A stretch of DNA of 64,000 nt from Pomacea canaliculata (taxonomy: Eukaryota; Mollusca; Gastropoda; Architaenioglossa; Ampullariidae): assembly GCF_003073045.1 (NCBI RefSeq), contig NC_037596.1, forward strand, positions 9,693,553 through 9,757,552. Reading direction: 5' to 3'. A program made the position numbers and the translations under genes. Below, piece by piece: positions 1-64,000 of this stretch. Positions within the stretch are counted from its first letter, which is position 1. Each line of letters begins with the position of its first letter. The notes below the pieces were generated by a model. It worked only from the letters and a program-made list of their open reading frames with translations. It searched no databases and was not told where the DNA came from.

Positions 1-440
1 AGCTGCCAGATTTTTGGTCGGTTCTCCCCCACAGGTCTGTAATGGACATCTCGGGCCATCTGATGTTGAGGCTGCGGCGCAAACATCTGTTGACGAATGT
101 CTATATCTTGCTGGTGATGGTGTTTCTCATACTTCTTATCTCAGATCCATACAGAAGAACTGACTTTACATTTGTATTAAAGATGCTGATCTTGGTGTGT
201 AAATATAAAGCCTTAAAGTTCTAGACAGTTCGTATGGTGTGGAATTCAAGCCTGGCTTTGTTTATTCAGCTTCTTACATCTTTATCTGTACCTCCATCTT
301 TGCTGACTATGCTGGCAAGGTGGGTGAAACGGTCAGACGCTGTAATACATTTTCAATGTAGTTGGAGTAGGGCTTCTTGCTTGTTGTTGACCCGCGTTAC
401 ATCTTTTTTCTCTTCTTTAGCTGCGTTGGTAGATGCATAG
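1..440 (-). mobile_element. LINE remnant, RTE-like reverse transcriptase C-terminal part
   Basis: Read on the minus strand, this stretch encodes the C-terminal part of a non-LTR retrotransposon reverse transcriptase with several stops. Recognisable pieces are FTHLASIVSKDGGTDKDV near 270-330, then SVLLYGSE and FVNRCLRR near 60-150, the usual segment between the RT core and the C-terminal domain in this LINE family. The copy runs off the window's left edge. It is diverged from the LINE copies at 7.2 and 14.9 kb and is clearly dead. The short plus-strand frame here that looks like a type II membrane protein is an antisense artefact of this LINE. Confidence 0.8.
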
Positions 441-690
441 CTGAGAAAAGATGGGTCGGTGAGCTGGCTTCCCTTTCACCAGCATGAGTCATACGCCCTT
501 CCGAAGAGGAATCTTCTCGTCCAGGCTCCAGTTGTACAGTTTGTATGTTTGCAGTTTCTGTAGAGTTTTAATTTTTTTTACAGGGTGGGGTCGCAAGCCC
601 CACGCCCAGCCCTCCTCCTTCTTCAGGACTTGGGATCGGCAGGTTACCGAGTGGTTTCCCGGCGGAGTTTTGATTTAGTACATGTTTTTA
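441..690 (-). mobile_element. Probable 5' piece of the same deleted LINE
   Basis: A GC-richer patch (around 585-665) sits directly upstream, in minus-strand sense, of the RT tail. Its composition stands out against AT-rich flanks, and its wording resembles the 5' leader of RTE-like LINEs. If it belongs to the same copy, the endonuclease and most of the RT have been deleted. This is an inference from context, with no clear protein match. Confidence 0.3.
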
Positions 691-769
691 TTTCATTTTA
701 TTCATTCTTTGGATTTCCAAGTGACAAAGGTTTCACGTTTAATCTAAAACTTAGTAAAATTTATCACAG

Positions 770-1440
770 ACTGCGGCTGTTTATCGTTCAAGCATAATCT
801 TTCGCTCATCTTGATGGAAACCACACACGATGACTCCCATTTAACCCCTGCATGGAATCATAAGAATGAAAACGATTTTTGTTTAGATAACGATAACGGG
901 ACACAATTAACTGAATGTCCGAGTATAGAAATATCTGTGATTGTGGAACTGACTGTATGACAAAAGACAGCGCTCATGCTATGAAATTGATATGAAATCG
1001 AAGTAAAGAAAATGCAAAGAAGCACAAATAATAAAAGCGTTGTCATTCGTTCGTCTTGATGGAAACCACATATGGTGACCGCCATTTAACCCTAGTATCC
1101 TGTCATAAGATTTAATACTCTTCGGGGTTTTTTTCAACAAGACGATATCAACCACAGAAAATTGAAAACAATAAAAATAAAGAAGGCAATAAACCATCCA
1201 CGCTTTACATTTTTGCAGTAGGTTTAGTAATAATATTTTTTTATTTTTTTGAATCATTTAACATTTTGACCTTATCTTTGGCCACCACCCAGTCATTTTA
1301 AATGACAAACAAGAATTCAAGGAGTCAATCGTGAAAGGTCCCAAAGCAAATTTTGATAAAAGATGATTTTTTTAACTGCTGTCATTCACAATTGACATTT
1401 GCATATTGTCTTCTTGGACACCTATGTGGGCGTCCACATC
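770..1440. repeat. Upstream repeat module of unit A
   Basis: This contains two copies (about 796-860 and 1040-1095) of a short motif with core CTTGATGGAAACCACA followed by TGACCGCCAT-like sequence. Further copies lie at 5452-5508, 6475-6535, 6724-6782, 14225-14283, 14464-14525, 21952-22010 and 22197-22257. The stretch 1000-1540 as a whole is alignable with 5430-5930, so it is part of the duplicated gene unit. No reading frame is supported. Confidence 0.7.
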
Positions 1441-1451
1441 AAATGCAGCCA

Positions 1452-1531
1452 CCAATCAGTGAGTCACCTGTCCCTATAAATAAGGTGTTATGTAGTATCG
1501 CAATCACCCTGGTGACGACTACACTGAGCTG
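1452..1531 (+). promoter_or_regulatory. Promoter and noncoding first exon of Ig gene A
   Basis: A CCAAT box (1452-1456) is followed about 20 bp later by TATAAATA (1475-1482). A transcription start is expected near 1505-1512. The short leader would end at a strong donor, GAGCTG|GTAAGT, after 1531. The same layout recurs before genes B, C and D, but there the TATA-like element has become CTGTCAATGAG. Its position fits a noncoding exon joined to the signal-peptide exon at 2438. The transcription start is inferred. Confidence 0.6.
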
Positions 1532-2527
1532 GTAAGTGTGGAGGTAACGTGTGTCTGAGTGTTCGTTTGGTATGGTCATGTGACCTGCTACACACTGTTA
1601 TGATGTTTGTCTTAGTCGTTGTACTAGCGAAGGAACAGTGTATTTTCGAGAATGATGATCTTTTTAAGTGTATTCGAAGCAAATGTAATGAAAGTAACAT
1701 TAATTAAACGTTTGAACAGAACGGTATAAATAGACAATAATTGATTTCAATGAAAAAGAAAAAAAGAAAAGTTGTAAATAAAATCTGTTTTAATGTCAAG
1801 ACATATCGACTGTACCACTACCTGATTATTTTCTCCACTTATTGAATCTTAATCATCTTTAAGGTAAAGAAACATATGCATGTACTTCAAAGGTGTGACT
1901 TGATTACTTTAAAAGTTTTCTCGCTTAAATAATTTGACGAGAATTTTTAAAATAAAAGAAAACTATTCCTTCAATACGTCTTTAATGAAGAAAGTATGAA
2001 GAATAAAAGTCGACAAGAATGGCAGACAACGTTAGTACTTTGTGTATTACTTTGTTGCCTTTTAGTTGTTTGATTTTTTATATGCAAGAGTTTTACTGTT
2101 AACATATGTTTAACTTGATCTTTCTCTTATGTCTTTATTCAATTTCTAGTTAAACTCTATGTTAATTATGTGTCGTTAACAAGCTGATTATTATTACTTG
2201 TACTCGAGGAAACGCTTGGCAACACATCTGGAACATTTCATAACTAGACGATTCTTTCTTAACAAATACATAAGACAAACTGGAAATTTCATCAAGCTTA
2301 GAGTTTGCGATGTTTGTAACCCCGCTTTGTTAAAAGCAGGAACCATAAATAATTTTTATGTCTACATCTCTGTGATTCTTAATAAGACAAAGTGAATGAA
2401 GCACATGGTAACTATACAGAGATTCTCATGTTTCCAGCCTCTTGTGTTTATTTGCTTGCATCTGCTCGGATCTCGGGTTAACAACCTTCCAGTTTCATCA
2501 AACACAGGATTGTCAATCAACAACACG

Positions 2528-4606
2528 ATGGCCGTAATCACCATCCTTACTTTGCTTGTAATGCTCAAGCACTGCTCAGGTAAAATGTTATTCAGCAGAA
2601 CAAATAGAGAAATAAAATAAACAAATAACACATGAATAGTAGTTATAATAATATAATGATGAGAAAGTGGCGATAATAATGATTATATTTACAAAAGGAA
2701 TGACAGGAGCAAAAGAAATAAGGACAAGTATGCGGTTAACCTTACGCTTCTTCAAACTAATACAGTTGTTTAAATTAGGCATATTATTAAAATTGTTGTT
2801 GGTACTAAACTCATTAGAAAAAATGATTTTTTAACAAATGAATGCCTTTACAGGTCATGCGATCGAAGGATGCACTCCCGGTGAACATAAAGATGTGCCA
2901 CGGTATGAAATGAATTACAGATTCAAATGTGTGGACGTCCCAGCCAACTACTATGTGGCCTGGTTGATCACAAGACAGGACCCTAGCAATGGCAATCAGC
3001 TAACCAATACTGATGTGTGTTCTATGACCGATGACAGGTGCCATTCATATTCTGAGGGTTCAGGAGCAATTAGGGTTAATAACATCACAAGTATACTTTT
3101 CTTCTACCCCAGCGTTATCAACGACATCATCGGCATCACGTGTAGAGTCTTTGACAAGGAGTTAGCGCGCACCCTGTCCTACATCAACGACTATACCTGT
3201 AGTATCACCTTGTTAGGTAAGTACATAGATCATTCCTTTTTCTAATTGAAGGTTTTTAAGCTTTTATGATGGAGGTTCCAAGGCTTTGAGCTTAATAAGC
3301 ATTAGTAGGAAGGACAATGTTGCTTGATTATCTTATGTTCGTAAAGGTAATGAGAACGAAAATGAAGGTGGTACATGCTTTGACTTCCTGTGCTTAATAT
3401 CTTTATACTTTTTCTCTCCTTTCATACACTTGAAGTAAACCTCCCTCGTCCCTAGATTCTTGTATTCTCACTCTGAATTCTGCAAGAGTCATTATCACAG
3501 CACCGAAAAAAAAAATATCGTATTGAAAATAATTATCAAATTCAAATGTCGAAGAACCAGCAACGGCAGCCGGCTGGCAGTTAGACAGATAAATAGAAGG
3601 AGAAAATTATAATCTCAGAATGAAGAAAAGAAAGCGAGACGAACTTCGATGTGGAAACGTAAAAATATTAACATTGATATCAGCTCCTTTACACTTGCTT
3701 TAATTTTTATTCCGTTTCCCATCTACATTTCTTATGAAATATCACGTTTATTTCATCTGATGTATTCATATCTCTACACAGAAAACATTGTAGGCTGGCT
3801 ACCGATTCGTAGAGGGAAGATACTTGTATAGCAATCTTTTTTTGCAGTCAAAATTCATACCATATACAGCATTAAAAAGATATTGCACTGATCGTTTTCT
3901 TTGAGTGCACGTGAGTGTAAAGAAGCCCCATATTGAAATAATTTTCTTTTTATGTGGTAGATATTTTATATTTTCACCATTATTTGCATTTCTTCCATGT
4001 TAATTTTTTTAATGAATATTTCTAGATACTCCAAAAATGGATTGCGTACTGCAAGCAACTCACCACGGCTCCAGAAGAACAGTATTGTGTACAATTACCA
4101 ATATCGTCGATCTAACACAAGACTACCAATGCGAATTCACTGAGGAGCTGGAGGTACGGGATTTCTAGAATATTTGATATGGTAACAAGTTGCTTCCGCG
4201 GGGTAATAATAATCTTTTAGGCTCACAAACGTTTTCAGAAAAATCCAATCAAGTTAACAGGAATATGTCAGCAGGTGATTTTACATGCACTAATTCTAAT
4301 GTTTTGCTATTGTAAACGCTGCAAAAATATTTTTTTTCAACTGCAACATCAATATCTGAATCAACGGCATAGTCAAAATAATTTGGATGGTTGTAGAATG
4401 GAAGTCCTGGGAGGCTGCTGGTTGGGACGCAAGATGGAACATACGAACTTCATGTGAACCAAAATCCCCCAGGTCCTTCAGATGGCGATTGCTCCTTTTC
4501 ATTTGACCCTGCACTGGGAATCGATGTCGTTCTAGTGAACCTTGGTCCCTACAACGTCCAGGCCAGAGCTGAATTCCTAGAAGCCCAAGCTTCCCCATCT
4601 GAATGA
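2528..4606 (+). CDS. Secreted two-Ig-domain protein A (250 aa)
   Basis: Four coding exons with clean GT-AG sites: 2528-2579, 2854-3216, 4026-4153 and 4397-4606, joined in phases 1, 1 and 0, giving 250 aa and a TGA stop. The untranslated part of the first of these begins at 2438 after TTTCCAG. Residues 1-17 are a signal peptide (MAVITILTLLVMLKHC). Domain 1 (exon 2854-3216) has the Ig pattern FKC, a Trp about 12 residues on, then ITC and NDYTC. Domain 2 spans the last two exons, with VLCTI and DYQCEF. There is no transmembrane segment, so it is probably secreted. It is a diverged paralog of genes B-D, and its last exon matches theirs only weakly (GDCSFSF against GFCSIQF). AATAAA follows at 4771. 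The ligand is unknown. Confidence 0.78.
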
Positions 4607-5429
4607 GAAAAGCCGCATCTTCCCGTTCAATGTTTTTTTTTCTATTTTAAAAGCATCTAACCTTCCATGTGCAATTTTAAATCTGCCAGACTTGAAGTAG
4701 TCTGATGAACAGATTTTTGAACATCTTTGTACGAATGTCAAGATGTTTCGATGTATATGGAATAAGAAACAATAAATAAAACGAAGCAGTATATAAGTTT
4801 TGATTGTCAATATCTGAAGAATGGGTTTTCTGATGAATGTAAAGAGGACGAATGAGAGTGTCTAAAAATTAAAGAAACTGCAGATGTCCGACTTCTAAAA
4901 TCAACTGTATGTCGCACACTCGCAATCACACAGGCACAGCAGTACACAGTTATCTATTCAGCCAGAATATATGGTTAAATCAAAATTATATATACACGTA
5001 TCTGTAAAATACATTTTAGATATTTAATATCTCTAAATATTCATATTTGTCGGGAGCAAAGCATCTTCCTGCGTCTATACAATCAACACAATAACCATAG
5101 AAGCATTGTAGTTAGCACCAGGAACATTAAAGAACAGTAGATTCAAATAAATTATAAAGTGTGTGTGTGTGTTACTGCATTAAGCATTCCAAGTTGTATT
5201 GAATATTTAAAAGTTAATGAAATTCACCGTCTCACGGATTTCAAGACACGCACAGTCACACTGCATCCGATGATAATGAACATGGCAATGAAGGGATTGA
5301 AATCATGCACACAACAGACAGCATTCAAACTATGAAAACTCTATTAAAGGAAAGTAAAGATGAGGCAATGACAATAAACGACAGCTGCCTGTTATTAAAT
5401 TGCCCACGTTTGAATATTTAGTCACAAAA
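4607..5429. other. 3' end of gene A and intergenic AT-rich DNA
   Basis: Overlapping AATAAA signals at 4771-4780 probably end transcript A. The rest is AT-rich without a supported gene. A weak copy of sequence also seen around 900-1000 and 6600 (ACAGTCAC followed by an ACAGCATTCAAACT-like stretch) marks the approach of the next duplicated unit. Confidence 0.5.
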
Positions 5430-5839
5430 ATGCGCAAAAAAAAAAAATGTTTGGTCCTTCGTTCATCTTGACAGAAACCACACATGGTGACCGCCATCTA
5501 ACCCCGGTATGATGTAGTAAGATTTAATACTGTTTGTCTTTTTTAAACAAGACTATATCACTTACAGAGGCAGGAATTTAGAAAAAAAATTAACAAAGCT
5601 TCAAACCATCAATGCTTTATTCTTTTGTAGTAGTTTTAGTACTAACAGTTTTTTTGTTTGAATCTTCTGAAATGATCTTATATTTTCACCCCCCTTGCCT
5701 CTTGAATGACAAACAAGATTGCATCAAGTCAGTCGTTTAAGTGTCCATACCCAAACTTGATGAAAGATGAATCTTTTACTGCTTTCACTCACGATTGTCT
5801 TGGGGACATCTAGGTGGGCGTCCCCATCAAATGCAGCAA

Positions 5840-5921
5840 CCAATCAGTGCTAGTTACCTGTCCCTGTCAATGAGATGTGATAGTATCACAATCACTCTCA
5901 CCACTTCACTGTGCTGCTAAG
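5840..5921 (+). promoter_or_regulatory. Promoter and noncoding first exon of Ig gene B
   Basis: The CCAAT box at 5840-5844 and the following leader match those of genes A, C and D. At the place of the exon-1 donor, the GCTGGTAAG of C and D reads GCTGCTAAG here, so the GT is lost. The nearest substitute is AAG|GTGTGG at 5922. The TATA-like box of gene A is not kept. Confidence 0.5.
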
Positions 5922-5959
5922 GTGTGGAGGTCATGTGTATCTGAATGTTTTTAATGTAA

Positions 5960-6975
5960 AAGCATATCCACCGTACCACTACCTACCACAGCTGTGGATA
6001 TCTGTATATGAAGAGAGTATAGCAAGACTACAACATGTAGATTGTAGATAGTACTACCACATGCACTACAACAGACAGGTAAAGAGGAGGTGGACGGTAG
6101 GGTGACATTTGTAGCCCCAGCCTCCTCATTCTCCTCCTGAAAGTCTTTCCTACTAAAACCATTTAGTAAATAAGAAGAACAAATGATCGAGTGTCCAAAC
6201 ATTCTTTCACTTAGTTTTCAAAAATATTTTCCCTAAATTTTGTTCCTTGATATGATATGCAAACCTGGAGCAATTTTTTCATTCTGTGGCTGTAATATAT
6301 AAATATATACCATTATTAAAAATCATCCCAGCGAAACATTTTGTTTGTTTTTTATGTGCAGTACAGGTTTTCATCTTCTTTGATTCTTGCTTTCAAAATA
6401 ATCAGGCATCCATGCTTAACTTGAAAATTATTAAAAAAATATTACCAGACTTCGGCTGTTTTGTGTTCGAGCAAAATCGTTCGTTCCTCTTGATGGAAAC
6501 CACAAATGGTGACCGCCATTAAAACCCTTTATGGAATTAATACGCTTCATTTGTTTTGATAACGGGATTCCATTGACTGAATGTCCGAGTCCAGCAGTAA
6601 CTATCCTTGTGGAACAGAGTATATGATGCTTACAGTCACGCAAACAGAAGATAGCCATCAAACTTTGAAATTTCCATGAAGTTGAAATTTAAAAAAAGCA
6701 TAGACGCGCAAACAAAAAAAAAAGTTTTCCTTTGTTTATCTTGATGGAAACCACACATAGTTACCGCCTAATAACTCCTGTGTAATATCATGATTTAATC
6801 ATCTTTTTTTTTCTTTAAATCAGGTGGTATCAACTACAGATGTATGAACAAAAAAAAAGTAAAACAAAACAATAACATGAACATGTCGATAAACCAACCA
6901 TGGCTTCATATTCTTGGCGGTATTTTTTTCATTTTTCTTTAGTGGTATTTCGCGATCTTAAAAAATTATGAAAAA
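5960..6975. other. Intron 1 of gene B, repeat module
   Basis: Long first intron of the Ig gene B transcript. It holds two copies of the short GATGGAAACCACA motif (6475-6535 and 6724-6782), about 250 bp apart, as in units A, C and D. The flanking text is almost identical in units C and D. No coding frame is supported. Confidence 0.6.
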
Positions 6976-7169
6976 CTTTATTGCTGTTCCTCCCATCAGT
7001 GACACCTGCACTGTTTTGTTGGACGGTTTGTTGGTCTCCCGACGAAAATAAATCGAACCAGCCAGTGAGTAAGCAGCATCTCCATCTCCTTCACTTTGAC
7101 AGCTACACAGGACTGGTAAGGTCGCCTCTTCTGAGCTCCTGTCTCGTAGAAAACCACCAATGTGACAAA

Positions 7170-8813
7170 GTTTCTCTGACTATCTATCTATCTATTCCTC
7201 TTCGTGCATCAGGTTGCACATAAGGCCTCAACCAGAGTCGCCACCGATGTCGATCGGCTGAAACCCGCTCTAGGTGACCCCATGTCCAGCCCTTTCCTTT
7301 CATCTCCCTTTCCACTGTTCTTCTCCCAAGTTTCCTTTGGGCGACCTCGTTTTCTTCGGCCGTCTGGAGTCCATCGTAGGGCGACTCTGGAGAGGTCTGC
7401 TGTCTGCTGGCGGAGCACATGTCCAAATCCATCGCCAACGCCTTCGTTGAAACCTGCGTGGTGATGGACTCGGTTTCAGTTCTTCGGTGGAGTTCTTCGT
7501 TGCTGATGGTATTTGGCCAAAGATGTTAAGTATGCGCCTGAGGCATCTGTTTTGGAAGACGTCAAGCTTGTTACTGATAGTTTTGGTCATCTTCCAGGAT
7601 TCTGATCCGTAAAGGAGGGTGCTGATCACATTTGACTTGAAGATTCTCAGTTTGATCTTCTGGCTGATGTTTTTTGCCTTCCATGTGCTCCTGAGTGAGG
7701 CGAAGCCTGGCTGGCTTTTCGCCAGTCGGGCTCGAATCTCCACCTCCGCATCCCGGTGTTTGACATTTTGGACCCAAGATAGGTGAAACTGTCAACTTCC
7801 TCAATCTCTTCTCCATTTAGTTTGATTGCTGTCTTGGACTCTGGCGTTTACTCTCATACTTTTCGTTTTCTTTGTGCTGACCCTTCAAGCCAAGGTTTCC
7901 AGCTGTTTCTGAGAAGGCCTTTGTTTTTTCCTGCATGTCTTGGTGGCGGTGTGACAGCAGAGCAATGTCATCAGCAAGTCTAAGTCTTCCAGCGCTGTTG
8001 TTGCTGTCATAGTCATGGTCCATCTGATCCCTCTCCTCTCACTGTCGGTGGAAGTCTTCATGATACAGTCCATGGCCAGGATGAAGAGGAACGGCGACAG
8101 AATGCAGCCCTGCTTCACCCCGGTACTGACGTTGAAGGGGTCTGTGAGCTCTGTGTCACAGACAACCTGGGATTTGAAGTCGCTGTACAGCATTGCAATG
8201 ACCTGAACAAGTTTTGCAGGGACTCCGTAATGCCTCAGGATCTTCCATAAGGTCTCGCGGTGGATGCTGTCAAAAGCCTTCTCCAGGTCGATGAAATTGA
8301 TGTACAGCGGTGTGTTCCATTCGTTGCTCTGCTCCAGAATCTGTCGCAGAATGAAGATGTGTCCAGGACGAAATCCTGCTTGCTGTGGTCGGAGGTCTTT
8401 CTCAAGAGTTGCCGTCAGTCTTGACAAAACAATCTTGCTGAAGACCTTGCTGGTGAGGGAAAAGAAGTTATGCCCCTCCAATTATTGCAGTCTCCAAGAT
8501 CTCCTTTCTTGGGTAACTTGAAGATGAGCCCTGTCTTCCAAGCAACAGGGAGCTGCCCTGATTCCCAAACTTGCTTGAAGATTTCAGTCAGCTTGGGAGC
8601 TGTCACATTTATATCTGCTTTCAACATCTCTGCTGTTATTCCATCTGCCCCTGGTGCTTTGCCGCTCTTCATTGTCTTGACTGCTGCTGTCACTTCTTCC
8701 AGGCTTGGTGGGTCTGTGCAGATGTCAAGGTCTATAGCTGCTGGCTGGATGTCTGCAAGCTGAGGGGGATCTGGTCTGTTCAAAACCGACTCAAAATGTT
8801 GTTTCTCTGACTA
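7170..8813 (-). mobile_element. LINE copy 1 (RTE-like, 5' truncated, broken)
   Basis: A 5'-truncated non-LTR retrotransposon on the minus strand, element 7183-8800. It is flanked by the 13-bp target duplication GTTTCTCTGACTA at 7170-7182 and 8801-8813. Its 3' end carries a short (GATA)n tail, as RTE-type LINEs often do. The RT reads KAPGADGITAEM, FIDLEKAFDSI and GVKQGCILSPFLF. Compared with LINE copy 2, which sits at the orthologous site in unit C, this copy has several frameshifts and a small deletion removing the residues after GFRPG. It lies inside intron 1 of gene B. The RTE clade call is tentative. Confidence 0.85.
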
Positions 8814-9045
8814 AAATAGTCAAAAATATGTTTCGGAAAATTTTAGAAAATCATTATTTCAACCTTTGCCTAAATTATGAAGCATTTGTTCATTTGACCA
8901 TGTCATTAAAGTGAAATCTTTATAGACTTATTATTATTTGCACCACAATTTTCGGTTTCCAGGTTTTTGTGCTTGTCTGTTGGGGAAAAGATCTCGAGCA
9001 AAACAACTTCTCTGTTTTCATAATCCGGGCATTTCCATCAACACA

Positions 9046-9142
9046 ATGATGTCTGTACTTGCAAGCCTTGTTTTGCTTGTAATACTGAAGGACTGCTCAG
9101 GTAGGCCTATCGCTAACCACAATAAGCAAAAAGTACTATAAA

Positions 9143-9211
<69 letters not shown>

Positions 9212-11045
9212 AGAAGACTACGTAGAGCTAAGATAAAACTAAAAAAATGAGAGAATAAAACTTTTGGTCATTTATTTAGTTATTATATTTTGATATTTTC
9301 CTTATAGTATTTTATACAATTCAAATGACATTTAGTGTGAAAATGGCAACTGAATTTTTTAATGTGAATATTTGTTTGTTGTAAAATAAATTTTAAAATA
9401 TTATGTACTACATTTCTAGGTCATGCTATCGAAGGGTGCAGTTCTGACTCTCCTATGGATGTGGATCCGGCTCCCCTATTTTTTAAATGTGTGGACCTCA
9501 CGCCTGACCAGCATGTGTCCTGGCACCTGTTGAAAAGGGATGGCAGCAATAACGATGAAATCAGCCTCTTGAATGTTGCGGTGTGTTTACGGGGTGAATT
9601 TTGCAGTTCACTGCTCACTGGTGCTGCCGCAGAACGATCGGATGACGGCTCCAGCGTTCTGAAAATATTCTCACCTGCTGTGCTGGAGTCCTTGAGCATC
9701 ACCTGCAGGGCTTTTGATAGCATAACTACGTACAGCACCACGTACATGACCGACTACACCTGCAACTTAGCCATAAGAAGTAAGTACATAGATTATTTAT
9801 TACCCCTTAATTTTGAAATGAAAAACTGTTTAGCTCTGTGGCTTGGTGTGTAGTGAGCGTGAGCAGCAAGAAGGTCGAGTTGGTCCCTGATTTTTTCAGC
9901 AAAGATGTAGACAACAGAAATGGTGATGGAAGCTTTCAGAGAGCACACAAGATTGACCACAAGTTTAGTCCCTTTGTGGTCATCAAGCTACACCTTTCAT
10001 TGTCTTATTATACACTTGTACAACCTCCCTCTACCCTAGATCTCTGTAATGCTTTTGATTGAGTTTTGGAGGGATCGAGACCTTCCACACAGCCGTGGTG
10101 TTCTCCGACATATAGAAATAAATGATAAAAAAAAACAATTCCTGAAAGTAAAATCCACAGAAAAGAAACGGATCCTCACTTAGCTAAGGCGTTTTCGTGG
10201 ATGAACAATCTATTCCTCTTCTGTTTATCATAAGCATTTATGAGATCAGATTACTGGATTTCTGCTCATATCTCTATAAGCCTTCTTGTTGGCTGCCCAT
10301 GAAAAACGTTTAGTTCATACAGATACTTTTGGAAGTATTAATCTCCACTTTTGAATTTTATTTCTCGCGATTTATTATTGAATTTTTTTTTGTGTGTAAA
10401 TGAATGAAAAGTTCCTACATTTTGCTTTTAGTTGTTACCTTATTTTGTGACAGCTGCCGTCTCATATGTCACCATCTTTTCGTTTTATTTCTCACATATC
10501 CATTTTTAAATGGAAGCGGTGATTCTCATTAAATATGTTTCCAGATAACCCAACCATGTCTTGCGGGATAGAACCAAATCAGGACCAGACCATGTATACC
10601 GCAGGCTGTCGCATTGAAAATATTTACATCATAAGCCGACATTACTCATGCCTATTCATTAAGCTGGCCGAGGTACGAGTTATTTAATAACTGGTATGGT
10701 GAACAGTTTATTTCAAGTTATTCTTCATTATACAGGTTTTCAGTACAGAAAAAGTTGTAGTAGAGTGAAAATTAATGCGATACGTTTATGCTATTACACG
10801 CCTTTGCTTGAACCGCCTATAGTTTTATTATTGTAAATGCTGAATTTATTTCCTGTGCAAAGAAACGTTGCACAAAGAATTCTGTATTATTTTATTAAAT
10901 TATATAATAGTTTGTTACAATCCATTTGTATAACTCATTATCATTATCTTCCTCGTCATCTTCGACGTCCTTCTCCTCCTCATTTTCATCATCATCATAA
11001 TCGTTATTGTCACCACCATCATCATCGTCAATTGAAAAGAAATGA
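9046..11045 (+). CDS. Secreted two-Ig-domain protein B (probably truncated)
   Basis: The exons match gene C: 9046-9100 (signal peptide), 9420-9779 (Ig-like domain 1, with FKCVD, VSWHL, ITCRAF and TDYTCNL) and 10545-10672 (first half of domain 2). The last exon differs. Before it, GAAAAGAAATG replaces GAAAGAAAATG of gene C, which moves the acceptor AG by one base. Splicing there gives Lys then TGA at 11043-11045, a product of about 182 aa lacking the last 65 residues. One further base is missing later in that exon, near 11129; the ancestral stop is at 11233-11235. The gene may be decaying, may use another acceptor, or the bases may be misread. AATAAA lies at 11391. Confidence 0.6.
9143..9210 (+). 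repeat. (GAT)n microsatellite
   Basis: About 22 GAT units lie in the intron after the signal-peptide exon of gene B. Units C and D carry only about 4-5 units here (near 16915 and 23498), so the array expanded in B after duplication. It accounts for part of the unit length difference. Confidence 0.95.
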
Positions 11046-11235
11046 AATTTTCAAAATGTTGGTTTGTCAAGGATGGGACTGAAGAGATCTTCGGGAATTC
11101 CACCTTCCTAGTGACAGAAAGACCAGTCCCGTTTCAGGCTTTTGTTCTATCCAGTTTCCGAGTGCAGAATACAGCTCGCTGATTGTACGCCTTCATCCTA
11201 ATGAAGTGCAAGCCATCGCCAATTTAAGAGTGTGA

Positions 11236-12880
11236 TGTGCTCACAAACCACTCTTCTCTTATAATTTGTATTCAGAGGCGTCTAAATTTTAAGTCTCCCA
11301 TACTTGAAGCAGATTTACTTATCTTTAAAGACGCCGTCGAAGAATTGTCCAGCTGCTATACATGGAAGTGTTATCGTATGATGAAAAAGAAATAAAAATG
11401 AAAATTTCTTGAATGCTGATGGTCAGTGTCTAAGACATGAATGTTCTTATGTGGGTGAAATAATGGGCGAGAGATGATTGAGTTACAGTGACATAAACAA
11501 CTCATGCAAACGATTCTATTTTTAGAAATATTACCATTTCGTCACTTCCTGCTTTCTGGACAAATCCAGAACGTGATTACGACAAAACATTAATATAATA
11601 GTTATGGTATTTCTTGTGCCTCTTCGTCATAAAATACCACCGGAATATGTTTTAGTGATAATGTTCTGTTTCTGGCTCTGTTCCTGAGCGCTCGTGTTGA
11701 CCTTTAAATGAATTACAGTTCTGAAAAAATTGCAAGCAGCTTTATGAAAAAAATATGATTACTTAGAAGACATTTTATTAAAAGCTAAATCACCATCAAG
11801 CTGATATATAAGCCTACAGGGTAAACGGATTAGTATGAATTGTCTTCTATGTAAAAGAAGCAATCCACTCTTCAGGAACAGGCAGCTTTAACAATCTTTT
11901 TGACCGTAAGACCTGTTGAGATAAATTCTCTAGGATTTTAGCCATTGAATATAGCTTACTGTCTTTGTTTTGCATACATCAAAAATTAATGACTATTTTT
12001 TAAACTACTATCTTGTTATGACATTTTTTCAGCTCGCATACACTCTTTTTGTTTCGTTTTCACTAGTTGCTATTAGAGTTTAAGTTTCAGTTACAAGATG
12101 TCGTGCAAAGATGATGTGATCTGTCAACTGGAAAGAGTGTATTGTTTACGAAATTTATATGTTGTGTCGCTTGAACCTCGGAAACTGTCTCACGATGCTT
12201 AAATCTTTACTAACAAATAAATGGTAAGTGTGAACATCAGATAAAATATCGTGGGTCACCTGTCAGAAAAAAAAACATCTGAGCGGGATGAGTTTTGTGC
12301 TTTTACTGGAAGACAATCTTCTATTGCCAAGACTTGAAAAATAAGACAAAGTTTACACATTCAATATGCAGAGGTACATGATTTATTTTTTTTTTTTTTA
12401 TTATTATTATTTTTGCTTTGGCTTTCAGACTACGAGTAGAAGAAAGTTGAAAGAAGTGTTTAATTAATGTCACATTTATATAATCTATTGTAATTACAAT
12501 GTCACTCGTCGAATCACAGCTATACACATGGATATTCATCTAAGAGAAATAATCTAAGGAACAAAAACGAAGATGCAAAATGAGTGAACAAAACTTTAAA
12601 AGAAGTATAAAAATGGTGGAGTAAGGTGGGAAAGTGGTGAGGGAACGAATTATAGCTTAGGATAAACAACGATCACGACTTTTTAAACCCGTTGATGACT
12701 GAAACATATACTAACCCGGAAAAGGAATCTCAAGTACAATTCACTGACAATAACTCAAATAAAGAAAACATTTGTAAGACTTGTCTGGAATAATCCAGCA
12801 GAAGTATTTTTTTTGAAAAGGACTAGCAAAGAGATCGCTGGATTTTTAAGAATTGTCATAAATGATGAATGTTTTTTGTC
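11236..12880. other. Region between Ig gene B and GC-rich block
   Basis: AT-rich DNA highly similar to 18963-20600 and 25580-27230. It includes the presumed 3' UTR of gene B and, further right, the presumed 3' flank of the minus-strand receptor fragment. No coding frame is conserved among the three copies. Confidence 0.6.
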
Positions 12881-12884
12881 AGAT

Positions 12885-13085
12885 GTAAAGTCTGGGGCAG
12901 GCTGCGGTGGGCGGTTACAATGTTGTTACAGACGAAATGAAGAATTGTTCCAGCTTTGGTACATGGTGCGAGACGCTAAACAGCACCGCGCGATGTCTGT
13001 GTGTATTCCGGGTGGCGGCTGCTGCAGTGCGGGTGGATGCTGTTTGCTGCTGCAGAGTCACAGCACTCTCGGGGTCAGATGATGC
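12885..13085. other. GC-rich conserved block, copy B
   Basis: About 200 bp of clearly higher GC content, rich in CTGCTGCAG-like words, conserved in units B (here), C (20608-20810) and D (27235-27440). The frames that read Cys-rich are not conserved between copies: unit D has an insertion of about 15 bp and loses 2 bp relative to B and C. A coding role is therefore doubtful. It lies about 170-370 bp beyond the 3' end of the minus-strand receptor tail, so it may be 3' UTR or a noncoding element. Confidence 0.45.
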
Positions 13086-13255
13086 CAGAGACTTAGTCTT
13101 GCTTAGTCCTTATAATATGTAAAATCGTTACAGTTTCCAAGCACTGATAAAATAGCTGTTCTGTCTAACTCGTTTCTGCTAGAAATATTTTATCAGGTTT
13201 TTCTCGTTATACACGAAAATAATAAATGACTTTTTTAAAGCCAAGCCGCTCAGTC

Positions 13256-13618
13256 TTAAGGATGCTGTATTTTAACGGAGGAAATGAGTGTTTTGTGCAT
13301 ATTCATGCGGCGAGATTTCAACATCTTCAGCAACCGTAGCCGCCGCAGTTTTCTTCTCGCTTCACGAAGGACGCTCACGGCGTACAGGACAGGGTTAATG
13401 AAGGAGTTCAGAGGACAGACCAGTAAGGCCAGGACACTGAGGACATCAAGAGAATACGATGTTCCCATGTGAGTCGTGACCCCCACGAAACTCATGAGAG
13501 AGCATGACAATGTTTTTGTAACTAGCAGAAGGGTTAGTCGTCGAGTGGCTTTTCTTTCCACAATCTCGGGATGATCGTCTGGACGCAAGTCTCCTGATGT
13601 TGGCTTCTTTATGCTGTC
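13256..13618 (-). pseudogene. 3' fragment of GRL101-like receptor, unit B
   Basis: An open frame of 123 codons corresponds to the last ~117 residues of the receptor at 27612-31658: third intracellular loop, TM6, TM7 with NPVLY, and the basic tail ending KIQHP. Homology stops abruptly just before SIKK. Immediately beyond lies the CCAAT promoter region of Ig gene C, which marks the duplication breakpoint. It has no stops or frameshifts, and its differences from the full gene are mostly conservative. It lacks five of seven helices and the whole ectodomain, so it cannot be a functional receptor. Confidence 0.85.
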
Positions 13619-13623
13619 AGCTA

Positions 13624-13700
13624 CCAATCAGTGAGAGTTACCTGTCCCTGTCAATGAGATCTGATAATATCACAATCACCCTCACCACTTCACTGTGCTG
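13624..13700 (+). promoter_or_regulatory. Promoter and noncoding first exon of Ig gene C
   Basis: CCAAT box at 13624-13628; the leader exon would end at 13700 with donor GCTG|GTAAGG. Only about 6 bp separate it from the truncated minus-strand receptor frame, so this sequence could drive both directions. No TATA box is seen. Confidence 0.5.
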
Positions 13701-13709
13701 GTAAGGTGT

Positions 13710-14900
13710 GGAGGAGCATATCGACCGTACCACTACCTCCGACAGCTGTGGATATATGTATATGAAGGCAGTATAGCAAGACTACGACATGTAGATGGTA
13801 CTACCACATGCACTACAACAGACAGGTAAAGAGGAGGTGGACGGTAGGGTGACATTTGTAGCCCCAGCCTCCTCATTCTCCTCCGGAATGTCTTTCCTAC
13901 TAAAACCATTTAGTAAATAAGAAGAACAAATGATCGAGTGTCCCAACATTCTTTCACTTAGTTTTCAAAAACATTTTTCTTAAATTTTGTTCCTTGATAT
14001 GATATGCAAACCTGGAGCAATTTTTTTCATTCTGTGGCTGTAATATATAAATATATACCATTATTAAAAATCATCCCAGCGAAACATTTTGTTTGTTTTT
14101 TTATGTGCAGTACAGGTTTTCATCTTCTTTGATTCTTGCTTTCAAAATAATCAGGCATCCATGCTTAACCTGAAAATTATAAAAAAATATTACCAGACTT
14201 CGGCTGATTTGTGTTCGAGCATAATCGTTCGTTCCTCTTGATGGAAACCACAGATGATGACCGCCATTAAAACCCTTTATGGAATAAGCTTCATTTGTTT
14301 TGATAACGGGATTCCATTGACTGAATGTCCGAGTCTAGCAGTAACTATCCTTGTGGAACAGAGTATATGATGCTTACACTCACGCAAACAGAAGATAGCC
14401 ATCAAACTTTGAAATTTCCATGAAGTTGAAATTTAAAAAAAGCATAGACGCGCAAACAAAAAAAAAATGTTTTCCTTTGTTTATCTTGATGGAAACCACA
14501 CATATTTACCGCCTAATAACTCCTGTGTAATATCATGATTTAATCATCTTTTTTTTTCTTTAAATCAGGTGGTATCAACTACAGATGTATGAACAAAAAA
14601 AAAGCAAAACAAAACAATAAACATGAACATGTCGATAAACCAACCATGCTTCATATTCTTGCGGTATTTTTCATTTTTCTTTAGTGGTATTTCGCGATCT
14701 TAAAAAATTATGAAAACTTTATTGCTGTTCCTCCCATCAGTGACACCTGCACTGTTTTGTTGGACAGGTTTGTTGGTCTCCCGACGAAATAAATCGAACC
14801 AGCCAGTGAGTAAGCAGCATCTCCATCTCCTTCACTTTGACAGCTACACAGGACTGGTAAGGTCGCCTCTTCTGAGCTCCTGTCTCGTAGAAACCACCAT
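13710..14900. other. Intron 1 of gene C, repeat module
   Basis: Equivalent to 5960-7160. Two copies of the GATGGAAACCACA motif lie at 14225-14283 and 14464-14525. No coding frame is supported. Confidence 0.6.
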
Positions 14901-14909
14901 GTTGACAAA

Positions 14910-16568
14910 GTTTCTCTGACTATCTATCTATCTATTCCTCTTCGTGCATCAGGTTGCACATAAGGCCTCAACCAGAGTCCGCCACCGATGTCGATCGGCT
15001 GAAACCCGCTCTAGGTGACCCCATGTCCAGCCCTTTCCTTTCATCTCCCTTTCCACTGTTCTTCTCCAAGTTTCCTTTGGGCGGCTTTGTTTTCTTCGGC
15101 CGTCTGGAGTCCATCGTAGGGCGACTGTGGAGAGGTCTGCTGTCTGCTGGCGGAGCACATGTCCAATCCATCGCCAACGCCTTCGTTGAACCTGCGTGGT
15201 GATGGACTCGGTTTCAGTTCTTCGGTGGAGTTCTTCGTTGCTGATGGTATTTGGCCAAAAGATGTTAAGTATGCGCCTGAGGCATCTGTTTTGGAAGACG
15301 TCAAGCTTGTTACTGATAGTTTTGGTCATCTTCCAGGATTCTGATCCGTAAAGGAGGGTGCTGATCACATTTGACTTGAAGATTCTCAGTTTGATCTTCT
15401 GGCTGATGTTTTTTGCCTTCCATGTGCTCCTGAGTGAGGCGAAGGCCTGGCTGGCTTTCGCCAGTCGGGCTCGAATCTCCACCTCCGCATCCCCGGTGTT
15501 TGACATTTTGGACCCAAGATAGGAGAAACTGTCAACTTCCTCAATCTCTTCTCCATTTAGTTTGATGCCGTCTTGGACTCTGGCGTTCACTCTCATACTT
15601 TTCGTTTTCTTTGTGCTGACCTTCAAGCCAAGGTTTCCAGCTGTTTCTGAGAAGGCCTTTGTTTTTTCCTGCATGTCTTGGTGGCAGTGTGACAGCAGGG
15701 CAATGTCATCAGCAAAGTCCAAGTCTTCCAGCGTTGTTGTTGCTGTCATAGTCATGGTCCATCTGATCCCTCTCCTCTCACTGTCGGTGGAAGTCTTCAT
15801 GATCCAGTCCATGGCCAGGATGAAGAGGAACGGCGACAGAATGCAGCCCTGCTTCACCCCGGTACTGACGTTAAAGGGGTCTGTGAGCTCTGTGTCACAG
15901 ACAACCTGGGATTTGAAATCGCTGTACAGCATTGCAGTGACCTGAACAAGTTTTGCAGGGACTCCGTAATGCCTCAGGATCTTCCATAAGGACTCGCGGT
16001 GGATGCTGTCAAAAGCCTTCTCCAGGTCGATGAAATTGATGTACAGCGGTGTGTTCCATTCGTTGCTCTGCTCCAGAATCTGTCGCAGAATGAAGATGTG
16101 TTCGGAGCAGGATCGCCCAGGACGAAATCCTGCTTGCTGTGGTCGGAGGTCTTTCTCAAGAGTTGCCGTCAGTCTTGACAAAACAATCTTGCTGAAGACC
16201 TTGCTGGTGAGGGAAAGAAGTGTTATGCCCCTCCAATTATTGCAGTCTCCAAGATCTCCTTTCTTGGGTAACTTGAAGATGAGCCCTGTCTTCCAAGCAA
16301 CAGGGAGCTGCCCTGATTCCCAAACTTGCTTGAAGATTTCAGTCAGCTTGGGAGCTGTCACATTTATATCTGCTTTCAACATCTCTGCTGTTATTCCATC
16401 TGCCCCTGGTGCTTTGCCGCTCTTCATTGTCTTGACTGCTGCTGTCACTTCTTCCAGGCTTGGTGGGTCTGTGCAGATGTCAAGGTCTATAGCTGCTGGC
16501 TGGATGTCTGCAAGCTGAGGGGGATCTGGTCTGTTCAAAACCGACTCAAAATGTTGTTTCTCTGACTA
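14910..16568 (-). mobile_element. LINE copy 2 (RTE-like, 5' truncated, RT frame open)
   Basis: Element 14923-16555, between 13-bp target duplications GTTTCTCTGACTA at 14910-14922 and 16556-16568, with a (GATA)n 3' tail. The frame 14949-16538 encodes 529 aa. It has SGKAPGADGITAEML (about 40-54), GFRPGRSC (137-144), FIDLEKAFDS with the first catalytic Asp (169-178), GVKQGCILSPFLF (227-239) and FADDIALL (275-282). A C-terminal region with LLYGSES and RRWRWIGHVLR follows. The apurinic endonuclease and 5' end are absent, because truncation happened at insertion, so it could not move by itself. Unit D has the unoccupied target at 23140-23152. The RTE clade is a tentative call. Confidence 0.9.
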
Positions 16569-16800
16569 AAATAGTCGAAAATATGTTTCGGAAAATTTTA
16601 GAAAATCATTATTTCAACCTTTGCCTAAATTATGAAGCATTTGTTCATTTGACCATGTCATTAAAGTGAAATCTTTATAGACTTATTATTATTTGCACCA
16701 CAATTTTCGGTTTCCAGGTTTTTGTGCCTGTCTGTTGGGGAAAAGATCTCGAGCAAAACAACTTCTCTGTTTACCTAATCCGGGCATTTCGCTCAACACA

Positions 16801-18962
16801 ATGATGTCTGTACTTGCCAGCCTTGTTTTGCTTGTAATACTGAAGGACTGCTCAGGTATGCCTATCGCTAACCATAATAAGCAAAAAATTCTATAAAGAT
16901 AATGATTACATCATGATGATGATGATGAAAGAAGACTACGTAGAGCTAAGATAAAACTAAAAAAATGAGAGAATAAAACTTTTGGTCATTTATTTAGTTA
17001 TTATATTTTGATATTTTCCTTATAGTATTTTATACAATTCAAATGACATTTAGTGTGAAAATGGCAACTGAATTTTTTAATGTGAATATTTGTTTGTTGT
17101 AAAATAAATTTTAAAATTTTATGTGCTACATTTATAGGTCATGCTATCGAAGGGTGCAGTTCTGACTCTCCTATGGATGTGGATCCGGCTCCCCTATTTT
17201 TTAAATGCGTAGACCTCACACCTGACCAGCATGTGTCCTGGCACCTGTTGAAAAGGGATGGCAGCAATAACGATGAAATCAGCCTCTTGAATGTTGCGGT
17301 GTGTTTACGGGGTGAATTTTGCAGTTCACTGCTCACTGGTGCTGCCGCAGAGCGATCGGATGACGGCTCCAGCGTTCTGAAAATATTCTCACCTGCTGTG
17401 TTGGAGTCCTTGAGCATCACCTGCAGGGCTTTTGATAGCATAACTACGTACAGCACCAGGTACATGACCGACTACACCTGCAACTTAGCCATAAGAAGTA
17501 AGTACATAGATTATTTATTACCCCTTAATTTTGAAATGAAAAACTGTTTAGCTCTGTGGCTTGGTGTGTAGTGAGCGTGAGCAGCAAGAAGGTCGAGTTG
17601 GTCCCTGATTTTTTCAGCAAAGATGTAGACAACAGAAATGGTGATGGAAGCTTTCAGAGAGCACACAAGATTGACCACAAGTTTAGTCCCTTTGTGGTCA
17701 TCAAGCTACACCTTTCATTGTCTTATTATACACTTGTACAACCTCCCTCTACCCTAGATCTCTGTAATGCTTTTGATTGAGTTTTGGAGGGATTGAGACC
17801 TTCCACACAGCCGTGGTGTTCTCCGACATATAGAAATAAATGATAAAAAAAAAAAAAACAATTCCTGAAAGTAAAATCCACAGAAAAGAAACGGATCCTC
17901 ACTTAGCTAAGGCGTTTTCGTGGATGAACAATCTATTCCTCTTCTGTTTATCATAAGCATTTATGAGATCAGATTACTGGATTTCTGCTCATATCTCTAT
18001 AAGCCTTCTTGTTGGCTGCCCATGAAAAACGTTTAGTTCATACAGATACTTTTGGAAGTATTAATCTCCACTTTTGAATTTTATTTCTCGCGATTTATTA
18101 TTGAATTTTTTTTTGTGTGTAAATGAATGAAAAGTTCCTACATTTTGCTTTTAGTTGTTACCTTATTTTGTGACAGCTGCCGTCTCATATGTCACCATCT
18201 TTTCGTTTTATTTCTCACATATCCATTTTTAAATGGAAGCGGTGATTCTCATTAAATATGTTTCCAGATAACCCAACCATGTCTTGCGGGATAGAACCAA
18301 ATCAGGACCAGACCATGTATACCGCAGGCTGTCGCATTGAAAATATTTACATCATAAGCCGACATTACTCATGCCTATTCATTAAGCTGGCCGAGGTACG
18401 AGTTATTTAATAACTGGTATGGTGAACAGTTTATTTTCAATGTTATTCTTCATTATACAGGTTTTCAGTACAGAAAAAGTTGTAGTAGAGTGAAAATTAA
18501 TGCGATACGTTTATGCTATTACACGCCTTTGCTTGAACCGCCTATAGTTTTATTATTGTAAAATGCTGAATTTATTTCCTGTGCAAAGAAACGTTGCACA
18601 AAGAATTCTGTATTATTTTATTAAATTATATAATAGTTTGTTACAATCCATTTGTATAACTCATTATCATTATCTTCCTCGTCATCTTCGACGTCCTTCT
18701 CCTCCTCATTTTCATCATCATCATAATCGTTATTGTCACCACCATCATCATCGTCAATTGAAAGAAAATGAAATTTTCAAAATGTTGGTTTGTCAAGGAT
18801 GGGACTGAAGAGATCTTCGGGAATTCCACCTTCCTAGTGACAGAAAGACCAGTCCCCGTTTCAGGCTTTTGTTCTATCCAGTTTCCGAGTGCAGAATACA
18901 GCTCGCTGATTGTACGCCTTCATCCTAATGAAGTGCAAGCCATCGCCAATTTAAGAGTGTGA
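16801..18962 (+). CDS. Secreted two-Ig-domain protein C (246 aa)
   Basis: Coding exons 16801-16855, 17138-17497, 18268-18395 and 18765-18962, phases 1, 1 and 0, giving 246 aa. The untranslated start of the signal-peptide exon is 16718, after TTTCCAG. Signal peptide MMSVLASLVLLVILKDCSG. Domain 1 (about 20-138) has FKCVD, VSWHL, paired Cys in AVCLRGEFCSS, then SITCRAF and TDYTCNL, an Ig-like core. Domain 2 has MSCGIE, AGCRIE, HYSCLF, KCWFVKDG and GFCSIQFPSAEYSSLIVRL, and ends NLRV. No membrane segment or anchor is seen, so it is probably secreted. Its last exon follows a low-complexity CATCATC tract serving as pyrimidine-rich region. AATAAA at 19117. This is the best-preserved copy with D. It resembles domains 1-2 of the receptor at 58-63 kb. 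Confidence 0.8.
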
Positions 18963-20600
18963 TGTGCTCACAAACCACTCTTCTCTTATAATTTGTATTC
19001 AGAGGCGTCTAAATTTTAAGTCTCCCATACTTGAAGCAGATTTACTTATCTTTAAAGACGCCGTCGAAGAATTGTCCAGCTGCTATACATGGAAGTGTAT
19101 CGTATGATGAAAAAGAAATAAAATGAAAATTTCTTGAATGCTGATGGTCAGTGTCTAAGACATGAATGTTCTTATGTGGGTGAAATAATGGGCGAGAGAT
19201 GATTGAGTTACAGTGACATAAACAACTCATGCAAACGATTCTATTTTTAGAAATATTACCATTTCGTCACTTCCTGCTTTCTGGACAAATCCAGACGTGA
19301 TTACGACAAAACATTAATATAATAGTTATGGTATTTCTTGTGCCTCTTCGTCATAAAATACCACCGGAATATGTTTTAGTGATAATGTTCTGTTTCTGGC
19401 TCTGTTCCTGAGCGCTCGTGTTGACCTTTAAATGAATTACAGTTCTGAAAAAATTGCAAGCAGCTTTATGAAAAAAATATGATTACTTAGAAGACATTTT
19501 ATTAAAAGCTAAATCACCATCAAGCTGATATATAAGCCTACAGGGTAAACGGATTAGTATGAATTGTCTTCTATGTAAAAGAAGCAATCCACTCTTCAGG
19601 AACAGGCAGCTTTAACAATCTTTTTGACCGTAAGACCTGTTGAGATAAATTCTCTAGGATTTTAGCCATTGAATATAGCTTACTGTCTTTGTTTTGCATA
19701 CATCAAAAATTAATGACTATTTTTTAAACTACTATCTTGTTATGACATTTTTTCAGCTCGCATACACTCTTTTTGTTTCGTTTTCACTAGTTGCTATTAG
19801 AGTTTAAGTTTCAGTTACAAGATGTCGTGCAAAGATGATGTGATCTGTCAACTGGAAAGAGTGTATTGTTTACGAAATTTATATGTTGTGTCGCTTGAAC
19901 CTCGGAAACTGTCTCACGATGCTTAAATCTTTACTAACAAATAAATGGTAAGTGTGAACATCAGATAAAATATCGTGGGGTCACCTGTCAGAAAAAAAAA
20001 ACATCTGAGCGGGATGAGTTTTGTGCTTTTACTGGAAGACAATCTTCTATTGCCAAGACTTGAAAAATAAGACAAAGTTTACACATTCAATATGCAGAGG
20101 TACATGATTTATTTTTTTTTTTTTATTATTATTATTTTTGCTTTGGCTTTCAGACTACGAGTAGAAGAAAGTTGAAAGAAGTGTTTAATTAATGTCACAT
20201 TTATATAATCTATTGTAATTACAATGTCACTCGTCGAATCACAGCTATACACATGGATATTCATCTAAGAGAAATAATCTAAGGAACAAAAACGAAGATG
20301 CAAAATGAGTGAACAAAACTTTAAAAGAAGTATAAAAATGGTGGAGTAAGGTGGGAAAGTGGTGAGGGAACGAATTATAGCTTAGGATAAACAACGATCA
20401 CGACTTTTTAAACCCGTTGATGACTGAAACATATACTAACCCGGAAAAGGAATCTCAAGTACAATTCACTGACAATAACTCAAATAAAGAAAACATTTGT
20501 AAGACTTGTCTGGAATAATCAGCAGAAGTATTTTTTTTGAAAAGGACTAGCAAAGAGATCGCTGGATTTTAAGAATTGTCATAAATGATGAATGTTTTTT
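18963..20600. other. Region between Ig gene C and GC-rich block
   Basis: AT-rich, collinear with 11236-12880 and 25580-27230. Polyadenylation signal of gene C at 19117-19122. No conserved coding frame. Confidence 0.6.
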
Positions 20601-20607
20601 GTCAGAT

Positions 20608-20810
20608 GTAAAGTCTGGGGCAGGCTGCGGTGGGCGGTTACAATGTTGTTACAGACGAAATGAAGAATTGTTCCAGCTTTGGTACATGGTGCGAGACGCT
20701 AAACAGCACCGCGCGATGTCTGTGTGTATTCCGGGTGGCGGCTGCTGCAGTGCGGGTGGATGCTGTTTGCTGCTGCAGAGTCACAGCACTCTCGGGGTCA
20801 GATGATGCCA
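20608..20810. other. GC-rich conserved block, copy C
   Basis: Same block as 12885-13085 and nearly identical to it. It is more GC-rich than its flanks and lies 3' of the minus-strand receptor fragment. Frames are open here but are not preserved in unit D. Confidence 0.45.
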
Positions 20811-20979
20811 GAGACTTAGTCTTGCTTAGTCCTTATAATATGTAAAATCGTTACAGTTTCCAAGCACTGATAAAATAGCTGTTCTGTCTAACTCGTTTCT
20901 GCTAGAAATATTTTTGTCAAGTTTTTCTCGTTATACACGAAAATAATAAATGACTTTTTTAAAGCCAAGCCGCTCAGTC

Positions 20980-21342
20980 TTAAGGATGCTGTATTTTAAC
21001 GGAGAAAACGAGTGTTTTGTGCATATTCATGCGGCGAGATTTCAACATCTTCAGCAACCGTAGCCGCCGCAGTTTTCTTCTCGCTTCACGAAGGACGCTC
21101 ACGGCGTACAGGACAGGGTTCATGAAGGAGTTCAGAGGACAGACCAGTAAGGCCAGGACACTGAGGACATCAAGAGAATACGATGTTCCCATGTGAGTCG
21201 TGACCCCCACGAAACTCATGAGAGAGCAAGACAATGTTTTTGTAACTAGCAGAAGGGTTAGTCGTCGAGTGGCTTTTCTTTCCACAATCTCGGGATGAAC
21301 GTCTGGACGCAAGTCTCCTGATGTTGGCTTCTTTATGCTGTC
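20980..21342 (-). pseudogene. 3' fragment of GRL101-like receptor, unit C
   Basis: Second 123-codon copy of the receptor tail (TM6, TM7 with NPVLY, basic C-terminus ending KIQHP), nearly identical to 13256-13618. It has the same abrupt break before SIKK, followed at once by the CCAAT promoter of gene D. The frame is open, but it cannot encode a receptor. Confidence 0.85.
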
Positions 21343-21347
21343 AGCCA

Positions 21348-21424
21348 CCAATCAGTGAGAGTTACCTGTCCCTGTCAATGAGATCTGATAATATCACAAT
21401 CACCCTCACCACTTCACTGTGCTG
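21348..21424 (+). promoter_or_regulatory. Promoter and noncoding first exon of Ig gene D
   Basis: CCAAT box at 21348-21352, with leader exon ending at 21424 before GTAAGG. It is arranged as in unit C, abutting the minus-strand receptor fragment of the previous unit. No TATA box is seen. Confidence 0.5.
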
Positions 21425-21429
21425 GTAAG

Positions 21430-23302
21430 GTGTGGAGGAGCATATCGACCGTACCACTACCTCCGACAGCTGTGGATATATGTATATGAAGGCAGTATAG
21501 CAAGACTACGACATGTAGATGGTACTACCACATGCACTACAACAGACAGGTAAAGAGGAGGTGGACGGTAGGGTGACATTTGTAGCCCCAGCCTCCTCAT
21601 TCTCCTCCGGAATGTCTTTCCTACTAAAACCATTTAGTAAATAAGAAGAACAAATGATCGAGTGTCCCAACATTCTTTCACTTAATTTTCAAAAACATTT
21701 TCCCTAAATTTTGTTCCTTGATATGATATGCAAACCTGGAGCAATTTTTTTCATTCTGTGGCTGTAATATATAAATATATACCATTATTAAAAATCATCC
21801 CAGCGAAACATTTTGTTTGTTTTTTTATGTGCAGTACAGGTTTTCATCTTCTTTGATTCTTGCTTTCAAAATAATCAGGCATCCATGCTTAACCTGAAAA
21901 TTATTAAAAAAATATTACCAGACTTCGGCTGTTTTGTGTTCGAGCATAATCGTTCGTTCCTCTTGATGGAAACCACAGATGATGACCGCCATTAAAACCC
22001 TTTATGGAATTAATACGCTTCATTTGTTTTGATAACGGGATTCCATTGACTGAATGTCCGAGTCTAGCAGTAACTATCCTTGTGGAACAGAGTATATGAT
22101 GCTTACAGTCACGCAAACAGAAGATAGCCATCAAACTTTGAAATTTCCATGAAGTTGAAATTTTAAAAAAAGCAAAGACGCGGAAACAAAAAAAAATGTT
22201 TTCCTTTGTTCATCTTGATGGAAACCACACATAGTTACCGCCTAATAACTCCTGTGTAATATCATGATTTTATCATCTTTTTTTCTTTAAATCAGGTGGT
22301 ATCAACTACAGATGTATGAAAAAAAAAAAAAAAATAAAACATGAACATGTCGATAAACCAACCATGCTTCATATTCTTGCGGTATTTTTCATTTTTCTTT
22401 AGTGGTATTTCGCGATCTTAAAAAATTATGAAAACTTCGAAGACACTACAACAGTCAGTAAATTAGTTTAATCATGAAAGATCGTATCAGGCAGGTCAGA
22501 GGTACAAAATATTTGTGAGCCAGTAGACAGAAAGACAATAACACATGCACATACACTGATGTGTTTTTCTTTTATAATAGTTTCCACTGCTTACAACAGA
22601 CTTTCTCTAAGGATTTATTAAAAATATTAATTAAGCCAAGGAGGGAATCGTGTATTAAATTCATTATATTATATATATCACTATGTTTGGAAGCATTGAC
22701 TACAATGGACATGTTAAACACATATATCTTAGCAAAACACATTCATAATTTATGATGTACAATATCAAATATTTTACCTGCTTTCTTTGATTTGTCTTGA
22801 ACAATAAATCAAAACACAATCCCTCCTTGAATTTCTAATGCCTTCACTCGAAAGCCTGACTAACCTGTGGACATGATGACTTTCCTTTTGTCAACACTCC
22901 CTCACTTGTCTGGATATCCGCAGGACAGCAATTACACTGAAGCACCAAAGTTTATTGCTGTTCCTCCCTCCTGTGACATCTGCACTGTTTTGTTGGACAG
23001 GTTTGTTGGTGTCCCAAAGAAATAAATCAAACCAGCCAGTGAGTAAGCAGCATCTCCATCTCCTTCACTTTGACAGCTACACAGGACTGGTAAGGTCGCC
23101 TCTTCGTAGCTCCTGTCTCGTAGAAACCATATTGACAAAGTTTCTCTGACTAAAATAGTCCAAAATATGTATCGGAAATATTTCAGAAAATCATTATTTC
23201 AACCTTTGCCTAAATTATGAAGCATTTGTTCATTTGACCCTGTCATTAAAGTGAAATCTTTATAGACTTATTATTATTTGCACCACAATTTTCGGTTTCC
23301 AG
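21430..23302. other. Intron 1 of gene D, with empty LINE site
   Basis: Two copies of the short GATGGAAACCACA motif lie at 21952-22010 and 22197-22257. A segment of about 500 bp, 22437-22950, has no counterpart in units B and C. The unoccupied LINE target GTTTCTCTGACTA is at 23140-23152, directly followed by AAAATAGTC as in the right flanks of the inserted copies. No gene is seen. Confidence 0.7.
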
Positions 23303-23388
23303 GTTTTTGTGTCTATCTGTTGGGGAAAAGATCTCGAGCAAAATAACTTCTCTGTTTTCATAATCCGGGCATTTCGATCAACACAACG

Positions 23389-25579
23389 ATGTCTGTACTT
23401 GCCAGCCTTGTTTTTCTTGTAATACTGAAGGACTGCTCAGGTAAGCCTTTCGCTAACCATAATAAGCAATAAATTCTATAAAGATAATGATTACATCATG
23501 ATGATGATGATGAGGAGGAGGAGAAGAGGAAAAGAAGAAGAGGAGGAGGAGAAAAAAGACTACGTAGAGCTAAGATAAAACTAAAAAAAAGAATGAGAGA
23601 TGAAATCTTTTGGTCATTTATTTGGTAATTATATTTTGATATTTCCCTTATAGTATTTTATACAATTCAAATGAAATTTAGTGTAAAAATGGCAACTGAA
23701 TTTTTTAAATGTGAATATTTGTTTGATGTAAAATAAATTTTAAAATATTATGTGCTACATTTATAGGTCATGCTATCGAAGGGTGCAGTTCTGACTCTCC
23801 TATGGATGTGGATCCGGCTCCCCTATTTTTTAAATGTGTAGACCTCACGCCTGACCAGCATGTGTCCTGGCACCTGTTGAAAAGGGATGGCAGCAATAAC
23901 GATGAAATCAGCCTCCTGAATGTTGCGGTGTGTTTACGGGGTGAATTTTGCAGTTCACTGCTCACTGGTGCTGCCGCAGAGCGATCGGATGACGGCTCCA
24001 GCGTTCTGAAAATATTCTCACCTGCTGTGCTGGAGTCCTTGAGCATCACCTGCAGGGCTTTTGATAACATAAATACGTACAGCACCACGTACATGACTGA
24101 CTACACCTGCAACTTAGCCATAAGAGGTAAGTACATAGATTATTTATTACCCCTTAATTTTGAACTGAAAACTGTTTAGATCTGTGGCTTGGTGTGTAGT
24201 GAGCGTGAGCAGCAAGAAGGTCGAGTTGGTCCCTGATTTTTTTCAGCAAAGATGTAGGCAACAGAAATGGTGATGGAAGCTTTCAGAGAGCACACAAGGT
24301 TGACCACAAGTTTAGTCCCTTTGTGGTCATCAAGCTACACCTTTCATTGTCTTATTATACACTTGTACAACCTCCCTCTACCCTAGATCTCTGTAATGCT
24401 TTTGATTGAGTTTTGGAGGGATCGAGACCTTCCACACAGCCGTGGTGTTCTCCGACATATAGAAATAAATAAAAAAAAAAATTCCTGAAAGTAAAATCCA
24501 CAGAAAAGAAACTGATCCTCACTTAGCTAAGGCGTTTTCGTGGATGAACAATCTATTCCTCTTCTGTTAATCATAAGCATTTATGAGATCAGATTACTGG
24601 ATTTCTGCTCATATCTCTATAAACCTGCTTGTTGGCTACCCATGAAAAACGTCTAGTTCATACAGATACTTTTGGAAGTATTAATTTCCACTTTTGAATT
24701 TTATTTCTCGCGATTTATTATTGAAATTTTGTGTGTGTAAATGAATGAAAAGTTCCTACATTTCGCTTTTAGTTGTTACCTTATTTTGTGACAGCTGCCG
24801 TCTCATATGTCACCATCTTTTCGTTTTATTTCTCACATATCCATTTTTAAATGGAAGCGGTGATTCTTATTAAATATGTTTCCAGATAACCCAACCTTGG
24901 GTTGCGGGATAGAACCAAATCAAGACCAGACCATGTATACCGCAGGCTGTGAAGTTGAAAATATTTACATCTTAAGCAGACATTACACATGCCAATTCAT
25001 TAAGCTGGCCGAGGTACGTGTTATTTAATAACTGGTATGGTGAACAGTTTATTTCAAGTTATTCTTCATTATACAGGTTTTAAGTACAGAAAAATTTGTA
25101 GTAGAGTGAAAATTAATGCGATACGTTTATGTTATTACACGCCTTTGCTTGAACCGCCTACAGTTTTATTATTGTAAAATGCTGAATTATTTTTCTAGTG
25201 CAAAGAAACGTTGCACAAATAATTCTGTATTATTTTATTAAATTATATAATAGTTTGTTACAATCCGTTTGTATAACTCATTATCATCATCTTCCTCGTC
25301 ATCTTCAACGTCCTTCTCCTCCTCATATTCATCATCATCGTTATCGTTATCGTCACCACCATCATCATCGTCAATTGAAAGAAAACGAAATTTACGAAAT
25401 GTTGGTTTGTCAAGGATGGGACTGAAGAGGAGTTCGGGAATTCCACCTTCATGTTAGTAGAAGAACCACGCCCCGTTACAGGCATTTGTTCTATCCAGTT
25501 TCCGAGTACAGAATACAGCTCGCTGATAGTCCGCCTTCATCCTAATGAAGTGCAAGACATCGCCGATTTAAGAGTGTGA
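23389..25579 (+). CDS. Secreted two-Ig-domain protein D (245 aa)
   Basis: Coding exons 23389-23440, 23767-24126, 24886-25013 and 25382-25579, phases 1, 1 and 0, giving 245 aa. The untranslated exon start is 23303. Signal peptide MSVLASLVFLVILKDCSG. The start is one codon shorter than in B and C because the first of their two ATGs reads ACG. Domain 1 is almost identical to that of C; domain 2 has more replacements (LGCGIE, GCEVEN, HYTCQF, GICSIQFPSTEYS) with every cysteine kept. No membrane segment. AATAAA at 25730. An intact frame in a more diverged copy argues the family is functional. Role unknown; extracellular binding protein inferred. Confidence 0.8.
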
Positions 25580-27230
25580 TATGCTTACAAACCACTCTTC
25601 TCTTATAATTTGTATTCAGAGGCGTCTAACTTTGAAGTCTGCCAAACTTGAAGCAGATTTACTAATCTTTAAAGACGCCGTCGAAGAATTGTCCAGCTGC
25701 TATATATGGAAGTGTATCATATGATGAAGAATAAATAAAATGCAAATTTCGTGAATCCTGATGGTCAGTGTCTAAGACATGAATGTTCTTATGTGGGTGA
25801 AATAATGGGCGAGAGATGATTGAGTTACAGTGACATAAACAGCTCATGCAAACGATTCTATTTTTAGAAATACTACCATTTTGTCACTTCCTGCTTTATG
25901 GACAAATCCAGGCGTGATTAAGAGAAAAAAATTAATATAATAGTTATGGTATTTCTTGTGCCTCTTCGTCATAAAATACCACCAGAATATGTTTTAGTGA
26001 TAATGTTCTGTTTGCAGCTCTGTTTCTGAGCGCTCGTGTTGACCTTTAAATGAATTACAGTTCTGAAAAAAATTGTAAGAAGTCTTTGGAAAAAAAGATG
26101 ATTACTTAGAACACATTTTATTAAAAGCTAAATCATCATCATCAAGCTGATATATAAGCTTACAGGGTAAATGGATTAGTATGAATTATCTTCTATGTAA
26201 AAGAAGCAATCCACTCTTCAGGAGCAGGCAGCTTTAACAATCTTTTTGACCGGAAGACCTTTTGAGATAAATTCTCTAGGATTTTAGCCATTGAATATAC
26301 CTTACTGTCTTTGTTTTGCATACATCAAGACTTAATGACTATTTTTTAAAATTACTATCTTGTTATGACATTTTTTTCAGCTCACGTACACTCTTTTTGT
26401 TTCGCTTTCACTAGTCGCTATTAGAGTTTTAGTTTCAGTTACAAGATGTCGTGCAAAGATGATGTGATCTGTCAACTGGAAAGAGTGTATTGTTTACGAA
26501 ATTTTTATTTTGTGTCGCTTGAACCTCGGAAACTGTCTTACGATGCTTAAATCTTAGCCAACAAATAAATGGTAAGTGTGAACATCAGATAAAATGTCGT
26601 GGGGTCACCTGTCGGAGAAACATCTGAGCGGGATGAGCTTTGTGTTTTTGGCTGGAAGACGATCTTCTATTGTCAAGACTTGAAAAATAAGACAAAGTTT
26701 ACTTATTCAATGTGCAGAAGTACATGATTTATTTTATTATTATTATTTATTTATTTTTAATTTTTTTTGCTTTGGCTTTCAGACTACGAGTAGAAGAAAG
26801 TTGACAGAAGTGTTTAATTAATGTCACATTTATATAATCTATTTTAATTACAATGTCACTCGTCGAATCACAGCTACACACATGGATATTCATCTAAGAG
26901 TAATAATCTAAGGAACAAAAAAGAAGATGCAAAATGAGTGAACAAAACTTTAAAAGAAGTATAAAAATGGTGGAGTAAGGAACGAATTATAGCTTAGGAT
27001 ATACAACGATCATGACATTTTTAAACATATTGATGAATTAAACATATACTAACCCGCAAAAGGAATCTCAAGTACAATCCAATGACAATAACTCAAATAA
27101 AGAAAACATTTGTAAGACTTGTCTGGAATAATCCAGCAGAAGTATTTTTTTTTTACTTTAAAAGGACTAGCAAAGCGATGGTTGGATTTTTAAGAATTGT
27201 CATACATGATAGAATGTTTTTCGTCAGATG
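25580..27230. other. Region between Ig gene D and GC-rich block
   Basis: AT-rich sequence, collinear with but more diverged from 11236-12880 and 18963-20600. It contains the end of gene D (AATAAA 25730) and low-complexity TTATT tracts near 26730. No gene is seen. Confidence 0.55.
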
Positions 27231-27234
27231 TAAA

Positions 27235-27440
27235 GATTGAGGCAGGCTGCGGTGGGCGGTTACAATGTTGTTACAGACGAAATGAAGAATTGTGCCAGCT
27301 TTGGTGCTTGTAAGCTGTTGTCATGGTGCGAGACGATAAACAGCACCGCGCGATGTCTGTGTGTTCCGGGTGGCGGCTGCTGCAGTGCGGGTGGATGCTG
27401 TTTGCTGCTGCAGAGTCACAGCACTCTCGGGGTCAGATGA
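27235..27440. other. GC-rich conserved block, copy D
   Basis: Counterpart of 12885-13085, with an insertion of about 15 bp and a 2-bp loss relative to B and C. It lies about 170 bp beyond the stop codon of the full receptor, so it could be within its 3' UTR. Confidence 0.45.
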
Positions 27441-27611
27441 TGCCAAAGACTTAGTCTGGCTTAGTCCTTATAATATGTAAAATCGTTAGAGTTTCCAAGC
27501 ACTGATAAAATAGCTGTTCTGTCTAACTCGTTTCTGCTAGAAATATTTTTCAGGTTTTTCACGTTATACACGAAAATAATAATGACTTTTTTAAAGCTAA
27601 GCCGCTCACTC

Positions 27612-30600
27612 TTAAGGATGCTGTATTTTAAGGGAGGAAACGAGTGTTTTCTGCATATTCATGCGGCGAGATTTCAACATCTTCAGCAACCGTAGCCGCC
27701 GCAGTTTTCTTCTCGCCTCACGGAGGACGCTCACGGCGTACAGGACAGGGTTGATGGAGGTGCTCATCGGACAGACCAGCAAGACCAGCACACTGAGGAC
27801 TTCAAGAGAATACGATGTTCCTATGTGAGTCGTGAGTCCCACGAAACTCATGAGAGAGCATGACAATGTTTTTGTAACTAGCAGAATGGTTAGTCGTCGA
27901 TTGGCTTTTCTTTCCACAATCTCGGGATGATCGTCTGGACGAACGTTTCCTGATGTCTTCTTGATGCTGAAGAAATAAAGTATATCAGCCGTCATAACTA
28001 AGACAGGATTCAGGACTGCAAAAACTGAAAATTCATAGGTCCACCCGATGAAACCATCCTTATGAACCGGTAAAGGTGCACAGACCGAGTTTTGCCGGTA
28101 AAAATCTGGCTGAGGTGTCATTAGAAACAACGGCAAAGCCGCGAGAACTAGTCCAACGATCCAGGTGAAGCAGCAGCAGATGCAAATTATTAATTTATAT
28201 TGTGAGTGATTATTTTTAAGACTTGATAACAACATGCAGTGTGCTGCTAGGAGGACCAAAGTCATCAAAGACACCTCACTTGAGACAAAGAAAACAACGC
28301 CGACACTTTGACAAAGGTGTCCACCTGTCCACGATTGCTCGTACCATAAATAATGTTCTCCATACACCTGATCTGCGACACCAATAACAAACAGATAAAT
28401 ACCCATAAAGAGATCTGAGAAATTTAAATTAATCATCAGAAACCTGAAGGTCCAGCTAATATTATCTTTCTCTAAGAAAATAGTGTATAAAACACTACAA
28501 ATGTTTCCTGCGATGGACGTGAAACACAGGATCCAGAGAATCACCTTCAGAGGTTTCGAACGCAACAGATTCTGACAAGATGAAAAACTGTCGATCGGTG
28601 CTAAGCAAAGCAAATCCTTCACATCGGGAAGAATTTCTTGACAACAAAGAGTGAAATAGCTGGCGTGAATAGTCCGAAGTGACCTTAGATGCCTCAGAGT
28701 CTCTCTGGGAATTATTTTCATGTCAGTTCCTCTGATGTCTAACTCGGTCAAGTTGTGAATGTAGTGGAACTGTTCAGAACCAAACACTTTAATCAAACTG
28801 AAAGACAGATTTAAAACCTTGATATTGGGAAAAAACGAAAACATTTTCTCTTCGAGCTTGCTTAAGAAAGTTCGTGATATATCAAGATAAGCTAGAGGCG
28901 AATGGGATGCAGTGTAACTTGTGAATAAGGTTTGCAACGGATTGCCACTAAGACGAAGAACTTGGAGATTTTCAAATTGCATAAAATACGACATGTCGAG
29001 CCAGGTAATGAGGTTTTCACTCAGGTCAAATGTTTGGAGACTAGGAAGCGACATGTTGGAAATATTTTGTAAGTTACAAGCTGAGAGACTGAGCCACACG
29101 AGGTGAATGCTGGGATACAGTTCTGTGGTGGACATTCCAGACCCGATGGCGTCCAAATAACGCATGGCAGGGAATTTCTGGGTATCAAACATCGTTGGAC
29201 AAACAAATGCCCATCCCTGGCATACACACCCTTGTGGGCAGCTGAGCTCACAGAACAGTTCGTCGTCGTGTTGTGGACACTGTGGTCGGCCGTCACACAT
29301 GTGGTCAACGTGCACGCACACGGTGGAGGCGCGACACCTGTAGAAACCTGGACACGTGTAACTCGCACAGTCTTCCTCGTCCTCGTGATAAGGGCAGTCG
29401 TACACGCCGTTACACCGGACGTACACAGGTAGACAGTAGCCGTCAGGTGGACACCGGAAGTGCGTGTCTGGGCATGCGTCAGAACTGTTAAGTTCCTTGT
29501 AGATAATGTCATCTTGCTGAGAGAAGTCTATCACTGCCGGAGGTGCATGAAAGGGAGTTCTGGGGACTGTCCATTCTTGAAACGTGACACAGTCTTCGTC
29601 GGAGGCATCCCAGCAGTCCCTGTCGATGTTACAGCGTTTGCTCAGTTCGATGCACTGACCGTTACGACACTTGAATCCATCACAGTGATGGTCACGTGTG
29701 CAGAACGTTTCGTCAGATCCATCCAGGCAGTCTGGTCTGAAATCACACACAAGACTGTAGGGAAGACTGTTAGTGTGGTCCCGACACATAAACATGGCGG
29801 TCAAAACAGATTTTTTGCTCCTCGTCCAGGTCAGACAATGCAGAGCAGACATCTGTGCACCACAATGACTAGCTTGGTCACATGACAGGAAGTCGAAAGT
29901 AAAGTGACCATCAGGACACGATACATAGAGACTATTGTTGTTTTTTATGACATTGTCATTTTTAAAGCTTGACATCTGTGGAGACATTTTAGACACATTC
30001 AGTGTTGGGAGGTAAAACTCACACAACGGAATTCCTTCTTGAAACTGTTGGATGCAAGGCTGCAGGGCAAAGTCATCAAAATGGAGAGAGAAAATGGAAC
30101 AGTGTGTGTTATATATGTTGACAGATATTCTCCCCACTGAGAAGGCGAGATAAACATAATCATAAGCAACAGTGCCATCAGACCAGACCAAGACTTTCTT
30201 GTACTGTGGGGGTAAGGTACCATCGTATGTACTCAAGCCTACATGCATATCAAATGGCGACTTGTCAAAATGATACATTTTATTGAAAGCATTCCGTTCC
30301 TGCTTAGTCTTTGTGTTGCCAAGGTTACCTCCTCTGTTTCTGCACTCCCGACTAGCAGAAGACCAGGTTGAGTATCCTTTGGATTTAAATGAAGAATAGC
30401 ATTTATTTCCCACGGCAACCGAGCCGTTACAGGCAAAACTGCTGAATAAACATCTTGGCCCCTCGTCTTCTCCTCCGTGGCACTCTGGCTCCAGATTGCA
30501 CTCCAGGTGTTGTTTGAACTTGCTGTAGTGAGGAAGGGAACAATCCCACAGCCCGCTGTCCAGCTTGACTGGCGATTCATTGACAGTGTGGAACGAAAAA

Positions 30601-31658
30601 CTCATTTTAAAGCCTTTTCTGAAACATATGTGTGCGTAGAAACGAACTTGTATAGAATGAATAAGCACGAGAGCAGGTACTACTGAATTATAGCAAATCT
30701 CCATCTTCAGTGACAAGTTTTCGTGATGAATTTCGTAGAGTTGGATGGAAATCATTGAGCAAAGATTCATACGTTCATAAGAGTGGATATCGATATAGAA
30801 GCTGACCATGACCACGTGGTTTGGGGGAACATGGACAGTACGAGAAGCGTTCATAAAGCATGGGTGTCTCCTGTTCTCGTCAAAGCCCCACGTGGTCACG
30901 TAGCCGGACGTAAGCGACGTACGCACGAGCGGAAGCGTCATTCGCAAGTCTTCGTCGTTGGCTGTAAACCTTATTTTAAATTCGATGATGGCATTAACTG
31001 TCCTGATTTGAACAAATATCTGGTTGGATCCACCCAGCAACAACGGGAAAAGACGCTCGAAGCTGACGAAGGTTAAGGTGGTCGTCAGATCTGAAAATTC
31101 CTCATCTTCTGAAGTTTTGATGATAACCTCTTCCAGTTCTCTAGAGTAGTCCAGCCTGACTTCAACGTACTTGCTTTCAGGAACGACAATTCTAAAGGTA
31201 CAGTCAAGATTCCTGTTGATTAAACCGTGAATAACACCCGTCTGGCCTGAGAATGTAATCATCTTCTGTGTTACACAAAGTGTTTCGTTGACTTCGTAAA
31301 TGGTTTCTGGTCTTTGCTCGTCTCTTCGAACGATGCTCTCGTATGTATTCCAGTTATTATCAAGTGTGGTCGGATATTTTGTACTGAGAGATTTCCACAA
31401 ATCTGTATGACTATTTCTAATCAGACTACTGTCAAGTTTAAAATCGAAAGGTTGAAGAGAGGGAGAAATATTCTTGCTTAAATGATCATCATGCCGGTAA
31501 CCGGTGGTGTCATCCAGGACATGAGTGAGATTGTTACTTGTGGGTGTCGCTCGGCTATTTCCATGCTCTGTGCTCGCATCGCAACATCTGAAGTGAAAGT
31601 GTTTCCTAACATCTAAAGCAAGAAATGTCACCAATATGAGGTATTCAAGAAAAATCAT
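27612..31658 (-). CDS. GRL101-like multidomain GPCR 1 (1348 aa, single exon)
   Basis: Intronless frame. Order: signal peptide (1-16); variable linker; two CUB-like regions (about 128-235 and 245-357); a conserved hinge (LWDCSLP, HLECNLEPECHGGEDEG, 370-400); a C-type-lectin-like domain (410-548) without an obvious Ca-binding EPN/QPD or WND; four LDLa-type repeats (about 608-653, 659-690, 729-764, 769-803) with the acidic DGSDE or HEDEED signature; an LRR N-cap (807-820) and LRRs (852-1010); seven helices (1038-1310) with NPVLY at 1303-1307; and a basic tail. GRL101 of Lymnaea has a related LDLa-LRR-7TM plan. The position of D/ERY after TM3 reads AHC (about 1139-1141), so G-protein coupling may be altered. 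Surface receptor; ligand unknown. Confidence 0.9.
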   Translation of the reverse strand: MIFLEYLILVTFLALDVRKHFHFRCCDASTEHGNSRATPTSNNLTHVLDDTTGYRHDDHLSKNISPSLQPFDFKLDSSLIRNSHTDLWKSLSTKYPTTLDNNWNTYESIVRRDEQRPETIYEVNETLCVTQKMITFSGQTGVIHGLINRNLDCTFRIVVPESKYVEVRLDYSRELEEVIIKTSEDEEFSDLTTTLTFVSFERLFPLLLGGSNQIFVQIRTVNAIIEFKIRFTANDEDLRMTLPLVRTSLTSGYVTTWGFDENRRHPCFMNASRTVHVPPNHVVMVSFYIDIHSYERMNLCSMISIQLYEIHHENLSLKMEICYNSVVPALVLIHSIQVRFYAHICFRKGFKMSFSFHTVNESPVKLDSGLWDCSLPHYSKFKQHLECNLEPECHGGEDEGPRCLFSSFACNGSVAVGNKCYSSFKSKGYSTWSSASRECRNRGGNLGNTKTKQERNAFNKMYHFDKSPFDMHVGLSTYDGTLPPQYKKVLVWSDGTVAYDYVYLAFSVGRISVNIYNTHCSIFSLHFDDFALQPCIQQFQEGIPLCEFYLPTLNVSKMSPQMSSFKNDNVIKNNNSLYVSCPDGHFTFDFLSCDQASHCGAQMSALHCLTWTRSKKSVLTAMFMCRDHTNSLPYSLVCDFRPDCLDGSDETFCTRDHHCDGFKCRNGQCIELSKRCNIDRDCWDASDEDCVTFQEWTVPRTPFHAPPAVIDFSQQDDIIYKELNSSDACPDTHFRCPPDGYCLPVYVRCNGVYDCPYHEDEEDCASYTCPGFYRCRASTVCVHVDHMCDGRPQCPQHDDELFCELSCPQGCVCQGWAFVCPTMFDTQKFPAMRYLDAIGSGMSTTELYPSIHLVWLSLSACNLQNISNMSLPSLQTFDLSENLITWLDMSYFMQFENLQVLRLSGNPLQTLFTSYTASHSPLAYLDISRTFLSKLEEKMFSFFPNIKVLNLSFSLIKVFGSEQFHYIHNLTELDIRGTDMKIIPRETLRHLRSLRTIHASYFTLCCQEILPDVKDLLCLAPIDSFSSCQNLLRSKPLKVILWILCFTSIAGNICSVLYTIFLEKDNISWTFRFLMINLNFSDLFMGIYLFVIGVADQVYGEHYLWYEQSWTGGHLCQSVGVVFFVSSEVSLMTLVLLAAHCMLLSSLKNNHSQYKLIICICCCFTWIVGLVLAALPLFLMTPQPDFYRQNSVCAPLPVHKDGFIGWTYEFSVFAVLNPVLVMTADILYFFSIKKTSGNVRPDDHPEIVERKANRRLTILLVTKTLSCSLMSFVGLTTHIGTSYSLEVLSVLVLLVCPMSTSINPVLYAVSVLREARRKLRRLRLLKMLKSRRMNMQKTLVSSLKIQHP

Positions 31659-33151
31659 GTTGGAGGCACATGAGCTTCGTCCACCTCAGAAATGCCCTTC
31701 AACGCCTCTGTTGTGACAAAGAAATTGCTATCTCGTCGGTCGAAGGTAAGAGAAACTTTCTTTAGCAATCGTTTATCAATTGACTGTGCATCCTTATGTT
31801 TGCACCTTTTAAGCAGATTGTATATTCATTTGGAATTACTACAGCTATTTATCCATTTTTTGTTTCACCGAAATGAATTTAGAGTGATTGCATTAGGACT
31901 ATTGCCAGTCCACCGTAAACACTTTCACATGTTGTTCCTAAGACCTAGACTTCATAAAACCTCGGTTGTCGCTAAGTCTGTTATTTAAATGTAACGGTTA
32001 GTTTACTAAATAGCGTTTTGAGACAAATGGATTGTTTTTATTAATAATTAAAGTGTCAGGAAAATGAGCGTATTTTACCAAGGCAGTGTGGAGAAAACCA
32101 GAAACGAAATCTCTTATTTTTTCTTCACTGAAAGCAAATACAAACTCCGAATTTTACAAATTGAGTAGAATTGTGTTCTTCAAAAAAGTTATAAGTATTA
32201 AGCAGTATTTAGGACTTCGTAAGCAGAAGTGAGCATATGTGAACACACACACACACACATGTGTTTAATTTAAGACCAAGTAGTACTAGCCTGAAGAAGA
32301 AATATTTTATTACATTTTATTAAAGACTCCATAGAAAATACATTTTAGGTCTTAACTATTTATTTTTGTTTCCGAAGGTAAGATCAAGACAGAAACATTT
32401 GTTTTTATTTCTTATTATTACTAAAACAATAGCAGTGACATAGAAAAAAGATATTGTGATTTTAAGTTTAATCAAATTCTCCCACAAACTCTACACCACC
32501 TACTGTCAGAAGTGCTTTATCTTACCCTCGATATTGTATAAAACTTAATAGTCTTTACATGATTAAAGAAATACTTAGGGCGTGCCCGTTGACAGTAGAT
32601 AAATGGAAAAGTCAACGATTCGTGTGTTTCCGATTTATTTGTTGAGAATGTTTGGCGCTTTTTTCATAAGTTGTGAGCAGATATACTTTGTAGTTCTGTA
32701 GCTTTGCTACTTAGTTCCCACAAGATGTCCATGTGGAACTGATTTGTTCAAAGATTGAAGAAGAAGAGGCTCACCAATGACCATGCCGTTCTCTGGACAC
32801 GGTAAACCACACACATTCACTGCATTCTATCACCAGCAAGACTGTGACCGTTAGTTTTAATGTGATTAATTACAGAAAACCATTTGGCTTAGGTGGATAA
32901 GTGTTAAGGGAAAGACTGTATCAACATATGGTGTGAAGTATGAGTTGATGAAGGACAGAGATGACCGTGGATAAAAATGAGGTAAACATGAGGCATTCGT
33001 TTCGCGTGAAGTAAAATGTTTTAAGCATTCAACTGGAAAAAAAATTTGTAGATAAAAGCAACACCTTAAAAATTTTTTTTATTAGTCTACTGCTTGTCTT
33101 GTACTAGGCTTAAATTTTACACTCCTGAAATACAATAAAGGTGATAATAAT
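31659..33151. promoter_or_regulatory. Shared intergenic region of two head-to-head receptors
   Basis: About 1.5 kb separates the start codons of the two divergently oriented receptors, so both promoters must lie here unless there are distant noncoding exons. It is AT-rich with a short (AC)n tract near 32240. I see no convincing TATA box. An open frame at 31692-31988 has no recognisable features. Confidence 0.5.
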
Positions 33152-36100
33152 ATGCTTCCATACAACTCTGAACAGTTGTGGAACGATTGTAAGAGTGTGG
33201 CCGGTCACGTGAGACTCATCTCGATGATGAACTCTTGCTCTTGCTTTGGATGTAGTACACAAGATAATCGGCGAACAAAAAGGTTCTCGGATCAGAAAAT
33301 CGTGTTAGTGGCGGTATTGCTGTCATCAATGATCCATTCATGTCATACAGATGACACGCACATTCAAATAAATAATCATGCATTAATTAGCGGTTCATTG
33401 TCATACGAAAATGAGACGGACATCGACATCCCGCACTCGGGAAGTCCAAGGTCCTTGGATTCGACAACGGAACGGTCAGACGAGAACCTAGATAGTAAAA
33501 AACACAGAGGTAATGTTACTACAGTATGGACTGCTGATACTTATCGTCCGAAAGAGGAAACAGATTCATTTTTTATGAACATTAATGAGTGCGGATATCT
33601 AAAAAAATTTCAGTTTTCTGGCTTAAGAGGTGTGATTTATGGGAAATCGGGAGGAGAAACATCCCCCAGGTCAGTTCCCGACTGTGTTTGGTCCGTTGAA
33701 GTACCTACAGGCTATTTTATATCAAGTTTTGTGCGTTTTCTCTTGGATCCATGCTTGATCGATGTCTCAGTCACTGTCGTCAGTAACTTCAAAAGATGTC
33801 CTAAGGTTTTTTACAACTGCAAAGCCATCAAGAGACGCCAGACAATAACAGTAAGTGGTCATAACCAACAATCTTTCTTCTTTTATGACAATCTCCAAAA
33901 CGTATCACTCACTTTGGAGTTTGAAGTACACTTTGAGGTGGTGGAGAAAAGCGTGTTGTACACACTTCCTATAGTCTTTACATCCCCAGTGTCGGGCTAT
34001 GTCATGTCACACGGGTTTGATGACAGTAAGCAATATCCCTGTGGTACAAACGCCACAGCGCAGATTACTGCCCCGGATGGTCACGTGATGATGATCAGCT
34101 TTGCACAAGTGCATCTTGATGTTAGCAATATGATGTACCCTGGAAAGGATGTATTGTCACTGTACACAGTCAACAACAACGGATCTCTTATCCTTTTCAC
34201 AAGACTTCATGGCTTACAGAAGGGTCCAGTAAGTGTTGAAACAAATGTTCTCCTTCGACTGGAAGCGACGAACAATGAGGGCGGTGGCTTTCAAATGTTA
34301 TTCACATTTCACCCCTCGTATGAAACCCCTCGCCGTTTGAACAGTGGACTTTGGGATTGTTCTTTGCCCGTCTATAACTCATTCAAACAACACCTGGAGT
34401 GCAACCTAGAGCCGGAGTGTCATGGAGGTGAGGACGAGGGACCTCACTGTCCCTACAGCAGTCCCGCGTGTAATGGACTAGTTGCAGCAGGTGACAAATG
34501 CTACAAGTACATCGAAAGAAATGAAATGAATTCATGGAACTTTGTAGACTATGAATGTATAAAGCTAGGAGGGACTTTAGCTAGCGTGAAGTCGAAGGAA
34601 GAGTGGAACGCATTCTTGAAATTGTTTACATTTGGCAAAAGTCCTTACATGGCTATGATTGGGTTGAAAACTTCGAATATAAATTGGCCAAAATACTACA
34701 AATATGTTCTAAAGTGGGCTGATGACACCATCTCTTATGAAACTAACACAACTCAGGATTTTTTTGATGATCTTTCGAGAAAAGTCTGTGGCTTCTATGA
34801 CTACTTCCACCCATCGCGTGCATTGTTGTTAGAATGCGCTTCACCTGGTGAACACCGTGTTGTATGTGAATATGATGCTCATCTTGAAAAACATATCAGA
34901 CAAACCACAGTGCCCATTTCTGAAATTACAGTGTCTTTTTCAGCTTGGGTTAATATAAAAGTTTCTATCACCCTTTGTCCTTCAAGTCATGTAACCCACT
35001 CTTTCCTGTCCTGTGATCCAAAATGTTTTTGTGGAGTAGCTGGCCTTCCTCTTTCCTGCCGAACTACAACTGGTTTCAATATTTTTGTTGAGACACAAAT
35101 GTTTACTTGTGATGATCATCTTGCCACACTTCCCTACAGTCTTGTGTGTAATTTTAGGCCCGACTGCCTCGATGGATCTGATGAGAACTTTTGTGAACAC
35201 AACCACAAATGTCGAGAATTTACCTGTCGTAACGGTCAGTGCATCTCTTACACAGACTTCTGTGACCTGTATCAAGACTGTTGGGATGGTTCAGACGAGG
35301 ATTGTACTCATTCATATTTTTATAAATATCCTCCAAAGACTAGATTGTTTCCTCCAGCAGTAGTTTACTTTGACGGTGAAGGTGATTTTTACCAAGTACC
35401 TCTCGCACCTTCTGAGTCATGTCCACAAACGCACTTCCGGTGTGCAGGTGAGTCGGCTTACTGTCTGCCCGTGTACGTGCGCTGTAACGGTGTGTACGAC
35501 TGTCCGTCCCACGAGGACGAGGAGGACTGTCAGCGATACACGTGTCCGGGCTTCTATCGCTGTCGTGGATCACGTGTTTGTGTCCATCCAGACAACGTGT
35601 GCGACGGCTGGCCACAGTGTCCGCAACACGACGACGAGACTTTCTGTGGATTGAACTGCCCTGGTGAGTGTTTCTGTCAGGCTCTGGCATTTGTTTGCAA
35701 GAAAAAGTTTCGTGTAGAAGATTTCCCCGAAATCCGCTACCTGGACGGCACACACTCAGGTATGACGATGGAAGATTTTTGGTCAAACGTTAATATTATT
35801 TGGCTTAGCTTAGCGTCTTGTGGATTAACTCGTTTTACTCCAGTTAAACTACCAAACCTGCAAACTCTAGATTTTAGTGATAATTATATTACTTTCTTAG
35901 ACTTTAACTCATTTATAATGTTGACCAATTTAAAGAAGTTGGTTTTAGCTAGAAATCCTCTTGTTAATTTGCTAAACAGTGGCTTTCCTTATGTACATAA
36001 AAACCTTGAAAATGTTGATTTAACTCAGACTTCTATAAAGATATTTGACAGCCAAATTTTTGCTAATTTTTCAAACATCAAGGTCCTGAACATGTCGTTC

Positions 36101-37265
36101 GGCCACGTTGAAGCGATAACAGACGAGAGATTTATCTTCCTCCCATCACTGAAAGAGCTCGACTTGCGAAATAACCCATTGGCGATAATTCCCAGGGAAG
36201 TTTTTAAGAATGCAAAGCACATTAATAAAATTTTTACGGATAATTATAAACTCTGCTGTCAGCAGAATCTTCCAGACTCTTTTGAGACCGGTTCCTGTTT
36301 TGCTCCTGTCGATGAAATTTCGTCGTGCGATGATCTGTTGCGATCAGACGTGTACCGCGTGTTCCTGTGGCTCTTCTGTGTTTTGTCGATTGTCGGCAAC
36401 ACCGGTTGCTTTTTGTTTCGACAGATTCTCCAAAAAACAAGGTCTGCATCAGGTTTCAATGTATTTGTTACTAATCTAAGTATAGCTGACTTCCTCATGG
36501 GCGTGTATCTGGCTATACTGGGGGTAGCAGACGAGACCTACCGGTCAATCTATTTATGGCATGACCTCCAATGGAGAGACAGCACGACCTGCAAAGTGGC
36601 CGGCTTCCTGTCCTTCATGTCCAGCGAGGTGTCGACTTTGATCATCTGTCTCATTCACCATCGACCGTTTTATCGTTCTCCGCTTTCCGTTCAGTAAATT
36701 CCGCTTTGAGCGCTGGTCAGCCTCGTGGGCGTGTGGACTGGCCTGGGCTGTGGGCTTTACACTGGCTGCTGTTCCTCTCTTGCCATTCTTCACTGACTGG
36801 GAGTTCTATGGTCAATACGCCATCTGTGTCCCGCTGCCAATTTTAAGGAAAACCTTTAAAGGTCGTAATTATTCTTTCGGAGTTACAATTATTTTTAATA
36901 TGGTTCTGTTTGTGTTTATAGCGCTGGGCCAGATCTGTATATTTTTCTCAGTCCAAACGAATTCTTTTAAGGAAAAGACCACAAAGAAGTCAAAGGATAT
37001 CATCATAGCTCGCCGCCTTGCCACTGTCGTAGTATCTGACTTCCTGTGCTGGTTTCCAGTAGGAATGTTAAGCATCCTGGCAAATTTGGGAATTTCCATT
37101 CCTAGTGAGACGTGTGTTGCCATGGCTATTTTTGTACTGCCTCTGAACTCGGCTTTAAATCCTTTTTTGTACACCTTTAACTTACTAGTAGAAAAGTGGA
37201 AAATAGCAAAAGATGAACCCATGATGCAAAAATTAGAGTTGGAATTATTACCTAATTTCGAATAA
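33152..37265 (+). pseudogene. GRL101-like multidomain GPCR 2 (one frameshift)
   Basis: Paralog of GPCR 1 with the same order: hydrophobic N-terminal segment (about 49-62); CUB-like regions (147-262, 270-387); hinge LWDCSLP and HLECNLEPECHGGEDEG (400-430); lectin-like domain (438-573); four LDLa repeats (636-680, 687-718, 757-793, 798-832); LRR N-cap (836-849); LRRs (880-1030); and 7TM. The frame is open for 1168 codons to TM3. One extra base near 36656 (in CTCATTCACCATC) throws it out; the other frame continues without stops through IDRF, TM4-TM7 (ALNPFLYTF) to TAA at 37263-37265. This is a very recent loss, a polymorphism or an assembly error. Unlike GPCR 1, it keeps the D/ERY motif as DRF. 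The start codon is uncertain: Met25 or Met26 also fits. Confidence 0.85.
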
Positions 37266-39280
37266 AATAACCAGTCATTACTTTCAGGAAGCGATGCCAT
37301 TAACTTGTCTTCACAGCTTTCGGTAATCTTGGTTACAGCGAGTGCACGAAACGCATTATTATAGCTCGTTATATCAGTTGCAACTATGCTTGCATTTTTA
37401 CCTCAGAAATAAAAGAACAAAATACTGCTCAACTCACTGAAGGTTCATATAAACGATGCTCCGATGATTTTTTTGATGTGGAGGCATGATCAGTTGCTTT
37501 ACACCAGAACACACTAACGGTAAATGTAAGCGTGCTGTTGAGTATTACACTAAATAAATCGAAATATTGAATTCAGTAGAAAGATAGAAAAAAAAAGGGT
37601 TAACCATGATCTTTGAGTGTTTGGGGAGCAACAGGTACCCATGTAACAGCTGGATTGATTTGGACGGGGTGGGGAGTAGGATACGTATGCCAGACGGGTA
37701 CAAAGAGAATGGCAATACCTATATCTCACTACTGACTTTTTAATGTCTTCCTGCTGTCACGTGACCTCTCCCTGTAAACGACAAAGGCGCCGCAGTTTGG
37801 TTTCTAGTGTACTCGGAGAAGGTGTCCCGCTAAAAGTTCACTCCATGCCTAAAGTTACATTCAATACTTGTTTTAACCGATATGCAAGGATGGGTTTAAC
37901 CGAAGGGAGATAACAATGATAAGGGGAGATAACTACGGTCCACTCACACTCCATGCCCTAGAAAGGGTGTATCACGTGATCTTTATACAATTGCAAATCA
38001 GACGCTTACATTGAGGATATTTACTTTTCGAATTTTATTTGCTGGGTCGTACAACAATGTAGAAAAGTTTGTGTGCCATAACTTTGTAATAGCATACATA
38101 AATAGGCAATAAAATAATAGAATAATTTACACAAAATAATTAATACGTTAATGCGTGTGGTAAATACATGTAAATATATACATTTGTTAGATGAAAGAAG
38201 CGGCACAGCGAATTTTCTTTGGTGGACCAGCTGTCGGAAGTGAATACCTTGCTCCTGTGACAAACACCGAGCAAACAAAGCTGGAAACGACAAAAGGCTA
38301 GTCTCCATCTTCTCGCTCCCTCCCTTTCTCCCTCCGTCCCTCACTTTCTCCTTCCACTTCCAGTGATTGAAAGGTCATGAGCGTTTCTTTTTGAACATTG
38401 CCTGTCTTCATCCGTCTGCAAGATAAATCTTCTTTTATTGGAAACCTTTTTAACTGTCTGAAAGTGAGGCAAACGTGAAAGAGAAAATATATATTTATAT
38501 GTATAAACCCCCACCACCACTCAAAGACCTAAAAGAAAAAAATTAGGGGGAACTTTACATCTTTTGTGGCAAAGCAAAAGCAAGTAAAGGAAGAACAAGA
38601 AAACTTAAAAAGGAAGAAAGAAATGACAAAAAAAAAAATAAATAAATAAAATAAGAAGAAACCCTGAACGAGAAACTGATGAATGACGAGAGGAATGCAT
38701 ACCAGACCAGTAATTGCAGTAGAAACAACAAAAGTTTATCAACATATTGAACTGATGATAACGATGAAGACGATGACATGAGGCTAAATGTGTCTACACT
38801 CACCAAAATCACCATAGTGAGGAAAATCCAAAACTAGGCGAAGCAATACAATCTATTAACAAAGTTATTAAAATAAAACTATAATATACGACTGTGCAGA
38901 AGTTCATAAAACCAAACTCATAGTTTACAGCAATGATTCAAAGACTAATTATAGCAATGACTATTCAAATTTTCAAAACTTTTATGAATAATATACAAGT
39001 AATTGGCACTTGTGTCTCAGGAATCGTAAGTGTAGGAGTTTCAACGTCAATGATAGAAAATACATTACTGAGGCAAACACATGTCACTCATATTGCCTTT
39101 TTGTCATTGATGGAAATCTTGATAAAAATGAATCACACTGATCATAATAAGACATAATAAGCAACGGATATTTCGAATCTCTTATTAACGCAAGTCCATC
39201 TTTCTTGAGATTCGCAGGATCATCAACATCTAACTCTTCCTGTCAGATTCTACCACGAAAAGCTTATGTCTACTTTTGTG
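37266..39280. other. Intergenic, no gene recognised
   Basis: AT-rich stretch after GPCR 2. It has AATAAA-like signals near 37407 and 37553 that could end that transcript, two close copies of GGGAGATAAC at about 37905 and 37924 (a word common in molluscan repeats), and purine-rich low-complexity sequence at 38570-38660. Frames here are short and low in complexity. Confidence 0.5.
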
Positions 39281-39284
39281 TTGT

Positions 39285-39610
39285 TCCGATGAATTACTGT
39301 AGCAATCTGTCGATCTCCTGAACCGCATACTGGAAGATTTCAAAGGGTTCCAAATATTGGTCAAATTGTCTTCCATAGACGAAAAGTTAACCATGTCATC
39401 CCCTCCTTCACCAGCATCACTGTCCTACTAGTCCAAACTCGCATTGATGACAAGATCATCACACCATGCCTCCGTTGTCTTCATGGCCTCGCCCAGGAAC
39501 ACCTGTCTAAGCTACTGACCCCTTACCACCAGAGTCGGTCTCTTTGGTCTGCTTGTGTTGCCATCCTCTTCTTCTTTTTGAGCCTCGTTGTTCGGAGTTC
39601 TTTGTCCCTT
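39285..39610 (+). mobile_element. LINE tail, CR1/L2-type reverse transcriptase end
   Basis: The + strand translation gives the C-terminal signature of CR1/L2/Jockey-group RTs: MNYCSNL, then RFQRVPNI, KVNHVIPSF, RIDDKIITPCLRCLHGLA and LLTPYHQSRSLWS. Small frame changes separate the pieces. It is a short, old, 5'-truncated fragment, unrelated to the RTE-like copies elsewhere in the window. Confidence 0.75.
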
Positions 39611-41084
39611 TCTGTGTATATTGAACCGTGTGTACCTTCACAAGTATTGGTATCAGACCTCTAAACATACTTCTGTAAGAACTATCTTGCAATAATTAAG
39701 CTTCTCTATCCTCTCACTCTTTAGTTCTTCAGCTTAATCTATGCACTTTGCTCATGTTTGCCATGGTGCTTATTCTTCTTTGGATGTCTGTCTGATATTT
39801 CAAATAGTATTGTGTGTGCGTGTGCGTCCAGCAAATTGTTTATACAAAAATTAGTACATCAAAAAGAAGTGAGGTTTTAATACAATTCATACAACATATT
39901 AATAAGAAAAAAAACATAATTTTTACTGCTGAAAGATTTTTTTGGCAGAAAATCAAAACCACTAAGGTAAGATTATTGTTCCTTACAGTTCCATGTCAAG
40001 AGCCAGTGGCATAGACCCTATGTGACAAACTATTCCAAGAAATTATCTTCTGGTCATTTCGCAAAATCTAAACGAAAAAACACTTCTTTAATAAATCGTA
40101 GTGAACACAGCAAAAAGAGAAACAGTGGTTAGCATACATTTAAGAAAAGACATGCAAAGAGAGAAAAAGCGCCAGAGAAGGAAGAGTTTTAAAACATCCG
40201 ACGACCGGCTCTCACAATAACAATCAAAAATAGCAAAAACTGAGTGTGACTTGAAATGAGGTCTGAACATATTGACTAAACTAGCTAAACCTTTATACTA
40301 GTTTTCGGAAGTAAAGTTTTTTCCCTATATTATCCTATGCCCGTAGGAAGACCAGCTTTTTTTGACTTGCATTAATTAACACACCCTTTGCGGTGAGACA
40401 TTTGGGAGTTTCTTTAGGTTTATAAATATATGTTTATGTTGCTGCACACGAAACTGACTGTCAGATGATTATCTTACCCTTGCTAAACTTTATTGCAAAA
40501 ATAATAGATGTGTCTCTAATAAAACTGAGTAATTAGACTGTGATATATTAACACTCACAAAATCGAGAATCAAGCATTCATTTTTTTAATACCTATTGCC
40601 ATAAGTGTTTACGTACAATAAAAATACTCAAAGGTTTTCGTGCACAAAATACATTTTAATTCTTTTTCCTATCTGATTCTGTTATGTGTTTTTAGCAATA
40701 AGGGACTTCAAATATGAATACTACAAAAAAGAATATCAATATTATAGGACTCTTCTGATTATAAACAAAATCTTTCGAGTTGTTTTCCCAAAACTGTTTA
40801 TAACATAAAACGCTGGTCTTTGTTCTGCCAAATACTATTTTATAACTTCTCCAGTAGCTATTGTGAATTTCAGATTTTATTATTGAAGTAAATTTGATCG
40901 TAATGTAATATCGTAAAAAAATATATCACTGTGTTGAATATACGGAATTGATGAGAAATTCACAATAGAAAAAATACATTAAATACAGCTCGACCCTATC
41001 AAAACTATTTTGTTGTTGTCTTATTTTTTCAAGTGACTGCTGTGAGAACACGTGTATGGGTGTTGTGAACCTGGCTAAAAGCGT

Positions 41085-41158
<74 letters not shown>

Positions 41159-42430
41159 CTGTATGAAAACGCATGCACAAACAAGAATAGCGCTTTACAA
41201 AAATGTTATACAGACTGAAGGACAAACAACCATGAACACATATTAACTACCGTGCATCCATATTCCAATATAACAGACTTCCCTTCTACAACACTCACTC
41301 GTCCACAAAGTAAATACACACACATTATACACGCTCGGGGTCAGGACAGGGTCACAGTGAAGTCATTAACCAAGCGGTCGCATTGTACTTGATAATAGAA
41401 ATGAATCCATGTACAATCATGATGTCTGCATTGACCTCAGTCTGTGCATGATGATGTTTTTAGGTGAGTATCTCGAAAGTTGAAATGTTGGGGGAAGGTA
41501 TCTACCCAAATCAAGAGAAATAGTATCTTGGATTAAGCTTTGAGTAATCATTCGAAAAACAACATACCCCACTAATTCTTTAATACCGTGTTTGGTGTCT
41601 TGCTGTCATACGATGCTGGGATACGAAGCCATTGGCGGGATATTTTTAACAAAACACAAAATGCCATTTGACCGAGGCAAAACACTGAAAACCGTTACCG
41701 TGCAGCTAACAGTAACGTACGTGACCTCTTCGCCTGTGGCACCAAATAGACAAAGAAGAATAAAATTTATTAATATCCATCTTTCCATGAACTGAGTGCT
41801 GAGCTGCTCACACATTCTTTTGTTGTTTTAGCTGTGATGTTGTCTCTGTCACACCTCAAGTAACGTATGTGAATTATAAAAGCAAATAAATTAGCTCAAA
41901 GTCGCACAACGACTGGTAGAAATAGTGTACGTGTAAATCGTGGAATATCCCCACGCTACCAATACATGTAGTTGATTGCGTTATAAAGGTAAGTAACTCT
42001 TACAGCCTTCAACAGAGATAAAATGCAGTTCTTTCCCCTGAATTCCAAATTACGCATCACTCACGTCTTGTGACTATGTAAACTTTTTTCCCCTTCTGCA
42101 TCTTCTTGATCCGCACGTCCAAATAAATTTTTAAATATTATCTGATAATATTTTCATATCTAAAATATCTGTTAGTAGGTAGTTTGTAATTATAGATAAA
42201 TCTGTACACATATCTATAATGTGTTACCTAAGTGGAATGTGTAGATCTACATATAATTGTACGACTATATATCGACTATATACGAAGTATATGACTATAT
42301 GTAAGGGATATCTATTTATTCAGCCAATGTTCACGGAAGCCTATTGTAGTAGTAGTAGAAGTAATAACAATAATCATTATCATCTTTGGATATCAAGGGA
42401 TTTTTTTAAGTGGCAACATTTTAAGATGTA
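39611..42430. other. Intergenic, no gene recognised
   Basis: AT-rich sequence without a supported gene. Apart from the (AC)n array at 41092-41157 I see only short frames without domain features. Confidence 0.5.
41092..41157. repeat. (AC)n microsatellite
   Basis: A perfect run of about 33 AC dinucleotides in intergenic DNA. Confidence 0.98.
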
Positions 42431-42435
42431 CTAAG

Positions 42436-42580
42436 CCAGGGGTGGGCTATAAATTTTCCCAAGGGGCCGCATGAGAAATTGGGATGGTTTTAGAGGGACG
42501 GACTAATATAGTTAACTCAGTTTTTCCCAATACTGTATATATAGTATATACTGGCGGGCGGGCCAGCGGGCGTGCCGGTC
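42436..42580. mobile_element. hAT-like transposon terminus
   Basis: It begins CCAGGGGTGGGC and continues with AAGGGGCCGCATGAG, the typical start of non-autonomous hAT elements seen in many animals. The opposite terminus was not found nearby, so it is a solitary end or a copy interrupted by the Harbinger relic that follows. Confidence 0.55.
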
Positions 42581-42587
42581 AGAGACT

Positions 42588-43230
42588 GGGCTGGTGTGCA
42601 CAAGCGAACTCAAACATGAACTTAAGCTTAAGTTGGCTGACTCAACTTTAAGTACAGTAACTCGGTGTGCACAAGACAACTCAAGTCCGCTAAGTACAAA
42701 ATTTCTTACTCAACTTTAAGACTGACCTCCCCCAGGTATAAACCCTTACTTAGCTGAGTCGGGCACATTTCTGATTTCTTCGCGTGAAGAGTGACAGAAG
42801 ATGGCAGCGAGACGACTGCATGTTGCTTTAGAATGATGATAAGAAGACATTTGAGGAGGGAACGTGTGTTTCGTGACAGACACAATCCTTTTGACCTGTG
42901 TGATCCGTGATATAGCCCTAGTTGCTGGCACGGCATAAAACACACACAATTTGACCTGTATGCCGACGTTGAACTCTATGCTCGATGTACCTGTGCGATT
43001 TAATACAGGAGGACATCGACCACCCTGGCTTTTAAATTTGACCGTTTAAAAAAAAAATTTAGGCCCTTTTCCGTTTTTGCTCTCCACGAGCACTGATGGC
43101 AACTGCTATGTCTTTCCACAGCTGATTTTTTTTCTTCGCGGTCCACGTATTGGAAAGCCCTTCTTTGTGCTCTTCCACCAAGCTGATGAGAAGCCGAATC
43201 TCACAATCCCTCAAGTTGGCCGTTTTTGGT
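42588..43230. mobile_element. PIF/Harbinger relic with two partial genes
   Basis: On the + strand, 42835-42890 reads HLRRERVFRDRHNPFDL and 42950-42990 reads FDLYADVELYAR, matching the N-terminus of Harbinger transposases. On the minus strand, 43230-43061 reads NLRDCEIRLLISLVEEH and LWKDIAVAISARGEQKRK, matching the Myb/SANT-like DNA-binding protein that accompanies Harbinger. The two coding pieces point towards each other, and the transposase catalytic part is missing, so the middle of the element has been lost. Stops interrupt both. Its left end may be near the GGTGTGCACAAG words at 42592 and 42663. Confidence 0.7.
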
Positions 43231-43490
43231 GGGTTTTTTTGTGCACTTTTCTCTCTCTCTCTCTTTTTTTATTTTTTTTTAATTAAACAATACATATACA
43301 AAACATAACAAAAACTACCGCACACATCAATTTACATAAATAGATCAACAATTATATCTCTGACAATCTACACAAATATTTCCTCCATCTCATCATGCCC
43401 TACCCTATGAAAGGATCAGCTGACGCTAGTAACAGCATAGGTTGTAGTGCCAGTGGTTTGTCTTAAATGTAGCCTAGACAAATACTGATA
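43231..43490. other. Low-complexity and AT-rich spacer
   Basis: A CT-rich run then a T-rich run at 43248-43282, followed by AT-rich DNA. No gene is seen. Confidence 0.6.
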
Positions 43491-43499
43491 GCTTTCAAC

Positions 43500-43660
43500 A
43501 TACATCAATAAATAACACATATTCTAGCCAGTTCGCACCTTTCAACAGACCACTTTTTACGGACTTGAAAACTCGGATCGAAACGTGAATCGGCTGAGCG
43601 ACCAAGCGTTGCTGTACCTGCTGGGCTACAGGCCTCGTGTTTACTGCAGATCCATGGTTA
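43500..43660 (-). repeat. tRNA-derived SINE head
   Basis: On the minus strand a pol III type 2 promoter is visible: A box TAGCCCAGCAGGT (43616-43628) and B box GTTTCGATCCG (43574-43584), about 31 bp apart. The sequence around them does not fold as an evident intact tRNA, so a tRNA-derived SINE is more likely than a tRNA gene. Confidence 0.5.
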
Positions 43661-43932
43661 CATTGATTACATTCTTTGTTTGGGTGGTTGTGGTGGTGAT
43701 GATGTGGTAAAGGGGTCTTTACATGGAACAACGTCGTGTTAATCAGCCTCTACAGTTTACAACGTATGAATTCTCTGTAAGAAAGATAAATCACAGCGTT
43801 TCTTGCAGAGAGTGAAAATACAGATATATCATAACATTTATAAGCAGTAATGTTGTCTTATGCAAAGCAGGGCTCGATCTTAAAGTCTTTGAAAGTTGAA
43901 TTAGCTAACAAAAGGTTCACTATTATGAGAAC

Positions 43933-44375
43933 TTAAGGTGCGGACACACGAGAAGCCAAAAGCGGCTTCGCAAGCTTGGCTTTCGAAGCAGCGCTTTTCC
44001 GAGCCCGCTTGCGGGCTGCTTGATAAGCTGGCTTGTGGGGGGCCGCTGGTCACACACACGAACGCTGTTTCGGTCTTAAATTGTTTGTGCCTATATTTAG
44101 GCCATCTCGCTATGGGAGTTAATTAATTCGATCAAATGAACGGTCTGGTCCTCGCTGAGGTTCGCCAGAGGCCCTGTTGCTTTCACAGCCATGTGGAAAC
44201 GCGTGGAAAAGTAGAACAGGTTCTAAAGCGCGAAGCAGGCCGCAAGCTAAAGCCAAGCAGGCTTACGAAGCCGTTTGGGGATAGCTTGCAGTGGTGGTCA
44301 CACGGCAAGCAGGAAAAGCAGGGTTGCTTCGGAAAAGTTTCGTGCTTTTGGCTTCTCGTGTGCCCGCCGCTTTAA
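43933..44375. mobile_element. MITE with TTAA target duplication
   Basis: A 435-bp element (43937-44371) between TTAA at 43933-43936 and 44372-44375. Inverted ends share CACACGAGAAGCCAAAAGC, read from 43944 and on the opposite strand up to about 44364. The interior is GC-rich with repeated GCTTGC and GAAGC words, and has no transposase. TTAA duplications are typical of piggyBac and Kolobok families. The frames inside it are not genes. Confidence 0.8.
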
Positions 44376-46450
44376 TGGTCCTGCGTCGCGATATCGTGGA
44401 CATGTTAGGCCTTACACACGGACCTTCAGGTAGTATGCTTGCGAACCCCGTGACATTTAGTGGTTGCTGGTTATGTGTGATACACTATGAGAAGGTGACA
44501 ATCAATATTATCTTTGAAGAAGTCGTTGCGCACACGATGACGTCATATAGGTAACCAGCGGTTGCCAGTCGGGACAACGCCCTCTAGCGGGACCTGAGAC
44601 AGGAACACCTGGCATAAATAATGAGCTGTGGTTATTACACGTTTTCCGTGAGTATAAGCTTGATATAAGATAGTGGCTAGTCATTACTTACAGAGTTTGA
44701 ATGAATTTGATCCCTTGATGGTTGTTGCACTGTCTTGTTCTTTACAACTTCAGTCTGCCCTGCCTTTTTTTTTCAAATGAGGTTGATTTTAAGACGACTG
44801 TTGTGTCTGATACTATTTTTATCCCAGTAGGAAAGGATCAATCCATACCTGTGTGTTTGTGAAGGTGTGAGTCTGGAAAGCTGACGATAGGTGTTTCGTT
44901 AAAGTTTAATAGGAAGGTAGACAGTGAAGCACGTCACAAGCCCAGTGTTGTGTAACGTGGAAATAATGCTTCGGCGAAATTCTCGGATGTGAGTTTAGAG
45001 ATTTGACAGCTTGCTTACCATAGGACGTATATAGATGTATAGCGCATTCCCCTTCTCCTCGTCCTCAGATCAATGTATGTTCTAGTGTCAACAGCTGCAT
45101 CTGTGATCGTATCAATAATGTTGTGAACTTAATCATGAGCAACTCGGATGAGGTTAACACGTACTAGACAGGTGCTCACTTGCACATAGAGATTGTGTTC
45201 CAGTGTGTTTTTGTGATCTTTCACAGTCGACACCTCCTTCGCGTTATTACAAGACAGGATTATGCACAACTGACTTTTACACAGAAAGCTGCTATACTCT
45301 TGGTGTCTCTATGTTTATACCAGTACTGCTGGCCAACTACGACTAAGCAAAAACGTTGGTTTATGGCACATCATTGGCAGGTTGCCCTGAAGAGGGTGTT
45401 GTGTGACCATCGGAAGAAGAGTCTCTGCTAAACCGATCTCAAGTCCTAGTAAACTTGTCCTTAATAAATTTTGACCACAGCATTCTGCAAAAGCTTGGAG
45501 TCTGGTGGAAAGGATCGTTTAGGGTCTGTTACCAGTACAAAAGTCAGACCAAATCAGATGAAGTGAGACCAGCTATTCGTTTACAGGATTTGTCCTGTAT
45601 GGGCTAATTGAGCTGGAGGCCTTCTGAAGGAGGAAGAATCACCTCCCTAGGCCATTCCTCAATCGCCTTCGGTCCAACACCTAGCAGCACGTGGGCAAGG
45701 TGCACCATCGGCCTCGTGACGTCACTGGGGTGAACCGTTGCTGTGACCCCGATAACCCCCTTCCCGACATCGCCAGTGTGTATGGCCTTGAAGTGTCATC
45801 CGTCGATGAGTTGCCCGGAGTGACAAGAGTTTCGTACCCCCTCGTGGAAGGAAAAACCGCTTCTAGTGGATTACAAGTGTAATTTGTGTTATCCACATTC
45901 TAATTGACTGGAGATGAGAAGGGTGACAACCCTACGCTTATCGGGCGCCGAATTGTGAGTATGTTAACAGGCAACTGATATTTTGATGTACTGAGGAGAC
46001 GTTTAGAGAGGGTGTGATGATGAGACTGTATGCAAGATTAGGAACTGATATAGTGAGGACTCGAACATTGGAAACTGTTTTAAGTTATGATGAAAGAGAT
46101 TGATATATTTTGTAGCACGGACTGACTCTCCTACCTACCTAGCCTATCAAAACCTAACACCTAACTCCCTGGGGAGGAGAAAAGAGACCGAGTGTCACGA
46201 GCCGCTATTTCCAGCGGACCAGATGCCTTGCTTCACTAAGGTACTTCTAGTTAACTCAGTCTCCAAGCTCTACTGCCATACCCAGCAGAACCAGTTCCAG
46301 TGCCGGGGAAACAGGTGCGGGCACTGATTTTTGCCCGCTATTTTACGGGACAGTTTGGGTACTACGTCACCCGCTGTTGCTGTCCGTCTCGAGCCTCACC
46401 GCGACGCTCGCGCAACCAATAAGCAATATTGATTGGGACAGCTTCATGCA
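44376..46450. other. GC-rich intergenic patch with CRE palindromes
   Basis: Markedly more GC-rich than its surroundings, notably 45600-46440. It holds two perfect TGACGTCA palindromes (44538-44545 and 45717-45724), a CCCTCTAGCGG word resembling a CTCF core on the opposite strand (44580-44590), and CCAATAAGCAATATTGATTGG, an imperfect inverted repeat, at about 46414-46434. No protein-coding gene could be supported. It may be a promoter of an unseen gene or an old repeat. Confidence 0.35.
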
Positions 46451-48302
46451 ATCGTTTTATTGTGTTGAAACAACATGTAGTGTATGTGTTGCTCTTGTGA
46501 GAGCCAGCTTTCCTGACACTCGTCAAGATATGCAAAGTGTATTTTCTTGAGTTATGAATGAAAAACTTTTACAATATGCGTTTGCACATTCCTTGAAGTG
46601 ACTTTTTTTGATACAAATGAGAAAAATTGCTTGTCCATTCTGACTTTCAGTTCCACAAGCATGGCATGATGTCAACAAACATATTGGACCAAAACAATTC
46701 AGGAAAAACTAGAAAGGTAATGTACTTGCACACTGCTGGGGCTGATGCAAAGTTACCAGTCTCATTAAAAGGAAAGTTAATATAATACTGTGCAGTTTAA
46801 AATGTCAGAAGGCATCTTTATAATATAAAGATAGTTTTGATACATGGGCATAGTTTCTTATAAAGTTCATGATTATCCTGCTCTTTATATACTTGAGCAT
46901 GGCAAATAGAAGTTACCTTGCTAACAATTTTTGTTTAAGTCTAGAAAATAAGTTCAAATAAAGTTTCAGTGAATTAACATTCATCACTGCCTAAGCAGCT
47001 GCTTAAAGGTAATGAGTGAAGTTTACTGTTTAAATTCAAAGCACAAATTATAATGACACTTTTGAATGACTGGTTAGACCTCCTACTTTGTTGGGTTTTT
47101 TTTTTGGTGCTTTATTTTCTAAAAAAATAAATACTGTTCTAAACAGTATTTATAATGAAGGAATGGGTGTTTGCAGTACAAAGAATATAATCATAAGTGT
47201 CAAAATTATTTTAAAAAATAACTCTTTATTGTAAATTCTCACAACTTATAAATAGTGTGCTAGGTGTTTTCACCGACCTCGACTTCAGTTTTCCACTAAA
47301 CATTTATTATTTGGAAGTTCAACAAAGTAAGAAGAAGGTTTCATGGAACTAAGTTATTAAGCACTGATATACTGCCTCGTTGGAATATGTCGTTTGTTGT
47401 AGAAATGTTATTCTGTCTTCTATAGTGTGGAGCTGACAGGAGGTGGTGGTGAGCAGGCAGTAGCAAGGCCGATATGGAGTCACATTCAGGGAAGAAATAA
47501 AAAAAGTACCCAAGTCGAGATCCCACTGCGATGACCCACAATGATAACCTACGACAAGAACCCCACAGCTCCGACGCTACTTCACAACCCAGCTGCTCGC
47601 TGACGGGTGCGCTAACAAACATCTCTCCTGAATAATGAGAACTGCATGCCAAATTTAATTTTAATTCTGTGCTATCATTACCAAAACAAGTAACTTGTTT
47701 ACATCTCAGACCGGAAGAAACAAATGAAAGCAACACGGTGCACAAATGATCAAGTAAAAACATGCTCCCCTGTGAAAAATGATCCGACCGACCTCCCCTC
47801 TGTTTAATAGCCTCGACCGACCTATGACATAATCCCTTTCTAAGACATAAAATAGTGCCTGACATTACCAATTATTTTGTTTACAAAACAATAGTTAAAT
47901 AAGACAACTTACTAACAAATTCGTTATTTACAAGCTTGAAAAAATTCTAATACTCGCAACATCTTTTTGTGAGCCTGCGTTCATTGTATTTTTAAATGAC
48001 ATGAAAGTCGACCACTTCGAACTTGTTTTGACCATGTTAGTTTCTTTCTCCTTCAAACTTTGTTGTTGCTGACAGTATTAATTATATCGTTTAAGTACAT
48101 TATTATATAATCGTTTTCATACAAAGCATTGTTAAGTGCAGCTGATGCTCTATCGGTAGCAACAGTTTGTGTAGTGAGAAGGTCGGCGACTGGCTGGCTG
48201 GCCAAGTCGACCTCGTGGTCTCTTTGTTCACGGACGTAAATAGAGTCCGTGGTGCTGTTAACCAAAGTTCCTCGTGTGAAGTTGAAATATTTTCATGTTA
48301 TA
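46451..48302. other. Intergenic, no gene recognised
   Basis: AT-rich. A 176-codon minus-strand frame at 47341-47871 and a 70-codon one at 48053-48265 are open but have no recognisable domain. The latter starts MVNSTTDS and could be an exon of a divergent gene, but it has no convincing donor. Confidence 0.35.
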
Positions 48303-51300
48303 ATGGTTCAGACTGATCTGCTTCTGGTGATCCTTTTGTTACCTGCAGGTTGGTTCTAGTAACTATTGTTTTACAGTTAAAGTAACGAATGTAACAAAGC
48401 TGAGGTATTTTTTTAACTGTAAATATGGTCTTAATAATTATTTACCTCACTTCGCTAATGGAGACTGCGTTTATATAGCATCCTCATCAGCTAATATTAA
48501 TAATTGCTTGAATTGAAATATATCAAACACAACCTTAGTTTGAGTAAGGGAAGATACATATACTCCTGTAGTTATAACCAAACGTACGGCAGCAGCTCTA
48601 GACAATGGCAATCACATAATAATCAGTATAACACATAGTGTGTGAGAAGAAAACATGGCGACTGATGTAATGATCGAACCCATTTCATACTGTAGTAGAG
48701 AAGAGTCTGTAAATATATTAAGTTCTCTCTATCAAGTATAAAGTTTGTTCAATGAAGAAAGTCAAAACTGCCAACAGCAAGGGTGGCTTTCCCAAATACC
48801 ATTATAATTTATGTAACCTATTCATCGACCTGTGATATTAAAATGAAACTATCACAGACTCCTTTGACCCATCTCATCGCCATTTCCAAATGATACCACT
48901 AGCCGCATATCTAAAAACAACTCCAAACAAAGGAAAATTTCTGCCTCTGTTGTGGACAGAATAAAGGGATATTTGTGTAGTGTAGTATTGTAAGCATATT
49001 ATATTACCAAAAAATCCATACTATTTTATAATTCAAGAATGCTGATAATGTACTGACAGTATAAATAAAAGAACTCCATCTTGTGATCTTCTTGTTGAGT
49101 GTAGTGACAGTGACGATCGCAAGTTTTGCTTTCAGGTAGTTTAGAGATTCTTGTGCGTAACTCTAACATTACAAACATATTTACACCTGTAAGAACATCA
49201 AGTCATAACCTTGTATAGAAGGTCATGTCACAACACACAGTATAACATGTATACAAGTTTTATTAAACTTACCGTCTGCACGTTCTAGTGTCGGAATGGT
49301 TACTCTCATGAACAAGCAGAAAACTTTTGGTATACGATGTGAGCAGAACTACTGAATAGATTGTTTACTTGTCAAATTCAAGACTAGCTTCAGAAAGTTT
49401 CATACGCGACTTGTAACACGAGCACAGTGAAGTAGGCTTTGGGCTAACACGACAACATCATTGACACAAATTTTTAGCAAAATGCAATTGGAAAGTACAT
49501 GAGTACATTATGTGTTCAAATATACTTTGCAATTAAAAGATTTAATCCAGGACTGTTGATCGACGAACGTGCAAAGCCTCAAGTACAATTTATCAATTAA
49601 CAAGTTCGCGGAGTGTTGCTGCTTTTTCGTTTGTAGTCAGTGCGATCGCAACAATAATTCTTATGTCGGTTCGTTTAAATCCAAACATTGTCGTTTTATT
49701 TGATTACATGGTCTTTTGTTTTGATGTTAGCTCCTCGAGATCATTTTAGAAGTTGAAATCTGATAATCGCGGTCATAAAGATGCAGTCATTAAATTCAAG
49801 GGAAACCTTTACCTGACTGATTATAAGGTTGAAAGAGGGTCAGAAGACAAGTACTTGGGAGTTGGGACTGTTATTGATAAAAAAATTAACATTTAATGTA
49901 AACACCAGGTCTTTTGTCTTCATCTAGTATTTGCTAATAATGGTTGATTACAGTTAATAAATGGTTAAAAGTTATTTATCTGGTGATCAAAAGTAGCTCA
50001 AGACATCAAACATATAAAAATACATGATATTTAAAATGTGCTGTACACAAACAGTACCACTTGCATGCAGATATCAAATAGCAAGCAACCTATTATAGCA
50101 CTAGGACATAATGAAGAGGAAAATCAGAAAGATGTCACCAGTTTTACAGTCTAAAGTGTTTATTACTCTATAGTTCAGATTTACATATTTGATGATTTGC
50201 TGTTTCATCAGGAAAATTAAAGTAGCTTATTCATTGTCTTACAAATACAAATCAAGCACAGTTCACATTTTTAAGAATAATTGGAGTTAATAATAAGGAA
50301 TAAGGATGCTTGGATAGTGTAGTGAAGGGGTGCCCAGTAGTTTAGTGGTTAAAACACTTGTCATAACAGTGACCCACTATAAACACTACATCAACATAAT
50401 TTTTACACCCTTCCTTTTGCAATATTTTACTCTCAGCTCTTGTTCTTGTTATTTGATTTCTCTTTGTGTTTTCTGCATTTAATTTTATTCTTTGTTTAGT
50501 ACGGTTGTTTATTCTTTTATAGCTCATATGTTATTTGTTTTCCTGTCCCTCGTATGCTGTCCATGTTTCATTCTTATTCTTAAGCGCTAAGGGCATGCTC
50601 CTTTCGAGTGTGAGTATTCGCTTTGCAAATTTTTCTGTAATTTTGAAATCCTTAAAGTTTTTATTTGATTTTCCATGGGTTTCCTTATTAAGCTTTGCTG
50701 ATAAAAAGTAGACAAAATAAATTCAACAAGTCTTGTTGTTGTTTGCTGCTGTCAATACAAGCTTTATTTACTAATAGAAAAAATTGACATCATCATGAAT
50801 AACATGCATTGACTGACAAAACCGATATCTTACTGAATCAATTAGGTTAACAAAGTTGGTTCAGGGGAGAGAGCAACATTATGAGAGCATTGCAAAGTAT
50901 CATTTTTTTATTAGACTGGTTTGTTGTAGTCAGTCCATCGCCTGAACTACGAAATATTTTTTTCTGGCCATGGAACAGTCAATAAATTGTGAAGAGCATG
51001 GATTCTTCTAATCTTTATTATTTCCACTTGTCATTCTTTTTGATGGTATGATCAGTTAAAGCACAGACATGTATAAGTTCATGGTTCACGACCTCTCTCT
51101 CTGTGGTCATTCTTCTAATGATAAAACCTTTGCCTCCAATTAGTTTATATCTGTGCTGGAGCTAGTCGAGAAGTAATGTTGATCACTGAAACTTCCCAAC
51201 CACAAATGTGTAATACCCTCCATGTCGTACTTGCATTGTAATGACTGTATGTGAATCTTTGTGTAAAGAGCTCAGTACAGCCTACTACAAGAAATATGTG

Positions 51301-54300
51301 CGGAAATTGCTTTGCATGTTTTCTTTCAATGGCGCCTTACTTTACCAATAAATCAGTAAGATTTGTCTTGAAAGATAGTTTACAAATTCTTCTATTTTGA
51401 ATTTAATACCAAGTATGATAAAAATGCCAAATCCCATTGGAAATTTCTATCTTTGATATAAGGAGTAGGGCTATTTATAACTTTGTTTATTCCGATAGCC
51501 TTGTACTTATTTAGCTCTAACTAAAAAGATTTGAACGCAGAAAAGTGTTTTCAGAATTCGAATGTATCAATATCTTACGGTTTCAGCTTTAACAAAATAC
51601 ACTACTGTCTTCCCCCATCTGTAAGTCAAGCAAGCTACAGCATTATGACATTTTTCTATTGTTGCAGTGAACCTTATTGGAGTGGAGTTTACTTGTCCAA
51701 TATTCAAAGATGGTCACAACATTGTCAGCTGCAAGATTAACAAAACAGCTGTTGAGGCTGCAGACTGCATATCGTTACAAAATTATGTGTTACTGGAAAA
51801 GACAACAACTTCTCGTCGAAATCCACTTGTGATAGGTTTCACTGAACCCTTTAATCTGTCAAATTGCAGACCAGTTCAAGAGCCTGTAGCAAACAGCTGC
51901 TGGTGTCATGAGGCAAATGGAGAAATCTTTGACTACAAGTGTGACTTTGTGGCCAACCGCAGCAAAGATATCGATGCAATGCTTCAATGCAAGATTTGCA
52001 TTAAACCAAAGAATCCTTTAGAAGAGAAAATACACGATAACTGCAAACGTATGCGCTTTGGTTAGTATTATTTGTATTACTGGGAGTATTAAGTTGCTTT
52101 TTGTTCGCAAAGACTAAAGATGAAAATTTAAATTTAAATGATTTATTGGCGATCAGAGTTGCAATAGTAATATTATTAAATAAAAACTCTATCTTGTATT
52201 CTTTATTGTTTTAAAGGATAGCCAACCCTAAATTGAGGAAAACACTAAACTAATCATCACAACATAAGGATAGGTAGTTAGAAGTATTAAATCTGTGACT
52301 GGTCTCAAAGCCTTGCATTAAACGGTTGGTCCATTTTTTCCCAGCCAAATTTTCCTCTGTCCACCTCATCGTTACTCACTCCCCAAGGTGTCAGACAAGA
52401 TTCATGGAGGCCCATAAGGTCAACCATGCTCTTGACAAGTTCGTTGGTCTTGCGTTCTATGTAGAAAATTGTCAGAGAAACACATAGCACAAATAGCTAC
52501 AATGCGTCCACAAGATGAGATATGAAAAGAAGAAAAACACTGTTTCTGTCCAGCGGCTAACTGATAATTCTTTTTATGATCTACCTTTTCAATTAATGGT
52601 ATATCTCATTCACTTACGCCCAAACCCACTAAATGTTCAGATTTGAATAGAGTTTTTTTAAAAGAAATATTTACTCAATCACAGGTCTCAGGACGTTGAA
52701 AACGTGTGCGGACGTTTCACCGCCGGACGTTTCGGAGTCGGACATTTTGCCGACCGGCGTTTCGCCGCCGGACGTTTCGCCGCATTATGTCAGAGAGAGA
52801 GAGAGAGAGCTTACTTACTTCTCAAAGAATGAAAGTAACTACTAGATTACACAATAATTCTTTATTTCAAACAAATTTTACACACAGACTTCACAGACAG
52901 TTCACTTTGATTGTCACAGATTATGCGCAACAGCTTTGAGAAAAAACATTGATACAACGGCGAGAGAAATGTGTGAGCTAAGGGGCGTCCCACACTTGAC
53001 TTCGGCTAAAGGTCCCGCGTGAAACGCCGAAATGAAGTGCCCCGCGCCGAAAACGTCCGGCGGCGAAACGCCGGTCGGCAAAACGTCCGGCGGCGAAACG
53101 TCCGTGTACCGTTGAAAACCAATTGGCTTTGTGATTTTTTGTTAAACAGACAAGTTGACATCAGGTAGTGTTACATGCATCTATTAATGCATGTGTTTGT
53201 GAGAAACTAGCTGGCTCGGCAGGAGTGTATCTTATCAAAGTTATTTTCCAACAAACATTTACTTCTCATAAGCCTGCGCATCAGCAACTCATTTTTTCCC
53301 CATTTGACCCAATGATTCCTCATTGCTAGGTCAGAGCCTTTGTAATAAAAGACAGTAATTTTTCAATTTTTCTCACAGATTCACTGGGTTTCTTGGTGTA
53401 TGATTAAGGTGTACACCCATTCTTGCTATCTTCTGTTAACATTGCACGTAACAGACGATCGAATGCCCTCTGAACGTTTATAAATACTACCTGATATTGC
53501 CAGACAGTTGTCTATTTATGGCTGTACATAAATTGAAAATGCGGTCAACGGCTGTAAACCAAATATTTGTTTGTGCTTTTTTTAGATATTAAATGATTGC
53601 TTTCTGCCCACTGAGGTAACTTTTTGTTTGGTTGCATAATTTGCTAGTTCTAATGCTTCTTTATTTACTGGCTGGTTAGAGTCCATTTTGTAATGTTGAC
53701 TAATTTATATCATGTTCTTTCTTGAGTCCTAATCCCCGGTTGTAAAGTTGAATTGTGACTAAGAAAGGAGTTGGGACAGTACCTGTTCCTTTTTCCCTCC
53801 ATTTAAAATTACAGCTGGAATCGCTATCTTGCCATCTATCTGATGTTCTTACTTTTTCTCTTTTGAAATGCTCTTTTGGACATGTGTGTGAGAGAAAAGA
53901 GAGGAACTTTCTTTGTGCCTGTATGTTTGATATACTTTTCTATATTGTTTATGAACAAATTCAGGTGGCAGTTCAGATGTCGGACCAGGTTCAGGTGGTA
54001 GTTTGAACGTCGGTCTCATTGTTGGTGCCATTCTAGCAGCAGCAGCAACAGTCATTTTTTTTGTCCTAATAACTGTCATCGTTGGCTTGAAAATACGTTG
54101 TCAAATGCGTAAGTTCACTGTGATCATTAGGATATTTTAGTAAACATTTTTATTCATACTGAAATACAAATATGAATGTCATTGTTTCCTTGATTTATAA
54201 CGTGTAAATACAAGCTAACATAAAATTTCATTTATTTTCTGTTTGCTGTATGAAGATAAATCACTTTGTCGCACTGTTTTCTGTGCTACTCACCCACCCA

Positions 54301-54456
54301 TCAACTCACCCCCATACACACGCTTACTCGTAAAATTACTTTTACATAATCAAAGATAACAGTACCATTAGTTGCATATGCATATTATCTGCAGGCAAAA
54401 TAATAATCATGGTTATTAATTTTTCAGAGAACATTATAACAGTGCAGATGTCATAA
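48303..54456 (+). CDS. Type I membrane protein with Cys-rich Ig-like ectodomain (203 aa)
   Basis: Exons 48303-48348, 51668-52060, 53965-54108 and 54428-54456, all phase 1, totalling 203 codons plus stop. Residues 1-15 form the signal peptide MVQTDLLLVILLLPA. The ectodomain (16-145) has about 12 Cys, including EFTC, IVSCKI, SCWC, DYKCDF and CKICIK. The FDYKCDF resembles the Y-x-C of Ig folds. A flexible GGSSDVGPGSGGS stalk leads to one transmembrane helix (about 162-188: VGLIVGAILAAAATVIFF onward), then a short tail KIRCQMQNIITVQMS. The family is not recognised. The phase-1 signal exon is shared with the Ig genes to the left and right, suggesting common origin. Introns of 3.3 and 1.9 kb hold a SINE-like piece and a MULE-like element. 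AATAAA near 54951. Confidence 0.7.
50335..50650 (+). repeat. Possible tRNA-derived SINE in intron 1
   Basis: It starts with GGTGCCCAGTAGTTTAGTGG, which contains a pol III A box (TAGTTTAGTGG). It ends around 50580-50640 with CGCTAAGGGCATGCTCC and TATTCGCTTTGCAAA, phrases resembling a common molluscan SINE/LINE tail. No B box is recognisable. Confidence 0.4.
52694..53119. mobile_element. Long-inverted-repeat DNA element, MULE-like
   Basis: A 406-bp element (52704-53109) between perfect 10-bp direct repeats CGTTGAAAAC (52694-52703 and 53110-53119). Its ends are inverted repeats of about 80-90 bp built from reiterated GGACGTTTCGCCGCC words, very rich in CpG. The centre holds a (GA)n run (52793-52810) and AT-rich filler with no transposase. 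A 9-10 bp duplication with long inverted ends suggests a Mutator-like or foldback MITE. It lies in intron 2 of the 203-aa membrane protein gene. Confidence 0.85.
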
Positions 54457-55740
54457 GATCCAAGTGACTGTAAAGTTTGCTCCCAGGAGCTGAAGACTGA
54501 GCAGAAAGCTTTGTGCTTGCGTTCTTGATTTTATATATATATATGATAGAGATGCTGATGTGGATGTACATTGGTGTACTTTTATATCTGTCATAGCTGC
54601 TTAACCACCCAAGTTTTTGAACAAGACATTCCGTTGGTTGAAGTAGAGAACGCACTAGCTGAGAAACATTTTGATGTGTGAAATCACATCCAGACATTCT
54701 TATAAAATTCGGTATTCTTTCGAGCCCCTATTGTTCTTGTCGGTAGCAGATCCTTATGTTTAATATGGTCAGATTTATGTAAACACTATTTTTTCGATAT
54801 CACAGAAAAATCAAGAACAATTATTTGGAACAAATCAAAGCTTTGTGTCTTTGTAAAAAATATTATAATGATGATTGTTTTTAATCTGTTTGAAATCATT
54901 GTGTTTTATGCATGATACCATTTTTTGTTCTTTTCTATGCATACATTAAAATAAAAATTTGAAGTTTTATAGTGTTCTCATCTTGGGGATGAGCAAGCTG
55001 TATGAAAAATATTCCCTAGAATACTGCCGCCAAAGCAGAAGCTGCAAAGCGTTGACATTTCAGGACACTTCACAGAAATTCCACCGCAGATTAGCAACTC
55101 AAAATAAAACCTGAGTTCATCATTTTGAACCTGAATTAAAGATTCAAATCAAACAGTAGACTCACTGTAGTTCTCCTCTCCCTAACAAGTTCAAGCAGGC
55201 AGCTTCTGATGGCAAGGTGATTGCTTCTGCTTCTGATAATCACCACAGACTTCGTATACTCACCCTGGGTCACAGATTCTCTGATACTCGCATAAATACA
55301 TCAAAGCATGAAAACGGAAAAAGGAAGCTCAATTAAAAATAATTCGTGCATTGTATGCTTATTTTCTCATGTTTGTTTAAATACCATAAAAGTAAAATGT
55401 TCAGTAAGAGAGGTATTAGGAGTTGTGAATGACGAAGCCCAGCCCTTTCTTCCCTCCATCATCTTCTTCCATTCTACATCAGGTACCCATTCGTCCACAA
55501 CAGCTACTTGCTGGGCATGGGGAGTTTTCTACAAAGTTACTTTCTAAATTTCTTAAGCAGTAATCTTTTGGGATTGGTCTAAGGGAGATACAGTAATTAT
55601 ATTTTGAATTTAGTTCTCTCCCCTTGATCACATCCATTGATGGGAGATGTGCACGACGTTTGAAGTCTGCAAGTTCCCTAATATATTTATTTTTGTGTTA
55701 AGAAATCAGAGCTAAGCTTGCCATTGAGGCACTGTTACTA
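54457..55740. other. 3' end and intergenic DNA
   Basis: AATAAA-type signal at about 54949-54956 probably ends the upstream transcript. The rest is AT-rich, with only a short open frame at 55308-55547 that has no features. Confidence 0.5.
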
Positions 55741-55746
55741 ATACAG

Positions 55747-57400
55747 TAATACCTTGGTTAACAAACACAATCCGGTCCTTGAAGGTGGTTGTTAACAAGA
55801 GCATATTTCCCCATTAGAAATAAAGGAAATAATCGGTTCCCAGCCTCAGTCTTACCCTATTAACATTATTAAAATCACCTATCATTTGATTGAAAAGGCT
55901 AAACATGAGTAAATAAATTTAAAACTAACAGTTCGGAGATAGTAAAATAATAAATAAATAAATTTAACATAAGAACACCAACATTTTGACTGCAGTATGA
56001 TGGCTTGAGTCGATGGAGGTGTGTGGTAGGGTTGGAGTCACTGGTTTGAGGGGGCATCCCCTTCCATAATAACATAGAGCAGCTGACTTTCTGGGGTAAC
56101 TTCCTTTTTCTGTCTTTTTAAGGATGTATGAAACAACTTATTTAGAGTCTGGTGCTTTTGTCTTCTTTGGAGGACTCTTCGGTAGTAGGACATGATGTTT
56201 CCATTGAAAGAATTAAGAGTCCTATTGCCTACAGCATTATTGGGGTAAGTTTTTTTCCACGAATGTCTGCAGTTCCTCCCATTCAGCACACATTTGTTTA
56301 ATGACAGAACTCTCCTCCTTTCCCTCCTCCTCCCCCGAAAAGATATCCTCAGCCTTCCCCTTTTGTTGTTCCTGATGGCGGTGCTCTAACTCTTCTATTG
56401 TGATCTCACTACTGTGATCTTCTTCAAGGCCCTTCACATCGTCAGTGTCGACCTCTAACCCTATGCTTTGCCCAATCGAAACTATTTCTTCCACAATTTC
56501 TTCTTCAAAGCCACCGAAATAGTGCTCTGGTACACATTCATGCCACAGTTTCCTTGATATGGAATTCATGGTGCGATACAAGACTTGGTTCCATGCATTA
56601 TCAATTAGTTGAAGACAATTCACAATATGGAAATGATTTCACCAAAAGTCTTTCAAAGTCAGGTTAGGTAAATTGTTACTTCGAAACACTTTCAGAATAG
56701 GGCTTTTAAGTACAGTTTCTTGAAGTTCTAGATGATTTGCTGATCCATTGGTTGAAAGAAAGGGGTTGTGTAAGGGTGCATGTACACGACACGTATGAAG
56801 TCGAACTCTTCAATCAGGTCTTTGGATGGAGGATGTGCAGGAGTATTGTCCAAGATAAAAAGGCATTTCAGTGGCACCTGCTTCTCTTCTAAATATTTCT
56901 TGACACTTGGAGCAGAAATTTCGTGTACCCACTTGACGAACATTTGCCGTGTTACCCATGCCTTCGAATTTGCACGCCACATAACAGGCAATTTATTCTT
57001 GATTAAGTTGTGCTTCTTAAACACACAGGCGAGATGGTCAGAATGATAAACTAACAACGACTTCACTTTAAAATCGCCACTAGTTTTGCCATACAACAAG
57101 AGAGTTAGCCTATCCTTCATTGGTTTGTGCACTAGCAGTTCTTTTTCTTCCTTCGTCAGGTGTTATGTAAGTTCTCTTGGGAAGTTTCTTCCAAAAAAAA
57201 AATCCTGTCTCGTTCGCATGACAAACTTGGTTTGAAACATTACATTCCTCTTCCAGAATTTAAAAAAATTCTTTCACGAATTTATTTGTCTGTAAGTTAT
57301 CGGAGCTGGCTGCCTCTCCATGCTTCCCTACAATATAAATGCCTGTTCTCTTAAAATTGTCAAACCAACCTCAATGTAGATGTAGTACGGAACTCATCAC
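55747..57400 (-). mobile_element. Tigger (pogo/Tc1-mariner) transposon relic
   Basis: One terminus begins at 55747: CAGTAATACCTTGGTTAAC after TA, typical of Tigger. On the minus strand, 57360-57130 reads HGEAAS then VCHANETGFFFWKKLPKRTY; 57132-56728 encodes HKPMKDRLTLLLYGK, LPVMWRANSKAWVT, LFILDNTPAHP and PFFQPMDQQII; 56623-56237 encodes the C-terminal region (LQLIDNAWNQV, LWHECVPE). The DDE/D second and third Asp are present (LDNTPAHP, PMDQ), but the first reads Asn in HANETG. A frameshift near 57130 and further breaks after 56728 kill it. The opposite terminus was not found. Confidence 0.85.
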
Positions 57401-58373
57401 TGAGCAATCCTACAAGCTGGAAAAAATAAACTCAGGTGTACACACAGTCTCTCTCACTCACTCCTAGGCACAAACAATTAGAATGATAGCACGCCATGTG
57501 CAAGTACAAATTATGAATAAATAAACAATGATGCACTATGAGTAAGAGCACAACAAACAATTCAAATTATTTACACAATGAACAAAAGGTTGCAGTCCTC
57601 GAAACTGAAAAAGATACAGCAGAGAATAAGAGAGGATTCAGATATTAGTCATTAGTTTACTTGTTTCTCGCGGGAAATTTTAAACAGAAAATGTATATTT
57701 AGTACAGCAGTACAGGCACTGTATAGTTTCCACACGGAACATTCTCAGATCTGTCCTGCTGCCATTTCATATGCGGATTTTCGTAGGAAAGTGAGTTCCT
57801 CTATTTACGACAGAGTAAAATAAAGCATTTATTATGAGCTAAAATAATTTCTCTTTAATTTTTCCAAAAAAGAAAAATGATACAAAGTACCCATTCTTTG
57901 GTACGAAATTTCAAAACTAAAGTTCTATGATTTGGTCGTCAGTTTTAAAACACATAATTCACTTAGTTGCTAGAGGGCAAATTATGGCAATAACTGAACT
58001 GTTTGAATACTAACAACACCACAGTACAGAGCACAACAACAACCGCATGAAACGTTTTATCGCTTTTTTGGAGGCAACGTGCTAAGAGGGTTTTATAACA
58101 TATTCTTGATGTCACTTGTTAGTCAAGCATCCTGTGCAAAAAACTCCTCGTTGACCCTTATTGCAGTCTCATGGTTGAAAATGTACACTCGGAACACTTA
58201 TAGGCGAGAGGGTTAAGCAGTTAAGAGACGAAAGTAGCCAGTAAGCTTCTTTCTGGGGATGTGTGTGTGTGTGTCATATATCTTTGCCTCTCGTGAAAGG
58301 TGTGGGTAGTAAGATGCACAGGGACACAAGAAGAAAGAGAACCTCAGTCACAGGACCATGTGAGAGTCGTACC
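57401..58373. other. Upstream region of the five-Ig receptor
   Basis: AT-rich DNA between the Tigger relic and the receptor start codon. A short (GT)n run lies at 58260-58272. The promoter should lie here. I see no convincing TATA box. Confidence 0.4.
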
Positions 58374-61300
58374 ATGTTTACAGAAGTTAACAAGAGACAC
58401 CGAACACTTCTGCTTCTTCTGTTTGGTCTGTCACTCGTCGTGGGTAAAGACAATTAACAATTTTAATGTTACCTCGTCTGGTGTTGCCATTTATGTCTTT
58501 GATAAATAGTTTTTAAAAGTGTGTTAAGCTTTAAAAGGCATTAGCTCTCGTGTTATGTTACAAATGAACAGAGCAGCTTTTCTTCTTGCTTGTTTTCTTG
58601 GTCTTCTTGTTATTCTTGTTCTTTAAATTTATGTTCATTTTGTTGGTTTATTTTCTCATGATTCAGGTCTCAGCTTCTCACCACAATGTAATGATGGTAT
58701 TTGGGAAGTATTTTATGATCAAGAAACTTATTTCAACTGCACGGCTGAGGGAGAAGTGCAATGGACATTGCAACTAAGTAGTTACACGAGTCCTATCACA
58801 TTAGCTGTTTGTGATAAAAACTGTAACATGGTAACTACCTTTGATGGCCTGTACACAGCAAGAATCACTGACATTCACAAGACAACAATGATCATCAAAC
58901 CTAAGAACAACAGAAAGGTATATAACAATGTCGAGCTTGTGAACGGCAGACTGGAGTGTAGTCATGGAGATGATCATGATGGCTGTGGACTCAACCTTGT
59001 ATGTAAGTACACAACCTTTGTCGATTCATACCAGTGTCAGTTAAGCAGTGTATATCCTTCCTTAGGAGGATTTCTTAATATTTGTCAGTAACTCTTAATT
59101 ATAAAAACGTTTCTACTTCAACATTCTTGTGCATGTAGCAAATTTCATATCCAAAGCTTGCGATTGTTCACTTAAAGATTTTTTGTAAGCAAAGACATGT
59201 AGGTACAAAGTAAAATTTTACTCTGTATTGCATTATCTGGACTTGTCTTCATTAAAAGCCTTTTGTCGATCAAATATGCTTCGTCAACAGGCAGTGGGGA
59301 AAATGAAGCAAGAAACTGCAGTAGCTTAACCTTGATAGGACTGTTTAAGGGATAAACTTTACCTTCATTGCATGAACATTTATTCATTTCAAAATAAGAA
59401 AAAGTTAATTTATATAGCACTTTACCCTATTATCAAAGTGCCTTGCAAAAATTAAAATACATAATAATAACGGAAGCTGGTCTCAAAGCAAAGACTTCAT
59501 AGCATTCTCAGTTAATATAGCTTCTCATATTGTGAAGAAGGTGAATGCCTTCAGCGTAGATGTGAGGTGCAGCCTTGCATGTTATCTTCAATATGTTTAA
59601 GTTTATGCTTTAAAAGTAGTTGAAAACTATTATGACAATTGTATAGAGGCACAATTCACAATCTCTGGTGCAGTGGCATAACATTTGCCGATCATTCCAT
59701 CAATATAAGTCTTGTTAGAGCAACATGAATATGGTCCTTGTAAGCTTAGCTTCCTGCTGAATGTCTCTCCAACTATTCATCTCCATGATTTGACTCTCTC
59801 TTATTACTTTATTTTTTTTTTTTTTGCATTACAGATCCACCACAGCTTGTTTCATGTAAAGCATATAATACTTCATGGCTCATTGATGTGTTTTGTGTCA
59901 TCTAAAAAGCTTACTCCTCAAGGAAAATATATACATGTTCACTGATCCGAACACAAGCGGTATGTCTTAGCAGTACATATTTTACTGAATGCAAAGTGGA
60001 CAAAAAGTTCGTAAGACTAAAAAATAAAATATTAATATAACATTAAAGATTACAATTTAATTATAAATATTTTACGTTAATATATTTGTCACAGAATACA
60101 GTCTGCACAGTTTTTTTCTAAATCTTCCATACGAGCTCACGGTAGTAGTGGCAGTAGTGGTGGTGATGTAGAAGGAAGAAAAAGTAAAAAAGAAGAGCTT
60201 ACTTTCCGTAATGCTAAAGGAAACAAATTAAGTCTCCTCCCAACAGACTTTTTTGGAGTTTTTGTATTTTTGGTAAAAGACGTAAAAAGAAAAAGGTGTG
60301 ATTTAATAGTAATAGAAACCGTCTATTTTTAAAAGTTATGTACATTTTTCTTCTATCAGTCTAAAAATGAAATGCTAGAAACCGCTACCATGGTGACATC
60401 ACCGACCACCGAGAAGATGACCAAGGGTGAAGTGAAGGTTTCAGGTTCCTGTCAGTTCAACACAACACTCCCAAGAAAAGAGGGAAATTATTCGTTTCTT
60501 GTTTCTGTCTCTCCGGGAAAACGAAATTTTATGGCGGAGGACAAACAGTTTACTGTTGGTAATTATACTTCTCTTCGTCTTTTGAGTTTATTTAAAGTTA
60601 GCTTTTTAGAAAGGTACACAAAAATCCACATTTCCGCTCAAATATTTATGGACATCCAAACAGAGACACAAAAACACATTTATCCAAAGAGACAGTGAAA
60701 ACAGCCATAACAGCTCTTACTGGTAACTGGTTGCAGATGGAAATCCTGTAAAAGAGCAATTAATATAAGTTATGATGCCACATAGTCATTGAACCACTGG
60801 TGCTGCCGAGTTTGGGTGCTCAACAGACAAACTTGAGAGGCTGTTGATTTGACTGTATAGAGTAAGTTCTTAAACTAAGATATTCATTTTGCTCAGAGCG
60901 ACCCAGATCGCCAACAGCATTGTGTGGTCCACAGCCGTATGTGCTAGAAAATACTGCTGTCACCTGTACCTGCAGTACAACTAGCCTGGGACAACCGGCA
61001 GGGTACCTGAGATGGGTGACAGGTAACCAGACACACCAAAGCGCAGCAGTCACGAAAGAAAAACAGGAACCGACATCAAAAGGACTACAATATGATCAGG
61101 TTCTGATTCTGTCCGATCACGGCAGTACTTGGCTCAGGTGTGACATTATTTGGGGAGCCGAAGTGATTCCAGGAGAGAAATACACTGCTAGTGTGGGATG
61201 TAAGATTTTATTTAATATTTTGGCCTTGAATATTTAATATTAGTTAATGGCAAAGGAAGACAAGCGTTTAAGTGAAGAAATATAGTTAGCAACAAATGAA

Positions 61301-63058
61301 ATATGAGACTGAGAGGCTGTGTTTCTGTTTTTATTGGCATACCAGTTCAGGAATAGAGAGCTGAGAAAAACTGTGAGTCCATGTTGGCTATTGTATGTAG
61401 TCGTCTGCTAGACCTAACTTTTCGGGAGGTATCCCTCCTAAACTTGCAAGAAGAAATTAATCTAAAATATATGTGCTTTGGTCTAATTAGATGTCTGTTT
61501 TCCATTGTGTTTTGTTCTGTGTTTCGCTACTTATTTTTTAAACTCGTTTGATGAAATGTAACAGTTTGAAGACACATGATCTCATATTAGTGCATTATTT
61601 TCAGACGCTCCTAAGACACCACATCTTTCTTTCAAAGGCCTCGAGAGAAATCAGCAAGTCAAGGAAAGAGATCAAATAACTTTTATGTGTGAATCCGACG
61701 GTCGACCCAAACCAAACGTCTCCATTTATAACAACGACAACGACACTGTTCTCATAAGACACTCCTCTCCTGTCATCTACACTTTCATCGCTCGCTGTGA
61801 GGACACGGCTTTGTACACGTGCTCTGCGTGGAATGAGTTTCCCAGTCAGTCAGTGACCCCATCACTCAAACTGGAGGTGAACTGTAAGTAGGAAACGTAC
61901 CTAAACATAAATGTTTTTTGGTTTTTGTTTTCTTTTCTTTATATTTGTGGCTTCCATTGCTCTTGTAACACCCAGCCCTCAAACATTAATTATATTTATT
62001 ACATTTTCTGACGATGTAAAGTTTCATACGATCTTTAGTCAAATCCTTTGTCAATTTTACACACTTTACTTTCGCCTGCTTTTATTGTTTCTAACAAATT
62101 ATTCAAACCTCGAATCCTTTCATCCATACATCCCGGCACGATCAAGTTTCGAACAAAAACACAGGAGTTGAGCTTTGATATCATCGCTTACCCTGCACCA
62201 TACAAATATGAGGTGTGGTACGTACCACCAGTCATGAACACCACTGACCCCTTCTCAGGGAAGGTTGAAAGTTCAGAGCTGAATGTCACCTGTAAAACCT
62301 CCGATAAACGCCGTTACCTGTCCAGGTGCACTCTGATGATCTCAGGCATTCCGTCTAGGTCACATGGCTTGTACAAGGTGTATATCATTAATGAACATGG
62401 GGAAGAGAATTTCACTGCTGAGATCAGTTACGGTGAGTGAGTTTGTACAACATGAGCAGATTTGATCTTTCAAAATATCTCCATCAATTATTTTACTTAA
62501 CTTCCTTCTCCTCTCTTTCAGTCTGTTATATCTCATCTAAATCACAAAATACTCTTTTTCAGTCTTTGCGCATTGTTTTATTGTCTAAAGTGTCATTAAT
62601 AGGTAAACAAACTTTACTTGCCTAGGGATATTAAACAAGGAACATATTTTAATGATGGCTACCAATTTCTCCACAACCTCCAATCATAGAATTGTAGTTG
62701 ACACTACATACACTATATTATGTGTGTGTATATATACGTACAAAGAAACAGTGCCTCTCTCTCTCTCCTGAGCACACCCCCACCCATTTATACATATAAA
62801 ATCAGAATAAACAGTTTATGTTTCCATGTTATTTGTTTTCCAGCTGCCGACGAAGACTGGGATTCCTTTAACCCAGCAGTTATTTATGGTGTAGTGAGTC
62901 TCGTCGTCCTCATCTCTGGGATTGTTGTACTTATCGCTGTAATTAGGAAAGTAAAGAAAAGTAAAGGTATGCATAGTTATCATTTTGTAGTTTAATAAAT
63001 TAAGACAAAGTCGAATAATGCTAACATTTCTCACTATATTGCAGACTATATAAAATAA
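58374..63058 (+). CDS. Five-Ig-domain type I receptor (about 590 codons, one in-frame stop)
   Basis: Exons 58374-58443 (signal peptide MFTEVNKRHRTLLLLLFGLS...), 58667-59047 (Ig 1), 59835-59959 plus 60360-60558 (Ig 2), 60897-61199 (Ig 3, VTCTCSTT and WLRCDI), 61605-61876 (Ig 4, ITFMCES and ALYTCSAW), 62147-62432 (Ig 5), 62844-62966 (one TM helix, about residues 557-579) and 63045-63058 (tail ending DYIK). Domains 1-2 match the secreted proteins A-D in Cys layout and phases 1-1-0. TAA at 59903-59905 (codon 174) interrupts domain 2, with the Ig frame continuing through KIYTCSLI. The exon 2 donor (A|GTGTAT) and the exon 6 donor (GAG|GTGAAC) are weak choices needed to keep frame. It is either a recent pseudogene or a misread base. 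AATAAA near 63331. Confidence 0.68.
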
Positions 63059-64000
63059 CTATCAATCTCTAATGACTTGGGTTCTTTCCTTTCCCTTGAC
63101 ACACTTCTTTCAGAGTTAAATAGGGAACAGACTTAGGTTTGTAGTCGTTTCCTTACATGGTGCATGATAATTCGAAACACACTCAGATGTGTGAGCATAA
63201 ATATAAAAACTAAAGAGTGGAAACAAATAATTTGCTTTGTGATTTTCCCTTTAAAAAAATACTTGTCCATAAAATGTTTGCTTTTATTTTGTTATTATAA
63301 GTAACAAGTGACAGTTCTTAGAATCGTTTTAATAAAAAAGTAATAACATGATTTGGAATGACATTTATTATCAAGGGACACTGACATTAATATGTTTTAT
63401 TTTTGTCAATGTTATTGCTATTTCAAAGTTTAACTACACCTTTTGTTGCTGTCTTTTCAAGCACAAATCAATTTCTCAATTTTATCTTTACATGTAAATA
63501 CTTTGTGTTTTATTTCTGCTTATTTACTGTCGTCTTTAAGGAATATTGAAGATCTTTTCCTTTTATCTGTTCAAAATTTGCCATAATTCATTTCGAGCTT
63601 TCCTTCTTTGTTGCGACCGGAAGAGGGCGAAGAAAGAGGACTAATTAAAAGCACCTTTTGATTATTCATCGCATAAGATCGGGAATGAAATATTGTTTGG
63701 ACCGAATGTAAACTGCATTACCTAAACATGGAAATACCTCGAGCCAATGGCGCTAAAGGAGCAGAAATTCCTGTAGTCAGTCGTGTCTGTAGAATAACAG
63801 GGGCATTCACTCATGCAGATTAGCGAGATCCATGGCGGATGTCTGATGAGTCAGTATGTCTGTACTCGTCAGAAACTAGTGATGTCCTGGTTGCCTCAGG
63901 TCCGCCCTTAAGATAAAATGACTTCAACCCTCATTGCCTTCGAGTATTAGAAGCTTGAAAATCCCAGCTTATCACATCCGGGGCTCTGCCAGACGCCGAC
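63059..64000. other. Downstream of the five-Ig receptor
   Basis: AT-rich 3' flank with AATAAA at about 63331. The last 350 bases are somewhat more GC-rich. No gene recognised up to the window end. Confidence 0.5.

Follow-up and report, generated by a model that had tools for sequence, protein, structure and literature searches.

The window examined here is a stretch of 64,000 nucleotides of the Pomacea canaliculata genome (C7:9693553-9757552), and the genome searched for relatives of its genes comprised 440.16 Mb in 24 contigs. Four genes with two Ig-like units each (A–D) and a longer Ig receptor gene (R) lie on its plus strand:

2528..4606, plus strand: gene A, putative secreted two-Ig protein of 250 aa; exons 2528-2579, 2854-3216, 4026-4153 and 4397-4606 (splice sites, phases 1-1-0, open frame).
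9046..11182, plus strand: gene B; exons 9046-9100, 9420-9779, 10545-10672 and 11072-11182 (gene model, with an early stop).
16801..18962, plus strand: gene C, putative secreted two-Ig protein of 235 aa; exons 16801-16855, 17138-17497, 18268-18395 and 18798-18962 (gene model).
23389..25579, plus strand: gene D, putative secreted two-Ig protein of 234 aa; exons 23389-23440, 23767-24126, 24886-25013 and 25415-25579 (gene model).
5834..27969, plus strand: three head-to-tail units, each containing one secreted-type gene plus the 3' end of the LDLa-LRR gene next to it on the minus strand (self-alignments).
58374..63058, plus strand: receptor R, a broken copy; signal peptide 58374-58443, D1 58667-59002, D2 59835-59959 and 60360-60558, D3 60897-61199, D4 61605-61883, D5 about 62120-62432, transmembrane (TM) segment 62844-62966, tail 63045-63058.
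59903..59905, plus strand: in-frame TAA within a D2 exon of R; its relatives L074 (R') and L077 are open at this position.

The gene models of A–D agree with the sequence-only reading of the locus, which had described a signal peptide followed by two Ig-like domains with introns in phases 1-1-0. The first exon ends in phase 1 and the second (phase 1 to 1) holds unit 1; exons 3 and 4, split in phase 0, hold unit 2; all introns have GT/AG borders, a hydrophobic N-terminus precedes the two Ig-like units, and AATAAA is found 151–209 nt 3' of the stop codons. Unit 2 ends at a stop codon in A, C and D, and domain 2 is closed by a stop in all four loci where this end was read (A, C, D and the more distant L076). 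Signal peptides were called by eye and from hydropathy, the maximum of which lies at the N-terminus in A and C, and by this maximum together with the stop that closes domain 2 the predicted products of A and C are of the secreted type. The four genes had been presented as a coding set; A, C and D are open to the end of domain 2, but exon 4 of B is one base shorter than that of C, which gives a frameshift and a premature stop.

Receptor R starts on the plan of A–D, as had been proposed, since its first exons have the identical phases 1-1-0, followed by 1-1-1. Past the two-domain head come three Ig domains, a TM segment and a short tail (about 11 residues), and the piece with domains 3 and 4 matches Ig_3, Ig_2, C2-set_2 and I-set in Pfam. 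Among the finer likenesses that had been listed, the VSG-C segment is common to both (PVSGFC in C, PVTGIC in D, PSDGDC in A, KVSGSC in the receptor), while the Asn/Asp-Pro link between the domains is present in A–D as Asn/Asp-x-Pro but is Tyr-Pro-Pro in R. The claim that the first-domain exon of R ends in DSYQC fails, as that exon closes at 59002 with GCGLNLV, followed by GTAAGT, and DSYQC (about 59022-59040) falls in the intron. The AG acceptor before the fifth Ig exon, kept in both relatives compared, is lost in R, and with this loss and the in-frame stop R, as assembled, reads as a pseudogene; R and B both being broken, part of the cluster appears to be decaying.

Tandem amplification of A–D is borne out by the self-alignments, which resolve head-to-tail units whose genes have secreted-type ends. 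The B and C units are 97.2% identical across 7.9 kb, and the D unit is 92–93% identical over its main stretch of 4.9 kb and extends into the 3' end of the minus-strand LDLa-LRR gene; the first domains of B, C and D are nearly identical. Searches of the genome with domain 1 of C gave 17 matches at E≤10, of which 8, A–D among them, form a plus-strand array at C7 9.67–9.72 Mb and 7 a minus-strand array in mirror order at C7 10.28–10.32 Mb, the remaining two lying at C7 30.67 Mb and on C13 (a chance match). The two mirror arrays, with 15 secreted-type loci, extend past the window; the mirror copy of A (A') lies at C7:10291607-10291969, and those of D are L042 and L043. The second array could be an assembly duplicate, that is, a second haplotype placed inverted, in which case the true number of copies would be about half. 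Its mirror order and the identity of 94–96%, introns included, of A, D and L046 with their partners would fit such an origin, but the identity of L049 and L050 is 88.9%, the gene numbers are unequal (8 vs 7) and R is 67–76% identical to R', its best relative on the mirror side, so that an artefact of this kind is considered rather improbable.

The receptor branch is larger. Domain 1 of R had 53 matches at E≤10 (49 at E≤0.001), with 38 at C7 9.65–10.53 Mb, 12 at C7 6.61–6.91 Mb and 3 on C1; there are hence about 50 receptor first-domain exons, most of them in two clusters. For receptor domain 3 the number of matches at E≤10 was 104, with almost all of them on C7, and secreted and membrane members are interleaved on this chromosome. 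A further group of 11 is situated at C7 30.61–30.67 Mb and includes L076, which has two domain-1 exons and the stop noted above.

Searches against known families were uninformative for the heads. Pfam at E≤10 assigned no family to A, C or D, the three proteins scanned, in keeping with the earlier statement that a fibrinogen domain is absent, and I-set, V-set, Ig_2 and Ig_3 gave no match in these proteins or in domain 1 of R. Among 11 receptor heads and 8 secreted or bridge heads, Pfam matches were confined to single members (receptor heads: YidD 0.037, V-set 0.093; secreted and bridge heads: QueF_N 0.0023, RIF5_SNase_1 0.012, DUF7516 0.074, DUF7494 0.098), and no Ig family matched the latter eight at E≤0.1; these single matches are taken as chance, perhaps with the exception of V-set. 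A sequence search of the PDB with C returned weak matches only, the best being an antibody light chain (E 1.2), and of the two head alignments searched in the same way one gave two unrelated matches (0.25, 0.63) and the other none. Pfam and PDB sequence searches thus place the head pair in no family. Since Pfam is blind to this pair, a family of about 80 first-domain exons could be missing from Pfam-based inventories of snail immune receptors. The model of C domain 1, built from an alignment of the four window copies, had a mean pLDDT of 76.4 and gave 177 Foldseek matches in the PDB at E≤0.001, the best 50 of which were for the most part variable domains of antibodies and T-cell receptors (TMq about 0.59–0.68), so that a V-type Ig fold is predicted for this domain. 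Domain 1 of R folded alone gave an unusable model (pLDDT 35.6).

In direct searches A and C do not retrieve R, nor does R retrieve A or C, and profiles were therefore compared instead. The receptor head alignment covered 29 of 30 loci (L016 was left out, as its domain-2 exon was not found) and the secreted head alignment 13 of 17 (L047, L051, L052 and L053, where no domain-2 exon reached the threshold in the stretch covered, were left out; L070 was not included). The alignment of the two profiles spans 189 columns (Prob 94.8; E 5.4e-8, counted for a single comparison) and has a score of 56.8, which none of 100 column shuffles reaches (maximum 27.2) and which compares with 11.7 for the reversed control and 20.3 and 10.9 for tandem I-set controls. 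Domain 1 alone links the families weakly (24.75, vs a shuffle maximum of 19.0 and I-set controls of 21.0 and 13.6). Reduced alignments (A5, A6), with 11 of the 29 receptor heads on one side and 7 secreted heads plus the bridge gene L078 on the other, gave Prob 97.3 and E 2.6e-11. Both families have an N-terminal Cys, a Cys-V-x-W core and an A-x-C...C pattern; their second domains share Y-x-C and, close to the end, G-x-C followed further on by a Pro. The profiles did not place A–D and the receptor in unrelated families, and the interpretation that A–D and receptor domains 1–2 are one homologous two-domain unit is supported by these alignments.

The earlier proposal that the array copies the nearby receptor did not hold. 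A–D and R are 18% identical, and a tree of 43 heads (unrooted; L078 and L071 are long branches) has a branch with support 97/93 that separates the 13 secreted-type heads from the 29 receptors and L078; this rejects A–D as recent copies of R. Exons downstream of the head in R and in L078 (E≤1 for both) were sought in the window and none was found beside A–D, so that nothing seen there points to truncation in place. Among the receptors read, the domain 1 that most resembles A–D lies about 18 Mb from the window, on the same chromosome, in the following gene:

C7:28090501-28095500: L078, bridge gene, a five-Ig transmembrane receptor with a domain 1 of the A–D type (profile matches).

Domain 1 of L078 matches the secreted profile far better than the receptor profile (1.8e-14 vs 0.082); its first domain-2 exon matches both (receptor 1.8e-6, secreted 9.2e-5), and its second matches the receptor profile at 6.3e-8 and the secreted profile weakly (0.12). 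The first exons have phases 1-1-0-1, and past the head come three Ig exons (exons 5–7, D3–D5), which match exons 5–7 of R in the same order, and then a TM segment. Loci of this bridge type number six, at C7 27.17–28.09 Mb. The gene models accordingly show a common two-domain head, exon for exon, in putative secreted and membrane forms, of which one secreted type has been amplified; the predicted membrane genes add three Ig domains and a TM segment to this head, and the secreted-type genes, where read, stop at the end of domain 2. The description of the array as a soluble counterpart of the receptor head therefore stands as regards a homologous two-domain unit, linked by profiles, but not as regards derivation from the nearby R.

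Substitutions were compared in 17 domain-1 pairs. In A/A', C/B and D/D' pooled, which like the R/R' exon contrast below were picked after the 17-pair table had been inspected, 14 of 237 synonymous and 8 of 836 nonsynonymous sites have changed (p 2.7e-5), and these three array pairs look purifying. The L049–L052 subgroup does not show this signal, with dN/dS of 0.93–1.33 vs 0.07 to 0.58 in the other array pairs; six receptor pairs gave 0.38–0.81. Taken with the purifying look of the pooled pairs, the near-identity of domain 1 in B, C and D is better explained by dosage of a single specificity than by diversification into a repertoire. Between R and R' dS is 0.14 in domain 1 vs 0.97 and 0.98 in exons 4 and 5 (p 5.8e-9), which suggests that the receptor tip has been exchanged or converted; among seven close receptor pairs this contrast is clear in R/R', L021/L038 has the same direction (0.50 vs 1.27) and the other five are not clear.

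Our main reading, to which we assign a probability of roughly 0.6, is that A–D form a secreted clade within a family of V-type Ig receptors that is spread along the chromosome, and that they probably act as soluble recognition factors. On the cysteine pattern, domain 1 would have three disulfides in both branches, and the heads of both may bind one class of ligand. Membrane members would signal via partners, as the one tail read has about 11 residues, and secreted members would deliver a head of the same type to haemolymph or mucus, where it could coat targets as an opsonin or compete with the membrane receptors as a decoy. An immune use of the family is likewise presumed. A role of the family in neural wiring or in reproduction, instead of defence, is doubtful: Ig receptors abound in both settings, and clustering and duplication are not specific to immunity, but the large clustered families, secreted forms and LDLa-LRR neighbours resemble, and do no more than resemble, the hyperdiverse regions of Biomphalaria sudanica described in passages of PMC10875847.

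Alternatively, the membrane family may have the secreted proteins as its ligands or co-receptors, with head-to-head binding, as at a self-recognition-type locus with linked genes. The interleaving of secreted and membrane members with a common head on C7 would suit such an arrangement, but the array copies B–D are near-identical. Apple snails are solitary, so that allorecognition would be without obvious use outside gametes. The fuhc locus of Botryllus, with adjacent secreted and membrane-bound polymorphic genes (PMC3691228), offers a precedent, yet this role appears unlikely for the snail proteins.

If the soluble recognition reading is extended, the locus may, tentatively, belong to an undescribed molluscan recognition complex on one chromosome, in which dozens of V-tipped five-Ig receptors and a head-only secreted clade are paired, for non-self or self recognition, distinct from FREPs and with the tip exchanged between genes. 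In the open-licence literature we recognised no paper describing this secreted/membrane pair in apple snails, and the text of the balancing-selection section of PMC11417965 names no gene that could be tied to this cluster. With a matched soluble and membrane pair in a caenogastropod, decoy and opsonin functions could be tested directly in a system other than FREPs, as could the idea that clustered Ig receptors mark snail resistance loci more widely.

The gastropod VIgL proteins (FREP, CREP, GREP) and the Ig-Ig-SRCR lectin of P. canaliculata are, in the passages cited from PMC12074976, PMC9178244 and PMC7588048, also secreted multigene products with an N-terminal Ig pair, and the A–D gene models have the VIgL/FREP organisation, in which a signal peptide precedes one or two Ig domains at the N-terminus. 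A–D could on this basis be VIgL relatives, namely the IgSF1-IgSF2 head of a FREP, CREP or Ig-Ig-SRCR protein without its lectin domain, working in the FREP pathway. Fibrinogen-domain (FReD) matches, 167 in all, are concentrated on C7, where SRCR matches also cluster, one of them at a distance of about 10 kb from the group at 30.61 Mb, and PMC9178244 mentions a lectin of P. canaliculata that combines two Ig domains with SRCR. However, the VIgL lectin domains (FReD, C-type lectin, galectin) and SRCR are absent from A, C and D by Pfam, which excludes FREP membership as such, and in L079, one FReD neighbourhood out of the 167 matches, a head exon was not above chance (best E 0.04). None of the FReD matches listed lies at C7 9.6–10.6 Mb. 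Compared by domain organisation, and unlike VIgL proteins, the relatives of A–D extend as transmembrane receptors with five Ig domains, and a VIgL kinship is considered less probable than the receptor-family reading.

In the passages of PMC10875847, the hyperdiverse receptor regions of B. sudanica list single-pass Ig receptors and LDLa-LRR GPCRs, and the polymorphic transmembrane clusters are likewise of single-pass receptors, some with Ig domains. The FN3 and TMEM154 features of those clusters were not seen in the present family, whereas the secreted array seen here was not found in those passages. The nearest working analogues would be the VCBPs of protochordates and the fuhc-sec/fuhc-tm genes of Botryllus. 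VCBPs, in the parts of PMC4757023 and PMC4008424 cited, are secreted proteins with V-type Ig domain(s) and no membrane anchor, and carry a chitin-binding domain, which Pfam did not find in A, C or D; the phylum differs and homology is not claimed, and against the tandem V-type pair of VCBPs the V-type prediction here covers domain 1 of C. The fuhc-sec and fuhc-tm genes are similarly linked secreted and membrane recognition genes (PMC3691228), but the snail secreted and membrane forms have a homologous head and are present in large multigene clusters.

When the window's five-Ig transmembrane receptor (58374-63058, plus strand) was compared at synonymous sites with its best relative in the mirror array region, L074, the two were close in domain 1, the receptor tip, but not in exons 4 and 5. 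Divergence across the pair is mosaic, the pattern that an exchange of this tip would leave.

The genes B and C, which encode secreted two-Ig proteins, were duplicated together with other sequences, listed here with further features of the window.

about 7190-8810: second copy of the reverse transcriptase ORF (self-alignment)
about 13260-13616, minus strand: partial copy of the minus-strand LDLa-LRR gene, 3' end (self-alignment)
14949-16538, minus strand: reverse transcriptase ORF (RVT_1 match, 2.9e-35)
about 20990-21340, minus strand: partial copy, same 3' end (self-alignment)
27612-31658, minus strand: LDLa-LRR gene (Pfam domain matches)
33152-36697, plus strand: LDLa-LRR gene (Pfam domain matches)
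near 48302, plus strand: signal-peptide-like exon
near 51667-52003, plus strand: cysteine-rich exon
near 53965-54110, plus strand: TM exon

The reverse transcriptase ORF, a non-LTR-type element, lies immediately upstream of C, with its second copy in the same position relative to B, and both LDLa-LRR partial copies travel within the B and C duplication units. The two LDLa-LRR genes are divergently placed and, by eye, resemble LDLa-LRR GPCRs; the plus-strand gene looks interrupted, since its ORF stops within a 7tm_1 match that is weak and incomplete, covering positions 10-79 of 260.

The last three exons probably form another single-pass membrane gene (48302-54460, plus strand); a Pfam scan of the cysteine-rich exon returned 0 matches. 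Inverted copies of a short GC-rich gccggacgtttcgccgccgg-like motif, seen by eye, flank 52690-53115 and resemble the termini of a small transposable element.

Beyond the Ig family, chromosome C7 carries, among the matches listed, fibrinogen-domain clusters at 20.5-21.7, 27.6-27.8 and 28.6-29.1 Mb, with SRCR matches near 28.46-28.64 Mb and at 30.60 Mb; it seems to be a recognition-gene hub.
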